IMG/VR virus record: IMGVR_UViG_3300001750_000012
Coordinates: 1-40,810 of that record
DNA from: a virus
Reading direction: 5' to 3' (one strand)
DNA length: 40,810 nucleotides
Below the pieces are notes generated by a model. That model made no database searches and was not told where the DNA came from. It worked only from the letters and a program-made list of their open reading frames with translations. Numbering within the stretch: position 1 is the first letter of the stretch; every line of letters begins with the position of its first letter. The translations under genes were made by a program, and so were the position numbers. Of this stretch, positions 1 to 40,810 are shown piece after piece.

Positions 1-18
1 CCCCCCCCCCTTTTTTTT
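1..18. other. Homopolymer contig end (C10 then T8)
   Basis: The window opens with ten C followed by eight T, before ordinary AT-rich sequence. Together with the T run at the other end this looks like an assembly or read-end artefact rather than a biological terminus, but the sequence alone cannot decide. No direct terminal repeat is seen between the two ends. Confidence 0.5.
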
Positions 19-96
19 AATTTTATTTGTTAAATCAAATAAAATGGATTCTTTTTAATATACAAGTTTATCGATAAAAATGTAAAAGGAGGGAAA

Positions 97-975
97 ATGA
101 AAACTTTAATAAGATTTATAACAAGGTGTATGATGATATTTTTGTTGGTTATATTTACAACAACTGGATATGCAAAAATGGTTTCAATTCAAGATGTTGA
201 CGGCAGGCCCAGGGGATTAAAAATTGCTGATGATGGTTCTCAGGATATCAACGTACAAGATCAAACAACTCCTGTATTGATTCTCCCAATGGTTCAGCAA
301 TTGTTATTAACAACTCTTGCTGCTCATGCTAATAAAGGGGATTATTCATTTGAAGTGGTATCTGCCACTGGATTGGTTGCTAATCAACATATACGGATAA
401 TTAATTCAAATGCAGATCGTTATTATTTTGGAACAATTTTATCAGTGGTGAGTACTACAGTTAATCTGGATACTCCTATTGATTTTGATTACATTGCTGG
501 ATCAGAAGTAACCTCAAGTAATATCAATATGGCGGTAGATGGTGATCCAACCCCGATTATTTTTACATTAAGAACAGGTGCCCCCAGTATTCCGTCAGCG
601 GTGGATATTACCCGAATGATATTTACTTGTGTTACTGATGGTTTGGTTGATTTAACTAAATTTGGTGATTTGACAGCATTAACAAGAGGAATGGTATTTA
701 GGAAAGTGACCCCTACGGTAACTACAAATATATTTAATATTAAAACAAATGCAGATCTGGCAAATATTGCTTATGATTTTACTGCTTATGTTGCCACTAA
801 TCCACAGCAAGGAAAAAATGGGTTTGTCTGCCGTTTGACATTTGCTGGTCAAAATAAAATGGGGGTAGCACTTAGACTTGAACAAAACGATAATTTGGAA
901 GTGCTCATTCAAGATGATATTGATGGGTTGGCCTTACTGGAAGTAATTCTTGAGGGGCACACTACAATTAATTAA
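97..975 (+). CDS. Phage structural-type protein with N-terminal signal peptide
   Basis: A 292-residue protein of unknown function directly upstream of the portal. The first ~26 residues look like a Sec signal peptide: a basic start (MKTLIRFITR), a hydrophobic core (MIFLLVIFTTT) and a likely signal peptidase I site after GYA. The remainder is rich in beta-strand-forming residues; a segment around residues 123-155 (NLDTPIDF, then MAVDGDPTP) resembles beta-rich phage virion proteins as I recall them. A good ribosome site (aaaggaggg) precedes ATG 97. A virion protein would not normally carry an export signal, so it may be a periplasmic or surface protein, or the hydrophobic start may have another role. 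Gene and start are well supported; function is open. Confidence 0.8.
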   Translation: MKTLIRFITRCMMIFLLVIFTTTGYAKMVSIQDVDGRPRGLKIADDGSQDINVQDQTTPVLILPMVQQLLLTTLAAHANKGDYSFEVVSATGLVANQHIRIINSNADRYYFGTILSVVSTTVNLDTPIDFDYIAGSEVTSSNINMAVDGDPTPIIFTLRTGAPSIPSAVDITRMIFTCVTDGLVDLTKFGDLTALTRGMVFRKVTPTVTTNIFNIKTNADLANIAYDFTAYVATNPQQGKNGFVCRLTFAGQNKMGVALRLEQNDNLEVLIQDDIDGLALLEVILEGHTTIN

Positions 976-1010
976 TAATTAAACAAATATAATAAATTTA
1001 GGAGAAAATA

Positions 1011-2639
1011 ATGGCCGGTTTAAATAGAGAAGAAATTAAATCTGTTCATCTTGAGTATAGAATAAATTTAGCCCTTTGGAAACTTTATATGGCTGCTTAT
1101 AAAGGGATTGACGCAATTGTAAGGGGTAATTATATTCCACAACATGAAAGGGAACCAGACATTGCTTACACCCGGAGAATCAAAGATTTGTATTCCTTTG
1201 CTTATTCAAAATCAGTCTCTGGTATATTCACCTATCACCTTTTGAATAAGCCCCCTCAAGGCAGGAAACTTCAAAAGATTGAAAAGAATGAGTTTTGGAC
1301 TATGTTTTTTAAAGATGCTAATTTATATGGTGATTCATATGATGCCACTATATCCAGTTTATCTTTGAATGCATCTATACAAGGACATATGGGTATTTTG
1401 ATTGATAAAAGCCCTGTTAAATTTAAAACAATTAAAGAACAAAAAGATGCCAAGGTATACCCGTATATTGCCGCGTATCATCCACCGGCAATCCTCGACT
1501 GGAAATTTGAAAAAGATGAATTTTACCGACCATATTTAAGTTATTTAAAATTGCTTGATGAAGATGGCAGATATAGAATCTGGACAAAAGATACATGGGC
1601 TGTATATGAGATTACAGATTCAGAAGGCCGACCGGAAGCTCCCAATGTTTCTATTGTTTCATTATCTGCTGGTTCATCAAATAGTCAAATCACTGGAGCC
1701 AAAGCAGCCCCAGGGTCAAAACCAATTCCTGTGACCATTCCAAGTTCAAGAGGTGAAGTGGTTGAACCCATAAGCCAGGGAGATAATAAATTAGGGTTTA
1801 TTCCTTTTATATGGTATTACAATCTGAAAACAGATAAACAAGGAATTGGAGAAAGTGATTTAAGCGAGATTGCCAGGATTGATATATCATTAGTCAAGAA
1901 TGCATCACAAATCGAAGAAATTATTAATTTTGCGGCATTTCCAATGCTTATGAAGCCAAAAAGAGATGCTGATCCTAAGAAACAAGCACTTGAACAAGAT
2001 GATGAAGTATCTGTCCAGTCAGTAGTAGAATATGATCCAGAATACCCAGAATCAAAACCGGAATGGCTTACCCCAGAAGTTGAAAAAGCAATATCCAGTA
2101 TTCTAAAAACAATGGAACACAAGGTGGGTGAAATATATCGGTCGGCTAATATCGGTGGGTTGGCCGGAACAGAAGTTTCTACTCAGGCCAAAAGCGGAGT
2201 AGCCCTCAAGGCAGAATTTCAAATACTTAATTCTATTTTGGTGGCTAAGTCTATGAATCTTGAAAAGGCAGAAAACAAGATACTTGAATATTGGCTTAAA
2301 TGGGAAGAAGTTTGGGACAAATATAAGGAAGAAGTAAATTTTGGTCGATCCAAATCGTTTAATGTAGAGGATGTAGCGGCAGATCTTGAAAATGCTTTGA
2401 CGGCAAAAACAATAGTCATGTCTAAAACCTTTAATGGATTATTACAAAAGCAGACTGCAAAACAGGTTCTGCCATCAATGTCCGAAGATGACCAGAATTT
2501 AATAAATCAAGAAATTGATGATGCCGTTGATAAAATGCCGGAACCAGGGGAAAGTACTACTGGTGAAATAGATGATGAAGATAACCCTGGAACAAGAAAT
2601 ATTATTGATAAAGGCATGAAAGAAGATGACGAGGAGTAA
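1011..2639 (+). CDS. Portal protein (DUF4055-like)
   Basis: This 542-residue protein is probably the portal, the dodecameric ring at one capsid vertex through which DNA is packaged and released. The N-terminal part (YIPQHEREPDIAYTRRI, then a Y-F-A-Y-S region) and overall length fit the DUF4055 portal family. Residues ~260-430 hold the usual portal core with a helical stem, and the last ~40 residues are strongly acidic. Order agrees: the next gene encodes a MuF-type head protein, then scaffold and capsid follow. ATG 1011 has a ggaga ribosome site. No terminase gene precedes it inside the window. The call rests on family resemblance read by eye plus gene order. Confidence 0.85.
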   Translation: MAGLNREEIKSVHLEYRINLALWKLYMAAYKGIDAIVRGNYIPQHEREPDIAYTRRIKDLYSFAYSKSVSGIFTYHLLNKPPQGRKLQKIEKNEFWTMFFKDANLYGDSYDATISSLSLNASIQGHMGILIDKSPVKFKTIKEQKDAKVYPYIAAYHPPAILDWKFEKDEFYRPYLSYLKLLDEDGRYRIWTKDTWAVYEITDSEGRPEAPNVSIVSLSAGSSNSQITGAKAAPGSKPIPVTIPSSRGEVVEPISQGDNKLGFIPFIWYYNLKTDKQGIGESDLSEIARIDISLVKNASQIEEIINFAAFPMLMKPKRDADPKKQALEQDDEVSVQSVVEYDPEYPESKPEWLTPEVEKAISSILKTMEHKVGEIYRSANIGGLAGTEVSTQAKSGVALKAEFQILNSILVAKSMNLEKAENKILEYWLKWEEVWDKYKEEVNFGRSKSFNVEDVAADLENALTAKTIVMSKTFNGLLQKQTAKQVLPSMSEDDQNLINQEIDDAVDKMPEPGESTTGEIDDEDNPGTRNIIDKGMKEDDEE

Positions 2640-2646
2640 TTGACCT

Positions 2647-3540
2647 ATGGCTTCAAAAAAGGAAATTACAAAGGCAGCACGGGATTCTGATGAATGGTTA
2701 AAGGCTCGTCAAAAGAAGCATATCACTATGGTTCAGAATTCAATGAAAACTTTGCAAACCGATATTCTTAATTCATTGAATGTTTTGAAAATGGATGATA
2801 CCGGCAAACTTATGAGATTAAAGGCCAATTTAGGAGTTGCACAGAAACTTCAAGTAAAAATAGAAAAGTTTTTTTATTCTGATTTTAATAATCATACCAG
2901 AAAAATTGTTCGAGATTTTAAATCTGCCCATGCCGATATAAAAACAAATTTCAAGACGATTGGTGAAGCAGCTAAATTTGGTGATGTTGATGAAACAATG
3001 ACTCAGGTTTTGCGTGATGGATATTATTCTGATTTTCTTGGTATTGGAGAAACAGCAAAGCAAAAGGTAGTTCAATCTGTTTATGATAATGTCCTGGCCG
3101 GGGGCAAGTTTTCTGATTTAGAAAGTGAAATCAGGCAAGCAATATTGGGATCTGCAGCCAAAGGGGTGGTTGGTTCTTCCCTTGCTCAATATGCCAGATT
3201 ATACGCCCGTGATATGATAATGAATTATCACAATGAAGTAATGCTTAAAAAAGCTGAAGACCTTGGAATGGATACCTTTATTTATATGGGCACCCTGATG
3301 AGCAAATCAAGGCGTTTTTGCCGCAGGCGGGTAGGTAATCCATATACAAGAACAATGATTAATTCATGGAATTTTAAGTGGCAAGGTAAAAGCGGACCAG
3401 CTATGACTAAAAGAGGGGGATATAATTGCCGTCATCATTGGCAACCTGTTCGTAAAAAATGGTTGGAAGAAGATGAGCAGGAGATGCTTGATAAATTGTG
3501 GAGACTGGATAAAAAAGGCAATCCAATTAAAAAAAAATAA
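2647..3540 (+). CDS. Minor head protein, MuF / SPP1 gp7-like
   Basis: A 297-residue head morphogenesis protein of the MuF type, which binds the portal inside the capsid. A helical N-terminal half is followed by the diagnostic C-terminal core: YARDMIMNYHNE, then F-I-Y-M-G-T-L-M-S-K-S-R-R-F-C and the closing YNCRHHWQPV, with conserved Cys/His residues. It lies directly after the portal. The frame stops at 3538-3540 inside an A9 run. One base fewer there would let the frame continue into a Lys/Pro linker, a ParB-like region and a metallopeptidase-like domain, so the stop may be a frameshift, a sequencing error or a slippage site rather than the true end of the protein. Confidence 0.88.
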   Translation: MASKKEITKAARDSDEWLKARQKKHITMVQNSMKTLQTDILNSLNVLKMDDTGKLMRLKANLGVAQKLQVKIEKFFYSDFNNHTRKIVRDFKSAHADIKTNFKTIGEAAKFGDVDETMTQVLRDGYYSDFLGIGETAKQKVVQSVYDNVLAGGKFSDLESEIRQAILGSAAKGVVGSSLAQYARLYARDMIMNYHNEVMLKKAEDLGMDTFIYMGTLMSKSRRFCRRRVGNPYTRTMINSWNFKWQGKSGPAMTKRGGYNCRHHWQPVRKKWLEEDEQEMLDKLWRLDKKGNPIKKK

Positions 3541-3739
3541 AGTGATTGTTAAACCAATTGTGAAACCAATTAAAAAAGAACCAACATTGCTTACCCGTTT
3601 TACGGAAGATGGTACTAAGTTATCCTCTAATTTAGTTCAACAAAAATGGCCAAGTAAAACATCTTTACCAACCTTTAAGGATACCACAGCATTTGATATA
3701 TCAAGACGTGATAAATTTATTGATATTTTGGGGGGATAG
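3541..3739 (+). pseudogene. Out-of-frame linker continuation of the MuF protein
   Basis: This segment reads openly in the +1 frame relative to the MuF gene, beginning KVIVKPIVKPIKKEP and running to RRDKFIDILGG, where it stops right after a G6 run (3730-3735). It has no ribosome site or convincing start codon of its own. The KPIVKP linker recurs at 4017-4040, with an 18-base DNA identity (aaaccaattgtgaaacca), which ties it to the downstream segment. It is best read as the middle of one long protein broken by single-base indels at both ends. If the extra A upstream and extra G downstream are removed, the frame joins cleanly. Confidence 0.6.
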
Positions 3740-3749
3740 CAAGTGTCAA

Positions 3750-4898
3750 ATGCCAATAACTAAAAAATTACCTTTTAATAAACTTAAAACATACCAATCA
3801 ACTATTGAACAAGAACGAACTATTCAGATGGCCAAAGAATTTAGTGATGTCGAATATGCAAAGATCGGATTACCACGGGTTTATCAATTACCTGATAAAA
3901 CTTATTTATTGGCAGATGGTAATCACAGGGTCAATGCTGCCATATTGGCTGGCAGAACAGAAGGGGATTTTACAATAATCCAACTTATTCAGAAAAAAGG
4001 GGTTTCACCAAAACCAGTTCCAAAACCAATTGTGAAACCAGAAACTATTGGTAAAGATATTGTATCAAATGCTCCGTCTTTAAAAAGAATTCAAAAAGAA
4101 TTAGCGGTAGTAAAAGCAAGTCCTGAATATAAGATGTATCAAAGTTCTGCTAATAAATTACAAAAAGAATTAGATGCTAAAATCAAAATTAGAAATGCTA
4201 TTAAGCAAGAACAAAATAAACTTGAAGATAAACTTGAAGACGAACTTAATATTAATTATAGAGAGTTTAAAAAAGTGCCTGAATATAGGAGTCTTGAGAA
4301 AAAATATTGGAAAGCGGTTGCTGACATTGGGGATGTAAAAAGAGATTTAAATGGACCAGTTCAACAAATGACTGATATGACTAAAGAAGTGGTTTTGAAA
4401 GGGATTATTCCACCTAAAGGCGGCACTATTTCGGTCGTCTACCCAACCGGTAAAAGTACAAGTTTAATTAATAATTTTAAAAAAGCTATATCTAAAACTG
4501 AAGATTTATTACATCCATCTGTATTAAAGAAAATACCTGAAATTCATTTGAATCACCAATCTGGTATAAGAGCATATTACAGTAAAGAAATGAAAGGTAA
4601 GGGTGTTACACGACCATCAGGCATGTATGTTGGTAATGCTGATGCTTTGACTATTACTCATGAATTTGGACATCATATAGAAACTACTATACCTGGATTA
4701 AAAGCCCGTGCTAATGCTTTTTTAAGGAAAAGAGCAGCCGGTGATCCACTTACTCCTATTTATAAAGGAACGAGGGAAATGGGATGGTCAGATGGATTTT
4801 TTAGTCATTATTGTGGTAAATTTTATGCTAGTGGGGCGACTGAACTTGTTTCAATGGGGCTTGAACAGATGGGCGTGATCCATATGAATTTTTTATGA
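3750..4898 (+). CDS. ParB-like plus zincin-like metallopeptidase segment of a MuF polyprotein
   Basis: Open frame with two recognisable parts. The N-terminal ~80 residues look like a ParB-like/Srx domain, with ADGNHRVNAAIL as the DGxHR box. After a K/P linker and a charged coiled-coil region comes a domain with THEFGHHIE (HExxH-type zincin motif, near 4655-4682) followed by a C-terminal segment ending E-L-V-S-M-G-L-E-Q. That layout resembles metallopeptidase-like domains attached to phage MuF/polyvalent proteins. ATG 3750 lacks a well-spaced ribosome site, and the frame is open upstream to about 3693, which supports it being an internal part of a longer protein starting at 2647. The 3' end is also frame-broken: the family-like end lies in another frame. 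Confidence 0.7.
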   Translation: MPITKKLPFNKLKTYQSTIEQERTIQMAKEFSDVEYAKIGLPRVYQLPDKTYLLADGNHRVNAAILAGRTEGDFTIIQLIQKKGVSPKPVPKPIVKPETIGKDIVSNAPSLKRIQKELAVVKASPEYKMYQSSANKLQKELDAKIKIRNAIKQEQNKLEDKLEDELNINYREFKKVPEYRSLEKKYWKAVADIGDVKRDLNGPVQQMTDMTKEVVLKGIIPPKGGTISVVYPTGKSTSLINNFKKAISKTEDLLHPSVLKKIPEIHLNHQSGIRAYYSKEMKGKGVTRPSGMYVGNADALTITHEFGHHIETTIPGLKARANAFLRKRAAGDPLTPIYKGTREMGWSDGFFSHYCGKFYASGATELVSMGLEQMGVIHMNFL

Positions 4899-4951
4899 AG
4901 GATCCGGGTCATTTTGAATTTATATTAAAAATTATGTGGGGGAAGAAATGA
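4874..4951 (+). pseudogene. Out-of-frame C-terminal tail of the metallopeptidase-like domain
   Basis: From about 4874 a different frame reads R-DPYEFFMKDPGHFEFILKI and ends at TGA 4949-4951. A D-P-x-x-F then DP-x-x-F ending closely follows the S-M-G-L-E-Q segment in proteins of this type as I remember them, so the reading frame was probably lost near 4868-4876. The TGA overlaps the ATG of the next gene (ATGA, 4948-4951), the normal coupling expected if this were the true gene end. Confidence 0.55.
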
Positions 4952-5175
4952 TAAAAATTCAATATGGTAATGGGACATATATAATTGATAATGGCATTAT
5001 ATCATCGGAAGAACCAGAAATCGAAAAAGTGTTTAATAAATATATTGATCAATCAGTTTTACCGTGGCAGGGAGAACCTGATTTTGTATTGGCAACCAGA
5101 ATGATAGAATTAATGGGCCAGGGATCAATTGTGATTAAATTTGCTGAACAATCTGACCCAGAAACTGTGTATTAA
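4948..5175 (+). CDS. Small acidic hypothetical protein
   Basis: A 75-residue protein, not recognised. I chose ATG 4948 because it overlaps the stop of the restored upstream frame (ATGA) and has a ggggaag ribosome site; a GTG at 4936 is possible but less well placed. It starts MIKIQYGNGTYIIDNG, is mildly acidic, has no membrane segment and no cysteines. Short proteins of this kind commonly sit between MuF genes and scaffold genes, often annotated only as hypothetical. Confidence 0.6.
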   Translation: MIKIQYGNGTYIIDNGIISSEEPEIEKVFNKYIDQSVLPWQGEPDFVLATRMIELMGQGSIVIKFAEQSDPETVY

Positions 5176-5192
5176 TTGGTAAAGGAGAATTG

Positions 5193-5687
5193 ATGGCATA
5201 TTATATACCAAATCCAAATATATTTAGGCCGGAAGAAATTTTTCCGCCCTGGATAGTTGACCAGTATCGTGACAAAAATAAAAACATAAATAAAACAATT
5301 TGGAGACTTACCGATTCAAGGCTTTTATGGACTGCAGTTCAATTGCGGGGTTTATTTGGAAAGATGACGGTAAACAATTATCTATGGGGTGGATCGAATG
5401 ATGAAAGAGGATATAGGGATCCTATCCGATTAATTGATATTAAGCATTTCAAGCAAACCGGGGTCATTCGTGCTTCTTGGTCATCATTTACGTCACAGCA
5501 TTGTTTTGGTAGGGCGTTAGATAGTACGTTCAAAAATTATTTGGTAAAAGACATCATAAAGTATATAATGACAAACAATGAGAGAAATGAATTTAAATAT
5601 ATAATGGCAATAGAAAAGGAGACACGTTGGTTTCATTTTGATATACGCAATTTTAAAATTGCAAATCAAAGATTTTTTATTTTTTAA
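5193..5687 (+). CDS. M15-type peptidoglycan peptidase (candidate endolysin)
   Basis: A 164-residue protein with the M15 (D-Ala-D-Ala carboxypeptidase / L,D-endopeptidase) zinc signature. SQHCFGRALD gives SxHxxGxAxD with His103 and Asp110, and TRWFHFDIRN gives the W-x-H-x-D segment with His148. These would coordinate zinc and cleave peptidoglycan cross-links. It is compact, with no signal peptide and no separate cell-wall-binding domain. ATG 5193 follows aaaggag at ideal spacing; a TTG at 5190 is also in frame. It sits in the head module, 17 kb from the holin-like gene, so it could be the lysis enzyme or a virion-associated peptidase. Confidence 0.78.
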   Translation: MAYYIPNPNIFRPEEIFPPWIVDQYRDKNKNINKTIWRLTDSRLLWTAVQLRGLFGKMTVNNYLWGGSNDERGYRDPIRLIDIKHFKQTGVIRASWSSFTSQHCFGRALDSTFKNYLVKDIIKYIMTNNERNEFKYIMAIEKETRWFHFDIRNFKIANQRFFIF

Positions 5688-5717
5688 ATTTAATTAATTG
5701 TAAGTTAATTGGTCTGG

Positions 5718-5762
5718 CTTATTCCCTTGAATAAGGAAAGCCGCCAAAACGTCCGAATGGAC
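5718..5762 (+). promoter_or_regulatory. Two adjacent hairpins in the leader of the scaffold-capsid genes
   Basis: A perfect 7-bp hairpin (CTTATTC, loop CCTT, GAATAAG; 5718-5735) is flanked by GGC/GCC. It is followed by a 4-bp hairpin (GTCC, loop gaat, GGAC; 5751-5762), directly before the aaggag ribosome site of the scaffold gene. No T run follows, so this is more likely an mRNA processing or stabilising element for highly expressed capsid genes than a terminator. Function is inferred. Confidence 0.4.
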
Positions 5763-5774
5763 AAGGAGTACAAA

Positions 5775-6644
5775 ATGCCTTTAGTAATGAAGCTTGATGC
5801 AGAAACAAATGCCCCGGTGATCACTGATGATAAAAAGATTGTATATTATGACGATCAGGATCCTGACAAAAAAGACTTGCCACTTGATCCTGCCGGCATG
5901 TATGTGAAAATCGGTGAACTGGGAAAGCAGAACAAAAAAGATCGGGATAATTATCGTGATCTTCGTGATACTTATAAAATCTTTGAAAACATTGAAGCAG
6001 ATAAACTTTCCGAATGGAAAGAAAATGCTGACAAAGCATTGGCAACGGTTGAAAATTTCAATGATAAAGACTGGATGAAAGCAGATAAGGTTGACAAATT
6101 GAAAGCTGACATGAAGGAATCTTATGATGCCAAACTGGCAGCAAAAGACCAGGTTTTAAATGAACGGGATAATGCTCATTTGGAAGTGGTTGGGAAAAAA
6201 GATAGTGTTATCAGAAAATTGATGGTAACCAATAAATTTGCGCAATCTCCTTTCTTTGTTGGTGAAAAAAAGAAAACGATTTTGCCGCCGGATATCGGAG
6301 AAGACACTTTTGGAAAATATTATAAGGTGGAAGACGATGACGGCAAAGCAGTTCTCCGGGCTTATCATGCCAATGGTGATATCATAAATTCTAAATTGAA
6401 CCCGGGTGAACCGGCGGAATTTGAAGAAGCAATGGGTATCATTATAGACGAGTATCCAAATCGAGATAGTATTCTGGCTGCTTCAAGTGGTGGTTCAGGT
6501 GGACAAGGCGGAAAAGGAAATCAGGGGGATCCAGATGACCTGGCTACCCTCAAAACACAACACAAGGAAGCTTTGAAAAATGGACAAACACAGCTTGCAA
6601 TTTCGTTAAAGAATAAAATCTTTGCGATTGAGCAGGCCCTTTAA
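5775..6644 (+). CDS. Capsid scaffolding protein
   Basis: A 289-residue, highly charged, mostly helical protein directly upstream of the major capsid gene, as expected for a scaffold that templates procapsid assembly and is then lost. Residues ~45-150 are strongly helical and rich in Lys, Asp and Glu, as in coiled coils. After a Gly-rich linker (GGSGGQGGKG) comes a short basic amphipathic C-terminal helix (LKTQHKEALKNGQTQLA), the usual capsid-binding part. I chose ATG 5775 because of its aaggag ribosome site; an in-frame upstream extension to 5709 lacks one and overlaps the leader hairpins. Confidence 0.8.
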   Translation: MPLVMKLDAETNAPVITDDKKIVYYDDQDPDKKDLPLDPAGMYVKIGELGKQNKKDRDNYRDLRDTYKIFENIEADKLSEWKENADKALATVENFNDKDWMKADKVDKLKADMKESYDAKLAAKDQVLNERDNAHLEVVGKKDSVIRKLMVTNKFAQSPFFVGEKKKTILPPDIGEDTFGKYYKVEDDDGKAVLRAYHANGDIINSKLNPGEPAEFEEAMGIIIDEYPNRDSILAASSGGSGGQGGKGNQGDPDDLATLKTQHKEALKNGQTQLAISLKNKIFAIEQAL

Positions 6645-6681
6645 ATATTTCAAAGTCTCCAATTATTTAAGGAGAAGTAAA

Positions 6682-7647
6682 ATGGCTAATACAGAAGCTG
6701 CAGGTACCTCGTGGAATTGTCCGAACTACACTGGTGAACTTTATTTAATCGGTGCAAATCAAACCCCATTTTTAAATATGATTGGTGGTTTACAAGGTGC
6801 TGGAATCAGGACCGTAAGTTCTTTTGAGTTTCCCCTTGCGCAGCCTTGGGCCTTGGAAAGTCCCAGCCAGCCAGCCATCACTGAAACAGCATCATTGACT
6901 GCCCCTACTCCCTGGACTTATGTTCGTGGTCAGGATACCAATACCTGTCAGATTTTTCATAGATCAGTAAGCATTTCCTATGCAAAACAATCTGTTCCAG
7001 GTTCTATTGTTGCTGATGCTACCACTGGTTTGGTTGATATGAATGAAATGCAACCGGTTCAGAATGAAAAAGATTTTCAAATCGGTGCCCATCTCCGACA
7101 GATTGCAGTGAATACCGATTATACTTTTTTAAATGGTGAATATCAAAAAGCAACCGGTGCTGGTGTAGCTGCAAAAACCAGGGGGGTTATTACCGCCTGT
7201 TCAACCAATACGGTAGATGCTTCCAGTACTGCCCTGAGTCGTACCATGTTTAATGAACTGGTCAGGAATATGGCATCTAATGGGGCGGAATTCAGAAACC
7301 CGGTTATTTTTGTGAATGCATTTCAGAAACAGCAAATTACGGAAATCTTTGGTTATGCTCCCCAGGACAGAAATGTGGGTGGTATGGATATCAAACAGAT
7401 TGAAACTGATTTTGCTCAATTCGGTGTTATCTGGGCACCAAATGTTCCATCAGCTACCTTGCTGGTAGCTGATCTTGATGTTTGCAAACCGGTCTTTCTA
7501 CCGGTGCCAGGTAAAGGGGTTCTTTTTTATGAAGAACTTTCCAAAACAGGGGCATCCGAACGAGGCCAGATTTATGGCCAAATCGGTATTGATTATGGTC
7601 CGGAAGAATTTCATGGAACAATCACTAACCTAACTACTTCCCTTTGA
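6682..7647 (+). CDS. Major capsid protein (SU10/DUF5309-like, HK97 fold expected)
   Basis: A 321-residue major head protein. The N-terminus (MANTEAAGTSWNCPNYTGEL, then TPFLNMIGG) and segments such as TYVRGQDTNTCQIFH and the late Y-E-E-L-S-K-T-G-A-S-E-R-G-Q look like the SU10/DUF5309 capsid family, which has an HK97-type fold. Codon usage is less AT-biased here than in the early genes, as is common for heavily expressed genes. ATG 6682 has a strong aaggag site; the in-frame region upstream overlaps the scaffold gene and is discarded. It lies between scaffold and connector genes, the canonical place. Confidence 0.88.
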   Translation: MANTEAAGTSWNCPNYTGELYLIGANQTPFLNMIGGLQGAGIRTVSSFEFPLAQPWALESPSQPAITETASLTAPTPWTYVRGQDTNTCQIFHRSVSISYAKQSVPGSIVADATTGLVDMNEMQPVQNEKDFQIGAHLRQIAVNTDYTFLNGEYQKATGAGVAAKTRGVITACSTNTVDASSTALSRTMFNELVRNMASNGAEFRNPVIFVNAFQKQQITEIFGYAPQDRNVGGMDIKQIETDFAQFGVIWAPNVPSATLLVADLDVCKPVFLPVPGKGVLFYEELSKTGASERGQIYGQIGIDYGPEEFHGTITNLTTSL

Positions 7648-7703
7648 TACGGGTTCAGTTTTGTTTTTGATTTAAATTTTTTTTGTAGAAAGGGAGAATG
7701 ACC

Positions 7704-7928
7704 ATGAGTAATGAGGATTATAAAAGGGAAAGGCGGTTCATGGAAACGAGCCCAGCCCGTTACCCGGAAGAAAGGAAGTATTTTGCTGCTTTAAATCGGC
7801 ATTTGCAAGTATCAGGAGTTTGGTCAACGACCACGACCACGACCACGACCACGACAACTTCTACTACTTCAACTTCCAGTTCCACGACTACTTCAACTTC
7901 ATCAAGTACAACCACAACTACTGCTTGA
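7704..7928 (+). CDS. Small protein with threonine/serine-rich C-terminal tail
   Basis: A 74-residue protein directly after the major capsid gene. Residues 1-41 are charged and helical (MSNEDYKRERRFME, then YPEERKYFAALNRHLQ); residues 42-74 are almost only Thr and Ser, ending in Ala. The Thr tract is encoded partly by a hexanucleotide repeat. Position suggests a capsid-associated or decoration protein, but no family is recognised. The tail would be a natural substrate for O-glycosylation, or could act as a disordered stalk. ATG 7704 is spaced correctly from agggag; the ATG at 7698 is too close. Confidence 0.7.
   Translation: MSNEDYKRERRFMETSPARYPEERKYFAALNRHLQVSGVWSTTTTTTTTTTTSTTSTSSSTTTSTSSSTTTTTA
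7827..7850 (+). repeat. Hexanucleotide repeat (acgacc)x4 coding Thr
   Basis: Four exact copies of acgacc (7827-7850), followed by acgaca, encode consecutive threonines in the tail of the preceding small protein. Such in-frame repeats can gain or lose units by replication slippage without breaking the reading frame, so tail length could vary between phage isolates. Confidence 0.8.
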
Positions 7929-7966
7929 TGATTTGGCAATAATATTCATAAGAAAGGCAGAATAGT

Positions 7967-8320
7967 ATGAAACGGAATAATCCAAAAGTTAAAGGCAAAC
8001 AACGGTATCGATTTTATAAATCGAATTTACCCAAAATTGTTTGGGATCCCAATCGTGATAGAAAATTGGCTGATTTTGATGGTGGATCATTTACAACTGA
8101 TGATATTAAGGTAGCCCAGTTTTTACTTAAAAAAGGGTATCCACAAATCCCAGTTGATGCCACAGAGCCACCGAACGTATTGGTACGTATTCCTGGTAAA
8201 TCCTTGGTGACTGATATGGATGAGGGGGCTATGACTGATATTAAAGTTGGCCCTGCAGGATTCAATCAGGAAACAGGGGTAAGAGTTCCCGTTATCCAAA
8301 AGGGGCCATCACTTCAATAA
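7967..8320 (+). CDS. Hypothetical head-module protein
   Basis: A 117-residue protein, not recognised. The N-terminus is very basic (MKRNNPKVKGKQRYRFYKSN). The middle has a short helical stretch (TTDDIKVAQFLLKKGYPQIP), and the end (GKSLVTDMDEGAMTD, then VPVIQKGPSLQ) is likely beta. Similar small genes between capsid and connector genes in siphophages tend to be head-stabilising or connector accessories. Ribosome site agaaagg precedes ATG 7967. No cysteines, no membrane segment. Confidence 0.65.
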   Translation: MKRNNPKVKGKQRYRFYKSNLPKIVWDPNRDRKLADFDGGSFTTDDIKVAQFLLKKGYPQIPVDATEPPNVLVRIPGKSLVTDMDEGAMTDIKVGPAGFNQETGVRVPVIQKGPSLQ

Positions 8321-8332
8321 AAGGGGGTAGCT

Positions 8333-8773
8333 ATGGCTACTTATTGTGTGGACGCAGATTTATTAAAATACAGAAGCAATATTTTGTCTTTGGGAGTGGA
8401 TGATTGGGAAACTCAAAGGCTGGAAGCATTTGATATTATCAACAGAATGCTTGTGGCTCGATGGTATAACCAAGTAGCCCCTATCCAGGGCATTGACCCT
8501 ACCTTGACCCTTTTTGATCCAATTAAGGTAAAAGATGGGGATTTGACAAGACTTGAAGCATTCAAGACTTTAGAATTTGCGTATATGCTTCTCATGAAAG
8601 ATTGTCCTGAGATTGATGGCTTTGAAAGAAATATGTCTTTGTTTGCCGGTATGTTTGGCAATGAATTTGACGCAGTTATAGGCATGGGTCTTGGGTATGA
8701 TTGGGATGATTCAGGAATAGTTGATACTGATGAAATTGCCATACGGGCACCCAGGCGATTGTTGAGGGCTTAA
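8333..8773 (+). CDS. Head-tail connector (adaptor) protein
   Basis: A 146-residue, mostly helical acidic protein. The start (MATYCVDADLLKYRSNIL) and the repeated aromatic helices (DIINRMLVARWYNQV; LEAFKTLEFAYMLLMKD) fit gp6/Ad1-type head-completion adaptors that sit beneath the portal. Position two genes after the capsid supports this. The aaaaggggg ribosome site lies 12 bases upstream of its ATG. The exact family is uncertain. Confidence 0.65.
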   Translation: MATYCVDADLLKYRSNILSLGVDDWETQRLEAFDIINRMLVARWYNQVAPIQGIDPTLTLFDPIKVKDGDLTRLEAFKTLEFAYMLLMKDCPEIDGFERNMSLFAGMFGNEFDAVIGMGLGYDWDDSGIVDTDEIAIRAPRRLLRA

Positions 8774-8774
8774 A

Positions 8775-9245
8775 ATGAGTACTATTGAATTAACCGGATT
8801 AAAGGGCTTGACTCGAAAGATAACGGCCCTCCGTGATGCTCCATTCCGTGATATGATGCTGGGTGATATTGGGATGTATGCCATGACCAGAATCAAACGC
8901 AGAACTCTTAAAGGGGAGGATGTGCATGGCCTTGACTTCACTCCTTATTCAAAAGGATATGCAGTGGAAAGAGGTAAAAGGGATTTTCCTGTTAAGCCGG
9001 TAGATTTGACCAGAACAGGGTCAATGCTTTCAGCCATGACTTATGATACAAATAGGGATTCTGTTGATATCTTTTTTATGAATACACAAGGTCCAGAAGC
9101 ACCGGGGTATAAAAACAAAGAACGAAACCCGGCAAAAGCATTTTTCCTTCATCAGGATCGGGAGTTTTTTGAGTTGTCCCAGGATGATATAAAAGGAATT
9201 AAGGACATTGTGAATGATTATTATGATAAATTAACCAGAGGATAA
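8775..9245 (+). CDS. Tail completion/neck protein (Mu gpG / HK97 gp10-like)
   Basis: A 156-residue protein with features of the phage virion morphogenesis family: a helical start, the GxDFTPYSKGYAVERG segment (around residues 53-68), an LTRTGSMLSAM segment, and a late RNPAKAFFLHQDREFFELS. Family members (Mu gpG, HK97 gp10) sit at the head-tail joint and are needed for tail attachment. Order fits: adaptor, this protein, terminator, tube. The start overlaps nothing and lies one base after the previous stop, so the genes are probably translationally coupled. Confidence 0.75.
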   Translation: MSTIELTGLKGLTRKITALRDAPFRDMMLGDIGMYAMTRIKRRTLKGEDVHGLDFTPYSKGYAVERGKRDFPVKPVDLTRTGSMLSAMTYDTNRDSVDIFFMNTQGPEAPGYKNKERNPAKAFFLHQDREFFELSQDDIKGIKDIVNDYYDKLTRG

Positions 9246-9249
9246 TATA

Positions 9250-9699
9250 ATGGCCGCAAATAGTAAGAGAGAGCAAATAATTATTAGTGATTTTAATTTG
9301 GTTCAAGCCGTACCAAGTATTAAATCACCGATTAGAACTTTGCCAGAATATGCAGAGTTAACTTGTTATGCTCAAACGCAGTTCCCTGTTTGCGCAGTTG
9401 TTGGTAGAATGCCAGTTCCTAATGAAAAATTTAGTCAAAGGGGAGTAGCAGTTGACCAAATCAGGTCTGAAATCAAAGTGGATATTTTTGTATATTTGCA
9501 AGTAAATGAAGATGCAGATTCTTTGATTTCAAGTGTAGCTGATGATCTTTTCAAACAGCTTTATACTGATGAAAGTCGGGGAAAACTGGTATATGAAACT
9601 ACCATTAAAATTAAAGAAAAAGTAAACATTTGGAATCCTTTTGTGGCTTTTCAAATGACGGCAATTCACAAATATATTCATGATACAGGAGGAATTTAG
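9250..9699 (+). CDS. Tail terminator protein
   Basis: A 149-residue protein in the fixed position between the neck protein and tail tube. Such proteins (lambda gpU, HK97 gp11-like) cap the growing tail tube and set its end. Sequence support is moderate: a central beta stretch (SEIKVDIFVYLQVNEDADS) followed by a helix and a second beta stretch (LVYETTIKIKEKVNIW) matches the expected alpha/beta fold. Ribosome site agagga precedes ATG 9250. Its stop abuts the tube start codon. Confidence 0.65.
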   Translation: MAANSKREQIIISDFNLVQAVPSIKSPIRTLPEYAELTCYAQTQFPVCAVVGRMPVPNEKFSQRGVAVDQIRSEIKVDIFVYLQVNEDADSLISSVADDLFKQLYTDESRGKLVYETTIKIKEKVNIWNPFVAFQMTAIHKYIHDTGGI

Positions 9700-10296
9700 A
9701 TGACAACTCCACATAATACTGGTTTATATGTCCCGTCAGGTAGGGGAATCTTATATGTAGGGGAATGGACAGGCACGACTCCCCCAACTTACCCCACCGC
9801 TTATACGGCTGGAAATTTAGGGGATTTTGTTGATGTCGGGAATGCCACTGCTTTTGATATTGAGCCGGCGACCGAATCAAGGCCCCATCATTCAAGCAGG
9901 GAAGGGGTAAATTTAAAAGATCTTGACCCTGTTACTTCCCTTGACTATGCTTGCAATTTTAATCTGGATGAGATTGCAGCTGCCAATTTAAATATGTTTT
10001 TATTGGGCACCTTGGATGCAACTTCACGGACTATTTCAGGTATGCAGGGATATGACAAAGAGTATGCCATTATCTTTGTTTCAAATAACCCCATTGGTCC
10101 ACAATCTGAGGGATATTTCAGACGGACAAAAATCAAACCAAATGGCCCATTTCAATTGATTGGTAATGAATATCTTTCAATGACTTATCGTGCCGAAGGA
10201 CTTGCTGATACAGCGCATTTTCCTGCGTCACCTTATTTTGATTATAAGATTAAAACCACCACTACCACTTCAACTACAACCACAACTACTACGTAA
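9700..10296 (+). CDS. Major tail tube protein with threonine C-terminal tail
   Basis: A 198-residue protein in the tube position, before the chaperone pair and tape measure. The start (NTGLYVPSGRGILYVGEW, then DFVDVGNATAFDIEP), the ESRPHHSSREGV segment and LDYACNFNLDEI resemble tail tube proteins of the beta-barrel type, which stack as hexamers. The last 14 residues are Thr with one Ser after KIK. Since the C-terminus of the tube fold can face outward, the tail would be repeated along the whole tail surface, offering hundreds of exposed hydroxyls per virion. Ribosome site ggaggaa gives ATG 9700. Confidence 0.82.
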   Translation: MTTPHNTGLYVPSGRGILYVGEWTGTTPPTYPTAYTAGNLGDFVDVGNATAFDIEPATESRPHHSSREGVNLKDLDPVTSLDYACNFNLDEIAAANLNMFLLGTLDATSRTISGMQGYDKEYAIIFVSNNPIGPQSEGYFRRTKIKPNGPFQLIGNEYLSMTYRAEGLADTAHFPASPYFDYKIKTTTTTSTTTTTTT

Positions 10297-10306
10297 AGGC
10301 CGAATT

Positions 10307-10753
10307 ATGAGAAAATCAGGAACCGTTAACATAGATCTTGATGGCGGGGAAACTATAAATTATACTATAAAAGAATTGACTATTAAAGATATTATTGAAT
10401 TAAGTCAAAATAATCAATTTTTTAAATCTGAAGAAGCCCCAACCACACCAATTGAGAAATCACAAAACGGCCAGGAACCAGTTATTCAAAAAAGGCAAAA
10501 AGGTTTTTTGGATGAATTAAAAGAATATTCTGACGAAATTAGTGAAGTCATGAAAAAGACTTGTGATTTTAAATTGCAGGATTTAATTGATAATAATCTG
10601 GCTCCGTCAGAAATTAAACTTTTGTGGGACAAGTTTCGGGAGGTGAACCAAGATTTTTTAGACGTATTAGAAAAGTTGAAAATAATAAAGCTATTCAGCA
10701 AAATGTTGGAGAAGCATATAAACAACTTTTCAAAGATTCTTGCCATCTTATAG
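10307..10753 (+). CDS. Tail assembly chaperone, short form (lambda gpG-like)
   Basis: A 148-residue zero-frame product of the tail chaperone locus between tube and tape measure. The N-terminus (MRKSGTVNIDLDGGETI, then YTIKELTIKDIIELS) resembles tail assembly chaperones with a beta start and a 'kEltv.D' segment. The last ~30 residues after the slippery site (10654-10660) belong only to this short form. By analogy with lambda gpG it coats the tape measure protein before tube polymerisation. I chose ATG 10307 (ribosome site taaagg); an open upstream frame runs back through the tube gene and is spurious. Confidence 0.8.
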   Translation: MRKSGTVNIDLDGGETINYTIKELTIKDIIELSQNNQFFKSEEAPTTPIEKSQNGQEPVIQKRQKGFLDELKEYSDEISEVMKKTCDFKLQDLIDNNLAPSEIKLLWDKFREVNQDFLDVLEKLKIIKLFSKMLEKHINNFSKILAIL

Positions 10754-10920
10754 AAGCAGGTCATACTGATGTTTTATCTTATGGATATAGTTTTTTTGTT
10801 TTAGCCCTGAATGAACATCAATTAATTAATAATGAAACCCAAAAAGATTTTGCCAGTTCAATGAGAATAGCCAGGTTTGCAGATGATAGGGCGTGGAGCA
10901 GATTTATGAAAAGGAGATAA
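10307..10920 (+). CDS. Tail assembly chaperone, -1 frameshift fusion (lambda gpGT-like)
   Basis: A -1 ribosomal frameshift at the T TTT TTA heptamer (10654-10660) would join the upstream frame to an open frame ending at 10920, giving a 204-residue protein. The downstream part (RRIRKVENNKAIQQN to RWSRFMKRR-like basic end) has no good start codon or ribosome site of its own, and the shift direction and position are those of lambda G/GT. The T domain recruits tail tube subunits to the tape measure-chaperone complex. The ratio of short to long form is usually critical for tail assembly. Confidence 0.85.
10654..10660 (+). promoter_or_regulatory. -1 programmed frameshift slippery heptamer T TTT TTA
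   Basis: In the zero frame the codons read gaT TTT TTA, exactly the X XXY YYZ pattern. After slipping one base back the next codon is aga (10660), entering the open frame to 10920. It is the only perfect X XXY YYZ heptamer I noticed in the shared open stretch (10624-10753). A downstream stimulatory structure was not obvious by eye. Confidence 0.85.
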
Positions 10921-10922
10921 AA

Positions 10923-13730
10923 ATGACAGATGACCTAAATATCCGGGTTACCCTGCAGAATATGGCAAAGCGTGGTTTATCCGGTTTAAAAAATGATTTA
11001 GGTAAAGTTAATAAAGGGGCTGCAGACGCTGCAAAAAGTATGAAAGGGTTCTATGTGCAAATGGCTGGGATTGCCGGTCTTTTAGCAAGTGGAGCCCTTT
11101 TTGGTAGTGCGGTAAAAACCTTTGCTGATTTTGACGATAATATGCGGGGAGTAGCTGCCGTAACTGGGGCAACAACTGATGAAATGGTCAAGATGACTAA
11201 CGTTGCCAAAGAGATGGGGAAAGAAACTAGATATACCGCAAGCAATGCTGCTGAAGCCCTTAGATTTTTGGGAATGGCTGGGTTTGAAGCATCGGAAGCT
11301 ACCACTGCATTGCCAGGGGTTTTAAATTTGGCAGCTGCTGGTGCATTAGATCTTGGATCAGCCGCAGATATTGCAACCAATGTTTTGTCAGCTTTTGGTC
11401 TTGAAGTTGAAAATTTAAGTCAAGTCAATGATGTTCTTGTTAAAACTTTTACTTCCAGTAATGTTAATTTGGTTGAAATTGGGGAAGCTTTCAAAATTGT
11501 TGGGCCAATTGCAAAAGGGGTTGGATCCGATTTTGAAGACTTAGTTGGGGCTATTGGAGCATTAGGAACCGCAGGTATAAAAGGTACTCTTGCTGGAACA
11601 GCTTTAAAAGGAACGATTGGCGCCTTGTTGAATCCAACCGCCCAGGAATCTAAATTGTTAGCTGGACTAACCGATAGACTTGGAGGAGTCGCTCTTCAGA
11701 TAAAAGATAGTGATGGTGATTTTGTTGGATTCCAGAAAACTCTTGAACAACTTGAACAAGCAGGAATTCGTGGTGATGAAGCATTAGCCATTTTTGGTGA
11801 GCGAGCTGGCCCAGGTATGGCAGCTTTATTAAATATGGGTTCTGATTCATTAGCAGATTTAATTGAAAAATTAAGAAATGCCGGTGGAGTATCAGAAGAA
11901 ATAGCAGAAAAAATGGAAGCAGGAATTGGTGGTCAATTACGAAAAACAGTATCTGTAATTGAATCAGTTAAAATAGCCCTTGGAGAAGCATTTGGCCCAG
12001 AAGTCCAAGTTATTTTAACAGCTTTTCGAGATTGGCTGGTGTCGGTGACTAATACTCTTATTAAATTACAAAAGGATGGGAACTTATCAGGATGGGGACG
12101 AACCGTTGTTGATGTTTTTACTGGAATAAATTGGGTGGTATCAAAAACTGTTAATTTATTTCAATCTTGGATTGCTTTATCAATAGTTGCCGGGGCCGCT
12201 TTAACTGGTAATTTTGCCTTGGCTCAAGAAGCTTTAAAAGGATATTTGGAAGAATCAAAATCTTTAGTGGGTATTGGGGACAAATTTGATGGGTCAGTTA
12301 CCAAACCAATTACTGCTGAAATGAATAAAGCAAGGAAGGTTTTAGAGAATGCTGGAAAGCCATCTGGTCCGCTTGGTAAAGGTTCTAAAAAACTTGGTAA
12401 AGGAATAGCCAATAATATTGTACCAGTTTCGATTGAAGCTAAGTTAAAGGCAGCTTTAATTCGATTAAATGCCATGCTTGGTCAAGAAGAAGCACAACTG
12501 GAAGCTGATTATGAACAAAAAAAAGTTTCTTTGGATAAGTATTATACTGATAGATTGGAAATTATTACCCGTAGATCAGCACAAGAAAGAGAAATTTTAG
12601 TTAATAAGTTTGAAACTGAAACAGATATTTCTAAAAAAGAAATATTAAATGCACAGCTTTTTTCACTTGATAAAAAATTACAAATTGAAACCATTGCTTT
12701 AGATGCTGAAAAAATAAAAGCACAGGATGATTTAAAAGAAAAAGAATTGTCTGCCCAATTAAAAGTTAATCGGTTAAAAGTGAAAGCTGAGAAAGCATTA
12801 CAAGATCAGAAAGACCGGTTGAGATCAGATGAGACCACAACTCTTGACAGCTTATTTCAAAAAGAAATATCTGATTTACAAACTCGTCAAAATGCTGAAC
12901 TTGAAACGGTGCGTGTTTTCCATAAAGCAAATATTGATGCATTAAACGATCGAAAAGCAAGTGAACTTGAAATTGAAACAGCTTTTGCTGAACAGAAAAA
13001 AGCTATTAGTGATCAAACTGCTGCCCAGGCTCAAGAAAAAGAACAAATGGCAGCTGATCAACAAATGCGTTTAAACGAATATAAAATAAATAATTTAAAA
13101 AATATAGCAGGTGGGGCTGCTCAGATATTTGGTCAATTATATGAAATGATGGGCAAGGAAAATAAAGAACTTTTTTATCTTGCAAAAGCTGCCGCAATAG
13201 CAGAAGCCACTATAAATACTGCCACAGCTATTACAAAAGCATTACCAAATATTCCAATGGCAGTGATAGCAGGAGCAATGGGAGCTGCCCAGATTGCTGT
13301 GATTGCTGGGCAGGGATTGGCCGCGGGTGGTGAAGTAAGGGGTAACTCACCAACTTCAACCTCTGATGATATTTTGATTAGGGCAACATCACGAGAATTT
13401 ATGCAACCGGTATCAGCTGTTGATTATTATGGACTTCCATTTATGGAAGCTATTCGACACAAGACTCTTCTAAAAGGAGCATTTGCCGGATATGCTGCCG
13501 GGGGACCTATCACAAATAGAAGTAGAAATATTAATAATGTAATAACCAATAACCAAAAAAATAATTCACCAAATCAAGGAACTGAATCACCCCAGGTTAA
13601 TATCATAAATGTGACTGACCCATCACAAATAGAAAGTTATCTTGCTTCGTCTGCAGGACAAAATGCAGTTTTAAATATACTTGGAGCCAGGCCAGAAGCA
13701 GCCCAAAGAATGCTAAGAAGTGGGGTGTAA
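10923..13730 (+). CDS. Tail tape measure protein (TP901 family)
   Basis: A 935-residue tape measure protein that sets tail length and is ejected with the DNA. Residues ~75-280 form the TP901-type core (FDDNMRGVAAVTGAT, then TRYTASNAAEALRFLGMAGF and GSDFEDLVGAIGALGTAGIK). A long charged coiled-coil stretch lies around residues 520-720. An Ala-rich hydrophobic region, probably membrane-active, lies around 755-805 (AVIAGAMGAAQIAVIAGQ). The aaaaggagataaaaATG site fixes the start at 10923. At about 0.15 nm per residue the tail would be roughly 140 nm; this is inference from the general rule. Confidence 0.92.
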   Translation: MTDDLNIRVTLQNMAKRGLSGLKNDLGKVNKGAADAAKSMKGFYVQMAGIAGLLASGALFGSAVKTFADFDDNMRGVAAVTGATTDEMVKMTNVAKEMGKETRYTASNAAEALRFLGMAGFEASEATTALPGVLNLAAAGALDLGSAADIATNVLSAFGLEVENLSQVNDVLVKTFTSSNVNLVEIGEAFKIVGPIAKGVGSDFEDLVGAIGALGTAGIKGTLAGTALKGTIGALLNPTAQESKLLAGLTDRLGGVALQIKDSDGDFVGFQKTLEQLEQAGIRGDEALAIFGERAGPGMAALLNMGSDSLADLIEKLRNAGGVSEEIAEKMEAGIGGQLRKTVSVIESVKIALGEAFGPEVQVILTAFRDWLVSVTNTLIKLQKDGNLSGWGRTVVDVFTGINWVVSKTVNLFQSWIALSIVAGAALTGNFALAQEALKGYLEESKSLVGIGDKFDGSVTKPITAEMNKARKVLENAGKPSGPLGKGSKKLGKGIANNIVPVSIEAKLKAALIRLNAMLGQEEAQLEADYEQKKVSLDKYYTDRLEIITRRSAQEREILVNKFETETDISKKEILNAQLFSLDKKLQIETIALDAEKIKAQDDLKEKELSAQLKVNRLKVKAEKALQDQKDRLRSDETTTLDSLFQKEISDLQTRQNAELETVRVFHKANIDALNDRKASELEIETAFAEQKKAISDQTAAQAQEKEQMAADQQMRLNEYKINNLKNIAGGAAQIFGQLYEMMGKENKELFYLAKAAAIAEATINTATAITKALPNIPMAVIAGAMGAAQIAVIAGQGLAAGGEVRGNSPTSTSDDILIRATSREFMQPVSAVDYYGLPFMEAIRHKTLLKGAFAGYAAGGPITNRSRNINNVITNNQKNNSPNQGTESPQVNIINVTDPSQIESYLASSAGQNAVLNILGARPEAAQRMLRSGV

Positions 13731-13732
13731 AT

Positions 13733-15373
13733 ATGACTACTTCAGTTGATGATTATTTTTTAATTGAACCAAATTGGCAAAGGGGGATATCTTTTAAAAA
13801 GAAGTGGAAGACAACTTTTCAAACATCAATTAATAATAGTCCAAAGAAATCAGCAATTTTTACTTGGCCTCGCAGGGTTTTATCATTTAAGATAGAAACC
13901 GGAACTTATGGCCAAACATCTTATGTAAAACGAAAGATTAATAAAAATTTACAAAAAGTATGGGGTATTCCGTATTGGCAAGATTCAGCAACTTTATTAG
14001 ATGAAGTTTTGTTAGGCCAAAAAATATTATTAATTACTGAAACGGCAAATAGAAATTTTGAAGTAGGGGCAAAATGCGTTATTTATAAAAATCAAAATGA
14101 ATTTGAAATTGCCACAATTGCTACTATTTCAGCAAATCAAATAACCGTTGTTGATAATTTGGTATCAACTTGGGAAAGTGGAATATGTGTTTATCCTATC
14201 CTAAAAGCAAGGATTCAAATTGTTCAAAGTAGTGTATATTCCACAAATATTTTGGCTGATATTAATATTGAAGCATCCGAAGAATTTGATGAAATTACAA
14301 GATATAGTCCTTCGATTTCAGCTTGGCCAGTTTACAAAGATTATCCTATTTTTAATATTTTGCCGGATTGGTCAACTCAGGTCCAAGAAGATCAAATGCA
14401 CCAAAGTGAATTATTAGCCTATTTAGGAAAAAGTACTTTTTGGGATGAATGGGAGAATAATGATATAAAAGAAAAGGCATCATATTATGGAGTTGATAAA
14501 GATGCTATTCAAAGTATAATTGAATTCTTTGATTATCATAAGGGTAGATTTGGTTCTTTCTGGAGACCATCTTGGTTGGTTGATATTAAGGTGAATTTAC
14601 CGGCAAGCAGTTCGGATACTTTATTGCCAATTGAAAATATTGAATATGGGACTTATTATGAAGGAACTCCCCTTGGTGATTACATTATCATTATTTGGCC
14701 AAATGGGGATTATCAGGTAGTAGGGGTCAAACTTGCGCAGGATGCTGATACCTTGCGCTTAACAAATGGTCTGGCTTATGATATTACTCAGGAAGATATC
14801 AATGGTGGATTATTGGTCTGTTTTTGTTCATTTTGTCAATTTAATCAAGATGAAATAGAATTAAAATATCTAACAGATTCAAAAGTTGATATTGATTTAA
14901 CTTTTAAATCTTCCTATTCTGAACAACCAATAATGACAACTACCACTACTTCAACGACCACGACTACTTCAACGACTTCTTCATCAACTACATCAACTAC
15001 TGTTTTTGGGGGGACTACTACTACTTCAACGACCACGACTACTTCGAGTTCGACTACAACATCTTCAACAAATTCAACTACTTCAACGAGCACGAGTACT
15101 TCAACTTCATCTTCATCAACCACAACATCAACTTTTTCGACTACATCAACTTTTTCGACTACGAGTACGAGTTCTACTTCAAGTACAAGTTCAACGACCA
15201 TGACAAATCCACCAATTTTGTCAACAACGACTACGAGTTCTACTTCAACGACCACTACTACTCAAACAGGAACAACTTCAACTACTCTCTCATTTCAACA
15301 AGGAGAAGACGTAAGTTCTGGAGTTACTTCATATTTTAAACCAGCGCACATAATAGGATTTAATGAAAATTAA
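13733..15373 (+). CDS. Distal tail protein with a ~120-residue Thr/Ser-rich segment
   Basis: A 546-residue protein following the tape measure. Residues ~1-400 form the globular part; FFDYHKGRFGSFWRPSWLVD resembles the G-R-x-G-x-F-W-x-P-S-W segment of DUF2460-like/distal tail proteins. Residues ~402-518 are almost only Thr and Ser with a few Phe, Gly, Val and Asn, and a short ordinary C-terminus (QQGEDVSSGVTSYFKPAH) closes the protein. The low-complexity part is probably an extended, disordered, possibly glycosylated stalk. In the usual gene order a DUF2460 gene precedes DUF2163; here two extra genes lie between. Start ATG 13733 has only a weak ribosome site and probably depends on coupling. 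Confidence 0.72.
   Translation: MTTSVDDYFLIEPNWQRGISFKKKWKTTFQTSINNSPKKSAIFTWPRRVLSFKIETGTYGQTSYVKRKINKNLQKVWGIPYWQDSATLLDEVLLGQKILLITETANRNFEVGAKCVIYKNQNEFEIATIATISANQITVVDNLVSTWESGICVYPILKARIQIVQSSVYSTNILADINIEASEEFDEITRYSPSISAWPVYKDYPIFNILPDWSTQVQEDQMHQSELLAYLGKSTFWDEWENNDIKEKASYYGVDKDAIQSIIEFFDYHKGRFGSFWRPSWLVDIKVNLPASSSDTLLPIENIEYGTYYEGTPLGDYIIIIWPNGDYQVVGVKLAQDADTLRLTNGLAYDITQEDINGGLLVCFCSFCQFNQDEIELKYLTDSKVDIDLTFKSSYSEQPIMTTTTTSTTTTTSTTSSSTTSTTVFGGTTTTSTTTTTSSSTTTSSTNSTTSTSTSTSTSSSSTTTSTFSTTSTFSTTSTSSTSSTSSTTMTNPPILSTTTTSSTSTTTTTQTGTTSTTLSFQQGEDVSSGVTSYFKPAHIIGFNEN
14936..15285 (+). repeat. Low-complexity Thr/Ser codon tract
   Basis: About 350 bases built from act, aca, acg, acc, tca, tct and agt codons in irregular order, with recurrent units such as acttcaacgaccacgact (14947-14964 region and again near 15023-15040) and actttttcgactacatca-like units near 15130. 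It encodes the Thr/Ser stalk of the distal tail protein. The complementary strand reads as a Val/Glu-rich open frame that is an artefact of the repeat. Confidence 0.85.
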
Positions 15374-15390
15374 TAAAAGGAGAAAAAGAC

Positions 15391-16707
15391 ATGACAATGC
15401 GAAGAATTGTAGCTTTAGCAGTTGCTGATAGGGCAGCTTGTATTGCTTTAATAGAAACTGAATTAGTAGCAATGGGATGGACTCTTCATGATGATCAATT
15501 ATCAGGAAGTAATTATGTTGTTTATTATTCAGATGGTGAAAGTGATAAGCCTTGTTATTGGAGAAATTATTTAAAATTAAATTTAACTGTTGCAAATAAA
15601 ATTCAACTTCACCGGTATTATTTTTGGAATAACAGCACTCATGCAGGATTAATCAAAATTGGAGGTGATTCATATAATTTTATTATTACATCTGAAAGTC
15701 CGTTTTATTTTTGGATGACTGGTAATAAAGATTTTTTATCTTTTATTACAAAAGTTGCTGCATCTTATTATGGTACTATTATGGCAAGAATATCATGTGC
15801 CCATAAAGCAATAGCCAAATTAGGGGCTTCTGTTACAACTGGATTGGTTAAAGTATTACAGCTTGGAAAAGGGCAAGCTCAATATTTTACTGTTGGTGCT
15901 ATGGTATCTATTTGGGACACTCAAAATTCATCATGTACCGGAAGATCACACAAATCAATAATAACAGCAGTGGATAGAGTGAACCATACAATAACAGTTG
16001 ATCAGATTTATTTAGCCTTTCAAGCCGGTGCTATTGTTGGATATGCTCCTGATCCATATATTTTGATGAATTTTAATGCACTGCAATGTTATACAGCTTC
16101 TGAGATTTATACAACTCAAGGTACTGCTAATATTTCTGGATATAATGCATGTTATGAATTATTTGATCCTGCTTTTTTAGACCCAGATAATTTTAGTGGG
16201 GCAATTAATCAAGGGCCATCTAATTTATACATTGGTAGTCCTTTGATGGTTAAAAGGGGAACTGGTGGTACTGGTTTGATTGGGTTTCTTGACAACTTTC
16301 TTTTAAAAAGTCCTTTTGAAGCTGTAGCCGATTATACTTCATATGAAGATACCGTTTGTATAGGAATTCAGCAAGAGGAGACTTTGGCAACTTCTGGATC
16401 AACAACTGCTTTAAATGATACCGGGCAAAGTTGGACTGTTAATGAATTTGTTGATAAAGTCGTAATTATAACAACTGGAACTGGTGCTGGTCAAATGCGA
16501 TTGATAACAGCAAATTCAGCCACTGCTCTTACTCCAGATGTTAATTTTTCAATAGCACCTGATTCAACTTCTTATTATGTTATTTGTGATGAAGGTTGGA
16601 GACATTGGGGATTTGCTTCTGCAGCAAATACCAGATTATCTTTAGAAGTTGGAATATCTCCAAGAGTAACTGATTATTTTGTGACAACTACAACTACCAC
16701 AGTTTAA
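15391..16707 (+). CDS. Tail-associated structural protein with short Thr C-terminus
   Basis: A 438-residue protein of unknown family between two tail genes. N-terminal ~140 residues begin with a helix, followed by a YYSDGESDKPCYWRNYLKLN segment and beta-rich sequence resembling virion proteins that cover the tail or bind receptors. Residues ~355-400 (STTALNDTGQSW, then TTGTGAGQMRLITANSATALT) match a small beta motif recurrent in phage structural proteins. It ends V-T-T-T-T-T-T-V, a short version of the Thr tails on other virion genes. Ribosome site aaaggag precedes ATG 15391. Confidence 0.65.
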   Translation: MTMRRIVALAVADRAACIALIETELVAMGWTLHDDQLSGSNYVVYYSDGESDKPCYWRNYLKLNLTVANKIQLHRYYFWNNSTHAGLIKIGGDSYNFIITSESPFYFWMTGNKDFLSFITKVAASYYGTIMARISCAHKAIAKLGASVTTGLVKVLQLGKGQAQYFTVGAMVSIWDTQNSSCTGRSHKSIITAVDRVNHTITVDQIYLAFQAGAIVGYAPDPYILMNFNALQCYTASEIYTTQGTANISGYNACYELFDPAFLDPDNFSGAINQGPSNLYIGSPLMVKRGTGGTGLIGFLDNFLLKSPFEAVADYTSYEDTVCIGIQQEETLATSGSTTALNDTGQSWTVNEFVDKVVIITTGTGAGQMRLITANSATALTPDVNFSIAPDSTSYYVICDEGWRHWGFASAANTRLSLEVGISPRVTDYFVTTTTTTV

Positions 16708-16729
16708 TAAATTTAATAAGGAGTTGATT

Positions 16730-16969
16730 GTGGGTAATTATTTTAGTAGTAAAGTAGCCATACCAACTGATTATTTATCTTTATTATTCCCGGTAATAAT
16801 TAGGTATAGTAGAGATTCTTCAAGATCTTTAACAGCTGGTCGATTAGAAAAGGAAATTTTTCAAAAATTTTCAGATCATAAATATTGTTCTTATTTAAAT
16901 GATTCTCCGATTAGGACAAACAATAGGTATTCACACAAAATTCCTATGATTAGATTAGGGCTAAGGTAA
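16730..16969 (+). CDS. Small tail-module hypothetical protein
   Basis: A 79-residue protein, not recognised. It has basic and Ser/Tyr-rich character (RYSRDSSRSLTAGRLEKEIF) with no membrane segment. I chose GTG 16730 because it lies six bases after aaggag; the in-frame TTG at 16724 touches the ribosome site. It lies between a tail structural gene and the DUF2163 gene, in one continuous operon. Confidence 0.55.
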   Translation: MGNYFSSKVAIPTDYLSLLFPVIIRYSRDSSRSLTAGRLEKEIFQKFSDHKYCSYLNDSPIRTNNRYSHKIPMIRLGLR

Positions 16970-16975
16970 TAAATT

Positions 16976-17794
16976 ATGAAAAGTGCATCAATTGCTTATA
17001 TAGCCAAAGAAGAAGCTATTCAACGAAAACCAGTTGAACTTTATCATTTATGGAATGATAATGGAGACCATTGGAGGTATACCAGTGGTGATGTTTCTGT
17101 TGATTTTGATGGTGAAACTTATTTGCCTGCCACAATTAGTAGAGGTTCAATTAGGTTTACTGCTCAAATTGATTTAACGAGTCTTGTTATTAAATTTGGA
17201 TATTTAGATGACCCTGCTTTGGAATATATTGCGATTAACCCTATCGAAGGTATTTGGATAGAAGTATCCAAATTGCATCGTGATATGGATCCTCTTGAAG
17301 CGGTAATTCTATTTTCAGGTCAATTAAAAACGGTTTCTTTTAAAGGGCCGGTTGCGTCAGCTACCTGTATTGGTTTTGAACATTTTCTTAAAAAAATAAT
17401 TCCTATATGGCGGTACCAGGTAAATTGTAACCATTTCCTTTTTGATGAAAATTGTTCTTTGACTAAAGCATCATATATTACTTCAACTACTATTAGTTTA
17501 GATGCTACCGGTTTAATATTGACCTCGTCAGATTTTGCATTGCAAGCTGATGGATTTTTTATTAGAGGAGAGGTCATTTTTGGGCAGGAATCAAGAACGA
17601 TTGTTGATCATGTAGGGGATGTTATCACTTTGAATTATAGAATGGTGACTTTGATAGATGGTAGCGCAATAACTGCCTATCCTGGCTGCGACGGAAGAAT
17701 TGAAACCTGCCGGGATAAATTTGATAATATTAATAATTTTTTAGGGTTTCCATTTATACCGGTTGATAATCCGGCAACCAGAGTTTCATGGTAA
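16976..17794 (+). CDS. DUF2163 / BR0599-family tail protein
   Basis: A 272-residue protein of the DUF2163 plus BR0599 C-terminal type, found at the distal end of GTA-like and lambda-like tails, where it forms part of the hub. The C-terminal signature is clear: YPGCDGRIETCRDKFDN, then NFLGFPFIPV. Cysteines (around residues 150-165 and in the signature) are typical and may bind a metal or form a disulphide. The N-terminal half has the VELYHLW start and a YLPATISRGSIRF segment. Next come NlpC/P60 and tip genes, exactly the order in gene transfer agents. Confidence 0.88.
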   Translation: MKSASIAYIAKEEAIQRKPVELYHLWNDNGDHWRYTSGDVSVDFDGETYLPATISRGSIRFTAQIDLTSLVIKFGYLDDPALEYIAINPIEGIWIEVSKLHRDMDPLEAVILFSGQLKTVSFKGPVASATCIGFEHFLKKIIPIWRYQVNCNHFLFDENCSLTKASYITSTTISLDATGLILTSSDFALQADGFFIRGEVIFGQESRTIVDHVGDVITLNYRMVTLIDGSAITAYPGCDGRIETCRDKFDNINNFLGFPFIPVDNPATRVSW

Positions 17795-17803
17795 AGGAAT
17801 GAT

Positions 17804-18253
17804 ATGGACTATTTTGAAGATAAAAAAAGACAACAAAAATTATTAAAAATTTTAAAAAAATGGGAGGGTACCCCTTTTCGGCATAGATGCGGAGTTCAGC
17901 AAATTGGATGCGATTGTATTCATTTGTGTGTCAGAGTTTTTGAAGAATTTGAATTACTTTCTTTGAAAAAGGGAATGATACCAAATTATCCAAGAGATTG
18001 GCATATGCATAATACTCGAGAAGTATTGGAGGAGGCCATTTTAAAATATTTATTTGTATACAAAGTTTCTTTGAATAATTTAAAAAATGGTGATATTGTT
18101 TTATCACATTATGGAAAAGCAGCTTCGCATACTGGTATTTTTTTTGATAAGCATATTTATCAAGCAATAAATGATATTGGAGTGGTGAGCATTCATGTGA
18201 ATGATAAAAAATTTAAATCACAAATGAAATATGCATACAGAATAAAGGAATAG
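17804..18253 (+). CDS. NlpC/P60 tail peptidase
   Basis: A 149-residue tail-tip cell-wall peptidase. WEGTPFRHRCGVQQIGCDC gives the catalytic Cys (Cys38, in GCDC) and SHTGIFF gives the catalytic His (His109); the GDIVL segment before it is the usual NlpC/P60 strand. It would make a local opening in peptidoglycan during DNA injection. It lies between DUF2163 and the tip protein, the standard place. Ribosome site aaagga precedes ATG 17804. Confidence 0.88.
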   Translation: MDYFEDKKRQQKLLKILKKWEGTPFRHRCGVQQIGCDCIHLCVRVFEEFELLSLKKGMIPNYPRDWHMHNTREVLEEAILKYLFVYKVSLNNLKNGDIVLSHYGKAASHTGIFFDKHIYQAINDIGVVSIHVNDKKFKSQMKYAYRIKE

Positions 18254-18255
18254 TC

Positions 18256-20409
18256 ATGTCATTAGGTGGATTCCTCGGTGGGGCAATAGGTGGGACAATA
18301 GGATTTTTCCTTGGTGGCCCAATGGGGGCAGTTTATGGGGCTGGGTTAGGTCTTGGTGTTGGGGTGATGATTGACCCAATTACTGCAGATGTCCCAACCC
18401 CAGGGTTACCAAATCCAGAAAAAAGCGTGACAATCAGTACTATTGGTGACCCTTGTCCAGATTTACTTGGTATTGGTAAAATAACTGGGCATCTTTTGAT
18501 ATATTTAAATGAAAGATCAGAGGCGCAATATTCTGAAACAAGTTCAGGGGGAAAAGGGGGCTCACCATCTTCAAGTTCTCAATTGTCTGGATATAAATAT
18601 TACGCTACTTGGGCCTTAGGTTTTGTAAAAGGACCAGTTGATATTCTTTACACCATTTTTAAAAATGACAATGTGGTTTGGGAAGGATATTTGGAATGTC
18701 CTGTTTCAGGTGGACAAGAAACAGTTACTTTACTTGATATGGGGTCATGTACTTTTTATTTTGGAACTGATGATCAAATACCAAATACAACTCTTGGTGG
18801 ATTGATGGATGATGAAACTTTAAATACTCCATATAGGAATTATTGTTGGGCCGTTTTTAATGATTGCTATATTGGTAATTATCCTCGAATGCCAACCATG
18901 ACAATTATGGTACAAAAAACTCCTGTTTTATCATTTAATTCCAATAATATTATCAAATTATATGATTATAACCCAGCCCATGCTTTGTGGTATATTTTAA
19001 ATAATTTGACTGGATTACCAGAAAGTTATTTAAATGAAAGTTCTTTTAGTCAGGTGGCTAATACTTTATTAAGTGAAAATAGGGGGATATCTGTTTTATT
19101 AAAAGATCAGACAAATGCTATGACTTATATTCAATCAATAAATAGTCATATTGATAATATTTTGCGGTATGGATCTGATGGAAAATTTTATACTAAATTA
19201 ATTCGGGATGATTATGTTGTTGATGATTTATTATTGGTTGATGAAAATACCCTTTTAGAAACTCCTGTTTTTTCAAGAAAAGCGTGGATTGATACCCTTA
19301 ATGAAATAAAAGTTCAATATTCTGAATTAATTAATTTATTAACTGGTTTTTATGGGGCCGGTCAGAATGGGTATAGATGTATTGGGCTTCCAATAGATAT
19401 TGCAATTGATGAATTAACAAGAATTATTATTGGTGATGTAATTAGTGTAGCTTGTTTTAATGATGGAGCAATGTTTGTTACTGAAACTGGCCAACTATAT
19501 GGAATTGGTAAAAATGCATCAAAAGTCATGCCAGGTATTGCTGAAAATGTTGAATTATTAGAACTTACTTTATTAGACGAAGGCCCTTGGAAGCAAGTAT
19601 CTTGCATGAATAATCACACTTTATTACTTTCACAATCAGGTTTTATTTTTTCATGTGGTTGGAATTCTCACGGTCAATTAGGTTTAGGTTTGCCACGAGA
19701 TAATTATGGAACAAATTTACAAGATTTAACTATGATTGGAATTAATTCAGACTGGGAATATATTCATGCTGGGGTATATACTTCATATTTTATAAATACT
19801 TCTCATCAAATGTATGATTGTGGTTATGGTGGTTTTGGTAATTTAGGTTTGGGTAATAATGTTTCATATCTGGATCTCCAATTAGTTCCAGAGTCAATTT
19901 CCTGGAAATATGTAACTACTCCAAAAAACTTTTATTCAATGGCAAGTGCTATTGATATTGAGGATAATTTATATGGATGTGGAGCAAATTCATATGGTCA
20001 GTTAGGTTTAGGATATTCGAGTTTTAGACCAAATGAATTTGAACAATCATTAGTATCTGGATTAAAAGTAAAAAAAATTCAATTAACTGGTACTTCAAGT
20101 CAAGAAGGTATTCATATTTTGACTACTGATGGAGATATTTATGTTGCTGGTCATGGGTCATATAATAAATTGGGTTTAGATGATGGTCAATTGTTTCATA
20201 TTGACCCAGTAAAAATAGCAGGAAGTGATTATACTGATATTGAAACCCATGCAATGGGGGGTTTTAATTTAACTGCTGGTGGGCTCATTAATAGAACAGG
20301 TGGAGCTTTAGGTTATTGGGGTGGAAATGTGGCAGAATGGACTCCTTATGATGATGGAGAGTGGATAAAATTATTTGGTGCTACAAATAATTTGTATGCG
20401 TGGAAATAA
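18256..20409 (+). CDS. Tail tip protein N-terminal half fused to an RCC1-like beta-propeller
   Basis: A 717-residue chimeric protein. Residues ~1-35 are a Gly-rich hydrophobic start; residues ~40-360 match the N-terminal half of J/GTA-type tail tip proteins (GDPCPDLLGIGKITGHLL; TWALGFVKGPVDILY; DTLNEIKVQYSEL). From about residue 361 the sequence changes to RCC1-type repeats of about 50-58 residues, with NSHGQLGLG (470), GNLGLG (528), NSYGQLGLG (578) and NKLGL (~638), plus a degenerate first unit near 420. The rest of the tip protein is encoded by the next gene. The propeller is therefore an insertion, perhaps a receptor-binding module. Confidence 0.85.
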   Translation: MSLGGFLGGAIGGTIGFFLGGPMGAVYGAGLGLGVGVMIDPITADVPTPGLPNPEKSVTISTIGDPCPDLLGIGKITGHLLIYLNERSEAQYSETSSGGKGGSPSSSSQLSGYKYYATWALGFVKGPVDILYTIFKNDNVVWEGYLECPVSGGQETVTLLDMGSCTFYFGTDDQIPNTTLGGLMDDETLNTPYRNYCWAVFNDCYIGNYPRMPTMTIMVQKTPVLSFNSNNIIKLYDYNPAHALWYILNNLTGLPESYLNESSFSQVANTLLSENRGISVLLKDQTNAMTYIQSINSHIDNILRYGSDGKFYTKLIRDDYVVDDLLLVDENTLLETPVFSRKAWIDTLNEIKVQYSELINLLTGFYGAGQNGYRCIGLPIDIAIDELTRIIIGDVISVACFNDGAMFVTETGQLYGIGKNASKVMPGIAENVELLELTLLDEGPWKQVSCMNNHTLLLSQSGFIFSCGWNSHGQLGLGLPRDNYGTNLQDLTMIGINSDWEYIHAGVYTSYFINTSHQMYDCGYGGFGNLGLGNNVSYLDLQLVPESISWKYVTTPKNFYSMASAIDIEDNLYGCGANSYGQLGLGYSSFRPNEFEQSLVSGLKVKKIQLTGTSSQEGIHILTTDGDIYVAGHGSYNKLGLDDGQLFHIDPVKIAGSDYTDIETHAMGGFNLTAGGLINRTGGALGYWGGNVAEWTPYDDGEWIKLFGATNNLYAWK

Positions 20410-20428
20410 ATAAAAGGGGGAGAATAAA

Positions 20429-21817
20429 ATGGCACTTGATTTTAAAAAATCTATGGCAGATCCACCTGCCCGTGATCCAGGAAATAGAGCTATTCAAAAT
20501 AGGATAGTTTCAAAAACAATTCAGCTTGGATTATTCACCAGAAACTCAAATGCAGTATGGGCTGCTAAACAACAATTACAAAAAGAATCATATCCTTTTG
20601 CTATTTTATCTTTGGTAGTGAATAGAAATTTATTTAGATTACAAGTTGGTGATACTTTTAAATTTTCATTTGCTAAATATGGAATAGTTGAAATGATTTT
20701 ACGGATTTTATTTATCGAAGAAAGTTCAATGGAATCTGAAAAAATCACAATAAATTGTATGGAAGATATATTTGGAGTTGCCAAATCAACAACTACTTTT
20801 ATTTCAACTATTGTTGATCATTCAGTGCAACCAACCGATTATACCCCAGAAGGATTTGATTATGTAAAAGTTGCTGAGGCCCCTTATGCTTTATCAGGAA
20901 CTGGAATTCAAGTAATACCAGTAGCTGCCAGAATGACCCCGGTTGATCTTGGGTTTGAACTTTATATTAGTTATGATGACAGTTCATATAATTTAATAGA
21001 TACTTTTGCTAATATCCAACCATATGGAGAATTAACCGAAGAATATCCTTTAACTTTTCCAATTGATGATACTAATGGCATTTTGATAAATTTTTCAACA
21101 ACTGATGTTTCTTTGATTGATACTATTGCGTGGTCTAATACTCTTAGTGGTCAAAATAATCTGTTATCAATCGAAGATGAAATAATTTCATTCACATCAA
21201 TTACGCCTGTTTCTGGAACCATTTATTTATTAGAAGGGGTTATTCGTGGGAGATATGGGACGAGTCAAGCTGTTCACCCAATTGGAACCGGAGCTTTTTT
21301 TATTAATCAATTTATAGGGCAAGTTGACGATACTGAAATTATAGCCGGGGCCACCAGATATTTTAAATTGGTTCCCTTTAATAATCAGTTAAAAGGGAGT
21401 ATTTCAGATTCAATTGCTTTTCCATTGGTTATCTCAGGGGTTGCTAAAACTCCTTACAGGGTAGTAAATTTTTGTGGTAATGGGGCATCTTTTGCTTCAA
21501 GATATTCTGCAGATATTATTTTAACTTGGAGTGCCAGAAAAAGAGGAACTGGGGCAGGTATTGGAGTACCAGGAACTATTTTAGCAAATAGTGATCATGA
21601 GGGATATTTTACTGTGGAAGTTTGGGTAAGTTCTGTTTTGGTAAGAACTGAAACCGATATTAATGCCTTAACCTGGACTTATTCTTCAGCGGCAAATATT
21701 TCTGATAATGGAGCATTAGCAACTTCCATTGAATTTAAAATAACTAATTTTATTGAAGAAGACGGAACCACTTATAGATCTGTTTCAACTTCATTAATTA
21801 CAAAACTATCACTTTAA
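20429..21817 (+). CDS. Tail tip protein C-terminal half (J/GTA-like)
   Basis: A 462-residue protein that continues the tail tip protein interrupted by the RCC1-like insert. Its start (FKKSMADPPARDPGNRAIQ) is the segment that normally follows the NEIKVQY strand. ESYPFAILSLVVNRNLFRLQ, the GDTFKF step and INCMEDIFGVA are family hallmarks, and later parts (IIRGRYGT-like, QFIGQ) form beta domains. It has its own strong ribosome site (aaaaggggg), so the two halves are made separately and would have to assemble as a split protein. C-terminus has a fibronectin-like beta region (~360-460). Confidence 0.82.
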   Translation: MALDFKKSMADPPARDPGNRAIQNRIVSKTIQLGLFTRNSNAVWAAKQQLQKESYPFAILSLVVNRNLFRLQVGDTFKFSFAKYGIVEMILRILFIEESSMESEKITINCMEDIFGVAKSTTTFISTIVDHSVQPTDYTPEGFDYVKVAEAPYALSGTGIQVIPVAARMTPVDLGFELYISYDDSSYNLIDTFANIQPYGELTEEYPLTFPIDDTNGILINFSTTDVSLIDTIAWSNTLSGQNNLLSIEDEIISFTSITPVSGTIYLLEGVIRGRYGTSQAVHPIGTGAFFINQFIGQVDDTEIIAGATRYFKLVPFNNQLKGSISDSIAFPLVISGVAKTPYRVVNFCGNGASFASRYSADIILTWSARKRGTGAGIGVPGTILANSDHEGYFTVEVWVSSVLVRTETDINALTWTYSSAANISDNGALATSIEFKITNFIEEDGTTYRSVSTSLITKLSL

Positions 21818-21830
21818 TTTTGGAGGAAAA

Positions 21831-22322
21831 ATGACAACTTCTAAATACAGCTTGCATAATATTGAATATTCAGTTCAGGGCTGGGATACAATTATGAATT
21901 CAGACATGGCCCAATTAGATTCTGTAATTCATACTAATTTACAAGCTATTCTTGGTGAAACAGTTGGTCAATATAAAGCTGTTGGAATTTTTAAAGGGGA
22001 AACCAAGTATAAATTAGCTAAGTCAGGTGGAAAATTACAACCTGCATTAGGATTGACTTTGGTAACTGGAATTTTGGATGATGAAATTAATATTCAAAGA
22101 GTGGGACCTATTACAAATGCAGCTTGGACTTTTATTCCGGGTTCCCCAGTATTTTTAAGTGCAAGTATTGCAGGAGAATTGACTCAAAGTCCAAGTGGAA
22201 CAACTCAGATAATGGGCATGGCACATAGCGCAACTACCCTAATTTTAAATGGTTCATATGATATTGGTTCATTACCAAGTACAACTTCAACGACGACATC
22301 AACTACTACCACTACAGCTTAA
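21831..22322 (+). CDS. Tail fibre-type/tip-attached protein with Thr C-terminal tail
   Basis: A 163-residue protein at the end of the tail operon. WDTIMNSDMAQLDSVIHTNLQ is the short helical segment seen in tail fibre attachment proteins, followed by a beta domain with the PVFLSASIAGELTQSPSGT and GMAHSATTLILN pattern common in phage structural beta modules. The last 14 residues are Thr/Ser (ending in Ala), like four other virion genes here. No receptor-binding domain is recognised. Ribosome site ggaggaa precedes ATG 21831. Confidence 0.7.
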   Translation: MTTSKYSLHNIEYSVQGWDTIMNSDMAQLDSVIHTNLQAILGETVGQYKAVGIFKGETKYKLAKSGGKLQPALGLTLVTGILDDEINIQRVGPITNAAWTFIPGSPVFLSASIAGELTQSPSGTTQIMGMAHSATTLILNGSYDIGSLPSTTSTTTSTTTTTA

Positions 22323-22379
22323 AAATAATGTCAATGATTATTATATTTTTATAATGATATAAAATAAAAGGAAAAGGTT

Positions 22380-22664
22380 ATGAGTAAGTTTCAATCGGAA
22401 GAATTCAGAGTAAAATTCAGAGCATTTTTTGCTGTTCTTTCTTTTTTGGTGGGAATGGCATTTATTATGCTGGCCTGTTTTTCTGAAACGGTTGTAAAAT
22501 CTGAATTTACTGGCCCGGTTATTGGCTTTGTTTCTGGGAATCTTTTGACTTTAATTTTAACTTATTATTATGGCAGTTCTGATGATATTTCACATGTTCC
22601 AGAAACCCCAATAAAGGATACCCAGAAAGATCTGGAAAATGTGAAAATACCGGACGACGAGTAA
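22380..22664 (+). CDS. Holin-like two-segment membrane protein
   Basis: A 94-residue protein with two predicted membrane segments (approximately residues 14-34 and 45-66: FFAVLSFLVGMAFIMLA; GPVIGFVSGNLLTLILTYYY) and an acidic soluble C-terminus. Size, topology and position after the tail genes, next to a lipoprotein, fit a holin that permeabilises the inner membrane at lysis. No holin family was specifically recognised; other small phage membrane proteins remain possible. Ribosome site aaaaggaaaagg precedes ATG 22380. Confidence 0.6.
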   Translation: MSKFQSEEFRVKFRAFFAVLSFLVGMAFIMLACFSETVVKSEFTGPVIGFVSGNLLTLILTYYYGSSDDISHVPETPIKDTQKDLENVKIPDDE

Positions 22665-22691
22665 ATTTTAAACTTTTTAAAGGAGGAATGA

Positions 22692-23066
22692 ATGAAAGTA
22701 GTAAAATCAAGATTAATGGCTATTCTTTTTATGTCGGCTTTGATTGTTCTTTTGACGGGTTGTTTGAATCGGGACGGCCCTTCCCCACAGCAGCAATTGG
22801 TTACAATTTATGACCAATTCAATATGCAATATGATGATTATATGATAACCACTGGATATTCAAAAGTGACTGGTGACTGGGTAAAAGTAGATGAGCCCAC
22901 CTTGTCTGATGATCAAAAAGAAGTTCTTCGAAAAAAGAAAAAAATTTTGATAGACGTTTATCCATTGATAAAATCATATGATAGCTTTATGATTACTGGG
23001 GATCCAATTCCTCCTGATTTATTGCCGGAAATTTTAGGGCTTTTAAATCGGTCAACTCTTCTTTAG
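22692..23066 (+). CDS. Predicted lipoprotein (spanin-like candidate)
   Basis: A 124-residue protein with a lipoprotein signal: basic start (MKVVKSRLMA), hydrophobic core (ILFMSALIVLL) and lipobox LLTGC, with Cys24 as the lipidated residue. Processing would give a ~100-residue outer-membrane-anchored protein. It follows the holin-like gene, so an outer-membrane spanin subunit is a reasonable guess, but it is longer than most o-spanins and no partner i-spanin was found. Superinfection exclusion lipoproteins are an alternative. Strong aaaggagg ribosome site. Confidence 0.65.
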   Translation: MKVVKSRLMAILFMSALIVLLTGCLNRDGPSPQQQLVTIYDQFNMQYDDYMITTGYSKVTGDWVKVDEPTLSDDQKEVLRKKKKILIDVYPLIKSYDSFMITGDPIPPDLLPEILGLLNRSTLL

Positions 23067-23086
23067 TTTTATAAGAAAGGGGCGTG

Positions 23087-23257
23087 ATGTCTGATACAAA
23101 AGCAATAGTGATTACAGAAATGGCTAAAATTCTTTTAACCGGTTATTTTACTTATGCTAAACAGCAAGGAATGAATAAAAACGAAATGGATCGTTTATAC
23201 TGGGATACCAAAGAAAAGTTCTTGTTGAATGATCCAAAAAATTTAGAAAATGTTTAA
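23087..23257 (+). CDS. Small hypothetical protein (56 aa)
   Basis: A short open frame starting MSDTKAIVITEMAKILLTGY and ending DPKNLENV, preceded by a good ribosome site (gaaagggg). Helical and charged with a KNEMDRLYWDTKEKF segment; no membrane helix. It fills the space between the lipoprotein and a hairpin, so it is probably real and the last gene of this block. Function unknown; a lysis regulator or peptidoglycan-related helper is only a positional guess. Confidence 0.6.
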   Translation: MSDTKAIVITEMAKILLTGYFTYAKQQGMNKNEMDRLYWDTKEKFLLNDPKNLENV

Positions 23258-23269
23258 TTATTAAAATCT

Positions 23270-23291
23270 GGGGCATCTTTAGGGGTGTCCC
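23270..23291 (+). terminator. Hairpin at end of the late/lysis block
   Basis: GGGGCATC (23270-23277) pairs with GGTGTCCC (23284-23291) through 8 bp including two G-U pairs and a six-base loop. It is followed by A-rich, not T-rich, sequence, so it is not a classic intrinsic terminator; it may stabilise or end the late transcript. It separates the tail/lysis genes from the glycosyltransferase cassette. Confidence 0.4.
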
Positions 23292-23328
23292 AAAAACCAA
23301 TGTTTATCAAAAACAGAAAGGTATTCAA

Positions 23329-24630
23329 ATGTCAAATAAAAAAACAGTGGCAATCCTGACCAATTTTGCAGAATTTAACCCGGGTTATTCTCTTACTGGA
23401 ATTGTGGTTGATCAGGCACAAATGTTGCTTAAAAATAATCACAAGGTAATCATTTATGTGAATGAATCATATAATAATAAATTTGATGAAGCTGCCGGTT
23501 TGGTAGATCTTGCTAGTAAATATGGTGATCAGCTTATCATTGAAAGAAAAACAAGATTCATGCATTTGAAAGATTATGTGTTGGATGATATGAATGACGA
23601 TCATAAAGAATTATCTGCCGAGGCAGGTGATATCTTCTTTCATTCTTTCCTTGAACATGGTGTCACCATTGTCCTTACACATGACTTTATTTTTACTGGA
23701 TGGAATCTTCCATATTTTCATGCCATCATTGATACAAATAATAAACTTCGATCTGCTCAAATTCCTACCGGGTGGTTTCATTGGGTCCATTCAGTTCCTT
23801 CAGGAAATAGAGACTGGTGGAGTCTTGACAAATTGGGGTTTAATCATTCAGTGGTTTTCCCAAATAAAACGGAAATTATGAGAGTTGCCGAATCTTTTAA
23901 AATTCCATCTGCCCGGGTGAAAATCATACCCCATATAAAAGATATAAGAAATTGGTACGATTTCAGTGATGAGACCAATGAAATTCTTGATAGGTATACA
24001 AGAATTATGGATTCAGAGATTGTTCAAGTTTATCCTTGTTCAACCGATAGATTAGAAGCAAAGCAATTGGGAATAGTGATTGAACTTTTTGCTATCATGA
24101 AAATCAAGACCAAGGTTCCAGTCTTTTTGGTAATTGCAAATCAATGGGCTACTGGGCGCCAAAGAAAGGAAGATATTCAAAAGTATATTGATCATGCAGA
24201 AACAATTGGTTTGATATATGAACGTGATTTTATTTTCACGTCAGAATTAAAAGAAGAATATGCCATTGGGATATCAAGAAAGATTATCCGTGAATTACAA
24301 TTGATTTCAAATCTTTTTGTTTTCCCAACCCGGGAAGAATCTTTTGGTTTAGTTGGCCCGGAAGCTGCTTTTTCTGGAGCAATGGTGGTTACAAATAGGT
24401 CACTTCATATGATGCAAGAGGTGATGTCAATTCATCCACCATCTTTTGATTTTGGATCCTTTTCACAAAAAGTGGATGCTTTGGATGATCCGGGATATAT
24501 TGAAGCGGTGGCAATGGCAATTTTAAATCGGCTTTATTCAAATGAAGCCATAATGACAAAAACATATTGCAGAATGAAGTATAATATGGATTCAATTTAT
24601 ACCAGATATTATCTTCCGGTAATGGGTTAA
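23329..24630 (+). CDS. Glycosyltransferase, GT-B fold (GT4-like)
   Basis: A 433-residue retaining-type glycosyltransferase candidate. The start (KKTVAILTNFAEF, then VDQAQMLLKNNHKVIIYV) has the Rossmann N-domain of GT-B enzymes, and FPTREESFGLVGPEA (E336-x7-E region) is the E-x7-E sugar-nucleotide motif of the GT4 family. It would transfer a sugar from a nucleotide donor to a phage or host acceptor in the cytoplasm. It leads the modification cassette after the late-gene hairpin. Ribosome site aaagg precedes ATG 23329. Acceptor is unknown; the Thr-rich virion tails are one candidate. Confidence 0.8.
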   Translation: MSNKKTVAILTNFAEFNPGYSLTGIVVDQAQMLLKNNHKVIIYVNESYNNKFDEAAGLVDLASKYGDQLIIERKTRFMHLKDYVLDDMNDDHKELSAEAGDIFFHSFLEHGVTIVLTHDFIFTGWNLPYFHAIIDTNNKLRSAQIPTGWFHWVHSVPSGNRDWWSLDKLGFNHSVVFPNKTEIMRVAESFKIPSARVKIIPHIKDIRNWYDFSDETNEILDRYTRIMDSEIVQVYPCSTDRLEAKQLGIVIELFAIMKIKTKVPVFLVIANQWATGRQRKEDIQKYIDHAETIGLIYERDFIFTSELKEEYAIGISRKIIRELQLISNLFVFPTREESFGLVGPEAAFSGAMVVTNRSLHMMQEVMSIHPPSFDFGSFSQKVDALDDPGYIEAVAMAILNRLYSNEAIMTKTYCRMKYNMDSIYTRYYLPVMG

Positions 24631-24652
24631 TGGAAAAACAAAAAGGTTTGTT

Positions 24653-25801
24653 TTGAAAGTTTTATTTTTATTTATGAGTAGTGGGTCAGCCCCGGCAGGG
24701 TCAATTGTTGGGGAGACCTGGAAACAGAAACCGGCTGGTGATCATTATCAAAAAATTCATGGTGATGAATGTTATTTTCAAATGTTTCAATCTTTGATTG
24801 ATAATAAAACAATAACTGATATGAAAGTATTTTTTGAATCTGGAGTTAACCCAGGTTATGCCAATTTTGTGAAAGGGGCTAAAAACTTTGTAATTCCTGA
24901 AATCAATTTGGTAAAAGAATATATTGACGATGATACTATCATTTTTGTTAGAGGAGGTTTTCGTCATTGGCATGATTTCCTTTTGCAATATAAAGGAAAA
25001 AATTGGTTGATTTGCTATGCAGCAAATACTGGCCGGGATAAATGGACATGGTGGGATATTGTTTTTGATGATTTAGGAATGACTAATGAAATTGATAGAC
25101 ATGGTAGGTATCATTTTCCTTTCGTAAAACCAACCAATGAAAATATCTTTCATCCTCAAAATAATCCTATTATATTTGATATCTGTATTGGGGCATCAAA
25201 TATTCATGATAAAAAAGGACAATGGCAAACAGTTAAAGTCATAGAAACTTTTAAAAATAAATATGGCTTTTATCCAAAAACTGTAATGCCAGGAGGGACC
25301 AGAAGATCAACTCAAACTCTTGAAATGTTAAAAACGAATTTTGTAAAAAATGAAGTGGTTATGCCAGGGATTTTAAAAAAATCAACTTTATCATATTTAT
25401 TTTCTGAATGTAAAATTTTTATGCATTTGGGAACGGGTGGTCAAAATGATAGAAGTATCCTAGAGGCTCACGCTTGTGGGATTCCAGTTGTATTATCAAA
25501 TACACCCAGGTTCACCCCATTATTGGTGCATGACTATATTTCAACTTTTGTCTTTAATCCAGGGCAAAGTTATGAGCAATGGGCTGATCATCTTTTTGAT
25601 ATTTTGCGGCGTTTTGATTTAAAAGAAAAAAAAGCCAGGGCTAAAATATACCAACGTAGAATGGGATATGATTCAGTAGTTATTCCACAATTAACCAAAT
25701 TTTTTAAAATGTTAAAAGGGAATCCACCAAATATTGAAAGTAAAGTAAAATTGATGGATTCGTTTAAATCATATGGTAAAAGGAGATATCATGAGAAATA
25801 A
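24653..25801 (+). CDS. Glycosyltransferase, GT-B fold (GT4-like), second copy
   Basis: A 382-residue protein from TTG 24653 (ribosome site aaaagg six bases upstream). N-terminus KVLFLFMSSGSAP is a Rossmann-type start; the C-terminal half has GTGGQNDRSILEAHACGIPV with the E-x-H-A-x-G-x-P-V pattern of GT4 enzymes and a final helix. It is a different enzyme from the preceding one, not a recent duplicate, judging from the lack of shared long segments. It overlaps the next gene's start by a few bases, showing operon coupling. Donor and acceptor unknown. Confidence 0.75.
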   Translation: MKVLFLFMSSGSAPAGSIVGETWKQKPAGDHYQKIHGDECYFQMFQSLIDNKTITDMKVFFESGVNPGYANFVKGAKNFVIPEINLVKEYIDDDTIIFVRGGFRHWHDFLLQYKGKNWLICYAANTGRDKWTWWDIVFDDLGMTNEIDRHGRYHFPFVKPTNENIFHPQNNPIIFDICIGASNIHDKKGQWQTVKVIETFKNKYGFYPKTVMPGGTRRSTQTLEMLKTNFVKNEVVMPGILKKSTLSYLFSECKIFMHLGTGGQNDRSILEAHACGIPVVLSNTPRFTPLLVHDYISTFVFNPGQSYEQWADHLFDILRRFDLKEKKARAKIYQRRMGYDSVVIPQLTKFFKMLKGNPPNIESKVKLMDSFKSYGKRRYHEK

Positions 25802-26231
25802 ATTAATGCAAGATTTGAAAGAAAATAAAGATTTCAAAAACGCCTCAATTGATGAAATATTACGGATTTTAATTGATGATTCAGATTTTCTTGAGGTAAT
25901 AGCATGCTTGGATATGATTGCAATTGAAAAAAGGAGCAGGGTTGCTTCATTTGATTCTGCCGGACGAACTTATCCATGTGGCCCACAGGCTGATTTATCA
26001 ATACCTGCCCCAGATTGGAAACTGACTCCTGACAAAATTAAAAATATCATGCGGCAGGAAAAGGAAGGTTTTGAAAATGAAAACCTTTCAAAAGCTATTC
26101 CTGAAGAATCAAATCATACCAGGGAATGCGGGTGCGTGGTTTCTCCTGCCGGAGAAATGATTGAAATATGTGATTATCATAAAGAAAAAATGATATCTTT
26201 TGATGACTCAACCAGTGAACGGAAGGAATAA
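25791..26231 (+). CDS. Hypothetical protein with Cys/His cluster
   Basis: A 146-residue protein, not recognised. ATG 25791 follows aaaggagatatc. The first half is helical and acidic (DEILRILIDDSDFLEVI), the second carries RECGCVVSPAGEMIEICDYH, a C-x-C plus C-x2-H pattern that could bind zinc. It lies between two glycosyltransferases and the methyltransferase, so it may be an accessory of the cassette. No catalytic motif is visible. Confidence 0.6.
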   Translation: MRNKLMQDLKENKDFKNASIDEILRILIDDSDFLEVIACLDMIAIEKRSRVASFDSAGRTYPCGPQADLSIPAPDWKLTPDKIKNIMRQEKEGFENENLSKAIPEESNHTRECGCVVSPAGEMIEICDYHKEKMISFDDSTSERKE

Positions 26232-26239
26232 AATCCAAA

Positions 26240-26956
26240 ATGAATATTACAAATGATAATTTGCTCAAAGGTAAAAATGATATAGTACTGGCCGGGATAA
26301 AGGGGTCAAAAGCTGGAACAACTTTGCGGCATAAAATATTAAATTCAGTAAGTGGGACGTATAAAGGGGGATTTTTTAAGAATCGAAAAAGTCTTTCCTG
26401 GCGGGCTCCGTATGTTTGTGAAGCATTAGCCAAGACTTATGATTTATTGCAATATAAAGGCAATACTATTGTTGATGTTGGATGCGCAATTGGTGATTAT
26501 GTAAAATGGTTTAATGATTCTGGGTATGTTGCGTGGGGCATTGAGGGTTCTCAGGCGGCAGAAGAATTCATGGTAACTGATCAAGTTTCAATATGGGATT
26601 TACGGTATACTCTAAATATGGGATCATGTGAAAGTAAATATGATCTTGCTTTTAGCCTTGAAGTGGCTGAACATATTGAAATAGAATATGCTAAAATTTA
26701 TGTAGATAATTTGATTCTGTTAAGTGATAATATTCTGATATCTGCAGCTGCCCCCGGCCAAAAAGGGCATGGTCATGTGAATTGTGCCCCGCGTCAATTT
26801 TGGATTAACCTTTTTAAAGAAAAAGGTTTTTCTAATATGAAAGAGTATGAGAATAGATGGAAAACTAATCTTGGTTCATTTGGCCGGACTAAAAAAGAAT
26901 TATCATCATATTATAAAAATGTAATTTGCTTTCAAAGGATGGGTTTACATGAATGA
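26240..26956 (+). CDS. SAM-dependent methyltransferase (class I)
   Basis: A 238-residue class I methyltransferase. Motif I is TIVDVGCAIGDYV (residues 77-88), an acidic residue follows in WGIEGSQAAEE, motif IV-like FSLEVAEHIEIEYA is clear, and a late AAAPGQKGHGHVNCAPRQF region is typical of the Methyltransf_23-like sugar/lipid-modifying families. In a cassette of glycosyltransferases it probably methylates a sugar or hydroxyl group on the glycan. Some phage enzymes of this kind act on DNA or protein, but DNA motifs are absent. Its 3' end overlaps the next gene. Confidence 0.82.
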   Translation: MNITNDNLLKGKNDIVLAGIKGSKAGTTLRHKILNSVSGTYKGGFFKNRKSLSWRAPYVCEALAKTYDLLQYKGNTIVDVGCAIGDYVKWFNDSGYVAWGIEGSQAAEEFMVTDQVSIWDLRYTLNMGSCESKYDLAFSLEVAEHIEIEYAKIYVDNLILLSDNILISAAAPGQKGHGHVNCAPRQFWINLFKEKGFSNMKEYENRWKTNLGSFGRTKKELSSYYKNVICFQRMGLHE

Positions 26957-27701
26957 TAAATTTGATATTATGATGACGGCAACTTTGCGACCGGATTTGA
27001 TAAAAAGGACTTTTGATTCATTCATAAAAAATTTGTTTGGTGATGCTATTACCAATGCTAAATTAATAATGAATATTGATATGGTCGGTTCAAAAACACC
27101 AGATAAGACTTTTCATGAAATTTTGAATTATCTTGAAACGATTCCATTTTATATTAAAAATATATCGGTATCACAAACGCCCAGTTTTTCAAAAGCCTTT
27201 TGTAGGTGTCTGGGGCAGCTTTCATCACCTTATACTTTTAATTTGGAAGAAGATTGGGAAATGGTAAAACCACTTAGTTTTTCTAATATGATTGATTTAT
27301 TTAAACAAGATAATGACCTTGTTCATTTGCGTCTATCATCTTTTAAAAGTACTGGTGAGTCAACCATGAAAGTATGGAATAAGCATATAAAATGGAATGG
27401 TGCATTTTTTGAAATTCCTGAAAATTTACGGGGAACTATTGGATGGGCTGGGCACCCATCTTTAAATAAAACTTCTTTTCTTTTGTATTTTGCAGCTATT
27501 TTAAGACCAGACTCAAATCCTGAAAAACAAATTAAAGGAAATTACATACAAATTTTGAAATCTAATTTTGGTGTATTTCAACCAAAGGGACCATGTCCAC
27601 CAATTATTCAGGATATTGGCAGAAAATGGATGACAGACAACGGATACCAAAAAAAGGGTATTAAAGCTTTTTTTACTGAATGGGAGAAAATAAATGAGTA
27701 A
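26949..27701 (+). CDS. Glycosyltransferase-like protein (GT-A, E-D-W type)
   Basis: A 250-residue GT-A-like enzyme. Start FDIMMTATLRPDLIKRTFDS is the typical nucleotide-binding beginning, and YTFNLEEDWEMV (E100-E101-D102-W103) is the acidic metal/nucleotide motif corresponding to the DxD region. A GTIGWAGHPSLN segment follows in the C-terminal half. It overlaps the methyltransferase stop and its own stop overlaps the HNH gene start, so the whole cassette is translationally coupled. Ribosome site aaagga precedes ATG 26949. Confidence 0.75.
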   Translation: MNDKFDIMMTATLRPDLIKRTFDSFIKNLFGDAITNAKLIMNIDMVGSKTPDKTFHEILNYLETIPFYIKNISVSQTPSFSKAFCRCLGQLSSPYTFNLEEDWEMVKPLSFSNMIDLFKQDNDLVHLRLSSFKSTGESTMKVWNKHIKWNGAFFEIPENLRGTIGWAGHPSLNKTSFLLYFAAILRPDSNPEKQIKGNYIQILKSNFGVFQPKGPCPPIIQDIGRKWMTDNGYQKKGIKAFFTEWEKINE

Positions 27702-28275
27702 CACTATCAAACCAGATTTAAGTATAAAAAGAAATTTTGAAATCTGGAAAGTAATTAAAGAATACCCAAATTATGCTATTTCTAATTTGGGTAAAGTAAA
27801 ATCATTAGAAAGATTAGTACCCCATAGAAAAACAACTATGCTTTTACAGGAAGTATTTATGAAAATTTTTCCAAGAAAAAGAGATCATGGTTACATAAAA
27901 GTAGGTTTGGTTAGAAATGGGGTATGTAAAAGAATAGGAGTTCACCAATTAGTTATTAATTATTTTGGGGAACGAAGGCCTTCTCCTGATCATATCCCAC
28001 ATCACAAAGATGGTGATAAAAGTAATAATTGGTGGACTAATTTAGAATGGGCCACTTATTCTGAAAATATTAAACATGCTTTTGATACTGGATTAAATCC
28101 ATTACCAAAGGGAGAATTGAATCCTGCTGCTAAATTAAATGCTGATAAAGTAAAAACAATTAGAAAGTTATATTCAGTAGGACAATATACTCAAACTATT
28201 CTTGCTGAAATGTTTGGAGTTAAACAACCTTTAATTGGAAAAATAATAAATAAAAAAAGATGGAGGCACATATGA
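27694..28275 (+). CDS. HNH homing endonuclease (NUMOD4-HNH_3 type)
   Basis: A 193-residue free-standing homing endonuclease. NUMOD4 is seen in FEIWKVIKEYPNYAISNLGK; the HNH_3 core is HQLVINYFGERRP then IPHHKDGDKSNNWWTNLEWA; a DNA-binding HTH-like end follows (TILAEMFGVKQPLIGKIIN). It sits between two glycosyltransferase genes. Its first residues (MSNTIKPDLSI) echo the start of the next gene (MKPDLSI), suggesting it inserted at the 5' end of that gene and took over its original start. Selfish element; not expected to take part in glycosylation. Confidence 0.9.
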   Translation: MSNTIKPDLSIKRNFEIWKVIKEYPNYAISNLGKVKSLERLVPHRKTTMLLQEVFMKIFPRKRDHGYIKVGLVRNGVCKRIGVHQLVINYFGERRPSPDHIPHHKDGDKSNNWWTNLEWATYSENIKHAFDTGLNPLPKGELNPAAKLNADKVKTIRKLYSVGQYTQTILAEMFGVKQPLIGKIINKKRWRHI

Positions 28276-29315
28276 AACCTGATTTATCAATTATCATCCC
28301 ATTTGCGGGAGAATATCCCCAGGCTTTGTTTACAATTCAGTCGATTGCTTCAACTCTGTTGGGCAAGCTTAATTTTGAAATAATTGCTGTGAATAATATG
28401 TGCCCAGAATTAACTACTCAATGGCAGTTTGCTCAATATAATGTTGCCAGAGATTTAAGTGAAAAAGCTGCAAAGCAAAATGGGGAGTTAATGGTAAGTG
28501 ATATTAATGAAATTGCCAGTAAACTGGCCCCAAGTTTTCACCAGGATAAAGCAGGAGATGCCATAAAAGCGTCAGCCGGGGGAAATCCTTGGTTGCGTTA
28601 TATGGAATATAACGAACAGCTTAGTCATTGGGAATGTAAAAGGTTGGCTTGTATTGCAGCAAAGGCAGATACTTTTTTATTCATTGATGCCCATTGTGTT
28701 CCTGATGCCGGGATACCTGAAATGTATTCAGATTACATTAATGGATACGAATCAATTGGGACTTTCCATATGCCATTGACTTATAAAATTTTAGAATGGC
28801 GCAAATTGATATATAAAATGGTTGTTGAGAATAATTTTTATGGATATTCTTTTACCAGTATGCCTGATAAAAAAGTCCAGTTATTTGAAGTATCTTGTAT
28901 GAGTACTTGTGGCATGATGATTTCAAGACAGGTATATGAAAGGGTTGGTGGTTGGCCTACTTCATTTGGAGCATATGGCGGTGGTGAAAATTTTATGAAT
29001 TATGCTTTATCAGTTACCGGGCACTCAAAATTCATCCACCCAGGAACTGTTTTGCACCACCATGGGGAAAGACGTGATTACCATTCAACGTATGATGGAA
29101 CTATATGGAATCGGTTTGTGGCGCATTATTTGTTTGGAGGATATAAGGCATTGATTAATCTCCGGGAAGTAACCAAGGGTCGTCCTGAAATTTTAAATGA
29201 TTGGGTCACTAAAATTTTACATGATCCAAATTATATAAGACAGCGCCTATTAATAAAGGATAATACTATCATTACTTTAAATGAATGGGTGGCAAAATGG
29301 AGAAAGAAAGAATGA
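28272..29315 (+). CDS. Glycosyltransferase family 2-like with DxH motif
   Basis: A 347-residue GT-A enzyme. KPDLSIIIPFAGEYPQAL is a GT2 start; FLFIDAHCVPD gives D139-A-H141, a DxH in the position of the usual DxD. DxH is used by polypeptide GalNAc-transferases (GT27 and relatives) that start mucin-type O-glycans on Thr/Ser, although other GT2 enzymes also have it. Later GGWPTSFGAYGGGENF and HPGTVLHHHGE resemble the acceptor/metal part. It may glycosylate the Thr-rich virion tails; this is inference. Start ATG 28272 follows ggagg at five bases; ATG 28260 overlaps that site. Confidence 0.78.
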   Translation: MKPDLSIIIPFAGEYPQALFTIQSIASTLLGKLNFEIIAVNNMCPELTTQWQFAQYNVARDLSEKAAKQNGELMVSDINEIASKLAPSFHQDKAGDAIKASAGGNPWLRYMEYNEQLSHWECKRLACIAAKADTFLFIDAHCVPDAGIPEMYSDYINGYESIGTFHMPLTYKILEWRKLIYKMVVENNFYGYSFTSMPDKKVQLFEVSCMSTCGMMISRQVYERVGGWPTSFGAYGGGENFMNYALSVTGHSKFIHPGTVLHHHGERRDYHSTYDGTIWNRFVAHYLFGGYKALINLREVTKGRPEILNDWVTKILHDPNYIRQRLLIKDNTIITLNEWVAKWRKKE

Positions 29316-29689
29316 TTGAAAAATGGAAAGGATATTTAACTGAATTTGAAAACAATATTTTGATACCCATGTATGAAAATGGTAATTTTAAAATTAAATC
29401 AGAACCGGTGCCGTTGAGAGTTGGAAAACTCCATAAAACCCCATTTGCTGGATTTATTGGAAAAGGTTTTGAATATGGCAGTATCCTTTCTTTTAATTAT
29501 TACGGTCTGTTTAAGTTATCCTCCGGATTGATTAAAATAAAGCCGGTTCCAGGTATGCATATAATTACTGCCCCAGTAATTCACTTCAGTTCAATAAAAG
29601 TTGAACATATAGAATTCTATCAAAAAGAATTATTGCTTGATTTTGTATCTTTCAAGAAATTTCTTGTTTCTTTAAGATGGAGTAAATAA
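29312..29689 (+). CDS. Hypothetical protein ending the modification cassette
   Basis: A 125-residue protein, not recognised. I chose ATG 29312 because it overlaps the upstream stop (ATGA) with ggag nine bases ahead; other starts (29285, 29297) lie deeper inside the upstream gene. It is beta-rich with Lys/Phe/Gly patches (KTPFAGFIGKGFEYGSILS) and a helical end. No motif identifies it; location suggests a helper in glycan addition. Confidence 0.55.
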   Translation: MIEKWKGYLTEFENNILIPMYENGNFKIKSEPVPLRVGKLHKTPFAGFIGKGFEYGSILSFNYYGLFKLSSGLIKIKPVPGMHIITAPVIHFSSIKVEHIEFYQKELLLDFVSFKKFLVSLRWSK

Positions 29690-29693
29690 AAAA

Positions 29694-29711
29694 GGGGGGT
29701 GAAAGCCTCCC
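29694..29711 (+). terminator. Hairpin at the end of the modification cassette
   Basis: G6 (29694-29699) pairs with CCTCCC (29706-29711) around a six-base loop, directly after the stop codon of the preceding gene. No T tract follows, but it sits between the cassette and the next promoter and probably ends or protects the upstream transcript. Confidence 0.45.
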
Positions 29712-29742
29712 TATCTCTTGTAAAATCAATCCCTTATCTTTC

Positions 29743-29786
29743 TTTAAAAATAATTTAAAAAATAATTTAAAAAAACTTTAAAAAAA
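29743..29786 (+). repeat. Phased A-tracts upstream of a promoter
   Basis: Four A-runs (29746-29750, 29757-29762, 29769-29775, 29780-29786) are centred about 11-12 bases apart, close to one helical turn. Such phasing bends DNA and can act as an UP-like element or as a binding platform for nucleoid proteins or a phage regulator. The last two tracts, with their flanking T3, form a 21-base sequence found unchanged at 31294-31314. Confidence 0.65.
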
Positions 29787-29818
29787 GCGTGATTTAATGT
29801 TTTTAAAGGTATATATTA

Positions 29819-29848
29819 TTGACAGATTAACAGGGAATCAAATATAAA
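29819..29848 (+). promoter_or_regulatory. Sigma70-like promoter
   Basis: A consensus -35 TTGACA (29819-29824) and a -10 TATAAA (29843-29848) are separated by 18 bases, 23 bases upstream of the winged-helix gene at 29871. It follows the curved A-tract region, so it should be a strong start for the 29.9-31.3 kb genes. Confidence 0.7.
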
Positions 29849-29870
29849 AAACAAAATAAGGAGATTGAAA

Positions 29871-30881
29871 ATGACAACAGCTACTACGAAAACAACTAAA
29901 AAAGACGAACTGAAAAAAGCAATAATGACCTTTTTAAATAATGAAGTTGGTTCAGTTTCAAGAAAAGATATTGATAACAAAGTTGGTCATATAGCATCAA
30001 CCCGAACAATCGCCCGCGCCCTGGCAGAATTAAAATTAAACGGAATGCTTTTGCAGCAAAAAGATGGAAATACTTTTAATTGGGTTTCAACCGAACCAAA
30101 AACAACTAAAAAAGAAACTCCGGCCCCTGAAAAAAAAGAAATTACTGAAACAGATAAAAAAATGGCAGAAATCAAAAAACAGGCTGAAAATTTTGATAAT
30201 ATAAATATTGTTGCCACTGGAACTGAATTCTATGCAACTGGAATTGAAAAAGCCGGAAAATGGACTGCTAGAGATATCTTTATAATGGATAGCTTAAAAA
30301 CTAATTATAAAGTTGATGTTAAAGAAACCCCGGCTCCTGAAAAAGAAACTCTTTTAAATGATCTTTCTGATTATGATGATGATTATATCAGCCAGATCAT
30401 TGATGACATGCTTTTCGCTGAAGAAAAAAATCCAAATACTGAAAATATCAAAAATGCAAGAATTGTCCTTGAAACAACAACTTATCTGGCAGATATGAAA
30501 GCTGATCAAGATAACGAAAATAAAAAGGATAAAAAAGAAACCCCGGTTCCTGAAAAGAAAGAAAAGAAAGAAATTTCAAAAAAACAGCTGATCATTGCAG
30601 GAAAAGTTACTAGAAATGCCAGTGATTCAGGGGCAGAAAAAAAGTTGAAGGTCAAAATATCCGACAAAAAGGTTGGGGTCATTGCCATTATCATAAAAGC
30701 TATTATTCCAAAACATCGAACCAAGAAACAAATTCTTGCAAAACTGGAAAAGGTTTTTCCTGAAAGATCCCCTGAAAAAATGATGAAAACAATAAATGTC
30801 CAAGTTCCCAGTAGATTGCGGAAAGACAAAGGACTGACCATTGAAAAAACTGACAAGGGATACAAAATCATAACTGAATAA
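29871..30881 (+). CDS. DNA-binding protein with two winged-helix-like ends
   Basis: A 336-residue, Lys/Glu-rich protein. Residues ~10-65 resemble a winged helix (ELKKAIMTFLNNEVG, then RTIARALAELKLNGML), and the last ~75 residues have a second DNA-binding-like unit (HRTKKQILAKLEKVFPERSP, then KTDKGYKIITE). The long middle is low in complexity with three KETPAPEK-type linkers (near 85, 145 and 225), so the protein behaves as beads on a string. It is served by its own promoter (29819) and may be a regulator, replication or nucleoid-type protein. A TTG at 29865 is an alternative start; ATG 29871 has aaggag. Confidence 0.7.
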   Translation: MTTATTKTTKKDELKKAIMTFLNNEVGSVSRKDIDNKVGHIASTRTIARALAELKLNGMLLQQKDGNTFNWVSTEPKTTKKETPAPEKKEITETDKKMAEIKKQAENFDNINIVATGTEFYATGIEKAGKWTARDIFIMDSLKTNYKVDVKETPAPEKETLLNDLSDYDDDYISQIIDDMLFAEEKNPNTENIKNARIVLETTTYLADMKADQDNENKKDKKETPVPEKKEKKEISKKQLIIAGKVTRNASDSGAEKKLKVKISDKKVGVIAIIIKAIIPKHRTKKQILAKLEKVFPERSPEKMMKTINVQVPSRLRKDKGLTIEKTDKGYKIITE

Positions 30882-30895
30882 TTAAAGGGCCAACC

Positions 30896-30913
30896 GGGGG
30901 GCTCCGGCTCCCC
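30896..30913 (+). terminator. Hairpin with cUCCGg tetraloop
   Basis: GGGGGGC (30896-30902) pairs with GCTCCCC (30907-30913), closing a TCCG loop of the very stable UNCG class. Only a weak T-rich stretch follows, so this may be a partial terminator or a stabilising 3' structure between the winged-helix gene and the following small gene. Confidence 0.5.
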
Positions 30914-30944
30914 TGCTTTAATCATCTAAACAAGGAAAAATATC

Positions 30945-31298
30945 ATGCAAGAATTTAATAAAGAAAATTTAAAAAAAGTCAGAAAAGATTTAGATACAGT
31001 TCTTGAAGTTGCAACAGAACAGCTTGAAATTTCATTATCATTAGGCAACATTAATTATCAGTCTGGCCAATTTCATGTTAAATTAACTGGGGTTGCCAGT
31101 AATGAAAAAGGTGAAATGGTACCTGTTTTTGTTAAAAATTTTGAAGATTTTAAAGCCCGGACATCAAATAAAGAATTCTTGTTGAATATTGGGGATTCTT
31201 TTGTTTTCAATAATGAATCTTTTACCATTTCAGGATGGAAGCCCCGTTCAAGAAAATATCCATTACTGGCTGTTGGCAAGAATGGCAAGACTTTTTAA
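30945..31298 (+). CDS. Hypothetical early protein (117 aa)
   Basis: A 117-residue protein, not recognised. N-terminal ~40 residues are a helical coiled-coil-like region (FNKENLKKVRKDLDTVLE), followed by beta-rich sequence with KARTSNKEFLLNIGDSFVF and SGWKPRSRKYPLLAVGKNGK. Resembles small proteins found near single-stranded-DNA or DUF932-type genes in phages. Preceded by acaaggaaaa. No catalytic motif. Confidence 0.6.
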   Translation: MQEFNKENLKKVRKDLDTVLEVATEQLEISLSLGNINYQSGQFHVKLTGVASNEKGEMVPVFVKNFEDFKARTSNKEFLLNIGDSFVFNNESFTISGWKPRSRKYPLLAVGKNGKTF

Positions 31299-31314
31299 AA
31301 AAACTTTAAAAAAA
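31294..31314 (+). repeat. Second copy of the 21-base A-tract element
   Basis: T3-A7-C-T3-A7, identical over 21 bases to 29766-29786. It overlaps the end of the preceding gene and lies 13 bases upstream of a promoter -35 box, whereas the first copy is 32 bases upstream of its own -35 box. Two perfect copies of a 21-base AT sequence next to two promoters point to a shared activator or bending element. Confidence 0.7.
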
Positions 31315-31327
31315 CTATAAAAGGGGG

Positions 31328-31355
31328 TTGATTTTTACTTTAACTTCTATATAAT
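31328..31355 (+). promoter_or_regulatory. Sigma70-like promoter
   Basis: TTGATT (31328-31333) and a perfect TATAAT (31350-31355) with a 16-base spacer, upstream of the DUF932 gene at 31413. The 21-base A-tract element lies just ahead of it. Predicted transcripts would start near 31362, inside the following inverted repeat. Confidence 0.75.
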
Positions 31356-31356
31356 G

Positions 31357-31393
31357 ATTGTTAATGGGTTACGGGAAAGACCCAATAATCAAT
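31357..31393 (+). promoter_or_regulatory. Imperfect inverted repeat overlapping a transcription start
   Basis: Arms ATTG-TTA-a-TGGGT (31357-31369) and ACCCA-a-TAA-t-CAAT (31380-31393) surround a ten-base centre. Located just downstream of the -10 box, it could be an operator for a dimeric repressor or a short 5' hairpin in the DUF932 message. The sequence shows the symmetry; the function is a guess. Confidence 0.5.
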
Positions 31394-31412
31394 TAAGATA
31401 AAGGAAAACGCC

Positions 31413-32228
31413 ATGACAATTTTAAACTTCAAAGATCACAAACCTTCAGTAGAATTATCAAATGATCAACTCATTGCAAAAGCATCCAGTATAGGGGCCA
31501 CTCTCCCATCATTTAAAACCTCTGACAAATATTCTTTTATTCCCACCATTTCAGCTGTTAATTATCTCAGGGATGCTGGTTGGACTCCGGTTGAAGCCAG
31601 GCAGGGTAGACCAAGATTGATTGAAAAACAGGGCTTTCAACAACATGCAATTACTTTTACCCGGCCAGAACTTGACCTGGGTGATCGTAGATTACAAATG
31701 ACCCTTTATAATTCACATGATGCTGGTTCTGCCTATATTTTGACTGGTGGAATTTATAGATTAGTTTGTTCCAATGGATTAATTGTTGGTTCAAATTTGG
31801 CAGAATACCGGCATCGCCATATGGGATTTGATGCAGACTTTTTTATTGAATCAGCTAAATTTGTTGCTGGTAATATGGAAAAGGTTGGGGACAGGATTCA
31901 AACATGGGAATCAATAGAATTAAGCCCAAATGAACAAAATATTTTTGCTTCTGCCGCCCATGAAATAATGTTCGAGGGTTCTGATCATTCATCAATTCAA
32001 CCTGAACAGCTTTTGGTTGCCAGGCGACGGGATGATGAAAAAACTAATTTATGGACAACTTTTAATCGAATTCAAGAAAATGCAATCAAAGGCGGGCTTT
32101 CTGGCAGGGCAGCTTCCGGCAGACGATCAAAAACAAGGGAAGTTTCAAATATCAAACGGGACAAGATGTTAAATCAATCTTTTTGGAGCATGGCTGAACA
32201 TATTGCAGAAGTGAAATTGGCAGCATAA
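31413..32228 (+). CDS. DUF932 (phage/plasmid-like, TIGR03299-type) protein
   Basis: A 271-residue protein with the DUF932 pattern: start region KYSFIPTISAVNYLRDAGW, then RRLQMTLYNSHDAGSAYILTGGIYRLVCSNGLIVG, the most conserved part, and a helical end. The family is common in phages and plasmids but has no settled biochemical role; links to replication or anti-defence have been suggested. It has its own promoter and ends in an intrinsic terminator, so it is probably transcribed as a strong single-gene unit. Confidence 0.85.
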   Translation: MTILNFKDHKPSVELSNDQLIAKASSIGATLPSFKTSDKYSFIPTISAVNYLRDAGWTPVEARQGRPRLIEKQGFQQHAITFTRPELDLGDRRLQMTLYNSHDAGSAYILTGGIYRLVCSNGLIVGSNLAEYRHRHMGFDADFFIESAKFVAGNMEKVGDRIQTWESIELSPNEQNIFASAAHEIMFEGSDHSSIQPEQLLVARRRDDEKTNLWTTFNRIQENAIKGGLSGRAASGRRSKTREVSNIKRDKMLNQSFWSMAEHIAEVKLAA

Positions 32229-32234
32229 CTAACC

Positions 32235-32257
32235 GGGGGCTTTGGCCCCCATTTTTT
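32235..32257 (+). terminator. Intrinsic terminator
   Basis: GGGGGC (32235-32240) pairs with GCCCCC (32245-32250) across a TTTG loop, immediately followed by A-T6. This is a textbook rho-independent terminator directly after the DUF932 stop codon. Confidence 0.85.
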
Positions 32258-32268
32258 AAGGAGAAAAA

Positions 32269-32598
32269 ATGAAACAAAACCGGCATACTTTTAATATTGA
32301 GTTTTATGGAAAAGATGAATTGCTTTTATCTTTTACCCATAATTTTATTAATGATGATTTTAAATATAGAATGAATGAACTCGAGAATGAAATCAAATAC
32401 CGTCTTGAGCAATTAGTAATTCAACATGGATGGGTGACTACTTTTGTAAATACTTTTGCAATTGTTAAACCAGTGAATCATTTTAAAAAAATTGCATTGA
32501 TGATTATTTATCGACCTTCTTTTAATTATCAGACAATCACGAATATCAATCAAATGCGGGATGAACTTTCATTAATGCGGTCTACTTTAAAAATATGA
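32269..32598 (+). CDS. Hypothetical protein (109 aa)
   Basis: A 109-residue protein, not recognised. Beta start (HTFNIEFYGKDELLLSF), a helical middle (MNELENEIKYRLEQLVIQH) and a late hydrophobic stretch. It begins after the terminator with aaggag, so readthrough or an unseen promoter must express it. The stop overlaps the next short gene (ATGA). Confidence 0.55.
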   Translation: MKQNRHTFNIEFYGKDELLLSFTHNFINDDFKYRMNELENEIKYRLEQLVIQHGWVTTFVNTFAIVKPVNHFKKIALMIIYRPSFNYQTITNINQMRDELSLMRSTLKI

Positions 32599-32684
32599 AA
32601 TTAAAAGAATTTTTAAAATATGTCTTAGAGGGAGTTTTGTTTTTGGTCAGCTTGGCCATATTTTTACCATTTTTATTTATATAA
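32595..32684 (+). CDS. Single-pass membrane micropeptide (29 aa)
   Basis: A 29-residue frame that overlaps the upstream stop as ATGA: MKLKEFLKYVLEG followed by about 16 hydrophobic residues (VLFLVSLAIFLPFLFI). A basic start and one membrane segment are typical of phage micropeptides that modulate host membranes or enzymes. No independent ribosome site; coupling is implied. Too short for homology to help. Confidence 0.5.
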   Translation: MKLKEFLKYVLEGVLFLVSLAIFLPFLFI

Positions 32685-32693
32685 AGGAATCAA

Positions 32694-33752
32694 ATGTATA
32701 CAGAAAGTTTGAAAATTGCTAAGTTAGGAAGTGAATGGCTTGAAAGACTTATTGAAGATGATGGTCGTTTTATTTATGGGTATGATTGCAAATCATTGAA
32801 AAGAATAAAAGGATATAACATCCTTCGTCATTTTGGGTCATTGTGGGCCATGCTGGATGTTTACCGGGAAACCAAAAACCCAGATATTTTGAATGCTGTC
32901 CAAAAATCTTTGGATTATATGGAAAAGGAATATATTCAAAAATCAAATTTATTTGAATCTGGCGCTTGCTGGGTTGCTGTTGAGGATAGTTATATTAAAC
33001 TTGGTGCCAATGGTTTGGGAGCTTGTGCCTTTTTTCGGTTTTATTCTATTATTAATGACTACAATGATGGTCATCATTTATTTAATAATATTGAATACCT
33101 GAACCGGGGCCGATCTCTTATTCAATATATTGCGAATTGCATTAATCCTACCACATCATTATTTGATTTTCACAAAAGAAATGTTTATACCGGAAAAGAT
33201 AAAAAATTCTATTCTTCATTTTACCCAGGGGAAGCCCTTTTGGCCCTATCAAAAAATTTAAAATTTCTTATTAATTTTACTTTGATGAGTGCTACCATAT
33301 TGCAAACGATCGCAGCTTATTATGAGTATTTTGGTAAAGTTGGATTTGTCCGGGATCATTGGATGATGCAAGCAATTGAAGAAATTACAAAGTATGCTGA
33401 CCCCACTTTAATTGATAATGTTTTGTTTCCGTATGCTTCCAAGATAGTTGAAACAACTTTGAGAGATAGACCATCAAAAGCTGCCGGACCAATGGCTTGT
33501 CGATCTGAGTGTCTTTTGTCTTATATTCGATTTATGGACATGGCTTTCCCAAGATGGGAACAAAGAGATATCTATTTGAATATTGTAAAAAGACAATTAA
33601 AATTTCAAGCAAAATCATTTATCAAACGGGGGCTCAGTAAAGGGGCATTTACTCATAGCCCAATTGAAACAGAAGTCAGAAATGATTATTGTCAACATAA
33701 TATTTCTTCTTTCATTGGATATTACCGATTGCTTAATGATATAGCCAAATAA
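32694..33752 (+). CDS. Helical-toroid protein (possible six-hairpin glycosidase/epimerase-like)
   Basis: A 352-residue, mostly helical protein with repeating aromatic helices: GYNILRHFGSLWAMLDVYRE, then SGACWVAVEDSYIKLGANGL, FYPGEALLALSKN and a final DYCQHNISSFIGYYRL. The repeating layout looks like an (alpha/alpha)6 barrel, as in sugar epimerases, unsaturated glycosidases or LanC-like enzymes; no catalytic residues can be named with confidence. It might act on a sugar or on a host metabolite. Ribosome site aaagga before ATG 32694. Assignment is tentative. Confidence 0.55.
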   Translation: MYTESLKIAKLGSEWLERLIEDDGRFIYGYDCKSLKRIKGYNILRHFGSLWAMLDVYRETKNPDILNAVQKSLDYMEKEYIQKSNLFESGACWVAVEDSYIKLGANGLGACAFFRFYSIINDYNDGHHLFNNIEYLNRGRSLIQYIANCINPTTSLFDFHKRNVYTGKDKKFYSSFYPGEALLALSKNLKFLINFTLMSATILQTIAAYYEYFGKVGFVRDHWMMQAIEEITKYADPTLIDNVLFPYASKIVETTLRDRPSKAAGPMACRSECLLSYIRFMDMAFPRWEQRDIYLNIVKRQLKFQAKSFIKRGLSKGAFTHSPIETEVRNDYCQHNISSFIGYYRLLNDIAK

Positions 33753-33767
33753 TATAGGATAATAAAA

Positions 33768-35261
33768 ATGCTGGTAAAAAGGAATCCACCTCCCAGGAAA
33801 AAGAAAAATTTATCACAAAGAATTATTCTTGACAATAAAGTTCGTTTGGTTTTTCCATATATTCTCGAGAACGAAATTCGTTCAAAATTTACCATGCGCA
33901 ATCCTGAGTATCTTGCTATCTGTAAACGCAGACGATTGAAAATGAGTGACAGGCCCAGGGGCTATATTGTGGCAAAAGAAAAGAAAGATGGGAGATGGAC
34001 TTCCCGTAAAATTAATGAATGGCTTTACTATTATGAATTTGATGGCAGCGATTTGGTGGTGCCAAGAGGTGGTTTTAATATTGTTAAAAAGATTTTTATG
34101 CGTCATGGCGTGAAATACAAAATAATAAATAAAAGAACTACTCTTGGTACTACCGATTTTAAATTTAAAGGAAAATTAAAAAAAAGTAAAGGCCAGCATT
34201 TATTTAAAAAATATTCTGTCAAGAATGGAATTTTGCAAGCTGGAACCGGAACCGGTAAAACGGTGATGTCCCTTTATAAAGTTGCTCAAATTAATCAACC
34301 TACAATTATAATTATTGACACTACTGAATTACTTGAACAATGGAAAAGCAGAATAACCATTTTTTTAGGAATCCCAGAAAATAAAATTGGTCATGTGGGG
34401 GGTGGTATTGAAAAGATTGAATCAATTACCGTCGCATTAATGCAAACCCTTAGAGACCGCTTAAATTTACTTGATCATTTTGGAATGATGATCGTTGACG
34501 AATGCCATATAGTGGCCACTGAATCTTACGAAAGAATTATAAACAATTTTAAGGGTGAATATGTGATGGGATTATCAGCCACCCCCAGGCGTAGGGATGG
34601 AAAAACCCGGGTGATGCTATGGCTGTTGGGTGGGATTCATCTTGCAATAAATAGAGAATCAGTGGAAAAATTACCAGCTGCCGGTATTTTTGTGAGTTCC
34701 ACATATAATGGGGAAATTAATTTCCGTCGGTCATATTCAACAGCAAAATCTTTAATGCTGCAGGATGAAACCAGAAATAAATTAATTATTGATACCATTA
34801 TAAACAATGTTGATATTTATGGAATTCACTTAATAATTTCATCAAGTTCAAAACATTTGGAAACTTTGATAGACTTAATGCCCCATCATTTTAAATTAAC
34901 TGCTAAATTATTAATCGGTAAGGTATCCCGGGTGGAAAGGAAAAAAATAGTTGCTCAAGCTATGAAAAACAAGGTGAAATTTATCTTTGCAACTGATAGA
35001 TTAATAGGGAAAGGATTTGATGAAGAATTAATGTCTGTTCTTCATTTAACTTCTCCGGTAGCTGATCCAGATGCTTTTGAACAATTTTTTGGAAGAGTGA
35101 CCCGGGTTCCAGAAAACAAAGAGGTAAAGAAAAGAAAAAAGAAAGCATACATATTTTATTATTTTGATTATAAAGAAACGGTCTTGCGAGGGGCTGCTTC
35201 AACTTGTTCAAAAAAATTTCATGAACTTGGAATTGAAAAAAGTATTCAAAGGAATGGTTAA
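33768..35261 (+). CDS. SF2 DEAD/DEAH-type helicase
   Basis: A 497-residue superfamily 2 helicase. Walker A is AGTGTGKT (158-165), motif II is VDECH (243-247, DExH type), motif III is SAT (270-272) and motif VI is EQFFGRVTRV near 430. The ~150-residue N-terminal extension is basic and may be DNA-binding. Homologues in phages (UvsW-, XPB- or ComFA-like) act in recombination, replication fork restart or repair. The stop overlaps the next gene's start by one base. Good confidence on helicase; the exact subfamily is not decided. Confidence 0.85.
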   Translation: MLVKRNPPPRKKKNLSQRIILDNKVRLVFPYILENEIRSKFTMRNPEYLAICKRRRLKMSDRPRGYIVAKEKKDGRWTSRKINEWLYYYEFDGSDLVVPRGGFNIVKKIFMRHGVKYKIINKRTTLGTTDFKFKGKLKKSKGQHLFKKYSVKNGILQAGTGTGKTVMSLYKVAQINQPTIIIIDTTELLEQWKSRITIFLGIPENKIGHVGGGIEKIESITVALMQTLRDRLNLLDHFGMMIVDECHIVATESYERIINNFKGEYVMGLSATPRRRDGKTRVMLWLLGGIHLAINRESVEKLPAAGIFVSSTYNGEINFRRSYSTAKSLMLQDETRNKLIIDTIINNVDIYGIHLIISSSSKHLETLIDLMPHHFKLTAKLLIGKVSRVERKKIVAQAMKNKVKFIFATDRLIGKGFDEELMSVLHLTSPVADPDAFEQFFGRVTRVPENKEVKKRKKKAYIFYYFDYKETVLRGAASTCSKKFHELGIEKSIQRNG

Positions 35262-35767
35262 TGAAAAGTGAAAAACAATTGGTAACTGATCTTTATTATG
35301 ATTACGAAAAATTTATAAAAAAATTGGCAAATACATTTTCCCGTAGAACCGGATTTGAAGTTGAAGAATTAATTGCTGAATTTAATCTTGTTTTTTGTGA
35401 AGTAGTTAACAAGTATGATTCGAGTAAATCAGAAAATTTTAAAAACTTTTTATTCACTTGTTGTAAATATAAATTGAATTCTTTGATTATTAAAAAATAT
35501 GCATTAAAACGAACTAATATATATTTTACAGGGGAGCCCATTAATATACATACTTATCCATTATCAGAATCAATTATGGTTTATGATAATTTTGTGAATA
35601 ATCCTAATCCAATTATACAAAAGATAGCCAGGATAATTGCAATTTATTCGGCCCCATCAAAAGGTCTTCGACCATGGTTAAGAAAAATTTTAAAAAGATA
35701 TCATTATAAACCGGTAGAAATCTCAGAAGCTTTCAATCAATTACATTCAATTTATAATGAAAGATAG
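35261..35767 (+). CDS. Sigma-70 region 2-like protein
   Basis: A 168-residue protein resembling the region 2 helical bundle of sigma factors: DYEKFIKKLANTFSRRTGFE, then EELIAEFNLVFCEVVNKYDS and FKNFLFTCCKYKLNSLI. The E-E-L-I-A-E-F / Y-D-S-S-K / F-x-x-F-L pattern fits region 2 that melts the -10 box. A classic region 4 is not evident; the C-terminal ~50 residues are basic (LRPWLRKILKRYHYKP). It could direct late transcription or bind host RNA polymerase. Start overlaps the helicase stop. Tentative but worth a structural check. Confidence 0.6.
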   Translation: MKSEKQLVTDLYYDYEKFIKKLANTFSRRTGFEVEELIAEFNLVFCEVVNKYDSSKSENFKNFLFTCCKYKLNSLIIKKYALKRTNIYFTGEPINIHTYPLSESIMVYDNFVNNPNPIIQKIARIIAIYSAPSKGLRPWLRKILKRYHYKPVEISEAFNQLHSIYNER

Positions 35768-35774
35768 GAACTTT

Positions 35775-36089
35775 ATGCAACGGAATAAAAAAATAATAAA
35801 AAGAAATTCCAGAATTATAAAAAGAAATTCCAGAATTATAAAAAGAAATCCACCAATGATAATTGAAATACCAAAAAAGAATCTTGGTGGTTATTTACCT
35901 GATCCACCAGAATATTGTGAAAGACCTGATTTCTGGATTTATTGTTTTAATAGATATTGGATTGATTTGAGTCTTTGTCACCCATGTCCAAATATTACTA
36001 AATGCGATCGCCGGGCAGAATATTTAAAAGCATTAAAAATTAATAGACAGAATACTTTAATTAAAAAGAAAGGAAAGGAAAATGATTAA
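35775..36089 (+). CDS. Small Cys-rich protein with N-terminal RIIKRN repeats
   Basis: A 104-residue protein. It begins with repeats of RIIKRNS (DNA tandem repeat 35796-35851), then a Pro/Gly region (LGGYLPDPPEYCERPDFW) and a Cys cluster (YC-x8-YC, LCHPC, ITKC), which could bind a metal. ATG 35775 has tagga upstream; ATG 35757 overlaps the previous gene without a ribosome site. Function unknown. It overlaps the deformylase start by a few bases. Confidence 0.6.
   Translation: MQRNKKIIKRNSRIIKRNSRIIKRNPPMIIEIPKKNLGGYLPDPPEYCERPDFWIYCFNRYWIDLSLCHPCPNITKCDRRAEYLKALKINRQNTLIKKKGKEND
35796..35851 (+). repeat. 21-base tandem repeat, nearly three copies
   Basis: Unit ataaaaagaaattccagaat plus t occurs at 35796-35816 and 35817-35837, with a partial third copy to about 35851. 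It encodes the basic RIIKRNS repeats. Related sequence (aaaaaggaatcca) also occurs near 33777 and 36966-36999. Confidence 0.75.
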
Positions 36090-36531
36090 AAAAATTAGTA
36101 CTGATGTGGTTAAATTGAGCAAGAAAAGTGTAAAATGTTATTTTTCTGATATTGAAGTACATCGTAATAAAACCATTATTCAAGACATGCTTGATACTAT
36201 AGAAGAAAATAAAGAAATCTGTATTGGCCTGGCTGCAAGTCAAATTGGTGAACATCGCAGAATAATCATTGTTGTGATTAATAAGAAACCGGTTGTTATG
36301 GTTAATCCGGTTTCTATTCCTGTGAAGTCTGCCGGTATTAAGAAATATAAAGAAGGATGCATGTCTTTTCCAGAAAGAATGTATGTAAATCGAGTGATTA
36401 AACGCAGATATAAAAAAATTAAAGTCACTTATCAATTGGTGACTGGGGCAAAAATGTTTGCAATTTTCAAAGGTCTGCCAGCTGTGATGGTTCAACATGA
36501 AATTGATCATTTGAATGGTATTGCAATTTAG
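36082..36531 (+). CDS. def: Peptide deformylase
   Basis: A 149-residue peptide deformylase, which removes the N-formyl group from new proteins. All three motifs are present: GLAASQIG (49-56), EGCMS (91-95, metal-binding Cys93) and QHEIDH (138-143; His139, Glu140, His143). It is shorter than cellular enzymes (about 165-190 residues), like other phage deformylases. The reason phages carry it is debated; it may help process phage proteins made in bulk. Its start overlaps the preceding gene. Strongly supported. Confidence 0.95.
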   Translation: MIKKISTDVVKLSKKSVKCYFSDIEVHRNKTIIQDMLDTIEENKEICIGLAASQIGEHRRIIIVVINKKPVVMVNPVSIPVKSAGIKKYKEGCMSFPERMYVNRVIKRRYKKIKVTYQLVTGAKMFAIFKGLPAVMVQHEIDHLNGIAI

Positions 36532-36549
36532 GGAGGGAGAGGGGATATA

Positions 36550-36810
36550 ATGAAAATTACTGAAAAAGAAAAAGAATTATTTAAACAGTTTTTATCCAAA
36601 CAAGGAATAACGATTGATTTTTATTTGGTGATTAAATCTATAGCAGATTCAATCGATAACTATTTAAATAATTGTGATGATTTTGGCATTTCTGCTCATT
36701 TAATTATTTTCAGGACAATCAATTGTCAAAGACTATCAGGAAATTCTTTTTGGAGATATCATCATAAATCTTGGATTAATTTCTTTGAAAAGGAAATGAA
36801 AAGGAAATGA
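36550..36810 (+). CDS. Hypothetical protein (86 aa)
   Basis: An 86-residue helical protein, not recognised. It has a strong purine ribosome site (gggaggg-type) before ATG 36550. Contains ITEKEKELFKQFLSKQG and later YHHKSWINFFEKEM. No metal-binding or catalytic motif. Its stop overlaps the start of the zinc-ribbon gene (ATGA). Confidence 0.55.
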   Translation: MKITEKEKELFKQFLSKQGITIDFYLVIKSIADSIDNYLNNCDDFGISAHLIIFRTINCQRLSGNSFWRYHHKSWINFFEKEMKRK

Positions 36811-37001
36811 AAATACCAAAAGGGTTTAAAATTGGAATTATTCCTAAAAAAGAAGAAAAAGGATTTTTGCTTATTTGTACAAAATGTGGGGGCAAATACT
36901 TTTATTATGGGTCAGCTTTGCCTCCTAAAAAATTAAAATGTGAAATGTGCAAAATAAGATCTAAAGTCAATAGGAATCCAAGAATAATAAAAAGGAATTA
37001 A
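36807..37001 (+). CDS. Zinc-ribbon micro-protein
   Basis: A 64-residue protein with two C-x2-C knuckles (CTKCGG and CEMC) about 22 residues apart, a zinc-ribbon layout, and a basic tail ending RNPRIIKRN. It could bind nucleic acid or a host protein. The C-terminal motif repeats the RIIKRN motif of the gene at 35775. The last codons contain the aaaaagga ribosome site of the next gene. Confidence 0.65.
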   Translation: MKIPKGFKIGIIPKKEEKGFLLICTKCGGKYFYYGSALPPKKLKCEMCKIRSKVNRNPRIIKRN

Positions 37002-37002
37002 A

Positions 37003-37275
37003 ATGAAGTTGGAAGTTGCTTTGCAAATAATAAAAGGAAAGGACAAAGGGTATATGGTTCGCTTTTTGCGAAAAGAAAATAAGATGTATACTGTTGATAC
37101 TTTCCCTGATAAATTCGCCGGGGAGGAATTAATAAAAACTGAAAAAGAAGCAATCACCCTGGCTACCAAATTTAGTGAAGAAACTAAAGGGGTATTTTTT
37201 AATATTTATGTGGTTAATTATAATTTTCAAGCTGTAAATGAAATTGTTTTTAATCATATTAAAAAAGGAAAATAG
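37003..37275 (+). CDS. Hypothetical protein upstream of primase (90 aa)
   Basis: A 90-residue protein, not recognised. Beta start (LEVALQIIKGKDKGYMVRF) and a late helix. No motif. It sits in the run deformylase, zinc ribbon, primase, all separated by a few bases, so a replication or host-interaction role is possible. Start ATG 37003 has aaaagga. Confidence 0.55.
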   Translation: MKLEVALQIIKGKDKGYMVRFLRKENKMYTVDTFPDKFAGEELIKTEKEAITLATKFSEETKGVFFNIYVVNYNFQAVNEIVFNHIKKGK

Positions 37276-37278
37276 AAA

Positions 37279-38214
37279 GTGGATATCAACCGATTATTTC
37301 AAGACTATTCAATTAGATATGCCCATGAAGGTGAAAAGCATTATAGATCAGGTTGGTATAATATTCCATGTCCTTTTTGTTCAGGTCATTCTGGTAATCA
37401 TTTGGGGTATAATTTAAGTAAAAATTATTTTAAATGCTGGCGGTGTGGATTTAAATCTACCCAAAAAGTTTTAATGCAATTACTTGGCATTCCATTCAAA
37501 GATGCAAACAAGCTTATAAAACAGTATAATGGAAATACCAAAATAAAAGAACATAAGATCAAAGTTGTTCGTTTTAAATTTAAAATGCCTGATGATATAA
37601 AGCCAATACTTAAGCGGCCAGTGGCAATGGCATATCTTATGAATAAAAGGGGATTCTCAAGGCAAGACTCAATCTGGATTGCTAAGAAATTCCATTTATT
37701 TGCTACTGGATGCGCAGGTTTTTTAGATGAAATAGATTTATCATATAGAATTATAGCCCCTATTTTATTTGATAATGAAGTGGTATCATGGCAATCCAGA
37801 GATCATACCAATTATAGTTCTTTGAAATATATAACATGTCCTGCCAAGATAGAAAAAATTGAACACAAAACAATATTATATAATGCCCCGGATCCAGCTA
37901 ACTTTCCTTTTATAATTCTTTGTGAAGGTATTTTTGATGTCTGGAAAGTGGTTTTAGCAGGCTATCCAGCTACTTGTTGTTTTGGGGTTGATTATACGGC
38001 AGAACAATTTTTATTATTGAAAAAATATGAAACGGTTTATATTCTTTTTGACCCTGATAATGCTGGTATAAAATCAGCTAAAAAATTAATGAAACAACTT
38101 ATTTTTGCTGGTAAAGATGCCGAAATAGTAAAACATAATCTGGGGATTGACCCAGGAGATATGAAGGTTAAACAAATTCAAATTATTTTAAACAAGGTAT
38201 TTAATTTTCAATGA
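37279..38214 (+). CDS. DNA primase (CHC2-like zinc finger plus Toprim)
   Basis: A 311-residue primase from GTG 37279. The zinc-binding part is CPFCSGH (C31, C34, H37) with CWRC (C53, C56). The Toprim part shows FIILCEGIFDV (Glu216) and YILFDPDNAG (D258, D260). No helicase domain is attached, unlike T7 gp4, so a separate replicative helicase, possibly the host's, is needed; the DnaC-like loader at 39797 supports host helicase recruitment. It would make RNA primers for lagging-strand synthesis. Confidence 0.88.
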   Translation: MDINRLFQDYSIRYAHEGEKHYRSGWYNIPCPFCSGHSGNHLGYNLSKNYFKCWRCGFKSTQKVLMQLLGIPFKDANKLIKQYNGNTKIKEHKIKVVRFKFKMPDDIKPILKRPVAMAYLMNKRGFSRQDSIWIAKKFHLFATGCAGFLDEIDLSYRIIAPILFDNEVVSWQSRDHTNYSSLKYITCPAKIEKIEHKTILYNAPDPANFPFIILCEGIFDVWKVVLAGYPATCCFGVDYTAEQFLLLKKYETVYILFDPDNAGIKSAKKLMKQLIFAGKDAEIVKHNLGIDPGDMKVKQIQIILNKVFNFQ

Positions 38215-38247
38215 TTTTAAGAAGTTATAAAAATAATATGATATTAC

Positions 38248-38276
38248 TTGATTTTTTGATATTTAATTAATATAAT
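38248..38276 (+). promoter_or_regulatory. Strong sigma70-like promoter for the replication module
   Basis: TTGATT (38248-38253) and a perfect TATAAT (38271-38276) with a 17-base spacer. The expected start point (near 38283) falls at the beginning of the structured leader (P1 begins 38286), so promoter and RNA element appear to form one unit. Confidence 0.82.
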
Positions 38277-38282
38277 CAAATT

Positions 38283-38402
38283 TTATTCTGCCACCCTGCC
38301 ATTGGCCCGGCAAGGAAACGGGAGTGTTGGTTTTGTCCATTCGGTTGATGAAATCTCCTTGTAACGCTCCCAGGCAGAAAGCTTAAACAAGGAGAAAGTT
38401 CA
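38283..38402 (+). ncRNA. Structured 5' leader with three-way junction and anti-Shine-Dalgarno
   Basis: P1: TTCTGCC (38286-38292) with GGCAGAA (38373-38379). P2: CCTGCC (38295-38300) with GGCAAGG (38309-38315, one bulge). P3: GGGAGTGTT (38320-38328) with AACGCTCCC (38363-38371), 9 bp with one G-U. Junctions are AC, AAAC and A. In the P3 loop, TCTCCTTGT (38354-38362) is an exact complement of the ribosome site ACAAGGAGA (38388-38396) of the next gene, so a pseudoknot could block translation. An alternative partner CAAGGA (38311-38316) exists. It resembles a riboswitch or protein-binding leader, but no known class was recognised. Confidence 0.68.
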
Positions 38403-38732
38403 ATGAATAATTGTAAGTTCAAGAAACCTATTGGGAAAAAATCTATTTTTGAGTTTAGTCCTCATTCCCTTTCTGATCATTATGAAACCCAAGAAAACGA
38501 ATATATTAAAAAGTTTTTGGTTCATATTCATTTATTTTTTAGTGTTTACAAATCAGTCCCATCTATTGAATATTTATCTTTTACTATGGATATAACTATT
38601 GATGATATCAAAAAAGTAATAGGATATCTTTGCCATCATGAATGGTTTTCAATTGTAATAGCCAGAGGGCATTATTCATATTCTATCACTGATAAATTTC
38701 AAAAAGCCTTTTATCATCATTTATTGAAGTAG
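38403..38732 (+). CDS. Winged-helix-like small protein, leader-controlled
   Basis: A 109-residue protein whose message begins with the structured leader. Residues ~25-80 look like a winged-helix type fold (NEYIKKFLVHIHLFFSVYK, then TMDITIDDIKKVIGYLCHH), and the end is basic. It is likely a regulator or replication initiator accessory for the genes after it. Ribosome site acaaggaga is the one that the leader can pair with. Confidence 0.6.
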   Translation: MNNCKFKKPIGKKSIFEFSPHSLSDHYETQENEYIKKFLVHIHLFFSVYKSVPSIEYLSFTMDITIDDIKKVIGYLCHHEWFSIVIARGHYSYSITDKFQKAFYHHLLK

Positions 38733-38742
38733 GAGAGTTGAT

Positions 38743-39795
38743 ATGAAAAGGGTAAGTGATAAAGATTTTCATGGATATGTGGCTGATGAATGGCTTAAAA
38801 TTACTTATATTTCAGTTCATCATTATAAAAAATTGGTAGGGACTCCAAGTGGAGATACTGCTATTCTTTTATATTTGTTTTACAATATGTGCTCCCAAAT
38901 GCAAAAGACTGATCAGATAAAAGCAACGACTGCTTTTGCTGCCAAGGGGCTGCATATGAACTATAAAAAAATAAGGGCTGCCAAAAAGAAATTACTTGAA
39001 ATTGGATTGATTGAGGACGTTTCTATTTTTGATAGTAAAACAAATCGGGTAAAAGGGTGGTATATTCATTTGCGTTATGTGAGTAAAGAGCAAAACAGAA
39101 AAGTTTTTGAAGAGCATAACAAGCAAAAAATATTAATGGAAACCCACCCGGGCAAAAATGGGGAGAGTGGGGATTTGCAAGCCAGTTTCCACCCGGGCAA
39201 AAAAGCCACCCGGTGGACGCCTTATATAAATGCTTATAGGAATACTAAAGTATTAAATAAAAATGCTTTAAGGAAAATTAATAATTTTAAATCTAAATCT
39301 CATTCTTTCGGGTATCCACCCTCAAGCTTTTATGATTCTGAAAATAAATTTTATTTGAATATTTTTAGAATTTCAAGAAATCAAATTACAAAATATAATT
39401 TGAATGATCCTGAGAATCCAGATAATAAATATTTTATTCACCTTGCAAAACTACTAAAGAAAATAAATTCTGAAGAATATCCAAAAATGAAATTCAAAGG
39501 TTTCAATGAATGGTTTAATCAAATTCGATTATTAGTTCAACAGGATTTAAAAATTAAACCCGGCAGAGTTCCAAGAAAAATAAAAGAAAGAATAAAAGCT
39601 GTTTTAAATTATCATGCTGAAACAATAGGAAATGATTATTCACATATTTTACAATCTGGAAAATCGTTTAGAAATAAATTTTTTAAAGTTGAAGCTGCTA
39701 TGGAAAAAGAAAATAGACTAAATAATAATAATTCAACGATTGAAAGCCGGCAAGGAATTATAAATAACGATTTTACTTTTAGTAAGGATGATTAA
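38743..39795 (+). CDS. Replication initiator-like protein (O/DnaD-like)
   Basis: A 350-residue protein. N-terminal ~120 residues look like a winged-helix domain (TAILLYLFYNMCSQMQK, then YKKIRAAKKKLLEIGLIED), a Pro/Gly linker with the HPGK repeat (residues ~136-155) follows, and the C-terminal ~130 residues are helical and basic. Its place directly before a DnaC-type loader is the layout of lambda O/P-type replication modules, in which the initiator binds the origin. No clear origin iterons were found inside the gene by eye. Confidence 0.65.
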   Translation: MKRVSDKDFHGYVADEWLKITYISVHHYKKLVGTPSGDTAILLYLFYNMCSQMQKTDQIKATTAFAAKGLHMNYKKIRAAKKKLLEIGLIEDVSIFDSKTNRVKGWYIHLRYVSKEQNRKVFEEHNKQKILMETHPGKNGESGDLQASFHPGKKATRWTPYINAYRNTKVLNKNALRKINNFKSKSHSFGYPPSSFYDSENKFYLNIFRISRNQITKYNLNDPENPDNKYFIHLAKLLKKINSEEYPKMKFKGFNEWFNQIRLLVQQDLKIKPGRVPRKIKERIKAVLNYHAETIGNDYSHILQSGKSFRNKFFKVEAAMEKENRLNNNNSTIESRQGIINNDFTFSKDD

Positions 39796-39796
39796 A

Positions 39797-40483
39797 ATGG
39801 AGATAGAAAACGTATTTGATGCTGATCCAGGGTATAAACCTGAACTGGTTATTCAAGATGATGAAGATTTAAGTTCACATGAAAGATTTAAAAAATATAT
39901 AATCAAACGATTTCCATTAAAAATTGCAAGGGAGTTAATTGCATTTTATCCAAATTTTGAAATTGATAATTATCACAAATTAAAAAAATTAATTAATCAG
40001 TCTGCATTTTTTTATGGAAAGCCAGGTACTGGTAAAACTTTTTATGCATGTGCTTTGGTTTTATTATCAAAAAAAAAATCTTGGTTTTACCTTGATCATA
40101 ATACAAGATTTTTTAGAGTAGCTGATCTTTTTATTGAATTACGCCGATTGATAAAAAACAACGATCGGGATCCAGATAATGGTTTATGGCAATTTGATTC
40201 TTTGGTTAAAAAGGTTTCTCATTGTAAATGGTTGATACTTGATGACCTTGGAATTGAAAAGAATACAGATTTTACTTTAGAAATTTTAGATCAAATAATT
40301 GACACCAGATACCAGGAAAATAGAAAAACGATAGTTACTACAAATTATGATATAGAACAGATTACCAGGAAAAAAGAATATTCAAGGATAATGTCACGAC
40401 TTATGGATATGGTGCACGGCAGGCCAATTCATTTGTTAAAAACCTATAGAAAGGTTGAAATTAAGATAAATAAATTTTATTGA
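39797..40483 (+). CDS. DnaC-like helicase loader (AAA+ ATPase)
   Basis: A 228-residue AAA+ ATPase. Walker A is GKPGTGKT (74-81), Walker B is KWLILDDLGIEK, sensor I is VTTNYD, and an arginine-containing segment (IMSRLMDM) follows, all as in DnaC/IstB-type loaders. It would load the host replicative helicase at the phage origin together with the protein upstream. ATG 39797 has taagga eight bases ahead; ATG 39788 overlaps the previous stop and has no site. Confidence 0.85.
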   Translation: MEIENVFDADPGYKPELVIQDDEDLSSHERFKKYIIKRFPLKIARELIAFYPNFEIDNYHKLKKLINQSAFFYGKPGTGKTFYACALVLLSKKKSWFYLDHNTRFFRVADLFIELRRLIKNNDRDPDNGLWQFDSLVKKVSHCKWLILDDLGIEKNTDFTLEILDQIIDTRYQENRKTIVTTNYDIEQITRKKEYSRIMSRLMDMVHGRPIHLLKTYRKVEIKINKFY

Positions 40484-40578
40484 TTACTTGGTTTTTCAAT
40501 TGAAAAGATATACGATTATGCCAGAAAATCATAAAACTGAAAATTTTAAAATGAATTTTTTGAAGTAAAGGAGAATAA

Positions 40579-40788
40579 ATGGCAATTAAATATCATAAAA
40601 TATCAGTTCAGGTATCAAAAAGGGTTCAGGAACAGGAATTTGAGCCATTTGAGATTGTTCTTGAAGAATCAGTTATTCATGACTGTAAATTAAAGAATCC
40701 AAAAAAAGCCAGACGGAAAATGTATAAAGCAATGAAAGTTGAACTTGATTCTTTAATTGAGAAAAGATTAAATGAATGGGAGGATTAA
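40579..40788 (+). CDS. Small charged hypothetical protein
   Basis: A 69-residue protein, not recognised. Helical and rich in Lys, Arg and Glu (QVSKRVQEQEFEPFE, then KKARRKMYKAMKVELD). The strong aaaggaga ribosome site before ATG 40579 supports it. The 95 bases before it contain no other clear gene. It is the last full gene; the sequence then ends in T runs. Confidence 0.6.
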   Translation: MAIKYHKISVQVSKRVQEQEFEPFEIVLEESVIHDCKLKNPKKARRKMYKAMKVELDSLIEKRLNEWED

Positions 40789-40810
40789 AATGGTTTTTTG
40801 TTTTTTTTTT
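40789..40810. other. T-rich contig end
   Basis: After an ATG at 40789 the sequence becomes T6-G-T10 and stops. Any gene starting here is cut off. The run mirrors the C/T run at the other end and suggests the assembly failed at low-complexity or low-quality ends. Confidence 0.5.

Follow-up and report, generated by a model that had tools for sequence, protein, structure and literature searches.

The window, i.e., the whole stretch of DNA that was analysed, is a virus record of 40.8 kb (40,810 nucleotides) in which head and tail genes extend from ~1 to 22.3 kb and a cassette of sugar enzymes spans 23.3 to 29.3 kb; all genes for which both coordinates are given below are on the plus strand. Gene 6622 encodes the major head protein (phrog_1328 match), whose relatives in genomes were found only in a Desulfovibrio MAG (63%), in Domibacillus (50%) and in a Clostridia MAG (47%). 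Directly downstream of it, gene 7698 (7698-7928) encodes a small post-capsid protein of 76 aa, consisting of an N-terminal part of ~42 aa and of a C-terminal Thr/Ser tail of 34 aa (7824-7925); a short ACGACC repeat is found within 7824-7860. The tail tube is the product of gene 9700 (9700-10296), which matches phrog_807 and exceeds the cut-off of NCBIfam tail_tube_6XGR, and which ends in a Thr tail of 14 aa (10252-10293). In the tail assembly protein encoded by gene 13733 (13733-15373; phrog_1082 match) the Thr/Ser tract is internal, covering ~112 aa (aa 401-512; 14933-15268) ahead of a 34-aa end, and the counterpart of this protein in a relative (L001) contains a far longer tract region. Finally, gene 21831 (21831-22322), located directly downstream of the tail hub genes, encodes a protein with a C-terminal Thr/Ser tail of 15 aa (22275-22319). 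Neither gene 7698 nor gene 21831 yielded a confident function, yet the position of the former indicates that its product is probably a capsid-surface protein.

The original prediction counted five proteins with Thr/Ser tracts, all structural or encoded among structural genes. Its second part stands, on the strength of family models for genes 9700 and 13733 and of position for 7698 and 21831. As to the number, the tracts are strong in these four genes, whereas the product of gene 15391 (15391-16707), for which a family match was sought and not found and which has a homologue in a relative (G006_24975), ends just in TTTTTTV, a tail that is weak when taken alone.

The cassette opens with a core GT4-type glycosyltransferase (23329-24630), followed by a second GT4-type enzyme (24653-25801), which exceeds the Pfam cut-off of GT group 1 (PF00534, PF13692), and by a methyltransferase (26240-26956; PF13489 above cut-off) that perhaps acts on the sugar; both of the latter have homologues in the relatives G004 and G006. 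The next gene (26949-27701) has homologues at the same place in four relatives but matches nothing in Pfam, in PHROGs or in NCBIfam, and is a glycosyltransferase by position only. Gene 27694, an HNH/NUMOD4 endonuclease, also lies within the block, which continues with a GT27-like, i.e., polypeptide GalNAc-transferase-like, enzyme (28260-29315) and is accompanied by a small protein (29285-29689) having homologues in G004, G006, G009, G012 and the Ser-tailed G007. Thus, of the four glycosyltransferases and the methyltransferase initially proposed, the methyltransferase and three glycosyltransferases (23329, 24653 and 28260) are supported, whereas 26949, lacking a family match, is unproven. Among the relatives the accessory genes of the cassette vary, and include a GT9 with a methyltransferase, a sulfotransferase, an epimerase and an acyltransferase.

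Two candidate initiating enzymes

The assignment of 23329 to the GT4 type relies on the combination of a GT-B fold and of the Glycos_transf_1 signature, the Pfam score of the latter (24.3 bits, E 2.5e-5) being slightly under the cut-off of 26.4. The structural model is confident (pLDDT 88.9), and its fold matches BshA, MshA and glycogen synthase, with E values for GT4 enzymes down to 2.8e-13 and low TM-scores (0.3-0.4). No member of the family to which 23329 belongs was found among 50,697 annotated phages.

Taken alone, 28260 gives weak Pfam GT2 matches. On the other hand, a profile built from 25 phage homologues has as its best PDB match the catalytic domain of the polypeptide GalNAc-transferases (E 2.7e-7), followed by TarP (6.9e-5) and heparosan synthase (1.4e-4), and the top 26 Foldseek PDB hits of the structural model, which is of moderate quality (pLDDT 69.5), are all polypeptide GalNAc-transferases, so that sequence profile and fold agree on a GT27 catalytic domain. 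Furthermore, the protein contains a DxH metal motif (28686-28694), as is typical of these enzymes, and a GGEN motif (28980-28991), and residues D143, H145, G241-G242-E243 and H267 are invariant across the 25 homologues. The protein (351 aa) ends shortly after the catalytic domain and gave no match to a C-terminal ricin-type lectin domain, which is why it is called here GT27-like and not a member of GT27. In the 50,697 annotated phages 28260 has a single distant match, and Tunturi_4, the only cultured phage having such a match, lacks an evident Thr/Ser tail within the 22 kb inspected.

As far as the order of action is concerned, 23329 is a candidate for initiating the glycan chain, being the enzyme present in all Thr-tailed relatives whose records include the region. 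Homologues of 28260 are missing from five Thr-tailed genomes that possess the core GT4 (G008, G015, G017, G021 and G023), so that this enzyme may start the chains in some genomes or serve as the second enzyme of the pathway; in a further genome (G013) the record stops before the position of 28260.

The tail as a C-terminal tag

Within the window all Thr/Ser tracts are on the plus strand and in frame. Runs of ten Thr/Ser codons (WCN) give 34 matches, all of them on the coding strand, as opposed to none in 100 dinucleotide shuffles. In IMG/VR 77 relatives of the capsid protein were found; where the record extends downstream, the small post-capsid protein and the tail tube both have a Thr tail in most cases, and the orthologues of the small protein invariably end in a Thr or a Ser tail. 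The long records contain up to nine tract genes per genome (G008, G021), a tail-fibre-like protein and several uncharacterized ones being among them, and the presence of the tracts on so many different proteins qualifies the tail as an added tag and not as the trait of one family. Homology of 13733, as well as of 18256, was scored after removing the tracts, since low complexity drove part of the matches, and an hhalign probability of 9 did not suffice to establish homology between the N-terminus of the small protein and its counterpart in relatives devoid of tails.

In some genomes (L011, L012, L050) Ser replaces Thr on both proteins; these three relatives and L037 had been considered tail-less, a classification that was abandoned inasmuch as they are Ser-tailed. 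The Ser fraction of the small protein is correlated with that of the tail-tube protein of the same genome (r 0.84, 39 distinct pairs, permutation p <1e-4) and the last residue of the tail is the same in 23 of the 39 pairs, as compared to the 9.4 expected (permutation p <1e-4), the permutations treating the pairs as unrelated and ignoring kinship. Such a within-genome dialect, common to two unrelated proteins, would be expected if one trans-acting enzyme exerted the selection on both.

An alternative to which we give hardly any credit would see in the tracts no protein features but simple repeats of the DNA, or sites of recombination, propagated by slippage and gene conversion. The ACGACC repeat of gene 7698 would fit this explanation, as would the agreement of synonymous codons when the two tails of a genome are compared, slightly above that expected from composition (0.35 vs 0.28); an excess of this size, however, indicates that recent DNA copying is not the main cause. 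Moreover, the Thr codons of the paired tails of the small and tail-tube proteins are mixed (ACC 341, ACA 234, ACT 233, ACG 232), which speaks for selection on the protein, the tracts are always in frame, they lie on one strand and reach the very C-terminus, i.e., the stop codon, in 51 of 70 tract genes (11 records), and in some genomes Ser codons occupy the same places.

Joint distribution of tails and enzymes

Among the relatives identified through the capsid, 23329 is the one enzyme common to all Thr-tailed members whose contigs include the region, a homologue being present in each of the 10 remaining long Thr-tailed records that cover the cassette region and, additionally, at the edge of the contig of L002 (L140). 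The Ser-tailed G007 is devoid of the 23329 family and has a distinct cassette of its own. The products of the latter are a GT2-like protein and one of 785 aa that contains a GT4-type domain, together with hexapeptide acyltransferases and a protein of the radical SAM/SPASM type. The five tail-less relatives (G019, G025, G026, G028 and G029), on the other hand, gave no Pfam GT1/GT2 hit and no homologue of the glycosyltransferases of the window. The resulting association between tails and glycosyltransferases (12 against 5 records) has a Fisher p of 1.6e-4 in a sample that is partly phylogenetic. Particularly informative in this connection is G019, as its capsid is 71% identical to that of the window and thus common to the two, while the downstream module is different and tails and enzymes are both absent. 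Relatives that retain the tails and lack all glycosyltransferases would speak against the link, and every tailed record of the capsid family that reaches the cassette region has these enzymes; G057, a tailed record of 55 kb with no glycosyltransferase hit, is not a counter-example because it ends just past the tail module.

The same association is seen when the search starts from the enzymes, with 55 loci obtained with 23329 and 40 with 28260, in metagenomic records that are possibly incomplete and whose relatedness is only partly controlled. Helicase 33768 retrieved no relatives as a control seed, and the control sample was drawn in its place from a random 15-mer scan. Runs of ten Thr/Ser codons occur in 39 of 49 whole records found through the enzymes and in 3 of 39 random phage contigs (p 3e-12), these three consisting of Ser-codon (TCN) repeats and not of Thr tails; in the remaining 10 of the 49 no run was detected at the pattern used. 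The capsid of the window is present in only 2 of these 49 records, some of which are fragments. Likewise, among the GT4-first loci that do not belong to the capsid family, 32 of 46 had tract genes in the flanks examined, vs none of 63 random loci. Starting from the tails, runs of ten Thr codons that end at a stop define 71 stretches in 2.9 million contigs, and the core GT4 is present in 8 of 38 of the longer records so identified vs none of 39 random ones; the 30 tail-first records from which it is absent include many fragments. The idea that any glycosyltransferase would accompany poly-Thr tails was dropped, the generic GT2 (PF00535) being as frequent in tail-first (8/38) as in random records (9/39). 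Two of these tail-first records (G050 and G047), of an unrelated lineage, have poly-Thr at the end of the major head protein itself, whose gene comes a few genes after a pair of the GT2 type, with an additional GT4-like and radical SAM gene in G050; in these genomes neither the GT4 family nor, as far as tested, the capsid of the window was found, and the arrangement gives the impression of having been assembled independently along similar lines. The connection of the tails with the cassette, initially drawn from this genome, is thus well supported by the comparison across relatives and by the enzyme-first records.

These distributions bear on three other explanations. According to the first, which we hold to be unlikely, the cassette alters the host envelope (O-antigen, teichoic acid or another surface glycan), e.g., for superinfection exclusion, and the tails are unmodified flexible spacers; phage glycosyltransferases that change the sugars of the host surface are well known, and TarP, TarS and GtrB appear among the weaker matches of 28260, but this would leave unexplained why the enzymes track the tails over different phage backbones, why the tails within a genome agree in their chemistry and why the cassette is another one in the Ser-tailed relative. 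According to the second, the tails are modified by a general O-glycosylation system of the host, such as is present in some bacteria, or undergo another kind of reaction (phosphorylation, or one of the radical SAM type), while the contribution of the phage cassette is minor. The radical SAM/SPASM genes of two other cassettes might point in this direction, yet the tails are accompanied in different lineages by a complete set of phage transferases, which makes this possibility very improbable. The third, that the enzymes glycosylate hypermodified bases of the phage DNA and have no relation to the tails, finds a parallel in known virus-encoded DNA-modifying glycosyltransferases (PMC12619734); it does not, however, predict the link with the tails, 28260 is closest to protein glycosyltransferases, and a search of 16 relatives, run without a positive control, found no TET/JBP hydroxylase, so that we regard it as extremely improbable.

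A predicted virion glycosylation pathway and its known counterparts

The explanation that we favor, and consider likely given the genes and their distribution, is a phage-directed, mucin-like O-glycosylation of the Thr/Ser tails of the virion, initiated by either 23329 or 28260. The Thr/Ser tracts on the small post-capsid, tail-tube, tail-tip and fibre proteins, presumably disordered, would be the sugar acceptors. After translation, in the host cytoplasm, a phage glycosyltransferase, for which 23329 (the core GT4) and 28260 (GT27-like) are the probable candidates, would place the first sugar on many Thr/Ser hydroxyls, and 24653, possibly 26949, and methyltransferase 26240 would extend and decorate the glycan before or during assembly. 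The differing accessory genes would provide each phage with its own coat, which, speculatively, might shield the particle or help or tune adsorption. That a sugar is attached, its identity, the enzyme that initiates and the role of the coat in shielding or adsorption are what we infer from these genes, and the particles are probably sugar-coated by a pathway that is not known to have been reported for bacterial viruses. A broader and more tentative proposition, to which we would give somewhat less than an even chance, is that bacterial viruses possess a mucin-type pathway of their own, in which a GT27-like enzyme and/or a new GT4 family initiates O-glycans on a C-terminal hydroxyl tag of many virion proteins, with the Thr/Ser dialect co-evolving with the cassette in several unrelated lineages.

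Glycosylation of the proteins of the phage particle has so far been established in few phages. If correct, the present prediction would add a modular and widespread version of it, in which the gain of a Thr/Ser tail is all that a protein needs to become part of the sugar coat, as well as a phage relative of the mucin-initiating enzyme and a sequence rule to predict glycosylated phages from metagenomes; acceptor peptides and enzymes are directly testable. A search of the literature on polythreonine or threonine-rich phage proteins returned nothing relevant.

Three known systems offer a comparison. In the serine-rich repeat adhesins of Gram-positive bacteria, glycosylation is cytosolic and is carried out by GtfA/GtfB (GT4), so that a GT4-type initiator acting on Ser-rich proteins would, by analogy, have a precedent. 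As in that system, a GT4-type enzyme and further transferases are encoded in the window near Ser/Thr-rich proteins; unlike in that system, the putative acceptors are short, numerous and located at the C-termini of virion proteins. GtfA/GtfB were not seen among the PDB profile hits of 23329 or its 50 listed fold matches. In animals, mucin-type O-glycosylation relies on GT27 polypeptide GalNAc-transferases and on dense Ser/Thr acceptor domains (PMC8724618). The tails resemble the latter in density, and 28260 is nearest to these enzymes by profile, by fold and by its DxH and GGE motifs, but has neither lectin domain nor membrane anchor, and the cassette would act in the bacterial cytoplasm.

The closest counterpart is the glycosylation of the virions of mycobacteriophages Che8, Corndog and Myrna, reportedly described by Freeman et al. 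in 2023. In these phages the glycosyltransferases encoded by the phage glycosylate the C-termini of capsid and tail-tube proteins (PMC12363180, PMC11256854, PMC12619734), the same combination that is predicted here. The differences concern both sides of the reaction. The capsid and tail-tube proteins of Che8 end in ...VVVFNKTGS and ...WAEQYSDGS, respectively, with no Thr tail, and its gp108-110, i.e., a GT2 plus methyltransferase, a GT2-like protein and a GT25, belong to different Pfam families and do not match the profiles of 23329 and 28260; furthermore, there are up to nine tract proteins per genome in the viruses described here. The predicted system would thus work like the virion glycosylation of the mycobacteriophages, but with different acceptors and different enzymes.

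The gene following the capsid gene

In the capsid relatives whose virion proteins carry no Thr/Ser tracts, the small tailed protein encoded in the window by gene 7698, directly after capsid gene 6622, is replaced by a product of 138–140 amino acids having a conserved C-terminal domain (loci L062, 8668–9084; L052, 4773–5186; L074, 10969–11388; L065, 10985–11404); comparison of the N-termini of the two proteins did not establish homology. Several relatives possess the small Thr-tailed protein in two copies, and in one of these the run of Thr is often much longer or is interrupted (loci L033, 1460–2060; L042, 3208–3741; L043, 4359–4874; L072, 429–2978).

The tail hub region and other window ORFs

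The tail hub gene at window 18256–21817 is apparently split between two ORFs, corresponding to positions 38–349 and 362–780 of phrog_1101, the first ending with RCC1 repeats, whereas the region is a single ORF in relatives such as the phage records G004 and G006. The ORF at 36082–36531 is putatively peptide deformylase-like, the motifs GLAASQIG, EGCMSFP and QHEIDHLNG having been spotted by eye. The 352-amino acid product of 32694–33752, whose sole match is LANC-like and sub-threshold, is perhaps an alpha/alpha-barrel sugar enzyme.

Sugar cassette and neighbors of glycosyltransferases

An HNH/NUMOD4 homing-type endonuclease is encoded within the sugar cassette (window 27694–28275), between 26949, a gene without family match, and the GT27-like 28260; none is found at the corresponding place of the G004 cassette. 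The core GT4 homologue of phage record G031, from which locus L234 derives (C1:42881–44173), contains one in-frame TGA, explained by disruption of this copy, by an error or by recoding. Finally, radical SAM/SPASM proteins adjoining glycosyltransferases are encoded by two unrelated phages with tailed proteins, the tails being of Ser in one phage and of Thr in the other (L098, 5145–6233, minus strand; L377, 2073–3107, plus strand), and might modify the sugars or the tails.
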